A DNA stretch of 64,000 bases from Diplonema papillatum (taxonomy: Eukaryota; Euglenozoa; Diplonemea; Diplonemida; Diplonemidae). Positions 1 to 64,000 of this stretch are shown in pieces (the first letter of the stretch is position 1; each line of letters opens with the position of its first letter). The DNA lies in the NCBI GenBank assembly GCA_030068145.1, contig JAPJBO010000718.1, forward strand, positions 1 through 64,000, read 5' to 3'. A program made the position numbers and the translations under genes. The notes beneath the pieces were generated by a model. It was not told the origin of the DNA. It was given only the letters and a program-made list of their open reading frames with translations, and did not search any database.

Positions 1-1215
1 TTGAGGGTTGTCCCACATTTTTGGATCACCAATACTGACGTTTGAGGGTTGTCCCACTTTTTTGGGTTACCAATACTGACGTTTGAGGGTTGTCCCACAT
101 TTTTGGATCACCAATACTGACGTTTGAGGGTTGTCCCACATTTTTGGGTCACCAATACTGACGTTTGAGGGTTGTCCCACTTTTTTCGATCACCAATACT
201 GACGTTTGAGGGTTGTCCCACTTTTTTGGATCACCAATACTGACGTTTGAGGGTTGTCCCACATTTTTGGATCACCAATACTGACGTTTGAGGGTTGTCC
301 CACTTTTTTGGATCACCAATACTGACGTTTGAGGGTTGTCCCACTTTTTTCGATGACCAATACTGACGTTTGAGGGTTGTCCCACTTTTTTGGATCACCA
401 ATACTGACGTTTGAGGGTTGTCCCACTTTTTTGGATCACCAATACTGACGTTTGAGGGTTGTCCCACTTTTTTGGATCACCAATACTGACGTTTGAGGGT
501 TGTCCCACTTTTTTGGATCACCAATACTGACGTTTGAGGGTTGTCCCACATTTTTGGATCACCAATACTGACGTTTGAGGGTTGTCCCACTTTTTTGGAT
601 CACCAATACTGACGTTTGAGGGTTGTCCCACATTTTTGGATCACCAATACTGACGTTTGAGGGTTGTCCCACTTTTTTCGATCACCAATACTGACGTTTG
701 AGGGTTGTCCCACTTTTTTGGATCACCAATACTGACGTTTGAGGGTTGTCCCACTTTTTTGGATCACCAATACTGACGTTTGAGGGTTGTCCCACTTTTT
801 TGGATGACCAATACTGACGTTTGAGGGTTGTCCCACTTTTTTGGATCACCAATACTGACGTTTGAGGGTTGTCCCACTTTTTTGGGTCACCAATACTGAC
901 GTTTGAGGGTTGTCCCACTTTTTTGGATCACCAATACTGACGTTTGAGGGTTGTCCCACTTTTTTGGATCACCAATACTGACGTTTGAGGGTTGTCCCAC
1001 TTTTTTCGATGACCAATACTGACGTTTGAGGGTTGTCCCACTTTTTTGGATCACCAATACTGACGTTTGAGGGTTGTCCCACCTTTTTGGATCACCAATA
1101 CTGACGTTTGAGGGTTGTCCCACATTTTTGGATCACCAACACTGACGTTTGAGGGTTGTCCCACATTTTTGGATCACCAATACTGACGTTTGAGGGTTGT
1201 CCCACTTTTTTCGAT
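1..1215. repeat. 41-bp tandem array, left arm
   Basis: About 29 head-to-tail copies of a 41-bp unit whose core reads GTTTGAGGGTTGTCCCAC, then a T-run, then GGATCACCAATACTGAC. Copies differ by few substitutions (CACATTTTT/CACTTTTTT, GGATCACC/CGATGACC). The array is already running at base 1, so it extends beyond the window. Short reading frames on the minus strand are by-products of the repeat. Confidence 0.97.
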
Positions 1216-1221
1216 GACAAA

Positions 1222-3720
1222 CGTTAGTTTTAGTGCCCCAAAGAAGTGGGACAACCCTCAAACGTCAGTATTGGTGATCCAAAAAAGTGGGACAACCCTC
1301 AAACGTCAGTATTGGTGACCCAAAAAAGTGGGACAACCCTCAAACGTCAGTTTTGGTGACCCAAAAAAGTGGGACAACCCTCAAACGTCAGTATTGGTGA
1401 TCCAAAAATGTGGGACAACCCTCAAACGTCAGTATTGGTGACCCAAAAAAGTGGGACAACCCTCAAACGTCAGTATTGGTGATCCAAAAAAGTGGGACAA
1501 CCCTCAAACGTCAGTATTGGTGATCCAAAAAAGTGGGACAACCCTCAAACGTCAGTATTGGTGATCCAAAAAAGTGGGACAACCCTCAAACGTCAGTATT
1601 GGTGACCCAAAAAAGTGGGACAACCCTCAAACGTCAGTTTTGGTGCCCCAAAGAAGTGGGACAACCCTCAAACGTCAGTATTGGTGATCCAAAAATGTGG
1701 GACAACCCTCAAACGTCAGTATTGGTGACCCAAAAAAGTGGGACAACCCTCAAACGTTAGTTTTAGTGCCCCAAAGAAGTGGGACAACCCTCAAACGTCA
1801 GTATTGGTGATCCAAAAATGTGGGACAACCCTCAAACGTCAGTATTGGTGATCCAAAAAGTGTGGGACAACCCTCAAACGTCAGTATTGGTGATCCAAAA
1901 AAGTGGGACAACCCTCAAACGTCAGTATTGGTGATCCAAAAAAGTGGGACAACCCTCAAACGTCAGTATTGGTGACCCAAAAAAGTGGGACAACCCTCAA
2001 ACGTCAGTATTGGTGATCCAAAAAAGTGGGACAACCCTCAAACGTCAGTATTGGTGATCGAAAAAAGTGGGACAACCCTCAAACGTCAGTATTGGTGATC
2101 CAAAAAAGTGGGACAACCCTCAAACGTCAGTATTAGTGATCCAAAAAAGTGGGACAACCCTCAAACGTCAGTATTGGTGATCCAAAAATGTGGGACAACC
2201 CTCAAACGTCAGTATTGGTGATCCAAAAAAGTGGGACAACCCTCAAACGTCAGTATTGGTGATCCAAAAAGTGGGACAACCCTCAAACGTCAGTATTGGT
2301 GATCCAAAAAAGTGGGACAACCCTCAAACGTCAGTTTTGGTGACCCAAAAAAGTGGGACAACCCTCAAACGTCAGTATTGGTGATCCAAAAATGTGGGAC
2401 AACCCTCAAACGTCAGTATTGGTGACCCAAAAAAGTGGGACAACCCTCAAACGTTAGTTTTAGTGCCCCAAAGAAGTGGGACAACCCTCAAACGTCAGTA
2501 TTGGTGATCCAAAAATGTGGGACAACCCTCAAACGTCAGTATTGGTGATCCAAAAAAGTGGGACAACCCTCAAACGTCAGTTTTGGTGACCCAAAAAAGT
2601 GGGACAACCCTCAAACGTCAGTATTGGTGATCCAAAAAAGTGGGACAACCCTCAAACGTCAGTATTGGTGATCCAAAAAAGTGGGACAACCCTCAAACGT
2701 CAGTTTTCGTGATCCAAAAAAGTGGGACAACCCTCAAACGTCAGTATTGGTGACCCAAAAAAGTGGGACAACCCTCAAACGTTAGTTTTAGTGCCCCAAA
2801 GAAGTGGGACAACCCTCAAACGTCAGTATTGGTGATCCAAAATTGTGGGACAACCCTCAAACGTCAGTTTTCGTGATCCAAAAAAGTGGGACAACCCTCA
2901 AACGTCAGTATTGGTGATCCAAAAAAGTGGGACAACCCTCAAACGTCAGTTTTGGTGATCCAAAAAAGTGGGACAACCCTCAAACGTCAGTATTGGTGAT
3001 CCAAAAAAGTGGGACAACCCTCAAACGTCAGTATTGGTGATCCAAAAAAGTGGGACAACCCTCAAACGTCAGTATTGGTGATCCAAAAAGTGGGACAACC
3101 CTCAAACGTCAGTATTGGTGATCCAAAAAAGTGGGACAACCCTCAAACGTCAGTATTAGTGCCCCAAAGAAGTGGGACAACCCTCAAACGTCAGTATTGG
3201 TGATCCAAAAATGTGGGACAACCCTCAAACGTCAGTATTGGTGATCCAAAAAAGTGGGACAACCCTCAAACGTCAGTTTTAGTGCCCCAAAGAAGTGGGA
3301 CAACCCTCAAACGTCAGTATTGGTGATCCAAAAATGTGGGACAACCCTCAAACGTCAGTATTGGTGATCCAAAAAAGTGGGACAACCCTCAAACGTTAGT
3401 TTTATGCCCCAAAGAAGTGGGACAACCCTCAAACGTCAGTATTGGTGATCCAAAAGTTTGGGACAACCCTCAAACGTCAGTTTTCGTGATCGAAAAAAGT
3501 GGGACAACCCTCAAACGTCAGTATTGGTCATCGAAAAATGTGGGACAACCCTCAAACGTCAGTATTGGTGACCCAAAAAAGTGGGACAACCCTCAAACGT
3601 CAGTATTGGTCATCGAAAAATGTGGGACAACCCTCAAACGTCAGTATTGGTGACCCAAAAAAGTGGGACAACCCTCAAACGTCAGTTTTAGTGACCCAAA
3701 AAGTGGGACAACCCTCAAAC
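1222..3720. repeat. 41-bp tandem array, right arm (inverted)
   Basis: The same 41-bp unit as in 1-1215 but in reverse-complement orientation, about 60 copies. The switch of orientation lies at about 1216-1222 with almost no spacer, so the two arms form a giant imperfect palindrome. This arm has a second-order pattern: a variant containing GTTAGTTTTAGTGCCCC recurs at about 1224, 1755, 2452, 2780 and 3395. The array ends with a partial unit at about 3720. Confidence 0.97.
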
Positions 3721-4085
3721 TGACGTTTCCGGACCGGTCACGGACCACTGTCGCCGATGGCTTCAGAATTTCGATGACAGTGCTCGAAAATGGTGCGGGA
3801 AAATCTGGTGAAAAAAATGACCCTGGCGGGATTCGAACCTGTGCCCTCAGGGTAGAGGTCCGCTGCACTGGTGAAAAAATGGACCGTGGCGGGATTCGAA
3901 CCTGTGCCACTCACCGTAGAGGCACGCCGCACTGTCAACTCGACCACATATTAATGCTGGGGCGGGGAAAAATCTTTTCAGCTTTGCTCAAGAAATATTT
4001 TTCGCATACCAAGGTGGGGGGGGGGTCTGGGGACCCACCTTTTCATTCTGCCAAGTCGGTGGGCAGGTGGCCCGCTCAGGAAAAA
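3721..4085. other. Spacer with tRNA-like units, no protein gene seen
   Basis: Unique-looking sequence between the 41-bp array and the next repeat block. Apart from the two tRNA-like units annotated separately and a G-run near 4015, I see no coding signal. Confidence 0.6.
3815..3945 (-). other. Two tandem tRNA-like (Pol III-like) units
   Basis: Read on the minus strand, two copies of a roughly 65-bp module carry GGTTCGAATCCCGCCA, a perfect B-box/T-arm match, followed by a T-run (a plausible Pol III terminator). The upper copy also has TGGTCGAGTTG about 50 nt before the B box, which fits the A-box pattern. I could not fold a convincing acceptor stem and see no clear anticodon arm, so this is more likely a tRNA pseudogene or tRNA-derived SINE head than a working tRNA. 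A related unit lies at 15,550-15,625. Confidence 0.5.
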
Positions 4086-4089
4086 ATCT

Positions 4090-4155
4090 GTGCTCCCTTA
4101 GAGTTGCCCATTATAGTACATGTTTCCTTAGAGTTGCCCATTATAGTACACACAC
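4090..4155 (-). repeat. 30-bp repeat, two inverted copies
   Basis: Two copies of CCTTAGAGTTGCCCATTATA followed by GTACA. This is the reverse complement of the 30-bp unit that forms the array at 7128-7400, so the 13-bp satellite between them is bracketed by inverted copies of one repeat. Confidence 0.85.
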
Positions 4156-4334
4156 TTGAAACTCCTGGAAGGCCCCCAGAAATGCAAGAAAAATGCACAG
4201 AAACCGTAGTTTTTGCTTTTTCTTCGTTTTTTTTAGAGACCCCCCTTTCCCCAGCCGTGGCCCAGGCACGGGCTGCTGGTTGGGTGAAATACCAAAAGAG
4301 TACGGTTTCCTGACTCGGACCTGAGTTTGTGCCC

Positions 4335-6770
4335 AAAACTTGAGTTCCAAACTTGGGTCCCAAACTTGGGTCCCAAACTTGGGTCCCAAACTTGGGTCCC
4401 AAACTTGGGTCCCAAACTTGGGTCCCAAACTTGGGTCCCAAACTTGGGTCCCAAACTTGGGTCCCAAACTTGGGTCCCAAACTTGGGTCCCAAACTTGGG
4501 TCCCAAACTTGGGTCCCAAACTTGGGTCCCAAACTTGGGTCCCAAACTTGGGTCCCAAACTTGGGTCCCAAACTTGGGTCCCAAACTTGGGTCCCAAACT
4601 TGGGTCCCAAACTTGGGTCCCAAACTTGGGTCCAAACTTGGGTCCCAAACTTGGGTCCCAAACTTGGGTCCCAAACTTGGGTCCCAAACTTGGGTCCCAA
4701 ACTTGGGTCCCAAACTTGGGTCCCAAACTTGGGTCCCAAACTTGGGTCCCAAACTTGGTCCCAAACTTGGGTCCCAAACTTGGGTCCCAAACTTGGGTCC
4801 CAAACTTGGGTCCCAAACTTGGGTCCCAAACTTGTGTCCAACTTGGGTCCCAAACTTGGGTCCCAAACTTGGGTCCCAAACTTGGGTCCCAAACTTGGGT
4901 CCCAAACTTGGGTCCCAAACTTGGGTCCCAAACTTGGGTCCCAAACTTGGGTCCCAAACTTGGGTCCCAAACTTGGGTCCCAAACTTGGGTCCCAAACTT
5001 GGGTCCCAAACTTGGGTCCCAAACTTGGGTCCCAAACTTGGGTCCCAAACTTGGGTCCCAAACTTGGGTCCCAAACTTGGGTCCCAAACTTGGGTCCCAA
5101 ACTTGGGTCCCAAACTTGGGTCCCAAACTTGGGTCCCAAACTTGGGTCCCAAACTTGGGTCCCAAACTTGGGTCCCAAACTTGGGTCCCAAACTTGGGTC
5201 CCAAACTTGGGTCCCAAACTTGGGTCCCAAACTTGGGTCCCAAACTTGGGTCCCAAACTTGGGTCCCAAACTTGGGTCCCAAACTTGGGTCCCAAACTTG
5301 GGTCCCAAACTTGGGTCCCAAACTTGGGTCCCAAACTTGGGTCCCAAACTTGGGTCCCAAACTTGGGTCCCAAACTTGGGTCCCAAACTTGGGTCCCAAA
5401 CTTGGGTCCCAAACTTGGGTCCCAAACTTGGGTCCCAAACTTGGGTCCCAAACTTGGGTCCCAAACTTGGGTCCCAAACTTGGGTCCCAAACTTGGGTCC
5501 CAAACTTGGGTCCCAAACTTGGGTCCCAAACTTGGGTCCCAAACTTGGGTCCCAAACTTGGGTCCCAAACTTGGGTCCCAAACTTGGGTCCCAAACTTGG
5601 GTCCCAAACTTGGGTCCCAAACTTGGGTCCCAAACTTGGGTCCCAAACTTGGGTCCCAAACTTGGGTCCCAAACTTGGGTCCCAAACTTGGGTCCCAAAC
5701 TTGGGTCCCAAACTTGGGTCCCAAACTTGGGTCCCAAACTTGGGTCCCAAACTTGGGTCCCAAACTTGGGTCCCAAACTTGGGTCCCAAACTTGGGTCCC
5801 AAACTTGGGTCCCAAACTTGGGTCCCAAACTTGGGTCCCAAACTTGGGTCCCAAACTTGGGTCCCAAACTTGGGTCCCAAACTTGGGTCCCAAACTTGGG
5901 TCCCAAACTTGGGTCCCAAACTTGGGTCCCAAACTTGGGTCCCAAACTTGGGTCCCAAACTTGGGTCCCAAACTTGGGTCCCAAACTTGGGTCCCAAACT
6001 TGGGTCCCAAACTTGGGTCCCAAACTTGGGTCCCAAACTTGGGTCCCAAACTTGGGTCCCAAACTTGGGTCCCAAACTTGGGTCCCAAACTTGGGTCCCA
6101 AACTTGGGTCCCAAACTTGGGTCCCAAACTTGGTCCCAAACTTGGGTCCCAAACTTGGGTCCCAAACTTGGGTCCCAAACTTGGGTCCCAAACTTGGGTC
6201 CCAAACTTGGGTCCCAAACTTGGGTCCCAAACTTGGGTCCCAAACTTGGGTCCCAAACTTGGGTCCCAAACTTGGGTCCCAAACTTGGGTCCCAAACTTG
6301 GGTCCCAAACTTGGGTCCCAAACTTGGGTCCCAAACTTGGGTCCCAAACTTGGGTCCCAAACTTGGGTCCCAAACTTGGGTCCCAAACTTGGGTCCCAAA
6401 CTTGGGTCCCAAACTTGGGTCCCAAACTTGGGTCCCAAACTTGGGTCCCAAACTTGGGTCCCAAACTTGGGTCCCAAACTTGGGTCCCAAACTTGGGTCC
6501 CAAACTTGGGTCCCAAACTTGGGTCCCAAACTTGGGTCCCAAACTTGGGTCCCAAACTTGGGTCCCAAACTTGGGTCCCAAACTTGGGTCCCAAACTTGG
6601 GTCCCAAACTTGGGTCCCAAACTTGGGTCCCAAACTTGGGTCCCAAACTTGGGTCCCAAACTTGGGTCCCAAACTTGGGTCCCAAACTTGGGTCCCAAAC
6701 TTGGGTCCCAAACTTGGGTCCCAAACTTGGGTCCCCAAACTTGGGTCCCCAAACTTGGGTCTCAAACGCG
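4335..6770. repeat. 13-bp hairpin satellite (CCCAAACTTGGGT)n
   Basis: About 186 nearly perfect copies of CCCAAACTTGGGT. Each unit is itself a hairpin (CCCAA...TTGGG around AC). A few copies lose bases (near 4632, 4757, 4830 and 6131). Because 13 is not a multiple of 3 and the unit contains no stop in any phase, all six frames are open for over 800 codons. These frames repeat a 13-residue peptide and are not genes. Confidence 0.98.
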
Positions 6771-7127
6771 GTGCACCGTGCTGCACGCGAGGAAAACCCG
6801 GCTGAGGGAATTGATGCCTGTTGTGTTTCAGTTTTTGATCGGCATGGCAGCAAACCTTGCCATTTTGGTCCTTGATTCGATGAGAGTCTGGATTTGCGAA
6901 CCGAACCTGGTTCTGCAGAAACTTGGACACAACTTGGACTCAAAACTTGGACCCGCACTCAAGTTAGAACAAAGTACTCTTTTGGGCACAAACAGGAAAA
7001 GGTGCTGTTTTGGGCACAAACTCGGGAAACGTACTGTTTTGGACCTTATCCCAGCCTCGTTTTGCCCGGGCTTCGTTCCGCCCCACAGGACAGAACAGAA
7101 CAGGATAAGAGACCGTACCAGAGCAAA
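6771..7127. other. Degenerate satellite flank
   Basis: Sequence leaving the 13-bp array. It holds diverged echoes of it (ACTTGGAC, CAAAACTTGGAC) and three spaced TTTTGGGCACAAAC motifs. No gene recognised. Confidence 0.55.
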
Positions 7128-7400
7128 ACGTACTATCATGGACAACTCTAAGGAAACATGTACTATCTTGATCAACTCTAAGGAAAGATGTACTATCTTG
7201 ATCAACTCTAAGGAAACATGTACTATCTTGATCAACTCTAAGAAAAACCGTACTATCTTGGGATGTACTATAATGGGCAACTCTAAGGAAACATGTACTA
7301 TCTTGATCAACTCTAAGAGGTATGTACTATAATGGGTAACTCTAAGGAAACATGTACTATCTTGATCAACTCTAACAAAAACCGTACTATCTTGGGTATT
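7128..7400. repeat. 30-bp tandem array
   Basis: About nine units of a 30-bp repeat (CAACTCTAAGGAAACATGTA then CTATCTTGAT, or CTATAATGGG in some units). The AATGGG variants match the units at 4090-4155 in inverted orientation. Units vary mostly in the last third. Confidence 0.92.
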
Positions 7401-7596
7401 GACTCGTGTAGAAGAGCTTGAAGCAACCAAGAACCCGAGTGTAGATGCCGAAGAGGCTGCGGCCTGAAGTTAGCAAGGGTACCGTCTTCGAATCAGTGAA
7501 CTCAGCTGTTCTCGCGGTAAAACTTGAGGCAAATGTCTCGGGGAAGTGACATTTTCATCACAAAAACTGGAATGTTCGAGAATGGGCAAAAAGGGG
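7401..7596. other. Short spacer, no gene seen
   Basis: Unique sequence ending in GAGAATGGGCAAAAAGG, which is the core of the 29-bp repeat found again at 9605-9760. Confidence 0.5.
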
Positions 7597-7822
7597 CCAA
7601 AACCCATTACAGTATGTTATCCAAACTTTGAACCCATTACGGTACATGATCCAAACTTTGAACCCATTACGGTATGGTGCCAAACTTTGAACCCATTACG
7701 GTATGGTTTTCCAAACTTTGAACGAATTACGGTAGGTTCCAAACTTTGAAACCCATTACGGTATGGTTTTCAAACTTTGAACCCATTACAGTATGGTTTT
7801 CAAACTTTGAACGAATTCCGGT
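7597..7822. repeat. About 31-bp tandem array, left arm of foldback pair
   Basis: Seven units of AAACTTTGAACCCATTACGG followed by a short variable stretch (TATGG or TACATGAT). The outermost part, CCAAAACCCATTACAGTATG, recurs inverted at about 9580-9602, so this block and 9308-9602 are the arms of one inverted pair. Confidence 0.92.
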
Positions 7823-9307
7823 AAGTGTAAAATTTGACATTGTCTTGACATTGAAATTTGACGTTGTCAGTCGAGGTCTGCAAGTTGTTAACAACGCAGT
7901 GTAATTGGGCGACAAATTCATCTTCTGTGGTGACTCTACAGTGCCACGTCAGTGGTCGATCAGTCAGACTCTAAGGCAGACGGGTGATGGTTGCAGCTAC
8001 CATGTCTTCAGTAGGCCGATCCTAAGTCATCATCCTTCTGCACCGCAGTAGCAACAGATTCACTTTCATCTCCAATTCGGCGACCTCCGAAATCCACGTT
8101 CAACGCAAAGATGCGGCGTTAGACTACCGTCACTACGGCTCATGCTGGCCGAGCGGCTGTGTGCTGTTGCTACAGCTGTAGTAAACCTCGTGATCAGCAG
8201 GCACTGAAACCTACGGCCACGTCCGGATTGTGATTGGACCGGAAGAAGAGTCATGCTCATCGAGCTGCTTGCCACTTAGCCGCACCGTTGCGACAAATTT
8301 AAGAACAAAGTTCACAATCAGAAACGAAAGGTAAACCTGATCATTGTGGACGCATTTTGGGAAGCTTTGGAACGTTCGCGCCATTCGCAGATGATTCTGT
8401 CCATCACTTGCGTCAACAGGAAGGCAAAAAGAGAGAGATGAGGAGGAGGAAGGGTAAACTTCATGATCAGCAGTGAAAGTTGGCAGGCACTGCCCCTACT
8501 GTAGTACGGCGACCTCGGAAGCTCAGTGGAGTACTCTTCTCCCTGTTGCGAAAGCAGGATCCCTACCGACAGCGTAGGAGAGGAATAACCACCGACGGCC
8601 CATTACAGGGGGGGGGCTAAATACAACGAGCGCCCGTTGTATTCAAAGCGTCAAGCTCAAAATGCAGGTTCGCGGCAGAACGTGGTCTTCGAACACAACT
8701 GTTTTTCCATGCTAATCAACCGTGGGATTCTGCCCCCGTACAGAGGGAGCAGTTTTCGAGCAGCATTTGATACTTCGCAGTCGGTCTGACTCAGACCGAC
8801 CGCGACTCTGACTCCGCGAGCGTCACTGGATCCGGAAGTAGCAGCGGCGTTTCAGCCACAGGGTCGACTCGACTCTGACACTCGAGACTCGAGCGTGAAT
8901 CGGACAAGCCGAATCGGAAGTGGACTCGTCGGGACCTCCTCCCATGAAGTCTGATGACGAGTGACGGAGGGCCCGGACCGCCGTCCGACCTGCTGGACAG
9001 GGAAGGAAGGCATTGGACCGGACCCCGGGGTGGGCGGATCGGGGGCGAGTGCGCCGCAATGGTGGTTGCCATGCACCGACTCTTCTTCAAACCCGAGCAC
9101 TTCCCCTGGGGATGCATCTGTGCGAGGTCCTTCAGAAATCGAGAGGTCCAAAGCAAGCAGCCAACCTCGAGCATGTGCCAAAAGACACAAACTGGATCCA
9201 TCGACGCCAACTTCACATCTATGATCTCTCTCCACGTCCGCTTCTACGTATCTCGTTGGTGTTGGGCTCATAACCTGACAGTGACACCGAAATGCTAGTC
9301 AAAGTTT
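7823..9307. other. Loop of the foldback pair, no gene recognised
   Basis: About 1.5 kb of non-repeat sequence between the inverted 31-bp arrays. Overlapping short frames exist on both strands at 8791-9298, but none has a recognisable domain. A run of short GACTC-type direct repeats lies at 8780-8900. Confidence 0.6.
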
Positions 9308-9602
9308 AGAAATCATGCCGGAATTGGTTCAAATTTGGAACCTCACCGTAATGGGTTCAAAGTTTGAAAACCATACCGTAATGGGTTCAAAGTTTGAAAA
9401 CCATACCGTAATGGGTTCAAAGTTTGGGACCATACCGTAAGGGGTTTCAAAGTTTGGAACCTACCGTAATTCGTTCAAAGTTTGAAAATCCATACCGGAA
9501 TGGGTTCAAAGTTTGGATTGACATACCGTAATGGGTTCAAAGTTCGGACCATACTGTAATTCGTTCAAAGTTTGGATAACATACTGTAATGGGTTTTGGC
9601 CC
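9308..9602. repeat. About 31-bp tandem array, right arm of foldback pair
   Basis: Nine to ten units of CATACCGTAATGGGTTCAAA followed by GTTTGAAAAC, the reverse complement of the 7597-7822 units. It ends with the inverted copy of the left arm's outer sequence. Confidence 0.93.
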
Positions 9603-9765
9603 GGCAAAAAGTTAAATAGTGTTCGAGAATGGGCACAAAGTTACCGAGAATGGGCAAAAAGTTAAAAAGTGTTCGAGAATGGGCAAAAAGTTAGCGAGTG
9701 TTCGAGAATGGGCAAAAAGTTAAATAGTGTTCGAGAATGGGCACAAACATAAGGAAGTGTACTAT
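9603..9765. repeat. 29-bp tandem array (GAGAATGGGCAAAAAG)
   Basis: Five to six units of GTTCGAGAATGGGCAAAAAG plus TTAAATAGT, directly abutting the 31-bp array. The AATGGG core sits at the same place as in the 30- and 31-bp repeats. Confidence 0.9.
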
Positions 9766-9776
9766 AATGGGAATTG

Positions 9777-10081
9777 TCCCCCCGAAAATCGGACCCGAAA
9801 ATCGGACCCGAAAATCGGACCCGAAAATCGGACCCGAAAATCGGACCCGAAAATCGGACCCGAAAATCGGACCCGAAAATCGGACCCGAAAATCGGACCC
9901 GAAAATCGGACCCGAAAATCGGACCCGAAAATCGGACCCGAAAATCGGACCCGAAAATCGGACCCGAAAATCGGACCCGAAAATCGGACCCGAAAATCGG
10001 ACCCGAAAATCGGACCCGAAAATCGGACCCGAAAATCGGACCCGAAAATCGGACCCGAAAATCGGACCCGAAAATCGGACC
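9777..10081. repeat. 13-bp hairpin satellite (CCCGAAAATCGGA)n
   Basis: About 23 perfect copies of CCCGAAAATCGGA, each a hairpin (CCGA AAA TCGG). It has the same 13-bp length and symmetry as the satellite at 4335-6770 but a different sequence. It is also preceded by GTACTATAATGGG, the core of the 30-bp repeat beside the first satellite. Confidence 0.97.
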
Positions 10082-10343
10082 GCAAGTAGAACGGGTCTGT
10101 CACTCTCGCCAACCTGAATTATGCTAGATTCTGTGTGCATAATGCCTACTACTACTTTAGTAGCAGTAGAGTTTTAGTAAAACCGTTTACCAATGGAACC
10201 CCAGGGTGCGCAACCAGGAGCCGAGCTCAGGGTGAAGCAGCTCACCAAAATTTTGCATAATTAGCCACAAAGGTAGCCACAAGGTTTGTGGCTACTTTGT
10301 GGCTAAATGGGGCCACAATGTGGCAACCTTGTGGCTGACAGCT
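10082..10343. other. Upstream region with GCCACA inverted motifs
   Basis: No gene seen. At 10,260-10,335, AGCCACAAAG, GTTTGTGGCTAC, TTTGTGGCTAA and GTGGCAACCTTGTGGCTG form a cluster of direct and inverted GCCACAA motifs just before the next ORF, possibly a hairpin or a factor-binding cluster. Confidence 0.45.
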
Positions 10344-11099
10344 ATGAGCCAGGCTGCGAAGAGCAGAAAAACGGCAGACGAGGACAACGAGAAGCAGCCT
10401 TTACGTACGGCAGAGTCTGCCGCAGACGACGACTCGGACGAAAAGCAGCCTTCGTGCGGTTGCTTATGCAGAAAGGATCTGGGGGTGATTGGCACGGATG
10501 CTGCCTCCTTGGAGGAAACGGCTGCCCTCCGTGGTGGAAGAGACGTATGGGAGTGCGACAGCTGCGGCACAACCTCGGACAGAAGATATGGCTGTGTGCA
10601 GAAGAACGGTGGCTGTGACCTGGACGTGTGCGGGAAGTGCCGGGATGCAGGCCATTGCAGCTCCATCATATCCACTGCACGCACAAAGATCGAGGACATC
10701 AAGCAGAAAGCAAAGGAAAGCGCACGATACAATAAGGATCTGGTGCAGGCGACACAGCGTAAGAACAAGGAACTCCAAAGCAAGCTTGCTGAAGCAGAGA
10801 AGGAGCTGATCGCACTGAGGGAAGAGGTCAGCGAGTTGAAGGCTGTGCGAAAGCTGGACATGGACGAGCCGGAACCAAAGTGGGGTACGGGAAACTTGGA
10901 ACCCAAAGAAGAAGAAGAAGAAGGAGGCAGCGAGGATGAAGACCTCGCTCTTGTCGTCAGCACACCAAAGCCAGAAGCGTTGGCAGCGCCCGTGAATCGT
11001 CCGCCGCCGGCTGAACCCGTCCACAACAAACCAGAGTCTCCCCAGAGCCAGGCTCCGTCTCCCACGACGTGGAAGATAGTAGCGGTCACCGACGGCTGG
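10344..11099 (+). CDS. ZZ-type zinc finger and coiled-coil protein (exon or partial gene)
   Basis: First in-frame ATG is at 10,344. The N-terminus is charged (K/E/D-rich, about 45 residues). Residues about 75-110 hold CDSC, RYGC and DVCGKC spaced as in ZZ-type zinc fingers, which usually bind peptides or SUMO. About 115-175 is a K/E-rich heptad-like helix (probable coiled coil). It is followed by a Glu run and a Pro-rich stretch. The frame then runs straight into the 29-bp array (stop at 11,435), giving a His/Ser/Thr-rich tail that is clearly repeat-derived. A GGTAAAC at 11,098-11,104 could be a splice donor removing that tail. Function unknown. It could be a host gene or an accessory ORF of a nearby transposon. 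Confidence 0.55.
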
Positions 11100-11105
11100 G
11101 GTAAA

Positions 11106-11425
11106 CACCATTCTCACACTTTTTCAACAATTCTTACCATTCTCACACGGTTGCAACAAATGCTACCATTCTCACACAGTCGCAACAAATGCTACCATTC
11201 TCACACAGTCGCAACAAATGCTACCATTCTCACACAGTCGCAACAAATGCTACCATTCTCACACAGTCCAAACAATTTCTTACCATTCTCACACAGTCGC
11301 AACAAATGCTACCATTCTCACACAGTCCAAACAATTTCTTACCATTCTCACACAGTCGCAACAAAATGCTACCATTCTCACACAGTCGCAACAAATGCTA
11401 CCATTCTCACACAGTCGCGTGTACA
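11106..11425. repeat. 29-bp tandem array, left arm
   Basis: About eleven units of ACCATTCTCACACAGTCGCA followed by ACAAATGCT. Some units carry a TCCAAACAATTTCTT variant. Inverted copies occur at 12,405-12,575. Confidence 0.95.
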
Positions 11426-12404
11426 CACAAAATGATTAGAAAGCTACAGGGCAGTGTGAGGTTTAGCTACAAGAAGCTATAGCTAGCTATAGCGTAGCTT
11501 TTGTAGCCTTTTGTAGCCTTTTGTAGCTCTTTTTTTGGGGGTTCCCAGCCCATTCAGGATACTTTTCGCCCCAAAGTTCTTCAGCTTCGAAGTTTTCTGG
11601 GCATATTTTGGCGTGTTTCCTGGCACCTGCTTGCCCTGTTCACTGAGGCCTCACTGCCGGGCCCGCTGCAGCCTACCGAGCCTCAGTGAGGGTCGGTGAG
11701 GCTGCAACCACGCAGGCGGCGAGGGTGATGCAGCAGGGAAGCCTGGGGCGCCAGAGTCACGACGGTTCCATGAAGCGAAGCCAATCAGGACCCCAACCGC
11801 AGAGCGAAGAGCGCTCGAGACAGTGTGGGCCCGGAGCCCCGGCTGGAGCTCTCATTGCACTCCAGAGCCCCGGGCTGAGTCAGGTATTTGGCCGGTACCA
11901 CCACTTACCAACACTTGGGCAGATGCTGCAGTGTGGACTGCCGAAGCCACCGTTTAGACCAGTCACTCCCCGTCGGACGGGGCCCCCCAAAAAGCCTCTC
12001 GGGGCCTCCTGGGGATTCGCCACAAGAACGCACTCACCCACCCTTTGGAAGATAGTGGAGACCATTCCTCAGTCCGGAGGCTTCCGGGTAGGGAGAGGCA
12101 CAGAGAAGCAGCTCCACCGTGACGGCGGCAATCAACCGGAAAAAAGGCCGATTCACATGCTGCTCGCCTTCGACCTGGCGCGCGCTTTCGACGGGCAGCA
12201 CGCTTCCGGCAGGCGGGACTCCCGGGAAGAGCACGCCGCTCAGCACGAATCAACCCCGACTACTTTACGCGTATTCCCCGGGTGAGAATGCCCAAACTTG
12301 ACACATTGCAATTCAAGTCACTTTGGCCCTTTGGAAAGTTTGGGGTCTTATAATCTTAGGATTTGAGTGGCGTCGGTTCAAACCCGCCTCTCTGGTCTTT
12401 GGTA
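11426..12404 (+). other. Loop region with possible RT remnant
   Basis: An open frame at 11,686-12,285 lacks an overall match I recognise. Its last third contains LLAFDLARAFDG, which resembles reverse-transcriptase motif A (xDLxxAFD) of non-LTR elements, but the downstream motifs are missing. I treat it as a possible decayed RT fragment only. The left hAT-like terminus lies at 11,452. Confidence 0.25.
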
Positions 12405-12575
12405 TTTGTTGCGACTGTGTGAGAATGGTAGCATTTGTTGCGACTGTGTGAGAATGGTAACATTTGTTGGAGCTTGTGTGAGAATGGTAAAATTTGTTGC
12501 GACCGTGTGAGAATGGTAAGGTTTGTTGAAACTTGTGTGAGAATGGTAAAAATTTGTTATTTTGTGTGAGAATGG
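12405..12575. repeat. 29-bp tandem array, right arm (inverted)
   Basis: Six diverged units of TTGTTGCGACTGTGTGAGAA followed by TGGTAACAT, the reverse complement of the array at 11,106-11,425. Confidence 0.93.
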
Positions 12576-12608
12576 TATTTGCCCCCCGACGGCTTGAAGT
12601 CGAAGGCG

Positions 12609-14188
12609 ATGTGCTGGGGAAGCGAGAGCAAGACGGAAACGGTTTGTGGCCCTGTCACTGACTGCAAAGTAAAGTGCAACTACTGCGGGAAGCAGCTGCA
12701 ACCGAAGGTCCACAACATCAAGGGCCATTGGAAAAACCACCATTCTCCGGAAGCTGTGAAGGGTAAGGCGGCGAGACCCAAAACTGGTGCAACGACTCCG
12801 AGCGCAGTATCAACCAACACCAGCGGCACTCACAAAAGCCCGTTTGAGGCAGAGTCGGCCACCGAGCTGTCCATTCAAGACAGCATCACGATCGATACCG
12901 CACTGAAGTGTATCCCGTTCTCGTGGTACTCGGACACGCTGCACCGGCGAAACCTTTCTTCGGAGCTGCAAGGCGAGGGGTTTGGGAAAGAGAAGGTGGC
13001 TGCCCGAACAGACACTCTCGCAGAAGAAGTGAGGACGGTCGTGCGCGAGAAGGTAGTCGATCGCGACTGCGTCGTTATGATCGACGTGGCGAAGAAGAAC
13101 CGACGATCCTGGCTCGGGTTCGCGCTGGCGTGCGATGGCGCCACCTATTTCCACGACGTGGTAGAGCTCCTGGACACCAAATCCGAGACCATCCGAACGG
13201 CGTTTTGCTAACCTGGAGGATCACGGCGTCAGGGTGTTCGCAGTTTGCGCTGACAACGCAAACAATATGCTGCGAGCTCTCAAAGACATGCAGGGCGAGT
13301 CCATGGATGTGGACGACTTAGACGGCGACGATGACTACGAACCGAACGACGAAGACGAGGATTCCTGCGACCACATCGTGGACCTGACCCTCGACTTTTG
13401 TGCCCGTTTAGGGGTTTTTACATTCAGGTGCTCTGTGCACACTTTTCAGCTTGCTCTGGGGGACCTGTTTAAAAATGCCAGTTTTCAAAGCATAAAGACA
13501 GCCATACTTGACCTGTCGAGCCGGTACAACGAGCCCCACGCTAAAAGCGACCTGCTTGCGCGGCAGATGGCCAAGGGTGTTGAAAAGAAAAAGTGCTTTG
13601 AATGCCGCGAGATGGAGGAAGGATTTGATCGACTTTGCGATCGCCAAATTTGAGAAGAGAAAAGTAGTTCATTTCCGTTCTGATGGTCTGAGGATTCTTG
13701 AAATCCTCGATCCTCGAGTCCTAAAATCGTTCAGCCCTGCCCAGTCTGAAAAAGACAAGCAGGTAGTTATGAAATATCTCCAGAAATTCTGGGAGAAAAG
13801 GGGGGTCGCAAAAGATAGCTGCCTCGATCACTGGCTCGACTATCGGAGTTCGGGTGTCATTGTGTTCCCCCCGGGCAGAACACTACAAGAGTACTGGAAG
13901 AGCAAACGTGACCTGTGGCCGACCCTCGCTACATTTTTCTTGTGTCTTACCAGAGCTGCCGCGAGTGAAGCTGTTGTCGAGCGACACTTCAAGCAGCTTG
14001 GGAGGATGCTGACGAAAAAGAAGTCACGCCTCACCGAAGCAAGGGTGAGGAACTCTCTCCAGATTTCCCTGAACTCGAAGCAGGTGTTCAAGTTCCTGCG
14101 GGATCCACCCCCCTCACAATCACCAGAAGGCAGAGAAGCTCGCGGAAGAGCCACCTGGGAGCACGCACTTGGGAGTCAAGTCGAATAG
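12609..14188 (+). pseudogene. hAT transposase, broken by two +1 frame changes
   Basis: A BED-type finger (CNYCGKQL...HWKNHH) near the start is followed by the RNase H-like core: VVMIDVAKKNRRSW supplies a catalytic-Asp candidate and VCADNANNM matches the hAT DNA motif. The C-terminal dimerisation block reads WPTLATFF, ERHFKQLGRM and SRLTEARVRNSL, typical of hAT. Coding passes through three frames. An extra T in GTTTTGC at about 13,203 ends the first frame, and removing it restores reading. A second shift lies at about 13,560-13,650. An acidic insert lies at about 13,305-13,370. The first in-frame ATG is at about 12,609, and coding may begin slightly earlier. As it stands it cannot make an intact transposase unless these are sequencing errors. 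Confidence 0.85.
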
Positions 14189-14884
14189 CCCCAGCGTCTT
14201 CTGAATCTGAGCCCACGTTATTGGTTTTTTGTCTTTTTTCTTCTTCTTTTTTTCGATCCAACTCACTAACCTTGCTGCAACGTGTTGTGGTGCAACTGGT
14301 TGTGAGTGGTGGTTCTTTCCACCTCAAGCCCTCTCTTCGTCTCTCTTGTTGAAAGCGAGCCGAGCTTCCGCTTCTCATCCCATGGCAGTCTTGCAATTCG
14401 ATTGACCTTGCTTCCCGTTTGCCTTCAAGACTTTAGACTGGAGCAGTAGAGACGGTGATGACGAACCCGTTCTCTGGTGTCGACTCGACAGTCGAGCCCG
14501 TGCGGCGATCCGGCTTCGATAGCGAACGAACGGGAAAGACGCATGCTGTGGCTTCATAAAGCACACAAACCCTGGACTGTAGTAGAGACGGTGATGACGA
14601 TGGATGGCCATCCGGTTCCCACCCATGCATGGCTGCAGGCCTCCGTAGCAACCCGACTGAGCAGGGAGGGGGGGCAGTGGCAGTGCTGACACTAGCTCAC
14701 TGACTCTCTCGTGCATCCATGCCATGGGATGAGGCCGGCTGATGGGCCGGGGCCCGGACCCCCCCCCCTGCCACAACAACGACCCATGAAAAACCCGGGA
14801 AACTGTGGAAAACGGCACAAAATCCGAGAGTACGTGCGCTCGGCTAAGGCCGGCGCGTGGCGAGACTGGAGGCAGCAGTTAAAG
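14189..14884. other. Region downstream of hAT, no gene seen
   Basis: Contains a roughly 25-bp direct repeat (GTAGAGACGGTGATGACGA at about 14,444 and 14,581). Short frames show no recognisable domain. Confidence 0.5.
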
Positions 14885-15400
14885 TTCGGGGAACAGTAAA
14901 GTTAGGGCGAAGCTAAGTTCGGGCAATGCTGGTGAAGCTAAGTTCGAGTGATGCTTAGTTCGGGCGTTGCTAAGCGCTCAGGCTGCGCTGGTACTAAAAA
15001 ACAGTTCGGGCACGAAGCGAAGTTCGGCCAGGGTGTAAAGTCCGGGTGAAGCCAAGGTCGGTGCTCGTACCCGGGGGAACACCCCCCCCGGACCCCCCCC
15101 GACCCACCGAGTGCGGGAAAAGTTTGGCGCTGGTACCCGGGTGGGCGCCCCCCCCGCCGCCCCCCCAAAGTTCGGGCGGAGCTAAGTTCTGAAGCTCAGT
15201 TCGGACGATAATGAGTTCGAGTGATCCTAAGTTCTGGTGAAGCAAAGTTCGGGCGCAGCTGAGTTCGGGCGAAGCAACGCTCGGGCGAAGTTAAGTTCTG
15301 GCGAAGCAAAGTTCGGGCGATGCTAAATTCTGGTACGGGCGCAGCTGAGTTCGGACGAAGCAAAGTTCGCACGAAGCTGAGTTCTGGTGAAGCAAAGTTC
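14885..15400. repeat. Degenerate 18-bp repeats (GCGAAGCTAAGTTCGGGC)
   Basis: Around twenty diverged copies of an 18-bp unit GCGAAGCTAAGTTCGGGC, interrupted at 15,060-15,170 by two C-run-rich stretches around GGTACCCGGG. The divergence suggests an old array. Confidence 0.8.
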
Positions 15401-15549
15401 GGTTCTCGTAGCAAGTTTGGCCTGTGATGGCAAGCTCGGCCGCCCGACTCCGTTAACCGCGAGATACTGAGAAACTCCGCCAAAAACGCAATTTTCGGGC
15501 ACATTTGACCCCGAAACGCAACAAACCTCGAAAACAATCTTCGACCGGA

Positions 15550-15625
15550 AAAATGTCATGGGCGGGGTTCGAACCTGGACTCACCGGCCTGAAGGCCGGC
15601 GCCCGGTCACTCTGCCACCCGCATA
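15550..15625 (-). other. tRNA-like unit
   Basis: On the minus strand TGGCAGAGTGACCGGG resembles an A box, GGTTCGAACCCCGCC is a good B box, and a T-run follows. A GCCGGC/GCCGG stem could be an anticodon arm but has a 6-nt loop, and the acceptor strands do not pair. Probably a tRNA pseudogene or SINE head, related to the units at 3815-3945. Confidence 0.4.
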
Positions 15626-15784
15626 CCTTCTGCGAGGAAAAAAAAAAGCTTGCCCGGCTCTTTCCAAAAACAATACACTTTTTTCATGAAGAAAAGCCGG
15701 GTTGGCTCGAATAGAGGCTATTCACATTGCATGTTCATAGGACCTCCAGTCTCGAAAAATCGTCAGAATAGTGACATTTCCGTT

Positions 15785-15912
15785 GAAAATGCTCAGTCAG
15801 CTATTTTAGCTATTTTAGCTATTTTCAGCTATAGCTAGCTAGCTATAGCTAGCTAGCTATAGCTAGCTAGCTATAGCTAGCTAGCTATAGCTAGCTATCA
15901 GCTAGCTATAGC
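15785..15912. repeat. Palindromic AGCTATAGCTAGCT array
   Basis: AGCTATTTT units pass into about six copies of the 14-bp, self-complementary unit CTATAGCTAGCTAG. A shorter version lies at 11,470-11,525 just inside the left hAT-like end, so this is probably subterminal sequence of that element. Confidence 0.9.
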
Positions 15913-15923
15913 TAAGTCTCACA

Positions 15924-16800
15924 CTGCTGGCAAAGTTCCTGGATCACGTGGCTGACCGTAATCCGGGTACCGTGTGCCGCGTCGAGACCGAGACGGTTGG
16001 AGGAGAGACCCGATTCGTCTCCGCATTCCTGGCACTCGCTGCTAGCAGGAATGCCATTCTCCACCTCCCCCGGTTTCACTCTCTTGACGGGGCATTCATG
16101 AGGACTCGCGAAGGGGGTGTAGTTTTGTCGTTGACAGGCATCGATGGTAACGCAGGAATGGTCCCGTTGGCGCTGGGTCTTTACACAGGAGAGACATCCG
16201 CGTCCTGGAGATCGTTTGTGGTCTCTCTGAAAGTGGCATTCGACTTGGATCAGTGCACACTGATATCGGACCGCAGCAAAGGGCTGCCAGCGGTCCTGGA
16301 TGATTTGCTTCCAGACGTTCCCCACCTGGCTTGTGTGAAGCACATCGAAAGAAACGTGGCTTCAAAGTTTCATTCGCAGGCCTACGGGATGTGGCTTTGG
16401 AGGTTGAGCAAGGCAGACAACGAAAGGGTGTTCAACACCATCGTTGCCGAGCTCGAAGCTGCGGGGGACACGGGCAAGGAAGTCGCCTCCTATCTCGAAG
16501 AGGAAAAGCAGAAGTGGGCAGACTCATGCTTGCCTGCTCATACCGTGCGGCCGCTTGCCCGCAATCCCAATGCGTTTGGTGCTGCTGCTCACTACTGCAG
16601 CAACATATCCGAGTCGTTTAACGCTTGGATCCTAAAAGAGAGGCGCATGAACCCGGTGCAGCTGTTCAATACGTACCGCCAGCGGGTGATGACTCTCTTT
16701 GCGGAAAGGCAGCAGGAACCAGCCAAACCAGAGTGGGTGCAGGGGAGGGGTCTCACCCCAGCCGCGAGCAAAAACCTCATCCAAAACCTAGAAGTGTCCA
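15924..16800 (+). pseudogene. MULE (Mutator-like) transposase fragment
   Basis: An open frame of about 290 codons carries the MULE DDE core. SLDGAFM holds the first Asp, GIDGNAGMVPLAL and E..SW follow, LISDRSKGL holds the second Asp, C..H occurs in CVKHIERN, and NISESFNAW holds the catalytic Glu. The sequence before ADRNPGT (LLAKFLDHV) continues the family pattern right up to the hAT-like terminus at 15,928, where the N-terminal part is cut off. After about 16,800 it joins unrelated sequence. No zinc knuckle remains. Confidence 0.85.
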
Positions 16801-17300
16801 GGGGGTGCGTTGCTCACAGCGCAGGGGGTTCCGCGTGATGTCCGCCCACCGCAGCTTGCCCATCCACCATTGCACGGCTTTCCACAACTCCTCGCCGTGC
16901 TTCCACTGCATCCCAACCGTTTTTGCGTCAATTACAGGGACGCTGACTCTTCTCGGATTCGTCGCCCTCCATCCCCATGGGTACAAGGACAGGCGATGAT
17001 GACGAGATGTCTCTTGCTCTCTGTCATCTCTTATCTGCCTTTCGCGCAACACAGCCAGGAAGAACCTCTGCAGTTTACCTACGAACAGACAGGCCTGTTG
17101 ATGGTCCAGCGGTATTGGTTGCTGTGCTGGGTCTGTGCCATGTTTGTACAGAGGTGCAACACCACACAGGCTCAGACAGTTTGGCCATGCTGTTCGGTTG
17201 ACGGTGTCCATACTGTGTTCTTTGCGTACATTCTTCCAAGCTTCGCACTCCCACCACAAATGCGTGACCGTCTCTCTCTCTTCCTTGTTGCAGTACGGAC
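16780..17300 (-). pseudogene. Non-LTR retrotransposon C-terminal fragment (zf-RVT type)
   Basis: Minus-strand coding with CPYCNKEERETVTHLWWEC, a C-x2-C...H-x4-C zinc-binding motif as seen after the RT domain of non-LTR elements. It is followed by a block containing YPWGW and ending KAVQWWMGKLRWA. The same order (zinc motif, PW block, W-rich block) occurs in the RT ORF at 43.8-46.2 kb, so these belong to one family. No RT domain is left. It abuts the RNase H piece at 17,300-18,692, possibly as a tandem or nested copy. Confidence 0.7.
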
Positions 17301-18692
17301 ACGACCCAGTACGCCCCGTCCGGCCTGTCGTTGCCCGGGCTGTTTTCTTGTTGTTCTGGCCGATTTTCTCGTGTGTGTTCGCGTATCTTCATGATCACTT
17401 CCTCGGTCGCGGTCGACAACTGTGCACGCCTCGAAACACCCCGCACAACCGTTCCTCCCACAGATGTCAAAACGGTGGTGGATTCATGGCCGCAGAACCA
17501 CGGCTGCTTCCTATACGCCTTCCCCATTTCGATGAGGCTGAGCGCTTTTCCTAGACCGGACCGGCGGAAGTTTGCCAGCATGGTCTCTTGTTGCTGCCGG
17601 GTGGGCCTTTGGCGTGGCACCAAGTCCATGGCGGCGTTGCTCAGCGCGTCCGCGTCTGTGCGCAACGTGCTCAATGTGCAGCTGCAGGGACGACACCTTC
17701 AAGGTCGCGCGCGTCAGATACGGCTTCAGTTCCTCTGAACATGCTATGCGTCGTGCGAGGTCGCCTCGCACCGTGCATTCCTCTCCTTCCGCTTCGCCTG
17801 CATCCCCCAGCAGGTGCAGGCCCGCTAGCAGTTTTTGGTGCTTGTGGGAGGGCTGAGTAGTACCTACTCTTCAGGTCAGGGAGTCGCCGGCTCGAACTCC
17901 ACTGCTAATTCGATGAAGCTGGTCCCCAGCTCGTCGTGCCCTGGGGGGGCCCACTTCGTCTGCTGCAGCCAGTCGGTAAATGCCATCCACATCTCTTGGC
18001 CATATTTCCACTTCGTTTCGACGGCGCATGGTGCGGGGTGTCGGCGGCACGGGGTCCCGCAGCAACCTCGCCAACACGCTGACGAACCCGACGTATTCCG
18101 CCACGTTGTTCGTCGCTCTCCCGGCGATGGGCTTCTCAACTTCCCACTGCTTGACGCCTTTGTCGTAGAAGACCGCCCCGGCTCCCGCGACCGCGCCGTT
18201 GGTCCCGTTCCCCCGACTGCCGCCGTCGAAGAACGCCGCCGTCTCCTCTCCCGGCAGCGTGTCCGCCACGGTCCAGCGCTCCTTCGGCTGCCGCTGCGCG
18301 ATGTTCTCCTGCCTCCGCTGTGTGCCGGCCGGCGTGAGGGTCAGGCCGCTGTGCAGCTCAAAATCGACAGCGAGCTCGAAATACGAGATGGAGGCCTCCT
18401 TGCCGGTTTCGGACCACCGCTTCGTCGAGCACCATTCTGCCAGCGCCAGGAGCATCTCGTGGGTGTCCTTCCATGCGTTGCGGTCCGGCCGCGCACCGTC
18501 GACGTTGATGGTCTGGCTGGCCGTCGGCCGTTGCGGCTCCCACCCCCACGGATATGTCGACACCTTGAGCTCCTTGCGCCGGCAGTCCTGCTCGAGGATG
18601 CCGTCGGCCCGCTGCCTCCCGAGCAGGATCTCGACGCACATCAGCTGCATCCCGGCCGCCAGCTCCCTGCATTCGTCGAAGTCGAGTCCCAT
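17300..18692 (-). pseudogene. Non-LTR retrotransposon RNase H region, decayed
   Basis: Read on minus from 18,692: a YPWGW block, SYFELAVDFELHSG (matching STAELAIDFEVYTG in the 43.8-kb RT ORF), then RNase H motifs FFDGGSRGNG, GAGAVFYDKGVKQW and NNVAEYVG. Coding then changes frame: RGDLARRIACSEELKPYL continues in one frame, DADALSNAAMDL and GGTVVRGVSRRAQL in another. All segments align with the open plus-strand copy at 19.3-20.6 kb, which shows the damage is in this copy. Confidence 0.8.
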
Positions 18693-19250
18693 CGCGTCCT
18701 TGTGTGCAAACTTGTTGCATTAGTGTGATTGTCAGGCCTTCGACTACCCTGAGCAACGCACTATTACTATACTTCTGTAGAAACAATTGTATTCCAAGAC
18801 AATTCTATTCAACAACTGTCAAGTTCTGCCGGGGCAGGGATTGGCGTGCGTGCTTTGGAATACAATTGTGCACAATTGTATTTAGCCCCCCCCCTGTAGC
18901 CACTGGTGGCTGGTGGCTATCCCCCACACTGCATGTGGCCACCGCGTGGAACGAGGAGCCTGGCAAGGATTTCCCCCGTTTATTCGCACAGAATCCACCT
19001 GAAATTGTCGAAAGGGTCGAGTACCAACCGAGAAAACCCCCACAAGCCGCGGATTTCGCAAAATAATAGCGAATTCTGGCTGAGTCACCCCAGAAATTGG
19101 CAGCACTTGGCTGCAAGTTGGCAAAAACCACTCGAATCCACGAAAAGCGAACTCGAGGTCTGTTGGGGGGTATGAGGCCCAGAATACCCAAAACCATCCA
19201 AAAAACACGAAAATCCATACAAAAAACGGTGTTTAGCGTGTTTTGGGTGG
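18693..19250. other. Spacer with perfect palindrome, no gene seen
   Basis: No coding signal. A perfect 24-bp palindrome centred on TGTGCA lies at 18,859-18,882 (AATACAATTG and CAATTGTATT arms), and a related CAATTGTATTCC lies at 18,785. Confidence 0.6.
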
Positions 19251-19261
19251 TCTTTTTTTCG

Positions 19262-20599
19262 ATCAAAATTTTTGCGCGAGCGTTGGCGGAAACGGCGTGG
19301 GTCCACAGAGAAGAACTCGCAAAGCTACACGGCATCCCGGCGCTCAGGAACCGGTACTACTCGGCGCCAAAACCCCCAGCACAGAAGGCCACTACAGCGC
19401 GTCGGGTGCTACCAGAAGGCGCAGCAGGTGGCGGGATAGCGGTTTACTTTGACGGAGGAGCAAGGGCGAACGGTACGGCTTTTGCTGTGGCGGGTGCAGG
19501 AGCAGTCCTATACAAAGAAGGCGTGAAGGTCTCGCAGATTGTGCTCCCGCTGCCAAATGTGCGCAGCAACAACATTGCCGAGTACGAAGGAATGCTGGCA
19601 GGGCTACAGCTTTTGGAAGAGGCAGAAGGAACGGAAGGAAAGCAGTGCACCATCCGCGGCGACTCGGCACTGGTAATTGGGCAGACCAATCGAAAAATGG
19701 CGTGTTCGGAAGACCTGAAGCCGCTATTGACCCGTGCAATAGAAAAGATGGTAGCCCTGCGGCAGCGACTCACGCTACGGGCGGAGCACGTCAAGCGCGA
19801 GGAGAATGTGGACGCAGATGCACTCAGCAACGCGGCGATGGACCTCGTGCAACAACAGCGCCCAACGCGAGAGCAGCAGGAGGCAGATCTCGCAGCATTT
19901 CGGGCCTCCGGACTCGGAAAGGCGATGAGTCTGGTCGAGCTAGGCAGCGCCTACAAGAAGGTGACAGGACGGCCGTGGTTCTATGGCCACGAATGTGCGA
20001 CGACGATCTTGACCTCCGTCGGGGGAACAGTCGTGAGGGGTGCTTCGCGGCGCGCGCAACTCACGGAGACAACCGACGCGGTCATCCTCGGCATCCGGGA
20101 GCACGTAAGAACGCTGAAGCCGACACGGACGGAGACCGCGTTGTACCCCCAACACCTGGAATGGGCGGCAACCTATATCCCGGAGGAAGCCTACCCCGCA
20201 GGATGGGCACAAGGAAAGGCCGACTGGAAGGCGAGGGCGGAGATGATAAACAAGGTTTCAGGTGCAGGAGCGTGCGGAGGGTCGCAACCGAAGAAGGCCC
20301 CAGAAGACGCGGTGAACACATCACGCCCCGGCGAGATTTGCACGCTACACAGAAAGCCCCGATGTAAGGAATGTGCGAAAAAGCGCTTGCCAGCGGAGAC
20401 GTGTTGCCGGTATAAACAACACCACCATGAAGGAGACGGCCTAAGGCCGCGGATGCTATACTGCTCGATCCACAGACTGGGGCGCTGCGGCGAGTGCGAA
20501 GCAGACAACGAAGGGATCGCGAGGTGCTGTACAAGACACCACCCCCAGTTGAACACGGACCCCCACTCGCAACCTGCGGGAGCATCGGCGGTTACTTGA
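19262..20599 (+). CDS. Non-LTR retrotransposon C-terminus: RNase H plus Cys/His modules
   Basis: An open frame with a complete type I RNase H: VYFDGGARANG (Asp), NNIAEYEGMLAGL (Glu), TIRGDSALVIGQTN (Asp) and DADALSNAA (last Asp). A conserved block WFYGHECATTILTSVGGTVV follows. The last 90 residues hold two repeats of C-x2-H...C-x2-C...C-C...H-H (from CTLHRKPRCKEC to CCTRHH). The RT half is absent. The first in-frame ATG is at 19,097, but sequence before about 19,262 looks non-coding, so the start is uncertain. A longer series of the Cys/His modules forms the ORF at 54.7-55.4 kb. Confidence 0.8.
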   Translation: MKIFARALAETAWVHREELAKLHGIPALRNRYYSAPKPPAQKATTARRVLPEGAAGGGIAVYFDGGARANGTAFAVAGAGAVLYKEGVKVSQIVLPLPNVRSNNIAEYEGMLAGLQLLEEAEGTEGKQCTIRGDSALVIGQTNRKMACSEDLKPLLTRAIEKMVALRQRLTLRAEHVKREENVDADALSNAAMDLVQQQRPTREQQEADLAAFRASGLGKAMSLVELGSAYKKVTGRPWFYGHECATTILTSVGGTVVRGASRRAQLTETTDAVILGIREHVRTLKPTRTETALYPQHLEWAATYIPEEAYPAGWAQGKADWKARAEMINKVSGAGACGGSQPKKAPEDAVNTSRPGEICTLHRKPRCKECAKKRLPAETCCRYKQHHHEGDGLRPRMLYCSIHRLGRCGECEADNEGIARCCTRHHPQLNTDPHSQPAGASAVT

Positions 20600-20657
20600 A
20601 ACTGAAGGAGTCGTGGACGCCTCTCGCACAGGGAGGCACCACGTGAAAACAGGTCTA

Positions 20658-21246
<589 letters not shown>

Positions 21247-21326
<80 letters not shown>

Positions 21327-21341
21327 CACACACACACACAC
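21247..21341. repeat. (CA)n microsatellite at exon edge
   Basis: About 47 CA units with two CG interruptions. On the minus strand it reads GTGTGT... and directly follows the codon CAG of the channel gene, so CAG/GTGTGT could be a splice donor with the microsatellite as the start of the intron. Confidence 0.95.
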
Positions 21342-24300
21342 CTGGTACTCCCCCGTCAACACCTCCCCTTCCGGGGTGATGATGTACCCGGACTGGATGC
21401 GGCCGGCGTACACGATGCCTTCAAAGTACATCCCGCTTTGCAGGTACGCCCGGCCTTTGCCGTGCGGGACGTTGCCGTTGATGGTGGTCCCCGTCCAAAG
21501 CAGGCCCATGTGGAAGAGCCCGATGAGGGGGTTCGACGGCGGCCGCGGGAAGCGCCTGCCCATCTGCTTCTGCTGGACGGTGACTTTGCGGCTGCTTCGC
21601 CAGTCGGCGAAGGCCCGGTAGGAAGGAGGCCGGCGGAAGGCGTCCGAGTACCGGAGCTCGATCCGCTCGTCGGCGTCGCGGAAGATGGGCGGCAGGTGCG
21701 AGTCGGTCGACGACGCGTCGCTCCCGCGCCGGTGCGCGGTGGTGCCCATCCACGTCGTCTCGTCGTTTTTGATCGAAGCCGCGAGCACCGGGATCTCGCC
21801 TTCCTCCAGCTCCGCGAAGTCCGGGTACGGAAACTGCACCTTCGCCCACCCGTGGGCGGTCGTGTTCATGAAGTGCCCCTGGCAGGTGATCCCGTTGCGG
21901 TACCGGATCAGCGAGAACCCAGCGAGCTCGCCGTCGCGGAACTTGCCGACCATCTTCTCCCCGGTCACGCTCTCCTTCGTCCCTTCCCCGTTGAGGATCC
22001 ACCCGTCGAACTCGCCTGTCCACCGCTGCACCTCCCTCTCCAACCCGACGTCCTCGTAGACGATGGCAGCGTTGTCACACCCCTTCACCGTCACGTCCTC
22101 GCCGTTCCAGTCGTACGACCCGACGAACCGCACCCGCGCCTCGGCCAACTCGATCGCTCCCTTCACGATCCGGCCCTCCGCGTCGAAAACGCCCTTCTCC
22201 ACCACGCCGCTGCCGTGCACTCTCCGGATGCCCTTCACCAGCCTGCCGTCGTGGAACACCCCGGCCCACGTCTCGGTCGGACTCCTCGTGCAGACCCGCG
22301 CCTCGCCGGGCCCCGTCAGCGCGCCGTCGGTGGTGGTCAGCTTGTACAGGTTCCCGTTGCAAGTCCGCGCCTCGATCAGCCCGGTGGGGCGTCCGGCGGC
22401 GTCGCGGCGCCCGGAGAGCAGCATGAAGGACGGTGTGTCCTTCCCGTGGGGCGCCGCGGCCGACGTGACCCAGCGCTCGAGGGTCTTCGTCACCGGGGTG
22501 GGGCTGTCTTCGGTCACGATGGTGGCGGTGCCGAGGGGGATGAACGAGTGCCGGAACGTGCCCGAGACGCAGCAGCCCTCGAAGAACTCGATCTTGCCGC
22601 CGCCGCGCGGCCGCCCGCGCTCGAACGTCCCCGCGAAGGCCCACCCCTCGCCGGAGTGGGCGTACACGGCAAATCCCTCCACCGCGTTGTCCGCCCAGAC
22701 TCCCTTGCAGACCGTGTCGCCCCGCACCTCCAGACCCTTCCCGTGCCGCTGGCCCTGCCGCCACACGCCTTCGAAGTACCCGGTCCCGTCGAGATACGTC
22801 AGCCGGCCGACCCCCTCCGGTTTGTTGGCAGCGGTCTGCCCCGTGTACGCGCCGTCGGACCAGATCATACGGACGTGCCCGGGCCGGTTGTACGTGAAGA
22901 TGTCGGCCTGCGCGTCGAGCTTCTTCTTCGACAGCCGCTTGAGCGTCCCGGACAGCATCGACAGCGTCGACTGGTGGCGTGGTCCGAGCCCAGACGGGCG
23001 CCGGGCGGACGCCGGGTAGTCGGCCGACCCACGGCTGAGCGTCGTGTCGAACGTCCGGTTGTGGCTCGCGACGCTCTCGCCGTCGGAGCCCGCCGACGTC
23101 GGCGACCCACCGGTCTCGCCGTTGCCGTTCGACGGCGGCGGGAGCACGGCGGCTTGGATGTACGCGGTCACCCACGCCTTCTTCGCCGCCCCGAGGCGGA
23201 TCTTCTCCTCGCACGCTGCGACTCGGCGCTTTTCGAGCATTTTGACCGCGAGCCGGACCTTGCACCGGTCCTGCTCGTGCTTGACGTACTGCTCCTCCAT
23301 CCGGTGCATGTGCCACTTGTGGATGACGAACTGCACGGCGTGGTGGTGGTGGATGTTCCAGCAGGCGGGGTCGAACCGGCTATGGCGGACGCCCTGCCGC
23401 CACTGGTCGATCGCCTGCTTGATGTCGATGCCGAACGTCTTGAGGGAGAGCGTGCGGACGACGTCGGTGTAACGGACCTCCATGTTGACGTTCAGCGGGA
23501 TCAGCATCGACCGCAGCTGCTTCTGCGTCCAGAGGAAGTCGCTCGACCGGCCGAAGCCGCTGATCGAGAACGGGGTCGTGAACCACAAGGGCTGCGGGAG
23601 CTTCGCGAGGACCCGGATGCACGACTCGGCGGACGCCACGCCGGTGCCGGCGATGTCCTCCTTCAGCCACTCTCGCTTCAGGTGCTCGAAGGCGTCGAGG
23701 TCCCGCATCGACTTCCGCAGCGCGTTCGCCCGCTTCTCCTCCTCGAAGTGGTCGATGAGGACGTACACGAACAGGTTCAAGAACACGAACGATCCGAGGA
23801 CCAGGAACAGCGTGAAGTACGCCCGCGCGACGGCAACCTGCGCGCCGTGGGGTCCGAAGGTGACACCCTCCATGATGTCGTTCCAACCCTCCGTGGTGGA
23901 CACCTGGTACAGGGTCACCAGCGCGCGGTACAGGTTGTCGAAGTTCTCCCACTCTCCGAGGTTGTCGTTCGGGCCGACCCGGCCGAAGAGGTCGACGCCG
24001 AAGACTCCGAAGATGAAGAACACGACGAGCAGCAGGATGCCGATGTTCAGCAGCGACGGCAGCGCGCTCATCATCGTCGAAACGATCGTCTTCAGACCCT
24101 CGGCCCGCCCGAGCAGCCGCAGCATCCTGCCCACGCGCAGGATCCGCAGCCCGCTCGTCGACGCGTTGGACAGCATCGTCGCGATCCACGACACGGCGAT
24201 GATCGAAATGTCAAACCGGTTCCACCCGTCTTCGAAGTAGTGGTACGAAAACGCGACCAGCTTGATCAGCGCCTCGACGGTGAACACGATCACGAAGAAC

Positions 24301-27300
24301 CAGTTCGAGATGAACAGGAAGTCGGTCACCCCGGAGGGTTGGTTGTAGTGCTGCAGGGCGAGCGTGATCGAGTTGAGGATGATGATCGATGTCATGGTCG
24401 TGTCGAAGTACGGGTGCGTCGCGACGTAGTGCACCCAGCTCAGAATCCACGAGTTCTGGACGTAGACGGGCTGCGGGTGCAGGCCGTCTCTGAGCTTCAG
24501 CTTCAGGAGGACGCGCTGGGATTGGACCCACTTGTGCTGGGACTCCGTCAGCAGGGCGCCCCGTCCGGTCCGGGACTTGGTGATGGCGAACGACTGGATG
24601 AGGACGCCGATGAAGAGGTTGACGAAGAAGAACTGGCCGAGCACCGTGAACGACACGTAGAACAGCGACGCCGGCAGGTAGTTCCCGTTCAGCCGCGGGC
24701 CCCGCCCGGGGCCCGGCGCGTCCATGGTCCGGTGCATCATCTCGCGCCACTTCTCGCCGACCGCGATCTGGAAGAGCGAGAACATCGCCTCCGACACGTC
24801 GTCGTACGAGAACCATTCCCGCTCCCACGTCGCGTTCGCCGGCTCGAACGCGAAGCCGAAAGCCTGCGGGGTGCCCCTCATGTACGGGCCCGCGCAGTCC
24901 TCCTCCCGATCCACCCCGGCGTCGGTGCAGGCGTACAACGCGCCTTTGAACAGCGAAACGCCGACGATCGCGAAGATGTACCACACGACCAAGCAGACGA
25001 AGATCACGTACTGGATGGACGGCATCGCGCGGGTGATGGCGGCGAGGACCACTTTCATCTCTTCGGACCCGGACGTGACCAGGCGGAGGATCCGCAGGGA
25101 ACGGAACCCGCGGAGGGTGGGGACGAAGAGGCCGAGGATCGAGGTCACGACCACGACGAAGTCGACGACGTTCCACTGGTCGCGCATGAACCCAGACACG
25201 CCCCACGCCGCCATTTTGACGAGCATCTCGACCGAGAAGAGGGTCACGAAGATGTAGTCGCCGACCCGCAGCGTCTCGAACAGCGACGGGTTGTCGTCCT
25301 CGAGCGCCGGGTGGTCGAGGGCGATGAACACGAGGTTCGTGACAATGACGATGAGGACGGCCAGGTCAAAAAACCGGAACCGGGTCACCGCGAGGGCAGC
25401 CCGCCACACGGGCGCCGGCGGGGAGCAGGTGCCGGTCGGCTGGGCCGCCGCCGACGCGACGGCGGCGGAGCGAGTCGCGCCGACGATTTTGTGGAGCCAG
25501 ACGAAGAACGCGCTTGGCTTCTGGAAGACCGCGAAGCGGTGCGACGCGAGCTCGCGGGTGGGCAGTCCGACGATGGTTTTTTGCCCGCGCTCTTCGCCGA
25601 GGGTTGACTTGCCTTCGATGGCTTTCGGCTTTTTCTGCACGTGGTTCGACGTGCCTTCCTTCCCGGTGTCGTTCGCCTGCCACGACGAGACGCGGCGCTC
25701 CTTCTCCTGCTTGCGGAAGGACACCGCGAGCGAGTTGGTCGCAGCGTCGCCGGTGATGTGCGCGGTCGACCGCCAGAACTCGGCGGCCGTGCCGCAGCTG
25801 TCGGCCGCCGGCAGGTTCCCGAAGCTGACCGACAGGCTCGGGTGCGCCGCCCGCGCCGTCAGCAGCCCCTGCCCGTGGGGCCCCCGCTGCGTCGTCGGCA
25901 GCGTCTTCGACGTCGCGTTGAGGCAGAACTGCTCCGGTGTATCAGGCACCGCGAACTTGTTGAGCGACCTGGACGGAGACCGAGCCCCAGACGCCCTCGG
26001 CGACGTCAACCGCCCCGTCACGGCTTCGATGGCCGACGACCGCCTTTCGACCAGGTTCTCCCTGACCGGGCGGCAGAGGGACCCATCGCTCTTGCTCACC
26101 CTCAGGGACAAGGCCGTCGACCCCCTCCTCGACGAGGCGTCGGTCCTGGCGGGTTCCCCGAAGCTCGCCAGCAGCTGGCTGCCTGGCCCGTGGGCGCCGC
26201 TGGCCCGGTCGTCGCCGTCGCTGAGCCCCGATGCGCTGTCGACGCTCAGCCGCGGGAGCCCGGCCGGCACGTACAGCGGGCTCGCCGCCGTGCTGCCATC
26301 GGCCTCCATCGACCGGCACAGCACCGCGTCGCCCGCCGCTGCCGGCTGGAGCAGGAGGCTGTCCGCCAGCGGGTCGTCCTTCACGGCGTCGGGCTCGAAG
26401 GGCGCCGACTCGCCGGAAGCCGCCTGGGGCGGCGCCACCCTCCGGCTGTATTCGAGGGTCCCGCCGGTGGTGTCGTGCTGGTCTTGGGCTCGGGCTTCTT
26501 CTTGTTGTCGTTGTTGCTGCTGCTGCTGTTGCTGTTGTTGTTCTTGTTGTTGCTGTTGCGATGGCGGTTCTTGTCGTTGTTGCGGTGGCTGTTGTTGTTG
26601 TTCATGCTGCTGTTGCTGTTGCTCGTCGCTCGGCTGTCGCAGCCCTTCTTCCTCCTGCTGCTGCTGCTGCTGCAGCAGCGGGTGCTGCTGGTTCTGCGCT
26701 GGCTGCACTTTTTGCTGCTGCGACTGCTGCTGCTGCTGGAGGTCGGCCAAGGCGCTCGGGAGGGAGTGCAGCGGGAAGGGCCCCCCCTGCCGCCTGCCGT
26801 CGGCGTGCGACGTCTGCCGGGTCGACCCCGGCGCCGTGGTGCTGTCGGTCGGGTGCGCGGCGCGCGCGGTCATCCCGCCGTCGACAGGGTTCATCGTGTC
26901 GGCCAGCGCCATGCACCCGTACGCCTGCGACCCGCCGTCGCCGCCGGCGAGCTCCAGGTCCTCGGGGTCCTGCTGCTCGTCGTCGCCGCACACGGTCTCG
27001 ACCGCTTCGCCCAGCAGGCTGCCCCGCCGGTCCTCGCTCTCCCGCCGCCCGCCGACCGACAGCCGCCCCGCCCGTCGGCCCCCGCGCAGCAGCGGGCCGG
27101 AGTCGTCGCAGTCCCGGTCGAACCCGGACGACCGCCGTTCGCCGTATGGCGCGTTCACCACCGAACCGGGCGCCGCCGAAAAGCGCCGAGTCGGCGGCTG
27201 CTGCTGCTGCTGCTGCTGCTGCTGGAGGCTGCCGGTTGCCGCCGGTACCGCTGCTGCTACCGCCGCCTCGCGCGGGGCTCCCGCCGCACCCAGGTCCGGG

Positions 27301-30300
27301 AACACGAACGGCGCGCGGAGCTGCTGCTGCTGCTGCTGGTACTGGTGCTGCAGCTGCTGGTGGCGGAGCCCCTCGAAGGCCGGCTCGGAGGGCCCGGCGG
27401 CGCTCACGAACGAGCTCGCCCGCGAGAGCGGCCGCTTGCGGACGTACTTGGCGCCGGTCGCCGGGTCCGAGAGCACGGCCGACTGCCCGCCGGAGGCCCG
27501 GGGGCTCGCGGACGAGTCGCGGAGGCACACGCTGCTCTGCAGGTCGCCGTGCGACGCGCGCAGGCGGCGGCGGGCGCGCTTCCGGCGCCCGGACGAGTCG
27601 TCGAAGAAGTTGTCCTCCGACGACGAGGACGCGGACAGCGCGGGCCGGATGACCGGCGAGTCCTCCGCCTGCTCCGGCGGCGTCGGCGAGTGCCGCGAAA
27701 GGTCGCGCCGGCGGCCGAGCCGCGCCCTCGGGCTGCCTTCGTCGATGAACAGACTCGACATCCTCGGGCCAAACAGAGCGCTGCCCGCCCCCAGCAGCCC
27801 TGCCGTCGGCGACGACGGAGACCCGGCGGGCCGGCCGTCCCGCGGCGTCTCGTCGCCGCCGCCGCTCGCACCTTCCGCTGCTGCGGACTCCTCCGCGCCT
27901 CTGCCTGCCACCGCGTCTTCGAGGTGGCTGATGTCCGGCTCCGGCACCGGCTCGACGCTCGGCGGGGCGCCGCGGCACCACGAAAAGCAGCCCCAGCCGG
28001 ACGACTCCTCGTCGTCGCCGTAGGAGAAGCTGTCGATGAGGATCGCGATGAAGAGGTTGAGCAGGATGTAGTTCCCGAAGAGGAAGAGCGTGCAGAAGTA
28101 CGCGAGCGCCGCGTCTCCCGACCGCTGCATGGTCTGCTTCGTGATCTCGCCCCAGCTCTCGCCGGTCAGCACCGCGAAAACCGTCAAGAACGCGGCGCCC
28201 AGGTTTTCGAACCCGCACCGTTCCCCAGGCTCGTCGCACTCGAAGAGCTGCACGCCGACGACCGAATACACGAAGAGGAAGAGGATGACGATGACCCCCA
28301 GGTACCCGACGTTGACGATCGCTTCGGAGATCTGCTCGAGCAGCAGATTGAGCTTCTTCCACCGCTTCGCGAGCCGGAAGAGCCGCGCGAGGCGGAACCC
28401 CCGCAGCGCGGTGAGGCTGGTCGTGCTGGCCGACGGGTCCGAGACGTGCGTGACCATCTCCGGGAAGCTGGCGACCACGAGGATGAAGTCGAACACGTTG
28501 TATTTGTCCGACATGTAGAGCTCCGGCGTCATCCCGACGATCTTGATCAACGCCTCCGCGAGGAACACGTAGATGCACGCGAAGTTGACGACGTTGATCG
28601 CCGCCAGCAGGTTGTCCCGGATGCCGTAGTGGTCGAGCGACAGCATCACGATGTTCATGACCGTCACCGCCGACATGAACAGGTTGAACACCGGGTTCCG
28701 GGCGACCTTGAACAGGAAGTGCCCGCACGTCCCGCGCGAGTAGTACCCGACCCGCCGCAGCCGCCAGAGCCGGTCCCTCTCCAGATGCTTCCGCCGCCGC
28801 GCCGGCGACCCGGGCGCCTCGGTAGGGCCTTCGCCCTCCTTGTAGTCGCCGCCGTCGCCGCCGCCGTCCGCGTGCTCATCGGAGGAGGCGGACGTGCCCT
28901 GGTGGGGGCATGGGGCCTGGTTCTCCTGCGGCTTCGCGCTGGCAGCGCTGCCCGACGCAAGCGGCTGAAGGGGCTCGCCCGCTGCGGGGATGGGCACGCT
29001 CAGGTCGCACGCCCCCGCGGCGGCCGGGTCGCTGCCGTTGGCCTGCAACGTGGAGCCGGGCCCGGTGGCGGGGGGTGCGGCGAGGCCGGGGGCCTCCGGC
29101 GTCGTGAGGGAGGTGCTCGCAGTCGTGACGGAGTCGTCGTACGTCGACTCGAGCTGCATGATGGGGTCCCGGTTGTTCTGCGAGCACGACGCGGCGTCGG
29201 AGACGCTCTTCGTCTTGAGGAAGAGCTCCGACGACTGCTCGAAGGCGTGCGGGTGGAGCCCCCCGATGCCGCGGGACGAGCCGACCCGCTGGTGGTGCAG
29301 GGACACCGTGTCCGATGGGTGGAAGCTCGCGCTCGGCGTCGCGTGCTGCGACATCGGCGCGTCGTGGGTCGCGGTCCTCGCGGAGATGAGCGAGTTCAGC
29401 TGCGACCGGCTCAGCCGGCGCTGCCGGACCTCCGGCGCCGGGCCTTCGGTCGGCTGCCGCCGCGTTGAGCTGCTCCGCCTCGTCGCCACCGTGCTGCCGC
29501 CCAGCGGCGCGACGCCGGTGAACGACCGCGTGTCGAACGGGTGGCGGTCGCCGCTGGTGACCGCCCAGTCCGGGACGTCGCCGAGGATCCCGTTGGTCGG
29601 ATCGTCGTTCACCGCGGTAGACGCGATGTCCGAGGTGCTGTGCTCGTCCTCGATCGTGCGCATCTCCTCTTCGAGGAGGAACGGGATGGTCACGATGAGC
29701 ATGGGGTGCGTGACGACGGCCGACAGCAGCGTCGCGGGCGACAGCCGCTCCATGATCGGCCGCGACACTTTCGCAGACTGGTTCTGCTCGTCGGCGTACA
29801 CCGACGCAAGCATCGCGAGGATCAAGTTGACCGCAAACACGTTCCCGAAGAGCGTGCACAGGAAGAAGTAGATCCAGGTGTGGTGTCCGAAGACGTTCTG
29901 CGTCTGGACCAGTTCGACCGGCCAGTCGTCGAGGGACATGATCTTGAACGTCAGGAACATCGCGGAGAAGATGTTGTCGTAGTTCATGATGTCCGCCCTG
30001 TACACGGCCTGGTCGATGGCGCACGTTTGCCCGACCGTCAGCCCGTTGCTCTCGCACGTGCGCGCCCCGCACGCGGCTGTGTCGTTCGCGACCAGCCACG
30101 ACCGGTTCTCGAAGCCGGCCGACACGTCGAACGTCGTCTCGGTGTCGTTTTCGAGCCCGAGGAACAGGGCCGTCGACCCGTTGCCGGTCGGCATCTCCGC
30201 GAGGCCGGCGTCCCACGGCGCGGTGACGTAGCACCGGCGGTGGAACACGCCGCCGAAGAGCTGGACGCCGAGCGTCGAGAAGACCCAGAGCAGCAGGAAG

Positions 30301-31560
30301 AAGAGGAGGAAGATGTCGACGGCCAGCGGGAGCGCCGAGGAGAGCGTGCTCATCAGCTGCCGCAGCTTCTTCACCCGGTTCATCGTGCGCAGCGGCCGCA
30401 GGCACCGCAGGAGGCGCAGAGCGGTGAAGTTCCCGGACCCGGGCGTCATGTACGAGACAAACCCGGAGCACACGATCAAGAAGTCGAGTCGGTTCCAGAA
30501 CGGCGCCGGCTCCGCCCGAAGATACGCGCCGGGGTGCAGGACGAACCCGAGGGCGAGGATCTTCAGCACCATCTCGGCCGTGAACAGCACCTGGAAGGTG
30601 ACCTCCGCCCGCGATTCGAAGGGGTCGAGCCACTCAATCGAGTCGAAGAGCGGGTCTGCCAGGACCAGGGTCGCGGCGTTGAGCAGGATGAGGACGAGGA
30701 TCGTCGCGTCGAACAGCTCGTGGTCGATGACCCGGAGCAAGAAGATGCGGAATGACGACCGCGGGTGGATGATGTGCAGCGGCGGGTCGACGACGTTGTA
30801 CGGGTGCTCCATCTCCCGCGTGGTTCCGAGCACCCGGTAGGCCATCGTCCGCTTCATCTCGCGGATCGAGTACCGCGAGAGGGCCGGCTTGTACTCCCGC
30901 CGGAACGTGCACGTGAGCGCTCCGATGCTGATTTCGAGCGTGTCAGCGTTGATGGCGGACACCAGGCACCCGAGCCATCCGGGCACGCCGCCCTCGTCCT
31001 CGGTCAGCGGGCTCCGCTGCATCAGCCCCGGGACGGTCTGGCCGACGGGGGGGACGCTTTGCGACCGCCACACGATGGGGCGGGTCTCGCTGCAGTGGAC
31101 GGCCATCAGGCCGCCCTCGAAGATGAAGACGTGGTGGGCGTGGTGCTCGTAGCCCCCGTTGCCTCTGAATAAGTCGGTGCAGGACCACTCGCCGAAGAAG
31201 TCCTCGCGGGTGTACCGGCACCACTCTGGGTCCGTGTTCGGGACCGCGCCGTGCCGCTTGAAGAAGATCTGCACCGCACCCTCGATCCGCTGCTTCACAG
31301 ACCGGTCCACCCGGTAGCAGAATCCGAGGAGCGCCGGGTCGTTCTTCACGATCTGCTTCGCCTCGTCGACGGTGTGCCAGCCCGACCGCGCGTCGCCGAA
31401 CCCGCGGGACAGGCCACCCTCCGAGTACCGCAGCTCGTCTTCGCCCTTGATGTCCTGCGGCAGCCCCCGCCTCCCGAAGCTCACAATGTCCTTCTTCCGC
31501 TTCTTCTTCTCGGCGCGTGTCTTCCCGCTCGTCGCGACAACTGCCCCTGACGATTCATCA
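21342..31560 (-). CDS. Four-domain voltage-gated cation channel with C-terminal MORN repeats
   Basis: The frame is open for over 3,380 codons on minus (numbering from a GTG at 31,484). Four 6-TM repeats are clear, each with an Arg-rich S4 (for example LRLLRCLRPLR, LRGFRLARLFRLAKR, LRILRVGRMLRLLGR). Pore loops read SLDDW (about residue 519), LTGESW (about 1110), VGEKW (about 2243) and TTEGW (about 2531): D/E/E/E, which suggests a Ca2+-selective plasma-membrane or ciliary channel. The II-III linker (about 1160-2030) is huge, with poly-Gln runs. After domain IV comes a His/basic helical region, then MORN-type GxG.Y.G repeats (about 2870-3380), a lipid- or membrane-binding module. No in-frame ATG precedes domain I before the upstream stop at about 31,618, so a 5' exon is probably missing. 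The 3' end is also uncertain (possible donor at 21,342). Confidence 0.93.
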
Positions 31561-31645
31561 TCTGTATTATGTTGCAGTTGGTGCGGAAAGTTACCGGTAT
31601 TTTTGTTGCGGGGGGGTTACACTAATTTTTCAGCATAAATTAGAC

Positions 31646-31714
31646 TTTTTTAGCGTTTATTGTGGTTTAGAGGTTCGGTGTTTTAGGGTCTCCGGTTGAC
31701 AATTGAGGCTGTGA
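31646..31714. repeat. 69-bp dispersed repeat, copy 1
   Basis: TTTTTAGCGTTTATTGTGGT followed by TTAGAGGTTCGG and GGTCTCCGGTTGAC. An almost identical copy (one or two differences) lies at 37,401-37,468 in direct orientation, 5.7 kb away on the other side of the methyltransferase gene. On minus it contains AATAAA. Confidence 0.9.
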
Positions 31715-31807
31715 TAAGAGTTAAAAAATGGCGGACTTCTTGATGTGCAGGTTTCAAGTCGGTTGGGCATTGAGGCCTCGGGTTTAATTGCTCGTGTCCT
31801 CGATGCG

Positions 31808-31925
31808 CAGACCGGTCCACCCGGCAGCAGAATCCGAGGAGCGCCGGGTCATTCTTCACGATCTGCTTCGCCTCGTCGACGGTGTGCCAGCCCGACCGCG
31901 CGTCGCCGAACCCGCGGGACAGGCC
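31808..31925 (-). pseudogene. 118-bp duplicate of channel coding sequence
   Basis: This segment repeats 31,298-31,415 of the channel exon in the same orientation with only two substitutions. It encodes the same peptide stretch (starting GLSRGFGDARSGW). The flanks on both sides differ, so only an internal piece was copied. It could be a dead duplicate or an alternative 5' exon. Confidence 0.9.
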
Positions 31926-32789
31926 GTATTTGCACATTTTTTTGAAATGTTCCACAGTAGCAGGCAACAGAGGATACGTATCCAAGTTGTAAGGTGTGCT
32001 GTGATGACCGGCAGGAGTGCAGTGATATCCCGGCGTGACTTATCAGGATCAAGATTTCTAGTGCACCAGCACCTCTGGGCTGACGCACTGCGGCATCCTA
32101 CGTGTCTAGCTAATGCACTGCACGAACGGCAGCAATTACCGGAGGCTGGCAGACGGCACTGCTCATGACGAAAAAATGTATTCACAATTGACAATATCGT
32201 AGCCATACTTCACACGGGAGCGGTTTCGGCCCGAGTGGAGTTGCTTCACGAGCCGAATTGGAGATTTATATTGGAGTGAAAGAACATACTGTGCAAAGCT
32301 GCGGGGTCTGCTTCTCGCTCTGCAGGTGGTGCTGGGGCACCGTCTTCGCCGGTGTCTTGGACAAGCTGTGTTTGGCTTGTTCTCGACGTGGGGGGAGTGG
32401 TCGCAGCGATGATGTCGATGCGGGCGTGGAACGGTTCGCCTGGATGCTGCGGCGGCGAATCGAGCTCGAACGGGTCCCGGGAGGACGGCGGGACGAGCGG
32501 GTGGGGGATGAAGAGGGTCGGGGACGCGGTCGCTTCCGGCTCGCTCCACGGCGGCCGCGAGGCGGGACTGTCTGGCTGCCGCGTCATCTCCCTATCATGG
32601 ACGATCGGGGCGACGGCGGTGCGGAAGCGGTGGAGCCCTTGCAGCAGCGACGAGACGCGGAACCTGCCGACTCCCCCCGCCCCCGGCCAGGCGGCCGCGA
32701 CTGCTGCCGGCGCCTCCCCTTGCTCCGGGGCGGAAATGATGGCCGAACTTCCTTCTCCACTGGGAACGCTTCTCTTTTTTTCGTTGTGT
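31926..32789. other. Channel/methyltransferase intergenic part, no gene recognised
   Basis: Several short frames exist. The minus frame 32,246-32,587 is Pro-rich with no recognised domain. Nothing here can be called with confidence. The missing 5' exon of the channel may lie here. Confidence 0.45.
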
Positions 32790-33320
32790 TTGAATGCCGG
32801 GCACGGATATGAAGAGAAAAATCAGCAGCGGAAAAAAAGAACCAGAAAATAAGACGCACAAGAAGGAACAGAACAGACCGAAAACCAAAACAGAAAACAA
32901 AGAGAGGAACAGAGACGGAGAGAGGGAGAGAGGAAGAGAGAGAAAAAAAAAAGTATTCAAAAAAATAGGAGAACAAGTTGATGAACAAGGAGACGCACAA
33001 AGATTATGACGGAACAAACCTAAAGACGCGAAGAGAAGAAAGAGAGACGTAAAGAGAAGAAATGAACAAAAGAAAACGAGAAATAGATGTGAAAACGTAG
33101 GGGGGGGGGGGGGGGGGGGGCAAAAAAAAGACGCTGAAAGAAAGTTCAAACCAAAAAACAGCAACCGAAAACAATGAGAGAACAATCAAGGCAGAAAGGC
33201 AAATGCGAGCGGAAGAACGAAAAACAGAGGGAAAGGAAAGAAAAACAAAAATGCGAAAGAAACCCCAAAAGGAAAGAAGGAAACCCCGAAAAGAGAGACA
33301 AAGCTAAAGGAACCCCAATG
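32790..33320. repeat. Polypurine tract with G-run
   Basis: About 500 bp in which the plus strand is overwhelmingly A and G (AGAGAGG, GAAAAAAAAAAG and similar), including an uninterrupted run of about 20 G at 33,100-33,121. Such tracts can form triplex or G-quadruplex structures. Basic frames on plus are artefacts of the composition. Confidence 0.9.
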
Positions 33321-34849
33321 TGTGCCTGCAGTCCTTTTACTTTAAAGAAAGACTCGTATCTCTTCCTCTTTGTCCTTTGTCCTGTTGGTGCGTGGGGGGA
33401 TGCAGTGCTTAATTTGGCACAAGCTCAGCACGTATAAGGAGTCTCTCACTCGAGTCTAAGGGTAGAGGGGAGCTTACGGCAGCGAAGTATCGAGCCCGCT
33501 TGAGTGTGGGTGAACCCCTCGGCACAACCAGCCAACGACTACGACATGCTGTCTACCACGGTCCATCATGTTCTCGCCACAGATTCCTTGCATTCCACCC
33601 TCAAACCTTCACGGCACACCACTTCTGTTAGGTCCCACTACTGGTGTTCCACAGCGTCGAAGCTCGCCGCGATGCTGACCGTGCCACAGCAGCAGGCATG
33701 AACGGTACGAATGGAGAGGTAGTCTCCTGCGTGACTAATGCAGACCATCCGCTTGTTGCCCCCAGTACTCTACCGGTACCGTACCGTAGGTTTCAGGTAG
33801 ACAAGAAAGCCTGTTGCCCTGTAGGAGCAAGGCGCAGCACCGCTAGCTGCCACGGACGAAAGCTTGCCAGGGCCCGAAAAAGGGAACAACGGATCCTGAT
33901 TTCTGATTTTTCTCGACTTGTTTCGAGTGTTTTCTCAGCAGTTTCTTTTTGCGCGGTCAACAATTAACGGCGTCTGATGTCTCGCGACTATTCTTTTTCA
34001 GCCACGTCGGAAAATGTGTGAGGGAAACTGAAACCGCCCGAGTAGGACCGCTCCGATCATGATTAAACTGCCGCCTGATACTACGTCGAGGATTAAATTC
34101 TTCTTGTCTCTCGGTGATGTAGGGCTTTTTTAGCGTATTTTTACATCTTCCGGCCGGGTTAGGGGCGCATGCTCGCATGGCTCACTTTATTCAAGACACA
34201 CGTCCGCGAGCAATACGATCTCGTCCTCTTGCTGACGAAGCACGAGTGTACAGGGCGCTCGCTCTCCTGACTTCGACTCGCTAGAACGCACAGACCCGTT
34301 GTCTTTTTACGACGCCGCCCGAGGCGATTTCAAGAATTTCGTTCGCCACCCGTTGTTTCACTGAACGGGAACCCAGCGATGGCAGTCCACAAGCCCGCGA
34401 CTCGCACGGACGTGCCTTCTTTTTAGCGTTTATTTTAGAGTGAAGGTTCGCTTTTTAGAAAATTTCGAGTTATGAGGATCCAAACTACCTCCTTAGCGAG
34501 CATACTTGATACAGCTAAAAAGGAACGTTGGCAGCGGTTTAACCTGAACGTACAGGTAAACAAATCCGGTCGACAGTAAAAGCGAGTTACGGTTCGTTCG
34601 AGTGATAGCACACAACTTCAAGTTCTTAGCGTTTATTGCGGTTTAGAGTGAAGAAAACGCTTGGAACTCCGGGGGTCGGGTCTCCGGGTGAATTGCAGCA
34701 ATAGGAAGGCCGTTCGAGTGATAGCACTATCAGCTTGGGACGGGTATTGTAGTGGACTACCTCCCGGATGCTGCCGCAGGGGACAGATTGCGTAGCCGTT
34801 TCCCTCCAGAATCGAGCACTTATTTCCCGTTACCCGTTGAGGTACTTCC
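33321..34849. other. 3' flank of the methyltransferase gene, no other gene seen
   Basis: Contains diverged copies of TTTTTAGCGTTTATT at about 34,426 and 34,627 (AATAAACGCTAA on minus; the second is about 200 nt past the methyltransferase stop and could be its poly(A) signal) and two copies of GTTCGAGTGATAGCAC at about 34,597 and 34,712. Confidence 0.5.
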
Positions 34850-36856
34850 CTAGGCAGCTTCAAGAGCTTCATTCACCAGCCGGTCTTCGACGGCCGCCAC
34901 GCGGGACGGGGCAAGGGAATCCAACGATAAGCCGATGGCAGCCCACAGGCCGGCGTCCACCCAGTCACGCCGCCCTTCCAAGCGGGGGCAGCGGGCGAGC
35001 AGGGCCCCCGCGAGGACCGCGATCACGGGCGGGCACACCGCGTTGCCGAGCATGTGGTACTGCTCCTTGATGTACGTGTTGAAGCCGACGAAGTCGCCGT
35101 ACCCGGGCAGCGGCTTGGAGAATGTGCTCGGGGTGTACGCGCCGAGCCTGAACGAGTTGCTGAACCCCATGAGCCGGGCGCACTCCCTCGGGGTGAAGCG
35201 GCGCGGGTGGTGCGGCGCCGGCGACGGGACCAGCTGCGAATTTCCCTTACCGACGGTCACGCCGTAGTGGCTGTCGAGCGTCGCGCACGTCGTGTTCCCC
35301 CACGCGAGCTTCGCCGGCTTCCACGCCCGCGACCGCGTCAGCAGCTGGTCCATCTGCGCGTCGCTGAGGCGGAACAGCGAAGCGGGGGACGGGCGCGCTT
35401 CCACGCCGGCGAGAACTTCGTCGGGGACCCCCGCCGCCGCGAGGCCGGCCTCCAGCTCTCCCTCCGGGTGCAACACGTCGGCGGCGCGCAGACCGAGGTC
35501 CGGCAGGAACGGGAACAAAAATGGCGATGGGTCGCCGCCGCCGTTTTCCGGCCGCAGCAGCCCCGTGAGGTAGACGCGCTTGCGGGACTGCGCGGTGAGC
35601 CCGCGGGACGAGTACACTTCCGTCGAAACCATGTACCCGGCGCCCTCGAGGGCCGCGACAATGGTGCCAAAGGCGTTGCCGCTGTCCGTGAGCAGCAGCC
35701 CCGGCACGTTCTCGAGGAGGAAAGCCGCGGGGCGGCAGTCGCTGAGGATGCGGACGATCTGCGTGTACAGCTGGCCGCGCCCCGCGTGCTCGTGCACTGC
35801 ACCGGCGGAGAGCTTGCGGCCCATGGACACTTTTTCGTCCTCGAGCCCGGGCTGGTCACCCAGGCTCGAGAAGGGCTGGCACGGGAACCCGCCGACAAGG
35901 AGGTCGTGGCGCGGGATGGCTGCCGAAGGGACGCTCCAAATGTCGCCAGCGACGGCGCCGCCAGGCAGCGCGTTCCGCCGCAGGTTCGCCCGATACACCT
36001 GCCTGCTCGGCGGGAAGATCTCCGACGCGAAGACGCACGCGCCCCCCAGCGCCTCGAGGGCGTGCCCGAAACCGCCGATGCCGGCAAACAGCTCGCAGAA
36101 GGTGAACGAGGCCGCGCGGGCGGGAGCGGGCTCCGCGGCGCGCTCTTGCGCCCGCTCCGTTGTTCGCTCTCGCGCTTGCCCTCGCTCACCTTGATCTTGC
36201 GCTTGCCTTTGCTCTTGCACTCGCTCTGCTGTTCGCTCTTGAGCTTGCTCTTGCTCTTGAATTCGCCCCGCAGTTCGCTCTTGCGCTCGCTCTCGCTCAG
36301 TTGGATCTTGCGCTTGCGCTCGCGCTGCTGTTCGCTCTTGCACTTGCACTTGCTCCTGCACTCGCTCATGCGCTTGCTTTTCCTCCGGTGTCGCCTGCTC
36401 CTGCACTGGCGCCCGCTGCGCCTCCCCTCCCGCCCGCTCCCGCTTGCGCTCTGCCAGGAACCGGCGCAGGTCGGCGGCGAAGGACGAGGGGGCGCGCTCG
36501 GCGTGGACCGCCGCGTCGAACGGCTCCTCGCGCGGCACCTTCGCCGGCGCCGCCGGCGCCTCGCCGACCTCAACGCCCGACGCCGCCAGCAGCTCGCTGA
36601 GCGCGGCCGGGGCTCCGGCCGCGCTGGCCGCCGCCCGGCGCAGCAAATCCTCAACGCTCCGGCGCCGGAGCAGCGGCAGGCTCATCTTCCCCGTCGCTGG
36701 GTCCGCGCGCACACGCGACCCGTGCCGCCCCTCGGTGTGCCATCTCCTCGCTATGCAGCCGCAGCGCTCCAGCGTCTTGTACCCGGACGCGGTCAGCCGC
36801 GGCGGCAGCAGGAGCACCGGCTCGATCGCATCGTCTTTCGCTTGTCTAGTGTCCAT
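34850..36856 (-). CDS. C5 cytosine-specific DNA methyltransferase
   Basis: 668 codons from the ATG at 36,856, the first ATG with coding character; the frame is open further upstream. Motifs in order: I FCELFAGIGGFG (about residue 252), IV GGFPCQPFSSLG with catalytic Cys (about 324), VI ENVPG (about 383), VIII QSRKRV (about 422), IX RRFTPRECARLMGF, and X HMLGNAVCPP (about 604). It would transfer methyl from AdoMet to C5 of cytosine, in the nucleus. The catalytic part is compact like bacterial or phage enzymes. No BAH, CXXC, PHD or chromodomain is seen. The N-terminal 245 residues are Ala-rich, then a Gln/Glu/Arg low-complexity stretch (about 160-245) with imperfect VQEQ/QERTA repeats, perhaps coiled coil. 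Intact, no introns evident. Confidence 0.94.
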   Translation of the reverse strand: MDTRQAKDDAIEPVLLLPPRLTASGYKTLERCGCIARRWHTEGRHGSRVRADPATGKMSLPLLRRRSVEDLLRRAAASAAGAPAALSELLAASGVEVGEAPAAPAKVPREEPFDAAVHAERAPSSFAADLRRFLAERKRERAGGEAQRAPVQEQATPEEKQAHERVQEQVQVQERTAARAQAQDPTERERAQERTAGRIQEQEQAQERTAERVQEQRQAQDQGERGQARERTTERAQERAAEPAPARAASFTFCELFAGIGGFGHALEALGGACVFASEIFPPSRQVYRANLRRNALPGGAVAGDIWSVPSAAIPRHDLLVGGFPCQPFSSLGDQPGLEDEKVSMGRKLSAGAVHEHAGRGQLYTQIVRILSDCRPAAFLLENVPGLLLTDSGNAFGTIVAALEGAGYMVSTEVYSSRGLTAQSRKRVYLTGLLRPENGGGDPSPFLFPFLPDLGLRAADVLHPEGELEAGLAAAGVPDEVLAGVEARPSPASLFRLSDAQMDQLLTRSRAWKPAKLAWGNTTCATLDSHYGVTVGKGNSQLVPSPAPHHPRRFTPRECARLMGFSNSFRLGAYTPSTFSKPLPGYGDFVGFNTYIKEQYHMLGNAVCPPVIAVLAGALLARCPRLEGRRDWVDAGLWAAIGLSLDSLAPSRVAAVEDRLVNEALEAA

Positions 36857-37400
36857 TCCCTCGAGGCGGAGTGGACATCTGCTTTGTGCCGACCGCGTTC
36901 CTCTCCCGTGGCTTTCTTTTTTCGTGTTTCTGCAATTTTCTGCAGAGTTTTTTCCAGAATTCGGGTTTTCCGTAAGCGGGGGAGGCGCTGGATCGGCCGT
37001 CGTGACGCATCTTGGGCACTGAATGAGCTTGTCAGTTGTTAGAGGTGGTCGGCCGCTGCGACAGCGGTCAGTAATATTTCGTTCTGAACGATGCGATAGT
37101 GAGTGCTTTGCAGCAACTAATCCTGCTGATCTGCCATCGCGGGTGCCGGTTGAGTCTCTCACCCGAGAGGTCGGACATGCACTGGCGGTCCGGGACTTCC
37201 TAACTGGCAATATGGGTCTGGTGGGGTGACCATCCTATTCTCTCACACGTCGGGGCTACTCGATCGTACGTTAGACCCTTGTTTCACCCCTTTTCTGTAT
37301 TCCAGTGAAACTTGCAATAGCAGCATTCTTCTAATGCAGGAGTGAGTAGCCGACGGTGAATTCCTGGATGAGACTCCCCAGTGAAGGCGGGGGCACATCA
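36857..37400. promoter_or_regulatory. Upstream region of the methyltransferase gene
   Basis: About 540 bp between the methyltransferase start and the repeat at 37,401. I see no TATA box or other clear element. Promoter function is inferred from position only. Confidence 0.3.
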
Positions 37401-37468
37401 TTTTTAGCGTTTATTGTGGTTTAGAGGTTCGGTGTTTTAGGGTCTCCGGTTGACCATTGAGGCTGTGA
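37401..37468. repeat. 69-bp dispersed repeat, copy 2
   Basis: Direct copy of 31,646-31,714. Together the two bracket a 5.7-kb block that holds the whole methyltransferase gene. Confidence 0.9.
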
Positions 37469-37489
37469 GGCACGGTAGTAGGTATGCTT

Positions 37490-37608
37490 ATCAAAGTTGG
37501 CAAGCAAAGCCGACTTTGCTTAAATTTGCACAGGAGATTTGCTTCAGATTACGAGCAAATTTAAGCAAAGAAAAGCAAATTTAAGCAAATTTAAGCAAAG
37601 TTGGCATC
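37490..37608. repeat. GCAAATTTAAGC short repeats, left end
   Basis: AAGTTGGCAAGCAAAGC, GACTTTGCTTAAATTTGC, GATTTGCTTCAGATT and several AAGCAAATTTAAGC units. The same motifs occur in inverted order at 42,480-42,626, ending CTTTGCTTGCCAACT, so this is one end of an inverted pair. Confidence 0.85.
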
Positions 37609-37845
37609 ATGCACTACTAGTAGGGGTTTTGACAACTGAGGAAGCATGCAACAAAGGCAGGAAAAGGCGAACCTCCGGAAACGGAGCCGGGACTGTGTTG
37701 CACGGTAGCCGTGCAGGGCGACAAGAATGGTGCGGTTGAAGAAAAGCCTCGCAATGCTCAACCATTCGTACCGTGTTCCCGGAACAGAAGGCGAAGGACG
37801 ATCGAAACCCCCAACATGACACCAGAAAAGCTGAAGAGCGACTTC

Positions 37846-38466
37846 TTAGGGAGTACCGCGCACTTGTCGAGACACGCACTCTTCCTTCTCACCATTCCAA
37901 GCACTTCTTCTTCTCGTCGTCGCGTCTTGCGGACACGCGTTGCTCTCGCACTCGTCCTTCGAGAAGTCTTTGCATGTCTTGTCAGCACAGAAGCACATCT
38001 TTTCTTCGCTGTCCCACTGGCACTGCTCGTCTGCATTTTCAGGGCATTCGTCGCCGCACTCCTTCTCTGACAGCATCGTGCATGACTTTCCACACTGGCA
38101 CGCCTCTGTCTTATCATTCCACAAGCACTTCGTCGTCGCGTCTTGCGGACACGCGTTGCTCTCGCACTCGTCCTTCGAGAAGTCTTTGCATGTCTTGTCA
38201 GCACAGAAGCACATCTTTTCTTCGCTGTCCCACTGGCACTGCTCGTCTGCATTTTCAGGGCATTCGTCGCCGCACACGTTTTCTGACAGCATCGTGCATG
38301 ACCTTCCACACTGGCACGCCTCTGTCTTATCATTCCACACGCAGCTCTCCTCTTCATTCTCAGGACACTTCTCGAATTGGGCGCAGCTTTCTTTGGTAGG
38401 CAGTTCGTCACACTGTTCCTTGCCTGCGGCAGAGACGACGGCCAAAGCCACGAAGACTTTCAACAT
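37846..38466 (-). CDS. Secreted cysteine-rich repeat protein
   Basis: 206 residues from an ATG at 38,466. MLKVFVALAVVSAAG is a good signal peptide. The mature part is acidic and Cys-rich. It is built from 72-residue repeats with ACQCG.SCTMLS, CGDECPENADEQCQW, MCFCADKTCKDF and CESNACPQDATT, about 14 Cys per repeat, probably all in disulfides. The repeat is a 216-bp tandem duplication (37,921 and 38,137 are equivalent points) with few changes. After the last DATT an 8-bp CT-rich insertion shifts the frame compared with the earlier repeat, so the C-terminus (RRRSAWNGEKEECV...) is probably altered or an exon edge. No known family recognised. The short size and signal suggest a secreted or cell-surface protein. 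Confidence 0.75.
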   Translation of the reverse strand: MLKVFVALAVVSAAGKEQCDELPTKESCAQFEKCPENEEESCVWNDKTEACQCGRSCTMLSENVCGDECPENADEQCQWDSEEKMCFCADKTCKDFSKDECESNACPQDATTKCLWNDKTEACQCGKSCTMLSEKECGDECPENADEQCQWDSEEKMCFCADKTCKDFSKDECESNACPQDATTRRRSAWNGEKEECVSRQVRGTP

Positions 38467-39434
38467 TGTTACTTCAATTACACGGAATGAGTGATCAAGG
38501 TTCTGACTCTCAGACCTTGGGTCTATGAGGGCAGGGGGCGCTAGACACGAACAAGGGCACTCGTTCCTCTACTGTACGGTGGGTCATGTTCAAGGAACAG
38601 GGGGCAGTAGATGCATGTCAACGAGGTGGGAACATGGCCGGTCTCAACAAGAGGTCACACCGAACCAGCAGGCGTTCGAAGTCGATGTGCACGCCATACA
38701 AGAGCAGACGGCTAGTAAGGCCGGTGACAAGGTGCGAGCCGTACCGCAGGCAGGGCTTTCGCAAAGCTGCGACACTGAACGGCAGGCAGGTTTCGTCCTA
38801 CCCGTAGGCCTGGTGGAAGCAAGGAGTCAGGCAAGAGAGAAGAATCGCAGAATGAGCGCAGGGACGCTGGGCCGTGCTGTTGAAGAAATAGTTCAACACC
38901 GACACGGGCAACCCAAGGACAGTCAAACAGACCTTCAGGCAGGGAACAGCCTACGGCGGTGAAGTAACGAACCTCATCCGAGTGTCGGATGAAACCCCTT
39001 GCTACAGCGACTGTAACACACATGTACAATGTCGGACGCTAGCGTCTGTCAAGAGCATGCGTGACACAGCCGTGTCTTGAAGGTGAGATGGGACCACAAA
39101 GAGACCAAGGGAAATTAAAATACAGACCTTCTAATCCACGAATAGCGTTGGAAAGAGCACAGTGAGCAACCGGAGACTGCGGCGAACCAGGAGGTAAGGC
39201 AAACTGTTCGAAAAACGACGCTGGGGACGAAACAGCATAGATGACGCATTGGCGTTTGTTCGTGGTTTGCGCGACAATATGACGCCACTCAAGGGACTCA
39301 AGGTACAAAAGGGATGGGATTGTGGTCCACTATTTCGGCCACGCGCTGAACATTGGACGAAAGGGGTGCTTCCCTGCAGAATTCCCATTCGCTATGAAGA
39401 ACAGTGCCCGCATGCAACGCTGGATTCACCATTC
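38467..39434. other. No gene recognised
   Basis: 5' side of the secreted-protein gene. An open frame at 38,525-38,962 has no recognisable domain. At about 38,950 a stretch (CTACGGCGGTGAAGTA...) resembles one at about 33,475. Confidence 0.4.
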
Positions 39435-39535
39435 CTGCCGAACTTTGCTTAAATTTGCTTCAATTTTACTTGAGCAAATTTAACCCAACTCCGACCAACC
39501 GGACATTTATGTCCGGTTTAATCTGGATTTTTCTG
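39435..39535. repeat. GCTTAAATTTGC repeats and inverted terminus
   Basis: ACTTTGCTTAAATTTGCTTC runs into TTTAACCCAACTCCGACC. Its reverse complement (GGTCGGAGTTGGGTTAAGC) is at about 42,492-42,512, so 39.4-42.6 kb is bounded by an inverted repeat. Confidence 0.85.
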
Positions 39536-39754
39536 TAGGGGTGCTCAGGAGGCGCCAAAAAATTCCCAAAAATATGGAATTCACCCATTTAGAGCAAATC
39601 TTTCCATTGCCGCCCTCGAATGTCAAAAATTCGTCAGCAATGACGATTGAAACCAAGTGGCGAGATTGGGGAAACCCCCGGAAAACCGGCTTTTTCAATG
39701 CTTTGTCATCAACAGTCGAAACAATCCAGGAACTTGGGCAGTGAAAAGTACAAA

Positions 39755-40273
39755 ATGTCTGGAAGGAAGCGGGCGGCCACGGATATGGAGAGTGTGGGGT
39801 CGACAGAAGAAGAGGACAACGAGGAAGCAGAAGAGGTGGAAGAGGAAGAGGACGAGGAAGAAGAAGAGGATGAAGAAGAGGAAGAGGATGACGATGACGA
39901 CAACAACAGGTCGGGAAGGACAGTGCGCGAACAAGTGCATCATCTCGACGCCACCGCGCTTGGGCGGGTGACAGTGGTCGACTCTTGCGGGAACTGGGAC
40001 AGGCAACGGTCGCGACGTGAGTTCGGCGGTATCCGGGGTGTGACACTGCAGCTGCGTGACGAGCAGAGCGGGGGTACATCGCACTCATGCGAGCGATGGA
40101 GGGAAGTTTTGCGATGCCATCGGCATTGCGCCCGCGAACATTTCGACGTGCGTTGCAGGAGTGTGGCACGCTTACCGGAGCTGGACACTTATCAGGTATC
40201 GAGCTTCTGCCTCCAACACGGAGCCCAATCCGGAGACAGTGTACACAGCGCTGTACAATCACAGTTTCACTGA
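39755..40273 (+). CDS. Acidic low-complexity ORF of unknown function
   Basis: ATG in AAAATGTCTGGAAGG context. The product begins MSGRKRAATDMESVGSTEEE, continues as an almost pure Glu/Asp run of about 40 residues, then unremarkable sequence to a stop at 40,273. No domain recognised. It precedes the Gag-like ORF and may belong to the same element or be an exon of something longer. Confidence 0.35.
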   Translation: MSGRKRAATDMESVGSTEEEDNEEAEEVEEEEDEEEEEDEEEEEDDDDDNNRSGRTVREQVHHLDATALGRVTVVDSCGNWDRQRSRREFGGIRGVTLQLRDEQSGGTSHSCERWREVLRCHRHCAREHFDVRCRSVARLPELDTYQVSSFCLQHGAQSGDSVHSAVQSQFH

Positions 40274-40364
40274 GGGAGTTGATGCACCACGAAAAGTCGA
40301 TTAGAGAACTTAACACAGCCTTCAGGGTGTGGTTGGTTCAAAGAGAAATTCAAGTTTTCCCACG

Positions 40365-41393
40365 ATGTCAGGCTCGCCTCTTCCAACCGCGGAAAGGTAC
40401 GAAGCACGATTCCCTGCGAGGTTGCGGGAGGCGTGGTCGAGGAAGTACGCGTCGGACTCGGGCGAGAAGTTGCGGGTCAGGGTTCAGCGCCTGCAGGAGC
40501 TGTGCGTGCGCTGCTTCGGGCCGGTATCGGACTCGGTTCTGCCGAAGGTGCTGCTCGCGGTCCAGGAGCTGCTTGGAGTGCCGGCCAGCGAAGTTGCGGA
40601 ATGCGACCTAGTCAAGGCCTTGGCCATACTGGATGCATTAGAGGGACGTGATCCGTCTGGGGTGACCCAGGTGGTGGCTAAGGTCACAGGTCGGACGCTT
40701 CCGGCCGCACCGGAGATGGCGACGATGCAAGTGCTGCTGCAGCAGCAACAGGAACAGCTTGAACAGCAAAGACGCCAGCAGCAGCAAATGATGACGATGA
40801 TGACGCAGATGCAGGCGCAGCTAATGGGCCTCGCGCAGCAGCCGCCGCCTGCAGTGGCCTCGGCGACCGCGCTGCCTTCGTCGGCGACACCGATTGAGGC
40901 GGACGCGCCAATGGATGCGCCGATAGCGACAGCCACGCAGCCGGCGGCTGTCGCTCCGCGGGTGTTCGTCAAGGAGGCGAAGGACGTGCAGTCGCTGGCG
41001 AACGCGATCGAGGGCGACCCGGAGGGCCTCGTGCGTGATTTGGAGGTGGCGTACGTGTGTGGAAGGACCCACCTCGCTGGCGGCGAACTTTTGGAGTCTA
41101 ACTTCAACATGTTGCGGAGCTGGGTTCTCTCGGTGTCGGCAACGGTCGGCTGGTTGCAGAGCCCGGACCAATTGAGGTTGGGCAACGACCTCCTGACGGC
41201 CGTGAGGATGCAACGCCTCTACGTCGAGAAGGGACACAGCCGGCGCGACCTGCTCCGGCAGATAGGGACCCAGGCGGAAGACGCCCTCGACAAGGCCGAG
41301 GCGGTTCTCGACTCCAGGAAGGAGAAACACGGCCCCGCCAAAAAGATGGCGTTTAAGCCGCGGACGGGAAACGCCAAGGCCGGGGGAAAATGA
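40365..41393 (+). CDS. Gag-like ORF of a YR retroelement (copy 3)
   Basis: 342 residues from the ATG at 40,365. A Gln-rich helical stretch (about 120-150) is followed by the conserved domain AKDVQSLANAIEGDPEGLV...GNDLLTAVRMQRLYV, which matches the ORF at 47.4-48.3 kb and the fragment at 54.1-54.6 kb. The stop is part of AAATGACTGG, the same ATGA overlap with the next frame as in the other two copies. No YR or RT follows: the downstream frame soon gives way to a piggyBac-type fragment. Structural role (nucleoprotein particle) is inferred from position. Confidence 0.7.
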   Translation: MSGSPLPTAERYEARFPARLREAWSRKYASDSGEKLRVRVQRLQELCVRCFGPVSDSVLPKVLLAVQELLGVPASEVAECDLVKALAILDALEGRDPSGVTQVVAKVTGRTLPAAPEMATMQVLLQQQQEQLEQQRRQQQQMMTMMTQMQAQLMGLAQQPPPAVASATALPSSATPIEADAPMDAPIATATQPAAVAPRVFVKEAKDVQSLANAIEGDPEGLVRDLEVAYVCGRTHLAGGELLESNFNMLRSWVLSVSATVGWLQSPDQLRLGNDLLTAVRMQRLYVEKGHSRRDLLRQIGTQAEDALDKAEAVLDSRKEKHGPAKKMAFKPRTGNAKAGGK

Positions 41394-41765
41394 CTGGCCG
41401 ACCCCCGGCCCGTTTTGATGACGCCAGTTCCCTGCCCAGAACCTCCCCAATCGTTTATGAGGTTCTCTCCAAGGGCAGTAAGCGCCCCGTCGCGACCGTC
41501 CCCAACACCCCTAATGGTATATCGACCCCGGCTTCGCCCCCCGCCGGCTGTCGTGGCAGTGCGCCGAATGCAACCTCGTCCCCCGTCGGCACACACAAAA
41601 AATTCGTCGACGCGTCGACCAACACCGACCCAACCACCCAAGCGCATCCGATCCAACCCCTCCCTACTGTCGACTTCCGGCACGCCGCCGTTGGAACTGA
41701 TCCCTTCGTCGGAGATAGGCCGAGCAGTGTATCGCCTCATCAGCCGGAACGCGCACACCTCGGGC

Positions 41766-42087
41766 TAGCGACCACCCGTCGCGCCTGGCTGGCAAGTTCC
41801 ATGCCATTCTGGAAACAGACACCCGCGTTGCGTGCAAATGCCATGTTCGTTTGGTCAAGACGAAATATGTCTGCAAAACATGTGGCGTGGCTCTGTGTCC
41901 CGCTCCGTGTTTTACCCGGTTTCACACCCTCAAGAACCACCATTACTACGAGCCGGAAACTCCTGGGACCCAGCGCTTGAAGAAACGAGGCGGCCGCCCT
42001 TGCAAGCAGGGGCGCCCTCCCACACTCAAAGGAGTGCGTCTGACGTATACCGAGTCTACTGATGAAAGTGACTGCAGTGGCCAGTAG
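41766..42087 (+). pseudogene. piggyBac-type transposase C-terminal zinc ribbon (fragment)
   Basis: A frame without ATG reads SDHPSRLAGKFHAI, then CKCHVR, TKYVCKTCGVALCP and PCFTRFHT. The CxC...CxxC...C..PCF..(Y/F)HT spacing is the zinc-ribbon tail found at the end of piggyBac-like (DDE_Tnp_1_7) transposases, followed here by a basic tail. The catalytic domain is missing. Confidence 0.65.
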
Positions 42088-42476
42088 TTGCGTGAACTGC
42101 CCACCTGCCCCGTACCTCAATTTCCTGCGTCTTGCCCGTTATCTCGCCATCACTCCAACCCCCTACCCCCGGAACGCACGCAAAATGACGTCTGCCGCCT
42201 TTCTTCTTCTCTTTTGCTCAAGCCCAACCTAGGAAGGAAATCTAAACCACGCGAGAAAACAAAAGATTGTCAAGGTTGCGGTGAAACGTTGTCGACGAAC
42301 TAGAGACGGTCATAAGCGAGAAGACGATGACAGACTAGTGCAACATCATGTCAAAATTTCGCCTTCCAAGGGCGGCAATGGAAAGATATGCTTCGAAATC
42401 GCAAAATTCCAGCCCCAGAATGCCCAAAAGAGCGAAGGCACTCTATAAAAATGAAAAATAGGAAAAAGTGGAAATT
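42088..42476. other. No gene seen
   Basis: Unique sequence between the zinc-ribbon fragment and the right inverted repeat. Confidence 0.5.
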
Positions 42477-42626
42477 AACCTGTAGGTGCTTGGTCGGAGT
42501 TGGGTTAAGCAAAATTAAGCAAAATTAAGCGAAATTAAGCGAATCTGAAGCAAATCTGAAGCAAATCGACTTTGCTTTTTTCGGGGGTCACCAACTTTGC
42601 TTAAATTTGCTTTGCTTGCCAACTAT
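42477..42626. repeat. GCTTAATTTT repeats, right inverted end
   Basis: GGTCGGAGTTGGGTTAAGC, four AAGC(A/G)AAATT units, AATCTGAAGCAAATC twice, then ACTTTGCTTAAATTTGC and GCTTGCCAACT. The first part mirrors 39,435-39,535 and the second mirrors 37,490-37,608. Confidence 0.85.
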
Positions 42627-42639
42627 GGCTTATACACTT

Positions 42640-43690
42640 AACTACGGCTAGCCATGTTTGTAAGTGTTGCGACCGACACCAAGAAGAAATTCGCTTTGAA
42701 TTTAGCCTTGGGCCCCCCACGCTTGAGGAGGACGTGCGGTGGGGAGGGTCGGGTAGTAGAAAGAGAAGGTTTGGCAACAGCAGGTGTAGTAGTAGTGGTG
42801 AAAACTCAGCAACTGGTTGTAGACCTAGCTGTAGTTTATGTGTGAACTGTTTGCTGCTAAAAAAAAATTCTTTCTTGCGTAAGTGGCGACTGCTTGTTGT
42901 CCTCCGCAGTTAAGGTACTCTGAATGCACTCTGGCATCGTGGCTGGTTATCTGGTCGTAGCTCCTGGTTTGCGGTGTTTAGTTTTGCACCACGGTTTGTG
43001 GTGTCGTAGTTTCTTCTTTCAAAAACGCAGGTGGATGCTCAGGCCGTGGATGCCTTTTATTGCAGTGCCAGTTTTCGTCGTTCGTGTGTGGCAGTTCGGA
43101 CATTGGAGTGCCTCCGTGGCCCGGAGTAGGCTCTAGGCCACGCATTTCTTCGAGGCAGTGCCGCTGCTCTTGTCGGATGATGGGACGTCCGTGGTGGATT
43201 GAGAGCTGCGTTGTGCGGTTTCGTTCCCCGTGCGCGTTGGGGTCTGAAGTGCGGTGTGCGGTGTTGAGTTTGTCATTGCGTCGTCGTCGAGGTGGCACTC
43301 TTCCAAAGCAGTCGGCTGAAGCGGAGCACAGTCAATGGGCATTCAGAGAGTGCAAAGCATGTCTCTTGTAGGGCAGTGGGCAGCGGGCTTTGACTTGTTT
43401 TGATGTGCTCTCGGGAAAGGTCAGCGCGGTAGCGATGACCAGGAGATCACATACAGATGGGTGGGGAGAGGCCCTGGGACTAAGGCGTGACTACCCCCGT
43501 CCCTGTCCCTCCCAGGGCGCCACCCCGAATCTAGCCTGGCTCCACCACGGTGAAGGCCCACACCTGCGGTTTCCGTCCCTCGTATGCTTGTGCCTGGCAC
43601 TTCTTGGGCCAGACAGTGGTCAACATGGTCGCTCATGGGCCAGCCAGGGGTCCACCAGTGGTCGAACCCAAAATACTAGTGTCAATTTCG
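42640..43690. other. No gene recognised
   Basis: About 1 kb with short frames on both strands (for example 42,978-43,298 minus) that show no domain. May be host intergenic DNA or the eroded 5' part of the following retroelement. Confidence 0.4.
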
Positions 43691-43790
43691 ATCACACTCT
43701 ACAACGCTCGACTGCACTCTACTACACAGACCGGAACCGTGCTATGAAGCCTTCAAGGCGGAGTATGCGGAATACATCCGATGTCGACCG

Positions 43791-46237
43791 ATGGTGTGCC
43801 GAGATTTGACGGGCGATGATCTGAGGAGCGTTCTTGGAAAGAAGCAGCGTGCCGGAGTCCCGGGCGTGGACGGATGGAGCACAGCAGAGTTAAAGAAGCT
43901 GCCACTGCCGTTGCTGAACGCCCTGGCGAAGGTGTTCAACGCGATAGAAGCGACCGGAACGTGGCCGAACGCGTTGTTGGAAGCCGCGGTCACGCTGATC
44001 CCGAAAGACGAAACCCTCGACCCGCTGGCATTGCGGCCCATCACCGTCACAAGCGCGGTCTATCGCTTGTGGGCGAGCACGAGGCTCAGGGACGTCGTCC
44101 AGTGGCAAGAAGGCTGGATAGCAGATAGCCAGCACGGGTTCAGGCCCAAACACGGAACCGTGGACGTGGTGTTTGAAATCGCCTCGCAGATTGAAGAGGC
44201 TCTCTTGACGGGAAAGGAGCTGTACGGCGTGGCCCTAGACTTTGCCAAGTGCTTCGACAAAGTGCCACGAGACGTCGTGCTGAAGCTGGTGGGGGATCTT
44301 GGCCTCCATGAGAGAATTCTCGGGCCGCTGCGCGATGTTTACGCGCGACTACGAAGGCGGTACAAGTTGCACATGGGGCTGGGAGACATCTTTTACACCA
44401 CCAACGGGATACTGCAGGGCTGCCCCCTGAGCGTGATCCTCATCAACGCGCTGCTGTCCATCGTGGTGCGCAGAGTGGACGACGTGGGGGGGGTGACGAG
44501 CGAGTCCTTCGCGGACGACCTCACCCTCCTGACGCGTCTCAGAGAAGCATGCTTGCAGGACGCCTTGGTGGAAGTCGACAGGTTTTGTGCGAACACCGGC
44601 ATGTCGATCGGGATACCGAAGACGTTCGCTTTCGGGACGCCGAAGGGGTACGAAGCGAAGTTGAAGATAGGTGGCACCGACATCGTGACGAAGGAAGAGC
44701 TTACAATCGTAGGATGTCTGGTCGGCACGAAGCGGACACGCAGAACAACGGACCTGCGCTACGACCAGCGTGCAGAGGAGGCCGAACGGTTGGGTGCCTT
44801 ACCGATCTCGAGGGCGCAGAGGTCGGGGCTAGCGGCGATGGCGGTTCTACCGGCGGCGACGTACGGCTCCGAGTTCGCGCTCCCGACGGTGCGGGGGCTG
44901 GGAAAGTTCACCGCAGCACTACTCAGAGGCGTCTGGGACCCGGTGAGACTGCATAGGGCGCAAGAGGCCGTGTTGGGCATTCTCAACAAGGCCCACTTAC
45001 TCGACCCATACGCAGTGCTGCCATATCGGTCACTCGGCATGATCGCAGAAGTGTGCCGAAAAAGGCCGGCGTGGAGGGCCCGCGTCGCAACAGTTCGACG
45101 GGCGTATGGCAGCAGAATCCGCGCATGGGGACCGGTCGGTATTGCGGCCGAGCATGCAAAAAAGCTCGGTATACGATGGACGGAAGATTTCGACAACGCC
45201 GAGGACGAGGCAGGGAATGTGCTGAGGCTGGTGCGACAAAGCAAGGGGGAGCGAGGGCACACCCTGAGAAAGCTGATTCGCGGCTGGCGACTAGGGGAGC
45301 TTGAGAAGAGGCGGGTAGACTTCGATGGGGTACGGGCAGGTGTAGAGTACGTCGCGACGAATGCCTACGGGCTGAAGGCGTCGACAACGCTGACGGCTGC
45401 ACGGGACGTTGCCGAGGTCGTGGCTGGGTCGGTGATGACGGAGTCACATGCGGCCAAGCTGTGGGGAGGTGACGGGCTGTGCAGACGCTGTGACGAGGCG
45501 ACGGAAGAAACTCTGGGCCACATTTGGTGGCAGTGCCGGGCGTACGAACGAATCCGAGGGCAAAACCAATATGCCGAAATTGTTGGCGCGGATCGCTCGA
45601 CTTGGCCCCCGTGCCTGCAAGAACACGGGATACTGCCGAAGGGAAGTCGAGTCAACATCGAAGTGCTGCACACGTTCATGGCGGAGGTCATGCACGAGAG
45701 ACGACGGCTGGAGAGAGAAGGAAGAGACCGGGCGGTCGGCCACCCCTGGAGACAATTGCACCCTGACGACTGCCCCCCGCGCCGGCTGAATTTCGAAGCG
45801 ATCGCTGGACCGGGGACCTTCGCGGCGGTCGGAGGAGAGAGGTGGTTCCGGGCGCTGCAGTATTGGCTGGATGGGATGTGCTGGTCGGTGGCGGGTGACG
45901 TGTCGACGGCAGAGCTCGCCATCGACTTTGAGGTATACACCGGATTGGACCTTCCAGGCAGTGTCGTAGCAACGACGGACGGGACACCGTTGAGCATGCG
46001 TGCGAGGGTACTCGCAAGGCTTTTGAAGACCGTCGGCGACGCGCTGGAGCTGAACGGCGACGAACCGCCTCTGCCGGGAAGGAAATTGGAGAAGATAGGG
46101 TCGTTGAGAACGGTGGGAGCCCCGCCGTGCCTCACGGGGTACGAGATGAGGCCAATCTTCCGTGGTGGTACGGAGACGATGGAAGTTCTCGAGACGCAGC
46201 TGACGACGGCTCGGCACGAGTTCAACGGCGAGGCGTG
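43791..46237 (+). CDS. Non-LTR retrotransposon reverse transcriptase
   Basis: From ATG 43,791, though similar coding extends about 40 codons upstream (AFKAEYAEYIRCRP), so the 5' end is truncated. RT motifs: RPITVTSAVYRLW, GFRPKHGTVD, ALDFAKCFDKVP (catalytic Asp), ILQGCPLS and SFADDLTLL (catalytic Asp pair at about 44,514). Then the connection region and a zinc motif CRRCDEATEETLGHIWWQC (about 45,480). The last part contains STAELAIDFEVYTG, which precedes RNase H in the related pieces at 17-18.7 kb, but here RNase H is lost and the frame runs into a MITE end and a terminal repeat to a stop at 46,379. No endonuclease domain is present. Confidence 0.88.
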
Positions 46238-46293
46238 GGTCCATCGGCTCCATGGGAGCGTTTTAAAAAGACACAAGGTTTTGACCCTGCATG
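46238..46293. mobile_element. MITE right-end fragment
   Basis: The right 56 bp of the roughly 210-bp MITE (GGGTCCATCGG ... GACCCTGCATG), without a left end. It supplies the last residues of the RT reading frame. Confidence 0.85.
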
Positions 46294-46296
46294 ATA

Positions 46297-46415
46297 TGCT
46301 GATTTATCGGGGGAATCAACGACCCGAATATGGCCGCACTGGTGTGACTTTCCAAGCATACACCATGATCCAGGGGTAGTGGTTGTGGTGGGTGAAACGT
46401 AAAGCGTTTAAAGAA
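46297..46415. repeat. 119-bp terminal repeat Y, copy 1
   Basis: TGCTGATTTATCGGGGGAAT ... GCGTTTAAAGAA. Same orientation as copies at 47,155-47,273 and 51,238-51,356, which flank the YR retroelement. This one is solitary. Confidence 0.92.
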
Positions 46416-46432
46416 GGAGGCAGGATGCTTAC

Positions 46433-46639
46433 CATGCAGGGTCAGAACCTTGTGTCTTTTTAAAACGCTCCCGCGGGGCCGATGGACCCCAAAAAAAAAT
46501 TTTGCAAAATTTTTTTTTTGCTCAACTTCCGCAAAAATTACCGCAGAGTTTGTTCCAAAATTTTAAAATTCAAAAAACCCATTTTTTTTCCGAAATTTTT
46601 TTTTGCCTTTCAAAAAGACACAAGGTGTGACCCTGCATG
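46433..46639. mobile_element. MITE, complete copy
   Basis: 207 bp from CATGCAGGGTC to GACCCTGCATG. Flanks are TTAC and GTAA (TA shared). Confidence 0.88.
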
Positions 46640-46885
46640 GTAATCGAGTGTAGTAGAGTGTAATCGAGTGTAGTAGAGTGTAGTAGTTTGGGTTAGAATG
46701 CAAAGAATCTGTGGCGATAATCTGCATCGCCGACGGCGCGGTTATCTCTTCGCACGTGAAGTGTCATGCTTTCGCCTCTTTAGCTCGTCTTGATCGTCGT
46801 GCTCAGGCGCGCGTTTGGTGCTTCGCTTCTTCTTCGATTGCTCGTCGAGGTTCATCGGTTGTGCGTCGATTTCTGCTTTTTCTCG
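46640..46885. other. Short GTAATCGAGTGTAGTAGA repeats and spacer
   Basis: Four units of AATCGAGTGTAGTAGAGTGT at 46,640-46,690. Inverted counterparts (ACTCTACTACAC, CACTCTACAACGCTCGA) lie at about 43,693-43,730 on the other side of the RT fragment. The rest shows no gene. Confidence 0.7.
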
Positions 46886-47028
46886 GGAATCGAGCTATCC
46901 TCCGAGTTTAGCCGGTGCTACCACATGAAGAATGGAAAGCAAGAAGACGAAAAAGGCGTGCGTGAAACCAAGAAAACGGAAAACAAACACTGTGGGAAAC
47001 GAAAAAGCCTTGCCGAAGACAAGGTCAC
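46886..47028. repeat. 143-bp terminal repeat Z, copy 1
   Basis: GAATCGAGCTATCCTCCGAG ... GACAAGGTCAC. The second copy at 51,522-51,663 adjoins the 3' end of the minus-strand YR element. Confidence 0.92.
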
Positions 47029-47050
47029 AGGGGGATGGGTGGGCGGGATT

Positions 47051-47154
47051 CAAGGCTTTGAGACCACCAACCAAGCAACCAACCTCCCCCCTGGTTCTTA
47101 GTACTATTTGTTGGATAAATAGCTACTAGGGGCTATTCTCTGGAATGTCGATTC
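47051..47154. repeat. About 104-bp terminal repeat W, copy 1
   Basis: CAAGGCTTTGAGACC ... CTGGAATGTCGATTC. The second copy at 54,626-54,726 adjoins the 5' end of the minus-strand YR element. Z and W lie only 22 bp apart here but 2.96 kb apart there. Confidence 0.92.
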
Positions 47155-47273
47155 TGCTGATTTATCGGGGGAATCAACGACCCAAATATGGCCGCACTGG
47201 TGTGACTTTCCAAGCATACACCATGATCCAGGGGTAGTGGTTGTGGTGGGTGAAACGTAAAGCGTTTAAAGAA
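47155..47273. repeat. 119-bp terminal repeat Y, copy 2 (5' of YR element 1)
   Basis: Identical in layout to 46,297-46,415. It lies immediately before the Gag region of the plus-strand element, and its direct partner at 51,238-51,356 lies after the RT ORF. Confidence 0.93.
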
Positions 47274-47404
47274 GAACATTTGAATATGTCTCTTGCACCT
47301 TCACCCGAGCTGCCACGTACTGGGTCGGAGGAGGAGACTGAGCGTGCACGTTCTGTAGCTCCTTCGGCTACTGCAGGACAAGCTGGGGTTCCTGCCCCCA
47401 GCAG

Positions 47405-48277
47405 ATGTCGGCTCGGCAGATGGAGGATCAGTGTCGTACTCTGGTAGGTAAAGTTATTGTGTATACCTTGCGCCCAGTTGGCAGCACCGCAGCATACCGC
47501 CTTCATGCGGGGAAGTTAGAACAAGATGGGGACCAGTATGCAGTCCGAGCATCAGTCGCTCACAATGACCTCCACGGGGTTATGCCTCATGAGGTACTCT
47601 ACCCCCTTCCGGCACCTGGGTACACATACACTCGTATCATGGATGCAACTGTGCACCAGACGGAACAGGCGGTGGCAGTGATTGCTGCCCTCAAAAAGGA
47701 AAACGACGAGAAGGCTCAGCAGCTCATCATGCTCCAGCGCCAAATGGCAGAGCTAATGACGAAGGTTGGGAGCACAGACACAGCAGCTCGACCAGCAGGA
47801 CCGACAGAAAGCAACCAAGAAGTGGACAGCAGCACCATTTCGTTCCCAGCTGATGCAAAGGACGTCCAGGAGTGGGTCCCGCACATTGATGGCAACCCCG
47901 AGCAGTTGGTCTACCATCTTGAGGGGCGATACCTCAGTGGGATGGTGCCCCGCGGAGAGAGGTTGGAAGAAGCGTTCCACAGCTTGCGAATGTGGATAAT
48001 GAGCGCAGCCTGCTTCAGCGGCTGGGAGACGACCCCGCATCGACAAGCAGGGAACGATCTCCTGCAGCTAGTTCGCGTTCAGTACCAGTATGTGCGAAAT
48101 AAGCGCGACCTCATGCTGGAGCTGACAAAGCAAGGTGAGGGGGTTGTTGGCCCGACGAACGTGGTTGACAAGTGCGCGGCGACCATCATGCAAAAGATGG
48201 GAAAGAAGAAGTTGCAGAAGTCGACCCCAGCTTGGAAGCGTGGTCATCAGGGAAACGGGAGCGCCGGGACGAAATGA
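47405..48277 (+). CDS. Gag-like ORF of YR retroelement 1
   Basis: 290 residues from the ATG at 47,405. A coiled-coil-like stretch (about 80-115) is followed by the domain AKDVQEWVPHIDGNPEQLVY...GNDLLQLVRVQYQYV and a basic C-terminus. It aligns with the ORFs at 40.4-41.4 kb and 54.1-54.6 kb. The stop overlaps the next start as AAATGACTGG (ATGA), which suggests termination-reinitiation for the YR ORF. No zinc knuckle is seen. The Gag role is inferred. Confidence 0.75.
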   Translation: MSARQMEDQCRTLVGKVIVYTLRPVGSTAAYRLHAGKLEQDGDQYAVRASVAHNDLHGVMPHEVLYPLPAPGYTYTRIMDATVHQTEQAVAVIAALKKENDEKAQQLIMLQRQMAELMTKVGSTDTAARPAGPTESNQEVDSSTISFPADAKDVQEWVPHIDGNPEQLVYHLEGRYLSGMVPRGERLEEAFHSLRMWIMSAACFSGWETTPHRQAGNDLLQLVRVQYQYVRNKRDLMLELTKQGEGVVGPTNVVDKCAATIMQKMGKKKLQKSTPAWKRGHQGNGSAGTK

Positions 48278-49425
48278 CTGGGTCCGCCCCGGCTAGAGCC
48301 AACAAAAACGCCAGTTGCGCCCATCGCTCGAGCTTTTATGCCTCCAAAGATCGAGAAGCGCCCCCTTCCTCATCCCCGAAACGCCGCGGTACGTATCTTG
48401 CTTCCAAAGTCAGGAAGCTGCACGATGGTCTCAACGCCCTCCAGCGGATTACGAAGAAACACCGAGCCAGTTCACACTCCCGAAGTTTACCACAATCCTC
48501 TCAATCCCACATCCCTCATGGGGCAGGTGTTCCTCGACCACATTTCTGGCGACACGAGCCATACACACTTCCGGAAAACTGGGGAGCAGGTAGTTTCACG
48601 CGCCACAGCAACTACGAGACTTCGGAATCTTGTTGCAGGAATGTGGGCGGCTTCCACGACTGCACAGCGCCGCAATCTTTGGAGGCGGTTCATCGCTTGG
48701 ACGTCAAAGAACAACATGCCAGCGACCCCGGACTCTGCATGCCTGTTTGTATTGGCTACGGGGGTGCCAAAGGACTTTCTGGAACGTTCCGGCATATGGG
48801 TTTGATCAATCAGCCGCTGCTCAGCTTGGCTGCAGCTCTCAGAGCCAGTGGGGCGGCTATTCCCCTTCATCAAGCAATTCCCATGGAGAAGTCTGTTCTC
48901 GTGGCGTGGGCATTCCGGCAGAGCCCTCGTGTGTGTCTTGCAGCGCTGATTGCGTGGAAGACAGCGTCCAGATGGACGGAGGTGTCAATGCTGGCCACCG
49001 CGAACTTCATCCACATTCGCGAAGACGAAGTAGTGATCGATTGGTACACTCTCCCGAAAGGGAGAGCAGCAATGCCGTTCACTCAATCCAGATGGACGGT
49101 AGTGAAGGGCGACCTGACAGCGGCCATTTGCCTCTTGTTGAAATCACAGCTCCCCTTCAACAGGCTGACCACTTGGACTACAAGCACACTCAACGCACAT
49201 TGGCAGATGTCTCACCAGATGAAAATGTACAGCGCGCACAGCATCAAGAGGGGCCATGCGATCCAGAGGATTGTCGAAGGGCACCAAATCCCCGAAGTCT
49301 TGATATCTCGTCTTGCAAAGCACAAGGTAAAAGAAGGACTTGCAGAGGTGACCCTGCGGTACGGCGGAGACCCTCTGGCGACGGCACGGATGTTGGCGAC
49401 CGACAAGGTGACCGTGCTGCTGTGA
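48274..49425 (+). CDS. Tyrosine recombinase (YR) ORF of element 1
   Basis: The frame opened by the ATGA at 48,274 starts MTGSAPARANKN and carries KVRKLHDGLNALQRI. The core-binding domain (LWRRFIAWTSKNNMPATPDS) is in the +1 frame at 48,338-48,805, and the catalytic domain is back in the first frame: TASRWTEVSM (catalytic Arg), YSAHSIKRG (His...Arg) and RLAKHKVKEG, ending in LRYGG with a possible Tyr nucleophile. The enzyme would integrate circular cDNA, as in DIRS-like elements. The frame changes mean the ORF as written is either decayed or needs recoding. The minus copy has the same first +1 change. Confidence 0.75.
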   Translation: MTGSAPARANKNASCAHRSSFYASKDREAPPSSSPKRRGTYLASKVRKLHDGLNALQRITKKHRASSHSRSLPQSSQSHIPHGAGVPRPHFWRHEPYTLPENWGAGSFTRHSNYETSESCCRNVGGFHDCTAPQSLEAVHRLDVKEQHASDPGLCMPVCIGYGGAKGLSGTFRHMGLINQPLLSLAAALRASGAAIPLHQAIPMEKSVLVAWAFRQSPRVCLAALIAWKTASRWTEVSMLATANFIHIREDEVVIDWYTLPKGRAAMPFTQSRWTVVKGDLTAAICLLLKSQLPFNRLTTWTTSTLNAHWQMSHQMKMYSAHSIKRGHAIQRIVEGHQIPEVLISRLAKHKVKEGLAEVTLRYGGDPLATARMLATDKVTVLL

Positions 49426-49571
49426 ATGCGTATCTTTCGTCTCTCACTTTCCAGCCCATTCTTCAAAATCGCCAAAACAGGTTCTCGGTTACAAGGCGGA
49501 CCAAACAAACAAGACTGCCTGCGTCTCAAACGGAGAGGGATTCACCTCTTCATGTTTCGCGTGTTCCACCC

Positions 49572-51095
49572 ATGAACATAGAGATGATGAGGGAGAGGAT
49601 GTCACCTTCGGCGCTCCGTAGGTTTGATGAGGTGTGGCGCTTAACCTTTTTCCCGCCGAGCACCAAGTGCGCTATGAAACCTAAGTCAAACCGACCGTCA
49701 ATGCTAACTGCATCACATGCGACTGCATTGTTCGAACACGGAATCACATCACACGCCGACGGGCCCGGAGTCTCGCAGAACGTTCCTTTCACTGTCATCG
49801 AAGAGAAAGAGAGCGGCCTCAGACAGAGGTTCATCTTGTGGACCCGGGATGCGAACGATGTGCTCTGTAGTCAAGGCTACGAAGCCAATGTCCCAATAGG
49901 GCATGTCTCACATTACTTGTCAGCAGTACAAAGTGAATGCGGCACAACCCGAGACTTCAAAACCGGGTTCTATGCGATAGAGGTGCCAGTCGAGAGTCGA
50001 CACCTTTTCCGTTTTTCTGACTCTTCAGGGAACTGGTGGAGTTTAAACCGTCTCCCCATGGGCCATTGTTGTGCACCCGAGCTGATGCACACTCTGGCTG
50101 CTGTAGCGGCAGGTGATCCTGTGTATGTGAAGCCAGCTTTTGCGGCGAAAGGTGTGACTGTCCATGTGTGGATAGATAATATCCGATACACCGGGCGATC
50201 TAACGCTGTCATCCGGGAATCAGCCCGATTGGACAAAACTGCTGAGCATTGTGATCTCACATGGAAACCCGAAGATTCACAAACTTGTGTGAAACGGTAC
50301 GTGTTTCTGGGAGTAGAGTGGGATCATGAAAGGTCAGTTGTACGGCCTTCGACAAAGATCCGGAGCAAACTCGAGGCAGTGAATGTGTGGGGGCGACTTC
50401 CGGCAGAAGAGCTGGAATCGTTGGCAGGCAGGCTGCTTCATGCGTCTGCTATTTCTGGTGTGTTCCCAGGAACATATTGGTTCGCCCTAAAGTTTCTGCG
50501 GAGGGTGGTTAATCACCTAAACCGAGGCACAAAGATGCCGTCAACAAGTGTTTCTGTTCCCCCCTCAGTTGCAGCCGAGTTGCAGGAATGGCTCCACCGG
50601 GCCCAACAGGAAAGGTGTATCTCGGGTGCATCCAAACCGGCTACATTCACGGTATTCGTGGACGCCAGCCTGAAAGGATGGGGAGGCGTCATTGTCAACA
50701 GGTGTACGAACGAAGTCTTTGTGCACGGTGAAGAGTGGTCGCACTTCTACAAGACGCGCCACATCAACGAGTTGGAAGCTCGAGCATTGTTCTGTGTTTT
50801 ACAGATGCTGCCAGCCGGAGCGTCCGGTAAGTTTATTAGTGTTTTCGTCGACAACACCACAGTTGCTGGTGTAGCAAGAAAGAAGCAGTGCGTGAAGAGC
50901 AGGCTCCTGAACGACTCCGTCGTTGGGGCCCTGCAGTATTTGCAAGACCGAAGATGTGCATTCTCACTCGAGTGGGTAAAGTCAGCATCCAATCCCGCCG
51001 ACTTGCCATCACGGATTCCTCCAACGAGGATGACAAAGGAAAACAAGGAGAAGGTTACACTTGCGGTGTGGAGCTTTCTCACAGGACCGGCGTAG
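49572..51095 (+). CDS. RT-RNase H of YR retroelement 1
   Basis: 507 residues from the ATG at 49,572. Conservation with the minus copy starts further up (about 49,400), so translation may begin inside the YR ORF. RT motifs: RQRFILWTRDAND, TRDFKTGFYAIEV (Asp), LNRLPMGHCCAPELM, and VHVWIDNIRYTG in place of the usual YxDD box (Asp 50,175, Asn 50,178). RNase H: VFVDASLKGWGGV, NELEARAL, VFVDNTTV and NPADLPSRIP, the form found in DIRS/Ngaro-type YR retroelements. Full reading frame, stop at 51,095. Confidence 0.88.
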   Translation: MNIEMMRERMSPSALRRFDEVWRLTFFPPSTKCAMKPKSNRPSMLTASHATALFEHGITSHADGPGVSQNVPFTVIEEKESGLRQRFILWTRDANDVLCSQGYEANVPIGHVSHYLSAVQSECGTTRDFKTGFYAIEVPVESRHLFRFSDSSGNWWSLNRLPMGHCCAPELMHTLAAVAAGDPVYVKPAFAAKGVTVHVWIDNIRYTGRSNAVIRESARLDKTAEHCDLTWKPEDSQTCVKRYVFLGVEWDHERSVVRPSTKIRSKLEAVNVWGRLPAEELESLAGRLLHASAISGVFPGTYWFALKFLRRVVNHLNRGTKMPSTSVSVPPSVAAELQEWLHRAQQERCISGASKPATFTVFVDASLKGWGGVIVNRCTNEVFVHGEEWSHFYKTRHINELEARALFCVLQMLPAGASGKFISVFVDNTTVAGVARKKQCVKSRLLNDSVVGALQYLQDRRCAFSLEWVKSASNPADLPSRIPPTRMTKENKEKVTLAVWSFLTGPA

Positions 51096-51106
51096 TGGAG
51101 GCGGGA

Positions 51107-51237
51107 TGCGACCTTGTTGTTCGCAAGGCTTTCTCGTTATTCCACTTCGTTTGTTATTGTGTTTACCAGCCCGTTGCTTCGCATTTCTCTTCCCTTTCGA
51201 GTTTATGACGCGGCTAGAATAGCAGGAGAGATGATTC
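51107..51237. repeat. 131-bp terminal repeat X, copy 1
   Basis: TGCGACCTTGTTGTTCGCAA ... GAGAGATGATTC. Directly follows the RT stop and adjoins repeat Y. Confidence 0.92.
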
Positions 51238-51356
51238 TGCTGATTTATCGGGGGAATCAACGACCCGAATATGGCCGCACTGGTGTGACTTTCCAAGCAT
51301 ACACCATGATCCAGGGGTAGTGGTTGTGGTGGGTGAAAAGTAAAGCGTTTAAAGAA
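51238..51356. repeat. 119-bp terminal repeat Y, copy 3
   Basis: Direct partner of 47,155-47,273. Together they bracket YR element 1. Confidence 0.93.
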
Positions 51357-51373
51357 CCCGCCCTCCCTCCCCC

Positions 51374-51505
51374 TGCGACCTTGTTGTTCGCAAGGCTTTC
51401 TCGTTATTCCACTTCGTTTGTTATTGTGTTTACCAGCCCGTTGCTTCGCATTTTCTCTTCCCTTTCGAGTTTATGACGCGGCTAGAATAGCAGGAGAGAT
51501 GATTC
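51374..51505. repeat. 131-bp terminal repeat X, copy 2
   Basis: Near-identical to 51,107-51,237. The order X-Y-X is an overlap of direct repeats, as in split-direct-repeat YR elements. It is followed by CCCAAATGAATCTGCA, a motif that also follows repeat W at 54,727. Confidence 0.92.
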
Positions 51506-51521
51506 CCCAAATGAATCTGCA

Positions 51522-51663
51522 GAATCGAGCTATCCTCCGAGTTTAGCCGGTGCTACCACATGAAGAATGGAAAGCAAGAAGACGAAAAAGGCGTGCGTGA
51601 AACCAAGAAAACGGAAAACAAACACTGTGGGAAACGAAAAAGCCTTGCCGAAGACAAGGTCAC
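51522..51663. repeat. 142-bp terminal repeat Z, copy 2
   Basis: Copy of 46,886-47,028. It ends where the 3' end of the minus-strand RT ORF begins. Confidence 0.92.
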
Positions 51664-51675
51664 TTTCCGCCTCCA

Positions 51676-53127
51676 CTACGCATGTTGGCCCAGAAAACGC
51701 CTCACCGCCTGTAGAACCTGGTCCTGATTGTCACGGGTCATCCTGATGGGCGGAACGCGCGATGGCATATCAGCAGGATTGCATTCCGACTTCACCCACT
51801 CAAGGGAAAAAGTGCATCTACTGTCTTTCAGTGTCTGCAACGCACCCACAACTGAGTCGTTCAGGATCCTGCTCTTGACACACTGCTTCTTCCTTGCGGC
51901 GCCAACAACGGTTGTGTTGTCAACAAAAATACTAATTGGTCTGCCAGCGGACTTGCCTGGAAGCAACCTCAACACACAGAGTAAGGCGCGTGCCTCTAAC
52001 TCATTGATGTGATGTTTCTTGTGGAAGGGTGACCATTCCTCCCCGTGAACGAATACTTCGCCTGTTTCCCGATCAACAATAACGCCGCCCCATCCCTTGA
52101 GGCTCGCGTCAACAAAAATGGTGAAAGCTGTTGGTTGAGAATGAGGTTGAACCTGGCGCTCCACTTGAACCTCTTGGCGCCACTTATTCAGTTGCACTAC
52201 TACGGACGTTGGCAGAGCAACACGTGTGCCGGGTTGCCTTGTATTGCGATTTAGAGAGTTCACAATTCTCCTTAAAAACTTTAGGGCAAACCAGTATGTC
52301 CCTGGGAACACACCTGAAACAGCTGACGCGTGTAGCAACCTACCACCCAGAGACTCAAGGTCTGACGCAGTAACATCTGTAGAAAGATCCAGTGCCTCGA
52401 GCCTGTTTCTGATTTTGCTGGAAGGCCGCACTACTTTCTTTTCATGGTTCCATTCGACACCAATAAACTCATATATCTTGACCTGGTTTCTTGTGTCTTG
52501 CGGCTTCCATGTGAGTCGGCAACTTTCGGCCGTCGTGTCGAGTCTTGCAGACTCCCTTTTTACTGCCACAGTTCTTCCAGTGTATCGAATGTTATCGATC
52601 CAAACGTGCACACACACACCTTTGGCCGCAAATGCTGGTTTGACGTACACTGGGTCCCCTGCCGCCACCGCTGCAAGGGTGTGCATGATCTCCGGGGCAC
52701 AACAATGCCCCATCGGGAGCCGGTTCAGAGTCCACCAGTCGCCGTCAGAGTCGGAAAAAGTGAACAGATGCCGACTCGGTTTTGGTACTTCTATGGCATA
52801 AAACCCCGTTTTGAAATCCCTGGTCGAGGCACATTCATCGTTCACACGCGGCAAGTAAAAAGAGATATGCTCGATGGGCACTTTTGCCTCGTACCCTCGT
52901 TCAGACAAGCAATTGTTCGCTGCCCGGGTCCACAAAATAAATCTTTGCCGAATCCCTTCTTCCTTCTCTTCAACAACCGTAAACGGTACGTTCTCGAATG
53001 GACCGGGGCCATCGACACGTGAGGCAATGCCGTGCTCATACAGAGTCGTAGCGTGAGAGGGAGCTCCGTGCCGGTCCCGACGCTGGGCGGTGCAGGGATG
53101 GGAAAAAGGTCGCATTCCAAACTTCAT
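51676..53127 (-). CDS. RT-RNase H of YR retroelement 2
   Basis: 483 residues, closely similar to the RT of element 1 but clearly diverged, so not a recent duplicate. TRDFKTGFYAIEV, LNRLPMGHCCAPEIM and VHVWIDNIRYTG (again Asp-Asn), then VFVDASLKGWGGV, INELEARAL, IFVDNTTV and NPADMPSRVP. The upstream block (SPLHVSSVPPMDIDKLRGRM...FDEVW) lies in a different frame (53,036-53,995), a break that element 1 does not have. RT activity would therefore need a frame change in this copy. Confidence 0.85.
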   Translation of the reverse strand: MKFGMRPFSHPCTAQRRDRHGAPSHATTLYEHGIASRVDGPGPFENVPFTVVEEKEEGIRQRFILWTRAANNCLSERGYEAKVPIEHISFYLPRVNDECASTRDFKTGFYAIEVPKPSRHLFTFSDSDGDWWTLNRLPMGHCCAPEIMHTLAAVAAGDPVYVKPAFAAKGVCVHVWIDNIRYTGRTVAVKRESARLDTTAESCRLTWKPQDTRNQVKIYEFIGVEWNHEKKVVRPSSKIRNRLEALDLSTDVTASDLESLGGRLLHASAVSGVFPGTYWFALKFLRRIVNSLNRNTRQPGTRVALPTSVVVQLNKWRQEVQVERQVQPHSQPTAFTIFVDASLKGWGGVIVDRETGEVFVHGEEWSPFHKKHHINELEARALLCVLRLLPGKSAGRPISIFVDNTTVVGAARKKQCVKSRILNDSVVGALQTLKDSRCTFSLEWVKSECNPADMPSRVPPIRMTRDNQDQVLQAVRRFLGQHA

Positions 53128-54098
53128 CGAACCTCTTCAGGGCCGATGGTGACATTCGGCCCCTCAGCTTATCAATGTCCATGGGCGGGACACTCGAAAC
53201 ATGCAAAGGGGATTGTTTCTCCTTTTCTGACTCAGGAAGCCTCGTTCTTTTACCCCGCCTCGTGATCGAGTGAAAAGTGTTGGAGATTCGAGCAGAAGGG
53301 AAAGTGTGCATCGACGAGAGAAAGTCATTCAGAGCAATGCGGTCACCTTGTCGGTTCTCAAAGCTCTTGCCATTGCCAGGGGGTCGCCTCCGTACCTCAG
53401 GGTCACCTCGGCTAGCCTCCTTGACCTTGTGCTTGGCGAGCCGAGAGAGAAGAACTTCTGGAATCAGATGGCCGGCAGCCACCTTCTTGAAGAGGTAGGT
53501 CAGGGCGCCTCTCTTTATGCTGTGAGCCGAGTAAAGAGACAGTTGCGGGCTTCTTCGCCACACCCCCACCAACTTTGTAGTCGTCCATGAGGTCAACCTC
53601 TGCAACGGTGGCAGAGAAGTCAGAAAGTGGACACCAGTTGCCACTACGAACAGGCATGCCGAATCCGGGGTTAGTGGAAGGTCGTTGAGGGAGGTCCAGC
53701 TGGTGAATCGCCTCCACAAATGTCGGCGCTGCAAAGTGGTCGACGATGCCCACATGCTCGCCACAAGGTCCTGTAGTTTCAAAGTCGCGACACCCCCTGA
53801 AACCTTCCCTTCTCCAGTTCGTCGAACAGTCGTACGGCTCGTGCCTCCAGTGATGTGTTGGAAGACAAGGCGGCCGAAGAGGGTCGTGAGGTGTGGGTCG
53901 CTTGCTTGATTGTGATGAAGGAGTTGGATGACCGGACTTCTTTGAGAGACGCTGCAAGGCATGAAGCCCGTTGTGGAGTTTTCGGACCTTGGCATTAAGT
54001 GCCTTCGACGACGAGGAAGCAGTTTGATTTCGGAAGGAATCCGGTTTGTTGTTGCGGGGACTGGCGTTTTTGGCTCCAGCCGGGGCGGACCCAGTCAT
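53036..54098 (-). pseudogene. Tyrosine recombinase of YR retroelement 2, internally deleted
   Basis: Starts at the ATGA overlap (ATG 54,096-54,098) with MTGSAPAGAKNAS and KVRKLHNGLHALQRL. It then moves +1 into the frame 53,036-53,995 for the core-binding domain (LWRRFTSWTSLNDLPLTPDS). Compared with element 1 about 110 codons are missing after LFVVATGV, including the first catalytic Arg. The rest (YSAHSIKRG, RLAKHKVKE) remains. Not functional as written. Confidence 0.78.
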
Positions 54099-54606
54099 TT
54101 CGCACCGGCCGAACCTTTTCCCTGACCCTGACGCTTCCAAGAGGGGGTCGACCTTTGCACTTTCCCCGACATCCGCTGCATCACAACAGCGGCGGCCTTG
54201 TCCACAGCATTTACCGGGCCAGACATACCCTCACCCTGCTTGGCTAGCTCTGTCTTCAGCTCCCGTCGTGGAACCTTGTGCCGCACGTAGTTGTGCTGCA
54301 CGCGGACGAGTTGAAGCAGGTTGTTGCCCGCCTGCCTTTGCGGTGTCCCTTGCCATCCGTCGAAGTAGGCGACGCCCATGATCCAAAGGCGCAAGCTGTG
54401 GAACGCCTCCTCAAGCTGCTCGCCCCCTGGCAGATGTGCCATCCCACTGAGATAGCGCGACTCCAAGTGGAATATGAGCCGGTGCGGGTCAGTGGAAATT
54501 TCATCCACCCAGTCTTTGACGTCTTCGGTGTCTGCTGGGAAAACAACTGCGACATCGCCATCATCTCCGTCTTGAGCTGCTTTCTTCTGTCCTCCTTCAA
54601 GGCTTT
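54095..54606 (-). pseudogene. Gag-like ORF of YR retroelement 2, 5' truncated
   Basis: Only the C-terminal half remains: VVFPADTEDVKDWVDEI, RLIFHLESRYLSGM, GNNLLQLVRVQHNYV and a basic tail. The start is lost at the junction with repeat W near 54,610. Stop at 54,095 within the conserved ATGA overlap. Confidence 0.75.
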
Positions 54607-54625
54607 GAGTTCAAGGCTTTGAATT

Positions 54626-54726
54626 CAAGGCTTTGAGACCAACCAAGCAACCAACCTCCCCCCTGGTTCTTAGTACTATTTGTTGGATAAATAGCTACTA
54701 GGGGCTATTCTCTGGAATGTCGATTC
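54626..54726. repeat. About 101-bp terminal repeat W, copy 2
   Basis: Copy of 47,051-47,154, same plus orientation, here at the outer (Gag) end of the minus-strand YR element. Preceded by a short duplication of TTCAAGGCTTTGA. Confidence 0.92.
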
Positions 54727-55404
54727 CCCAAATGAATCTGCACGCCTGGGCGATGGTCGTGGCGCATCGACACGTCCTTTGCGTCTTTTCGGTACCGGCT
54801 CCGCCGCGGAGTCCGATTGCCGCTTCTTCGCTGGCGTTGATGCCGTCTTCCCGACCTTCGTTGCTGATGTCGGCGTTGATGTTGCGGGCTCTCGCTCGCC
54901 TTCCGCTGCTTCCCGCAGAATGAACACTACGTTCTCACGCTTCGCCTGTCTCGGCGCCGGCGCGGGGCCCTCCAGCTCCGCCTTCCTCTTCTTCGATGCT
55001 GCTTCTTCTCCTCTCTTCTCCTCATAACTCCTCGCCACGGCCGCCAGGTGGTGACCCTTCCGACAGCACAGTTTCGGCCTTCGACTCCGCAAGTCCGCGA
55101 GCCGGCTGCAGTGCGCACACGTCGGCATGCCATGATCAAGGCACCGGTGGTGTCCGTTGCGGCAGCACTCCGCGATCGTCTTGCACGTCGCGCATTGCGT
55201 CAGGCGGTGTTGCGCGCAGAACTTCACCGCAAGGCCGTCGTCTTCCTTGTGGTGGGCCTTACAGCACCACGCCACCGACTTGCCCTGGCGCTTGCACCCG
55301 TCGCATTTCACCTTCTGGTGCTCGTGGCACACCCGCTCACCCCACTTTTCGTGTCGGGGAACCCCTTCCGGCACGTACCACGGATCCCCTCCGACGACTG
55401 CCAT
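54727..55404 (-). CDS. Cys/His-module ORF (retroelement-associated)
   Basis: ATG at 55,404 (MAVVGGDPWYV). Residues about 20-115 hold three repeats of C-x2-H...C-x2-C...C-C-x3-H-H (VCHEHQKVKCDGC ... WCCKAHH, FCAQHRLTQCATC ... CCRNGHH, RCLDHGMPTCAHC ... CCRKGHH), the same modules as at the C-terminus of the RNase H ORF at 19.3-20.6 kb. A Lys/Arg/Ser-rich tail with KKRK and KRRK (nuclear-signal-like) follows. The frame runs through repeat W to a stop at 54,676. Probably the tail of another non-LTR copy, or a domain that has become independent. Nucleic-acid binding is a guess from the zinc-type spacing. Confidence 0.6.
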
Positions 55405-55490
55405 CTTCTTTCCTTTCTTCTTCTCCGTAGCGTCGTTGAACACCGCCCATCTCGCCGCGCGCTCCGCCCTTCCACGCAACTCTAAAGTAC

Positions 55491-55702
55491 CATGCAGGGT
55501 CAGAACCTTGTGTCTTTTTGGAAATGGCCAAAATTTTATATCCAGAAAAATAATGGGTTTTTTGAATTTTAAAATTTTGGAACAAACTCTGCGGTAATTT
55601 TTGCGGAAGTTGAGCAAAAAAAAAATTTGCCAAAATTTTTTTTTGGGGTCCATCGGCCCCGCGGGAGCGTTTTAAAAAGACACAAGGTTTGGACCCTGCA
55701 TG
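55491..55702. mobile_element. MITE, complete copy
   Basis: 212 bp with both ends (CATGCAGGGTC / GACCCTGCATG). Flanks GTAC and TTAC. Confidence 0.9.
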
Positions 55703-55711
55703 TTACTGTAC

Positions 55712-55921
55712 CATGCAGGGTCAGAACCTTGTGTCTTTTTAAAACGCTCCTGCGGGGCCGATGGACCCCAAAAAAAATTTTTGGCAAAAAAAAAATTTGC
55801 TCAACTTCCGCAAAAATTACCGCAGAGTTTGTTCCAAACTTTTAAAATTCAAAAACCCCATTTTTTCTGGAAATAAAATTTTGGCCATTTCCAAAAAGAC
55901 ACAAGGTTCTGACCCTGCATG
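55712..55921. mobile_element. MITE, complete copy
   Basis: 210 bp, inverted relative to the 55,491 copy. Flanks GTAC and GTAA. A 30-bp left-end fragment of another copy follows at 55,924-55,951. Confidence 0.9.
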
Positions 55922-55951
55922 GTAAAGGGTCAAAACCTTGTGTCTTTTTAA

Positions 55952-56164
55952 CATGCAGGGTCAAAACCTTGTGTCTTTTGGGAAATGGCAAAAAAAAAAA
56001 ATTCCGAAAAAAAATTGGGGTTTTTGAATTTTAAAAGTTTGGAACAAACTCTGCAGTTATTTTTGATGAAGTTGAGCAAAAAAAAAAATTTCCAACTTTT
56101 TTTTTTGGGGTCCATCGGCCCCGCGGGAGCGTTTTAAAAAGACACAAGGTTTTGACCCTGCATG
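55952..56164. mobile_element. MITE, complete copy
   Basis: 213 bp. Flanks TTAA and CTAA. The right end adjoins the 40-bp array. Confidence 0.9.
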
Positions 56165-57178
56165 CTAACCGAAGTTTTTTGTGATGAAAATGGCTTGCGA
56201 CTCTAACCAAAGTTTTTTGTGATGAAAATGGCTTGTGACTCTAACCGAAGTTTTTCTCAATGGAAATGGCTTGCGACTCTAACCGAAGTTTTTCTCAATG
56301 AAAATGGCTTGCGACTCTAACCGAAGTTTTTCTCAATGAAAATGGCTTGCGACTCTAACCGAAGTTTTTTGTAATGGAAATGCTCTACGCGACTCAATGA
56401 AAATGGCTTGCGACTCTAACCGAAGTTTTTTGTAATGGAAATGCTCTACGCGACTCTAACCGAAGAGCTGCCAGGGTCAAAACCTTGTGTCTTTTTGAAA
56501 ATGGCAAAAAAAAATTGGGGTTTTTGAATTTTAAAAGTTTGGAACAAACTCTGCAGTTATTTTTGATGAAGTTGAGCAAAAAAAAAAATTTCCAACTTTT
56601 TTTTTTGGGGTCCATCGGCCCCGCGGGAGCGTTTTAAAAAGACACAAGGTTTTGACCCTGCATGCTAACCGAAGTTTTTTGTGATGAAAATGGCTTGCGA
56701 CTCTAACCAAAGTTTTTTGTGATGAAAATGGCTTGTGACTCTAACCGAAGTTTTTCTCAATGGAAATGGCTTGCGACTCTAACCGAAGTTTTTCTCAATG
56801 AAAATGGCTTGCGACTCTAACCGAAGTTTTTCTCAATGAAAATGGCTTGCGACTCTAACCGAAGTTTTTTGTAATGGAAATGCTCTACGCGCCTCAATGA
56901 AAATGGCTTGCGACTCTAACCGAAGTTTTTTGTAATGGAAATGCTCTACGCGACTCTAACCGAAGAGCTGCCAGGGTCAAAACCTTGTGTCTTTTTGAAA
57001 ATGGCAAAAAAAAATTTCCAGAAAAAAAATGGGGTTTTTGAATTTTAAAAGTTTGGAACAAACTCTGCAGTAATTTTTGAGGAAGTTGAGCAAAATTTTT
57101 TTTTTCCAACATTTTTTTTTGGGGTCCATCGGCTCCGTGGGAGCGTTTTAAAAAGACACAAGGTTCTGACCCTGCATG
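56165..57178. repeat. 500-bp tandem duplication (40-bp array plus MITE)
   Basis: 56,165-56,664 repeats as 56,665-57,164 with an exact 500-bp offset and very few changes. Each half holds seven to eight units of a roughly 38-41-bp repeat (CGACTCTAACCGAAGTTTTT plus TGTAATGGAAATG or CTCAATGAAAATGG) followed by a left-truncated MITE (from CCAGGGTC at about 56,471 and 56,971). Confidence 0.93.
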
Positions 57179-57601
57179 CTAATCCAGGTTTCTGTCTTGA
57201 GGCACACTTGCCAACACAGGTCAAACTGGATTTCTGTCTTCATCTTCCCTTGGGGAAGAGACACAGGCTAAACCAGGTTTCTGTCTTGAGGCACACCTTT
57301 CTGTGTTATTTTCGTACTCTTCCTTCAACCATTCTTCAATCTTCTGTCTCCTGCTCCCTTTCATTTCTGCTTTGAGTCCCACCAGCACAACAGGAACGTT
57401 GAAGTGGACAACACTTGATTGAATTGATTTGATTTGCCACCCATCACAACAGGTTACAACTTGAGAGAAACACTAAAAATGAAGACTGAGAAGAACGAAA
57501 GCAAAGGCTTGGCAGTATCTGCCCACCAGCACCGGTCAAAGGATCGTTACTGGATTACTGAAGGAAAAAAAGGCAAGGCAGCAGCAGCAAGGATGCTGTA
57601 T
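57179..57601 (+). other. Unique segment, possible short ORF
   Basis: Two direct copies of CCAGGTTTCTGTCTTGAGGC (57,183 and 57,273). A plus frame from 57,434 reads into the next MITE. No domain recognised. Confidence 0.4.
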
Positions 57602-57881
57602 CATGCAGGGTCAAAACCTTGTGTCGTTTTGGAAATGGCCAAAATTTTATTTCCGGAAAAAAAATGGGTTTTTTGAATTTTAAAAATTTGGAACAAAAAC
57701 TGCGGTAATTTTTGCGGAAGTTGAGCAAATTTTTTTTTTTCCAAAAATTTTTTTTGGGGTCCATCGGCCCCGCCCACGCTCTCGTTCTTGATGAATGAAG
57801 ACATTCTTGTCGAATGCTTTCGCAGAAGTTCGTCTTCCTCGGGAGCGTTTCAAAAAAGACACAAGGTTTTGACCCTGCATG
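57602..57881. mobile_element. MITE with internal insertion
   Basis: Both ends present. TSD GTAT on each side (GCTGTAT/CATG ... CATG/GTATTC). At 280 bp it is about 66 bp longer than its relatives because of foreign sequence at about 57,775-57,842 inside the GC-rich block. Confidence 0.9.
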
Positions 57882-57954
57882 GTATTCAGGGTCAAGCAAG
57901 GCGAACGGCAGCACTTGTGCTGAGCTGTTGAGTGACCCTTCTCACAACTTTTTG

Positions 57955-58245
57955 GTCCAGAAACTGACCAAAAAAGCTGATCCAGTTTTTTTGACCCAGT
58001 TTTTTTTGATCCAGTTTTTTTGATCCAGTTTTTTTTTGATCCAGTGTACCCACCTGAAAAAAACTGGATCAAAAACCAGTTTTTATTGATCCAGTTTTTT
58101 TTGATCCAGGTGTACCCACCTGAAAAAAACTGGATCAAAGTTTGATCCAGTTTTTTGACCAGAAAAGTTGACCCAGTTTTTATTGATCCAGTTTTTTTTG
58201 ATCCAGTTTTTATTGATCCAGATTGGGTTGATCCAGACCCGCCTC
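57955..58245. repeat. GATCCAGTTTTTTT repeats, direct and inverted
   Basis: About a dozen units of TTTTTTGATCCAG with inverted CTGGATCAAA units and two copies of GTACCCACCTGAAAAAAACT. Followed by a MITE right end (to 58,275). Confidence 0.85.
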
Positions 58246-58279
58246 CAAAAAGACACAAGGTTTTGACCCTGCATGATAA

Positions 58280-58442
58280 CATGCAGGGTCAAAACCTTGC
58301 GTCTTTTTAAAAACACTCCCGCAGGGCCGATGGAGCCCTAAAAAAATTTTTGGAAAAAAAAAAATTGCTCAACTTCCTCAAAAATTGCTGCAGAGTTTGT
58401 TCCAAACTTTTAAAATTCAAAAAACCCAATTTTTTCCGGAAT
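58280..58442. mobile_element. MITE, right end truncated
   Basis: Begins CATGCAGGGTC after ATAA and stops before the right inverted terminus, at TTCCGGAATTTATT. Confidence 0.85.
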
Positions 58443-58503
58443 TTATTATCGTGGTCAACTCTACATACTTGGGGGCGTGATTGAGCCCCTCAGGCTCGAA
58501 TCA

Positions 58504-58734
58504 CTAAGCTGCGCATTGTAAGCGGTTCGTCCGTTCGAGAGTCTTCGGCTTGGGACTGCTCGTCTGCGATGGGAAAGATCGGGCGATACACAGAGCCTTT
58601 CGTGTTAGATATGCATCTGGTACGCTCCGACAATGAGAAATCCAGGTAGCCGACAGAGATGTTTCCATTCCCTGCAGTTGACTCATTCGCTTTCCGTGTC
58701 TTGTTGGGCTAATGGCTTCCATGCCTCTTTTATA
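58504..58734 (-). pseudogene. Possible tail of the split YR gene
   Basis: A minus frame of about 77 codons between two MITEs, directly after the YR C-terminal fragment at 58,944-59,073. No motif of its own. Assignment is by position only. Confidence 0.3.
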
Positions 58735-58940
58735 TGGGGTCAAACCTTGTGTCTTTTTAAAAACACTCCCGCGGGGCCGATGGAGCCCTAAAAAAATTTT
58801 GGAAAAAAAAAAAAAATGCTCAACTTCCTCAAAAATTGCTGCAGAGTTTGTTCCAAACTTTTAAAATTCAAAAAACCCATTTTTTTCCAGAATTTTTTTT
58901 TGGCCATTTTCAAAAAGACACAAGGTTTCGACCCTGCATG
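58735..58940. mobile_element. MITE, left end truncated
   Basis: Starts at GGGGTCAAACC and ends CATG followed by TTAT. Confidence 0.85.
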
Positions 58941-58943
58941 TTA

Positions 58944-59073
58944 TGGACTCTTGACCATTCAATGTACTCTTTAAAGGTTTGCGAGCTCCATCTCCCGGCC
59001 TTAAGGAGGATGCACAGCTCTGGGTTGCTGTCATTTATGTCCTGCGCGGCGCCCCTGCGGAAGCTATGTGTAC
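58944..59073 (-). pseudogene. Tyrosine recombinase C-terminal fragment
   Basis: On minus: HSFRRGAAQ (the His..Arg motif of YRs), ELCILLKAGRWSS and FKEYIEW with a Tyr in the place of the nucleophile. The spacing (HxxR, GxW, Y) is characteristic. Cut on both sides by MITEs. The preceding part of the domain is at 59,505-59,876. Confidence 0.72.
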
Positions 59074-59279
59074 CATGCAGGGTCAAAACCTTGTGTCTTT
59101 TTGAAAATGGCAAAAAAAAAAAAATCGGAAAAATAATGTTTTTTGAATTTTAAAAGTTTGGAACAAACTCTGCAGTAATTTTTGAGGAAGTTGAGCAAAT
59201 TTTTTTTTTCCAAAAAAATTTAGGACTCCATCGGCCCCGCGGGAGCGTTTTAAAAAGACACAAGGTTTGACCCTGCATG
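59074..59279. mobile_element. MITE, complete copy
   Basis: 206 bp. TSD GTAC on each side (TGTGTAC/CATG ... CATG/GTAC), inserted in the YR fragment. Confidence 0.92.
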
Positions 59280-59283
59280 GTAC

Positions 59284-59500
59284 CATGCAGGGTCAGAACC
59301 TTGTGTCCTTTTTGGAAATGGCAAAAAAAAAAAGTTTCCAAGAAAAAAATTGGGTTTTTTGAATTTTAAAAGTTTGGAACAAACTCTGCAGTATTTTTTG
59401 CTGAACTTGAGCGAAATTTTTTTTTTTCCAACTTTTTTTTTTGGGGTCCATCGGCCCCGCGGGAGCGTTTTAAAAAGACACAAGGTTTTGACCCTGCATG
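59284..59500. mobile_element. MITE, complete copy
   Basis: 217 bp. TSD GTAC on each side. Only four bases separate it from the previous MITE, so the two inserted at the same spot. Confidence 0.92.
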
Positions 59501-59504
59501 GTAC

Positions 59505-59876
59505 CCCACCCTTGCACAGGCTGTTGGAACAGGGTGCCTTCATTTTAACGGATTCAAGCATGTCTGGGTATGTCATGCTGAATATTTCCGCACCGGGTGC
59601 AACATTATCTCGGATGTGAGGCCACAGGTGATGAATGGGGCATAGCCCCCGCCATCCTTTCTTCCTCGCCTGCATGTTGCAAATGCAACCCCTAGATAAG
59701 GTGTCACCTTGTTGGTTGTTCTTTCTTGTTCTCAGAACAATGTAGAGTTCCTGTTGGAATTTAAAGACTGCGCTGTGTCTTTTCGTCTCTTTAACGTCCC
59801 GGAGTGCATTAACCGGCGAGTCAGTCTCAATTCCACGTCTCAGCGGGATCGCTTCGTCACCGGTGCGTAGCAAGTA
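59505..59876 (-). pseudogene. Tyrosine recombinase central fragment
   Basis: Minus frame: AYLLRTGDEAIPLRRG, FKFQQELYIVLRTRKNNQQG, SRGCICNMQ and LCPIHHLWPHIR. The basic RxRKNxQG block, a Cys pair and a CP.H motif before the HxxR part suit DIRS/Crypton-type YR catalytic domains. It is followed on minus by two MITEs and then the C-terminal fragment. On its N-terminal side it is cut by the 22-bp-repeat element at 59,877. Confidence 0.62.
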
Positions 59877-60680
59877 GGCGGGTCTACACCTTGTCCGAGC
59901 TACACCTTGTCGGACAAGGTGTAGTTGGACGCTCCCGGACAAGGTGTAGTTGGCCCAATCCAAAATAGCCAGGGCCCAACTACACCTTGTCCGGGGAGCC
60001 TAACTACACCTTGTCCGGCGGCCAACTACACCTTGTCCGGCAGCCTCAACTACACCTTGTCCGGCAGCCCTAACTACACCTTGTCGGACAAGGTGTAGTT
60101 GGGGCTGCCGGACAAGGGTGTAGTTGGGCCAATCCAAAATAGCCAGGGGCCAACTACACTTGTCCGGGAGGCCTAACCACACCTTGTCCGGCACCCACTA
60201 CACCGTGTCCGGCACGCAACTACACCTTGTCCGGGAGCCCTAACTACACCTTGTCCGGCAGCCAACTACACCTTGTCCGGCAGCCAACTACACCTTGTCC
60301 GGCAGCCCAACTACACCTTGTCCGGCAGCCAACTACACCTTGTCCGGCAGCCAACTACACCTTGTCCGGCAGCCCTAACTACACCTTGTCCGGCACCCAA
60401 CTACACCTTGTCCGGCACCCAACTACACCTTGTCCGGCACCAACTACACCTTGTCCGGGAGCCCAACTACACCTTGTCCGGCAGCCAACTACACCTTGTC
60501 CGGCACCAACTACACCTTGTCCGGCACCCAACTACACCTTGTCCGGCAGCCCTAACTACACCTTGTCCGGCACCCAACTACACCTTGTCCGGCACCCAAC
60601 TACACCTTGTCCGGCACCTTGTCCGGCCCACTACACCTTGTCCGGCAGCGACTACACCTTGCCCGGCACCCAACTATACA
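59877..60680. repeat. 22-bp (CTACACCTTGTCCGG) inverted arrays
   Basis: About 30 units of CCAACTACACCTTGTCCGGC with small changes. Blocks in one orientation meet blocks in the other around a roughly 22-bp core CCAATCCAAAATAGCCAGGG (cores at 59,955 and 60,129). It begins with GGCGGGTCTACACCTTGTCC, the inverted match of the outer end at 63,811. Confidence 0.94.
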
Positions 60681-60689
60681 TGGTCACTC

Positions 60690-61120
60690 AACAGCTCAGT
60701 CCAATGGACTGTCCAGGCCTTGTGACCCTGGATGGCGTTTTCCCCATGCAACCCCCCATGCCCTCTCCCAACTCACTGCGCTGGTTACAGCTGCTAAAAA
60801 GGGGATAAAACAAATGCGAAAACAAGTGAGTGCCTGAGCACCAGCAATCTCTGGAACAAAAGATGAAAATAGAGAGCAAAGAAATGTGCCTAGCAGCACA
60901 CCAGATCAATCTCTGGGACAAAACAAAACAGGGAGCAAGCGATAGCAGGGAGCAAAAGGCGAACAGTAGACTGTGCCTAGCAGCACACCAGATCAGTCTC
61001 TGGGACAAAGAACAAAAACAAGGAGCAATGGGCAAACAATATGCCTAGCAGCACACCAGATTCAAATCGCCGATGAAAACAAGAAAACCAAAGAAAAGCC
61101 TGGGAAAAATATGAGTATAC
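60690..61120. repeat. Spacer with three TGCCTAGCAGCACACCAGAT repeats
   Basis: TGCCTAGCAGCACACCAGAT occurs at about 60,892, 60,974 and 61,042. The first two are followed by CTCTGGGACAAA. No coding signal. Confidence 0.8.
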
Positions 61121-61332
61121 CATGCAGGGTCAAAACCTTGTGTCTTTTAAAACGCTCCCGCGGGGCCGATGGAGCCCTAAATTTTTTTTTGGAAAAAAAA
61201 ATTTTTGCTCAACTTCCTCAAAAATTACTGCAGAGTTTGTTCCAAACTTTTAAAATTCAAAAAACCCAATTTTTTTTCCGGAATTTTTTTTTTTGCCATT
61301 TTCAAAAAGACACAAGGTTTTGACCCTGCATG
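61121..61332. mobile_element. MITE, complete copy
   Basis: 212 bp. TSD ATAC on each side (GAGTATAC/CATG ... CATG/ATACATG). Confidence 0.93.
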
Positions 61333-61351
61333 ATACATGAATAAACGAGAT

Positions 61352-61534
61352 TCATTCTGATCTGCGAAGCGACAACCTTCTCCGTTTTGGCTGGCTCTCT
61401 TTCCTAGTGTCCGGCGAATCTGGCACTGCAAAATTGAGATTCAGACGTCTTTGAGGGGTTGGAGGACGCCCCTGGGGCACTTGTGGTTGAGCAAGAGTAT
61501 CAGGATTGGAGTCAGAGTCAGAGAGCTCGTTGGA
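61352..61534 (-). pseudogene. Short coding-like fragment of unknown origin
   Basis: A minus frame of about 60 codons: SNELSDSDSNPDTLAQPQ, then a Pro/Arg-rich stretch ending QPKRRRLSLRRSE and a stop. It joins a core (CCAATCCAAAATAGCC) of the 22-bp element at 61,535, so it may be the end of a host or transposon gene cut by that element. Confidence 0.35.
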
Positions 61535-61815
61535 CCAATCCAAAATAGCCAGGGGCCAACTACACCTTGTCCGGCAGCCAACTACACTTTGTCTGACAAG
61601 GTGTTGGCCCAAAAAATTTTCGGAAATTTTCGGTTTTTTTTTTTTGGCCCAAAATTTTTTTGGAAAATTTTCAGATTTTTTTTTGGCCCAAAATTTTTCG
61701 GAAAATTTTCGGATTTTTTTTTTCGGCCCAAAAAATTTTCGGAATTCTTTTTCGAAATTTTTTTTTGGAAAATTTTCGGATTTTTTTTTTGGCCTGAAAA
61801 TATTTCGGGAAAATT
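61535..61815. repeat. 22-bp core plus TTTTCGGAAAATTTTCGG repeats
   Basis: A half element (core and right-hand units) to about 61,605, then five AT-rich units of GGCCCAAAATTTTTCGG type to about 61,815. Confidence 0.8.
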
Positions 61816-61835
61816 TGGTCACAATCCCAAGGCAG

Positions 61836-62138
61836 CTCTTCGGTTAGAGTCGCACAAGGCATTTCCATTACAAAAAACTTCGGTTAGAGTCGCAAGCCAT
61901 TTTCATTGAGAAAAACTTCGGTTAGAGTCGCGTAGCATGCAGGGTCAAAACCTTGTGTCTTTTTGAAAATGGCCAAAAAAAAAATTCCGGAAAAAAATTT
62001 CTTTCTTTTGCGACCCTTGCGCAACCCTAACCGAAGTTTTTTGTAATGGAAATGCTCTACGCGACTCTAACCGAAGTTTTTCTCAATGAAAATGGCTTGC
62101 GACTCTAACCGAAGTTTTTTGTAATGGAAATGCTCTAC
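61836..62138. repeat. 40-bp arrays in inverted orientation around a MITE left end
   Basis: 61,836-61,935 holds two to three reversed units (AACTTCGGTTAGAGTCGC). 61,936-61,998 is a MITE left-end fragment. 62,024-62,138 holds forward units (GCGACTCTAACCGAAG). Confidence 0.88.
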
Positions 62139-62352
62139 CATGCAGGGTCAAAACCTTGTGTCTTTTTAAAACGCTCCCGCGGGGCCGATGGAGCCCTAAA
62201 AAAAATTTTGGAAAAAAAAAAATTTGCTCAACTTCCTCAAAAATTACTGCAGAGTTTGTTCCAAACTTTTAAAATTCAAAAAACCCAATTTTTTTCCGGA
62301 ATTTTTTTTTTTTGGCCATTTTCAAAAAGACACAAGGTTTTGACCCTGCATG
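62139..62352. mobile_element. MITE, complete copy with clear TSD
   Basis: 214 bp inserted into a 40-bp repeat unit. The empty site GCTCTACGCGACT is known from neighbouring units, so the TSD is CTAC. Confidence 0.95.
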
Positions 62353-62640
62353 CTACGCGACTCTAACCGAAGTTTTTCTCAATGAAAATGGCTTGCGACT
62401 CTAACCGAAGTTTTTTGTAATGGAAATGCTCTACGCGACTCTAACCGAAGTTTTTCTCAATGAAAATGGCTTGCGACTCTAACCGAAGTTTTTTGTAATG
62501 GAAATGCCTTGTGCGACTCTAACCGAAGAGCTGCCAGATAAGGGCGCAACCCAAAAACGGGCCAAAAAGGTCGAGATAAGGGCGCAACCCAGAAATGGGC
62601 AAAAAAGGTATCGATAAGGTCTCATGAGACGGTATCGGGA
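62353..62640. repeat. 40-bp array and 40-bp GGGCGCAACCC units
   Basis: Four to five forward units of the CGACTCTAACCGAAG repeat to about 62,530, then two units of GATAAGGGCGCAACCCA with AAATGGGCAAAAAAGGT, close to the 29-bp repeat core at 9603-9765. Confidence 0.85.
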
Positions 62641-62813
62641 CCGCTGCCCCGATAGAGCCCTAAAAATTTTTCGGAAAAAAAAAAATATTGCTCAACTCCC
62701 TCAAAAATTACTGCAGAGTTTGTTCCAAACTTTTAAAATTCAAAAAACCCATTTTTTTTCCGGAAATTTTTTTTTGGCCATTTCCAAAAAGACACAGGTT
62801 TTGACCCTGCATG
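62641..62813. mobile_element. MITE, left end truncated
   Basis: Right 170 bp of the element. Ends CATG followed by CTAC. Confidence 0.85.
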
Positions 62814-62981
62814 CTACACCTTGTCCGGCAGCCAACTACACCTTGTCAGACAAAGTGTAGTTGGCTGCCGGACAAGGTGTAGTTGGGGCTGCCGGACAAG
62901 GTGTAGTTGGACCAATCCAAAATAGCCAGGGGCCAACTACACCTTGTCCGGCAGCCAACTACACTTGTCAGACAAAGTTAG
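62814..62981. repeat. 22-bp inverted array
   Basis: Forward units, a core at 62,912, then reverse-partner units. Interrupted by the next MITE. Confidence 0.9.
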
Positions 62982-63186
62982 CATGCAGGTCAAAACCTTG
63001 TGTCTTTTAAAACGCTCCCGCGGGGCCGATGGAGCCCAAAAAAAATTTGGAAAAAAAAAAAATTGCTCAACTTCCTCAAAAATTACTGCAGAGTTTGTTC
63101 CAAAATTTTAAAATTCAAAAAACCCAATTTTTTCCAGAAATTTTTTTTTGCCATTTTCAAAAGACACAAGGTTTTGACCCTGCATG
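62982..63186. mobile_element. MITE, complete copy
   Basis: 205 bp inside a 22-bp unit. Flanks TTAG and GTAG (original unit reads GTAG). Confidence 0.92.
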
Positions 63187-63440
63187 GTAGTTGGCTGCCG
63201 GACAAGGTGTAGTTGGGGCTGCCGGACAAGGTGTAGTTGGACCAATCCAAAATAGCCAGGGGCCAACTACACCTTGTCCGGCAGCCAACTACACCTTGTC
63301 TGACAAGGTGTAGTTGGCTGCCGGACAAGGTGTAGTTGGGGGCTGCCGGACAAGGTGTAGTTGGACCAATCCAAAATAGCCAGGGGCCAACTACACCTTG
63401 TCCGGGAGCCCTAACTACACCTTGTCCGGCAGCCAACTAC
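63187..63440. repeat. 22-bp inverted arrays
   Basis: Two successive inverted pairs with cores at 63,242 and 63,366. Confidence 0.92.
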
Positions 63441-63651
63441 CATGCAGGGTCAAAACCTTGTGTCTTTTTAAAACGCTCCCGCGGAGCCGATGGACCCCAA
63501 AAAAAAAGTTGGAAAAAAAAAAATTTTGCTCAACTTCCTCAAAAATTACTGCAGAGTTTGTTCCAAACTTTAAAATTCAAAAAAACCATTTTTTTCCGGA
63601 ATTTTTTTTTTTGCCATTTTCAAAAAGACACAAGGTTTTGACCCTGCATGC
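63441..63651. mobile_element. MITE, complete copy with clear TSD
   Basis: 211 bp inside a 22-bp unit (CCAACTACACC). TSD CTAC on both sides. Confidence 0.95.
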
Positions 63652-63811
63652 TACACCTTGTCCGGCACCCAACTACACCTTGTCCGGCAGCCCTAACTAC
63701 ACCTTGTCCGGCACCCAACTACACCTTGTCCGGCACCCAACTACACCTTGTCCGGGAGCCCCAACTACACCTTGTCCGACAAGGTGTAGCTCGGACAAGG
63801 TGTAGACCCGC
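63652..63811. repeat. 22-bp array, outer right end
   Basis: Six forward units, then an inverted pair ending GGACAAGGTGTAGACCCGCC, the exact inverse of the left outer end at 59,877-59,896. Confidence 0.93.
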
Positions 63812-64000
63812 CTTCACATCCTGACCTGACCCTGACTTCTTCACACCAACCGAGAACTCATCGAACTCCAGGCATGTGTCTGGTCCGCCCAGAGGCAGAG
63901 CTGCTGCTTCAGTGAGCTTCTGACCATGGAGTGTGGCTTTTGCCAGAACCTTATTCAGTCTTGCATGTGTTGTTGGGCCCATGTAGACATTTGAGTCCTG
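63812..64000 (-). CDS. Partial ORF running off the window
   Basis: Minus frame open from the window edge: SNVYMGPTTHARLNKVLAKA, LPLGGPDTCLEFDEF, then GSGQDVKAG at the junction with the 22-bp element. The first codon lies outside the window. It may be the N-terminal side of the YR gene continued at 59,505-59,876 beyond the 3.9-kb insertion. No motif proves this. Confidence 0.4.

Follow-up and report, generated by a model that had tools for sequence, protein, structure and literature searches.

The inverted array pairs with units of 31 and 29 bp in the window, by which we mean the whole 64,000-nucleotide stretch of Diplonema papillatum contig JAPJBO010000718.1 analysed here, are very probably the terminal inverted repeats (TIRs) of DNA transposons of foldback type that belong to two families, hereafter F1 and F2, in the MULE (Mutator) superfamily. 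The preliminary description had listed six inverted pairs of short tandem arrays and read all of them as foldback elements. Arrays are present at or near all six places, but clean, bounded inverted pairs were found solely for the 31- and 29-bp units, where boundaries, target-site duplications (TSDs) and orientation bear out the foldback plan; it does not hold for the 41-bp, GCTTAAATTT, ACTCTACTACAC and 22-bp pairs.

Two foldback families in the window and across the genome

The F1 element occupies positions 7594–9602 (2009 bp, no strand assigned) and is flanked by an exact 9-bp TSD, GGCAAAAAG (7585–7593 and 9603–9611). Its left arm (7594–7838, plus strand) is an array of ~30-bp units that recur on the opposite strand in the right arm (9286–9602, minus strand), and its TIR begins with GGGCCAAAACCC. 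The F2 element (11098–12585; 1488 bp, also without an assigned strand) lies between exact 9-bp copies of CCGACGGCT (11089–11097 and 12586–12594); its 29-bp units are arrayed on the plus strand in the left arm (11098–11418) and on the minus strand in the right arm (12404–12585), and its TIRs begin with GGGGTAAACACC and GGGGCAAATACC. This element is inserted within, and splits, a hAT-like gene region (10236–14185, plus strand), which has a hAT dimerisation match slightly below the Pfam cut-off in 13496–14185. The interiors of both window elements gave no transposase match, and the longest frame of the F2 element gave no Pfam match.

The orientation of neighbouring arrays was counted in the first 100 of 420 exact matches to the 31-bp unit and the first 100 of 449 to the 29-bp unit. 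Among the matches listed, neighbours no more than 5 kb apart were opposite in 17/17 cases for the 31-bp unit (all +-) and in 14/14 for the 29-bp unit (11 +-, 3 -+), which excludes random orientation for these two units; the pairing of opposed arrays within 5 kb that had been proposed did not extend to GCTTAAATTT and ACTCTACTACAC, whose neighbours are on the same strand among the matches listed. Exact TSDs of 9 bp (nine copies) or 10 bp (five copies) flanked 14 of the 17 resolved F1 copies, and exact TSDs, all of 9 bp, flanked 9 of the 12 resolved F2 copies, leaving three copies of each family without one. With at most one mismatch in 9 bp, duplications were found in 9/17 F1 and 9/12 F2 copies, compared with 0/270 and 0/130, respectively, when flanks of different copies were paired as a control. 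In these 29 copies, every ~30-bp arm unit in the outer 600 bp at each end was on the expected strand. Three loci (L027, L039, and L048) yielded no complete element.

The target sites of both window elements also occur without an insertion, that of F1 at window position 9698 and that of F2 on contigs C104 and C857 (3 mismatches; control, 0). For the nested copy of L046 the empty site was found in other copies; for the nested copy L040b the joined flanks were absent from the fetched loci. A bias of the elements towards arrays as insertion sites was weighed but is not put forward here. F1 and F2 copies occupy many different target sites, and their TSDs and empty sites identify both families as mobile.

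A blind scan for TIRs with an exact 9-bp TSD, run over the window plus 200 kb of systematically sampled sequence, returned five candidates, two of which were the window elements. Given a noisy offset control (mean 8.6), the scan alone proves little, and our argument rests on the comparison of TSDs among F1 and F2 copies. The sampled loci (L001–L020) held 12 inverted pairs with gaps of 100–6000 bp, distributed over 8/20 loci, with five pairs in L003. The arms at L002 and L009 contained short 10-bp arrays. L012, which showed no TSD, was the only sampled locus with arms made mainly of arrays, and array-armed elements are therefore not very dense.

The four other array pairs

The 41-bp arrays (1–1221 and 1218–3720) are inverted but abut, with no segment between them. 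Because the window begins at base 1 of contig C718, the contig end may have truncated the left arm, and with the left end in this position a TSD was judged solely via the flanks of other copies. Elsewhere, among the matches listed, the arrangement of 41-bp arrays is inverted on C1 and on C18, and a single strand carries them from 4.6 to 16.4 kb of C19; the arrays sit inside a larger repeat with outer flanks common to the copies. The GCTTAAATTT pair is a single repeat, seen in L050, that occurs here twice in opposite orientations, reversed at 37491–39483 and on the plus strand from 42280, and neighbouring arrays of this unit genome-wide were on the same strand in 4/4 cases among the matches listed. 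For ACTCTACTACAC (ACTC), the left “array” is a 34-bp match only; the sole neighbour pair within 5 kb is same-strand (1/1), and no inverted pairing was seen elsewhere among the matches listed (100 of 378). The 22-bp arrays match by 97% over 78 bp at their outer ends, and their strands are interleaved in the places listed. A 9-bp TSD was found for none of the GCTTAAATTT, ACTCTACTACAC and 22-bp pairs, and none of the four pairs, the 41-bp one included, has inverted arms at TSD-bounded ends. None of the arrays flanking the reverse transcriptase, the Gag-like frame or the secreted-protein gene that had been described as cargo is a foldback arm.

These observations bear on two broader readings. A single foldback superfamily embracing all six pairs, its termini replaceable and its interiors carrying cargo, agrees with the inverted array similarity present to some degree in every pair, but the same-strand neighbours of GCTTAAATTT and ACTC, the interleaved 22-bp strands, the abutting 41-bp arrays with their common outer flanks, and the lack of 9-bp TSDs at the GCTTAAATTT, ACTC and 22-bp pairs make it very improbable. 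The opposite extreme, in which no pair is a transposon and all arose by inverted duplication of satellites or by assembly joins, could draw on duplicated places in the assembly (L030/L031 and L042/L043 have flanks in common) and on the 41-bp array at the contig start. Set against the 9–10-bp TSDs (0/400 in the control), the empty sites and the many target sites, it retains almost no probability, and for F1 and F2 the TSDs and empty sites exclude the assembly joins that the preliminary description had named as a possible source of the pairs.

Transposase genes and related families

At locus L045, F2 arms with the TSD CCCATTCGG enclose a 990-aa open frame with Pfam matches to Transposase_mut (E 1.1e-9) and MULE (E 1.5e-7). 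The locus carries this one long frame, whose C-terminal part is repetitive, and no clear second gene. Comparison of the frame with solved structures gave no transposase match, and Pfam gave no FLYWCH match at E 0.1; neither the frame nor its C-terminal piece yielded a PHD finger by Pfam, a search in which a diverged finger could be missed. The L045 transposase gene occurs at seven further places, four of which have an F2 arm on the 5′ side of the gene; no F2 arm was found at the other three (C1848, C2044, and C2208), and the far arm appeared in none of the seven short stretches fetched. The F1 copies fetched, from the first 100 of 420 matches listed, yielded no transposase between their arms. 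The window also contains a MULE transposase fragment (15912–16835, plus strand; Pfam MULE E 1.4e-9; 35% identity to the L045 transposase), which we attribute to none of the families F1–F5.

The genome search gave 74 transposase matches, and the enclosed transposase differs between families that differ in their ~30-bp unit. An F3 arm lies at 9603–9780 on the minus strand (terminus 9757–9780); F1 is inserted in its array, the other side of which is at ~7573–7593, and its partner end was not found within the window. On C1103, an F3 element with the TSD ACCGAATGG encloses an open transposase frame 43% identical to that of the F2 family (L045), and a 9-bp TSD was present in 2/3 F3 copies examined. 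Among seven transposase matches of this one score, an F3 terminus lies on the 3′ side at C56, C203, C489, and C1103 and, 5.6 kb away, at C1088; none is listed at C730, and C1725 is beyond the matches listed. F4 units form a degraded inverted pair in the window (4096–4153, plus strand, and F4-like units at 7130–7396, minus strand; the pair is also given as ending at 7375), which had been overlooked and for which no terminus or TSD was resolved. By coordinates only, F4 encloses transposases 37–38% identical to that of F2 at C183 and C386, with the same spacing at C777; because neighbouring F4 arrays show no uniform orientation (3 +-, 2 -+, 3 ++ in the subset typed), the link rests on these three places. 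The foldback plan reaches beyond the six listed pairs, to F3 by TSD and to F5 by orientation. A link of F5 to a transposase was dropped, as it was seen only at C1088, and the F5 end found at similar distance on C1103 falls outside the F3 element.

Those termini that were seen open with GGG and continue into CCATT, and the units differ elsewhere between families. CCATT is present in all five units (F1–F5), which 7 of 20,000 shuffle sets match, and sharing by F1–F3 alone is matched by 852 of 20,000; given the latter value and the choice of F4 and F5 partly for likeness, a common CCATT is no more than suggestive. The L012 arrays, two in number and lacking CCATT on the strand typed, did not enter this test. 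F3 ends can be mixed, with one F4-like terminal unit and F3-like inner units, as if families had swapped units. What remains of the proposed “replaceable termini” is this set of related families with different repeat units. Tentatively, they could be a Mutator/Foldback radiation in which the ~30-bp unit and the transposase diversified together, as lock and key.

Class assignment and proposed mechanism

The TSDs of about 9 bp fall within the Mutator range (8–11 bp), and a MULE transposase lies between the ends of F2 (L045) and F3 (C1103). The class had been thought outside standard annotation; it is the Mutator/Foldback class with tandem-repeat ends and 9-bp TSDs, already described for the Tm1 family of root-knot nematodes (PMC3169594). 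As in the account of Tm1, variable numbers of short tandem repeats form the arms, TSDs are mostly 9 bp (8–10), and a MULE transposase is present in full-length copies alongside many short copies without it; Tm1 units are, however, 13–15 bp with outer motifs unlike at the two ends, compared with ~29–31 bp and GGG...CCATT here, several families share one genome here, and the Tm1 transposase is described as Phantom-like and as carrying FLYWCH (PMC3169594), a domain that Pfam did not match in the L045 protein. Tetris of Drosophila virilis resembles F1 and F2 in its arms with internal tandem repeats linked to satellites, TSDs of 8–10 bp and non-coding middle, but has ~220-bp units and no full-length copy known in that account, whereas here ~30-bp units accompany a full-length copy (PMC4079207). 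Galileo of Drosophila likewise has long, internally repetitive TIRs, whose repeats hold transposase-binding sites, but a P-superfamily transposase with a THAP domain in place of MULE (PMC3688188). Rehavkus shares the 9-bp TSD, TIRs of up to 400 bp, a minisatellite before the 3′ TIR and a repetitive C-terminal part of the transposase; it differs in its PHD finger, not found by Pfam in L045, and is described there only from insects and annelids (PMC6446971).

A TIR begins with GGG(G/C)..., passes into CCATT and is built of head-to-tail copies of the ~30-bp unit. This unit resembles the terminus minus its GGG end, and 4 to 13 copies were counted per arm. In the mechanism we propose, the units would be repeated transposase-binding sites. 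Rarer full-length copies such as L045 would make the MULE transposase, which would cut out and reinsert both short and full-length copies, the short ones in trans, leaving 9-bp target duplications (in F1 also 10-bp). F1 would presumably be moved by an enzyme of the F2/F3 kind.

VANDAL elements are members of Mutator. Their tandem repeats in Arabidopsis diverge rapidly, together with a sequence-specific protein, as may be the case for F2–F4, but that partner is the anti-silencing protein VANC, which binds the repeats (PMC10398659). By this precedent, the arrays of a Mutator/Foldback element might serve silencing escape or transcription instead of transposase binding. We regard this as unlikely, since the arrays start at the very terminus, their units resemble it, L045 is one long frame with no clear second gene, and Galileo arm repeats bind the Galileo transposase (PMC3688188); the same source, in 2013, called transposase binding by Foldback/Phantom tandem repeats untested. 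A different superfamily altogether, such as Galileo-like P elements carrying the L045 MULE gene as a passenger, would fit the acquisition of foldback ends by several superfamilies (PMC3169594) and the failure to find a transposase for F1. It is nonetheless highly improbable, given the L045 gene beside F2 arms at several places, a relative between F3 arms with a TSD (C1103) and a TSD size common for MULE transposases (PMC3169594).

With several families of unit and transposase in one genome, some with open frames, the co-divergence of unit and enzyme becomes directly testable. The elements also show that arrays scattered like satellites through a genome of this kind can turn out to be the ends of transposons.

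Boundaries and target sites of two elements in the window

We searched the 271 Mb assembly (2910 contigs), in which the window is bases 1–64000 of contig C718. Tandem Repeats Finder and self-BLAST detected the arrays of all six pairs that the preliminary description had read as foldback termini, and alignment of outer ends gave clean boundaries for two families, F1 (31-bp pair) and F2 (29-bp pair). The F1 element spans positions 7594–9602; the first 40 bases of its terminal inverted repeats (TIRs) are the same at both ends, and its target-site duplication (TSD), GGCAAAAAG, is 9 bp long. The F2 element spans 11098–12585, with TIRs GGGGTAAACACC and GGGGCAAATACC and the 9-bp TSD CCGACGGCT.

The host site of the window F1 element is an array of another unit, and its joined flanks were found again in the adjacent unit at 9698 with at most two substitutions. 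The F2 element splits a gene region resembling hAT, whose Dimer_Tnp_hAT match (E 0.00047) falls just short of the Pfam cut-off; the element's target was identified as an uninterrupted junction on C104 and on C857, in both cases with three mismatches, and a reversed-pattern control gave zero matches. A nested copy in the fetched locus L046 was inserted into a terminus of its own family, F2, and the undisturbed form of this target occurs in L040 (twice), L042, L043, L048 and L046 itself. A terminus of a further family, F3, lies at 9757–9780. Arrays of a 13-bp unit, on one strand only, occupy 4336–6767 (187 copies) and 9781–10081 (23 copies); the F2 copy on C843 sits in an array of the same kind as the former.

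Array orientation and target-site duplications across the genome

Exact matches to the F1 unit numbered 420 genome-wide (201 forward, 219 reverse) and those to the F2 unit 449 (251 forward, 198 reverse). For the first 100 matches listed of each, hits were merged into arrays and neighbours within 5 kb were compared. Among the matches listed, neighbouring arrays were opposite in 17/17 F1 cases, every one in the order +-, and in 14/14 F2 cases (11 +-, 3 -+), for which chance under random orientation would be about 8e-6 and 6e-5, respectively. The proposal that the 31-bp and 29-bp arrays form inverted pairs more often than chance is thus borne out. The three -+ cases (L040, L046, L048) fall between ends of adjacent or nested elements. 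Seven of the 41 F1 arrays among the matches listed lacked a partner; one of these lies where a contig begins, and another is the last of those matches. Ends of another family, F5, compared within 6 kb among 100 of 166 matches listed, were +- in 22/26 cases, -+ in 3 and ++ in 1.

For the TSD survey, 17 F1 and 11 F2 places were fetched. The F1 set comprised 17 rows: the window element and 16 of the fetched places, L027 being dropped because a left end could not be located there. Nine of these rows have an exact 9-bp TSD and five an exact 10-bp one, with none in L023, L026 and L032. The F2 set comprised 12 rows, with L039 and L048 left out and L040 and L046 contributing two copies each; nine have an exact 9-bp TSD and three (L042, L043, L047) lack one. 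By a measure common to both families (at most one mismatch in nine, which leaves 10-bp TSDs outside), a copy's own flanks matched in 9/17 F1 and 9/12 F2 rows, against 0/270 and 0/130 for flanks of different copies. Units on the wrong strand were absent within 600 bp of either end in the 29 F1 and F2 rows. The flanks of L030 and L031 are identical, and these therefore represent one insertion appearing on two contigs; L042 and L043 share an identical right flank and a nearly identical left one. Insertions that recur in this way, on separate contigs and between matching flanks, indicate duplicated stretches or haplotypes in the assembly.

The four other pairs and neighbouring sequences

The foldback reading did not hold for the remaining pairs. 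Copies of the 41-bp array (window 1–3720) share similarity past the array (98.7% between window 3517–3814 and L051; 89.2% between window 3592–4100 and L052), so these arrays are parts of a larger repeat; among the matches listed they were inverted on C1 and C18 and on a single strand on C19. The GCTTAAATTT pair was rejected as foldback arms: L050 aligns in reverse to 38491–39483 and 37491–37843 and forward to 42280–42508, as two opposed copies of one repeat, and the longest flank match was 6 bp. The ACTCTACTACAC pair flanks an RVT_1 frame (E 5.5e-21) in the window; it had no inverted neighbours among the matches listed, and no flank match was found at this pair. The 22-bp arrays likewise gave no flank match, and their strands are interleaved, with regular alternation on C94. 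A repeat of ~220 bp, whose ends resemble CATGCAGGGTCA...TGACCCTGCATG, lies at 46427–46651 and 55480–63655, in many copies of both orientations amid the 22-bp arrays.

The window also contains a four-domain cation channel gene (21078–31616, minus strand), a single open frame of 3513 aa in which no introns are visible; it has four stretches matching Ion_trans (E 2.8e-199) and long runs of glutamine. A 794-aa frame (34853–37234, minus strand) matches C-5 cytosine DNA methylase (E 1.7e-50). Two related retroelement-like stretches stand head to head within 47342–54596 (49288–51155 and 51617–53464, inverted similarity 68%), with a weak RT_RNaseH match, under cut-off, as their sole domain match.

Transposases, further families and proposed mode of transposition

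Arms are common to a whole family and interiors split into groups within it. The two window elements contained no transposase match; short F2 copies share an open frame of ~200 aa with no Pfam match. The F2 copy at L045 (4342 bp, TSD CCCATTCGG) carries a minus-strand frame of 990 aa, stop to stop, matching Transposase_mut (E 1.1e-9) and MULE (E 1.5e-7). Its presumed catalytic D, D, E, placed according to the family's pattern, line up with the same letters in a MULE fragment of the window (15912–16835). A 32-base piece of this gene has exact copies at eight places. At four of the seven further places (C215, C772, C1122, C843) an F2 arm lies on the gene's 5' side, and at C1848, C2044 and C2208 this arm was not found; the arm at the other end did not appear in any of these seven fetched stretches. 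At about 465–634 of L059 (C1122), an F2 right terminus directly abuts the interior portion of a second F2 arm, as two elements end to end. A genome protein search with the transposase gave 74 matches, with internal stops in seven rows.

Three copies of F3 (unit GCCCATTCTCGAACACTTTTTAACTTTTT) were examined. The copy nested in L046 (3085–4462) has the TSD AATGGTAGC, L068 has none, and the 3509-bp copy at C1103:56462–59970 has the TSD ACCGAATGG; inside it lies a transposase match (43% identity) with a 754-aa open frame. The distance from F3 terminus to gene is 1582 bp at C1103, 1581 at C489 and 1582 at C1062; a second distance, 3360–3362 bp, recurs at C203 and C56. Opposed units of family F4 surround transposases of 38% (C183) and 37% (C386) identity, and the gene-to-unit distance is seen again at C777 (1457, 1454 and 1457 bp over C183, C386 and C777). 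Elements of different families lie inside one another's arms in L040, L046, L048 and L070, three deep in L046. Another array pair, of CCCTTATATCCC units, occupies L012 5493–7489; each arm is itself palindromic, and there is no TSD.

F2 and F3 show the tested features of Mutator/Foldback elements, and F1 shows their arms and TSDs; an F1 transposase was not found in the copies fetched. The nearest described family is Tm1 of root-knot nematodes (PMC3169594). Element anatomy points to cut-and-paste transposition, in which a MULE transposase would also move short copies in trans. Inner units look like the terminus with its GGG end removed, so the best reading of the arms is as repeated, putative recognition sites of the transposase. 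The Drosophila foldback element Galileo offers an analogy, since its arm repeats are reported to bind transposase (PMC3688188). We found no description of this set of arrayed-end foldback/Mutator elements in algae and protists in the open-access literature, which says little. Based on the sequence-checked elements at L045 and C1103, and on coordinates only for F4, the new part is that different units are paired with different transposases.
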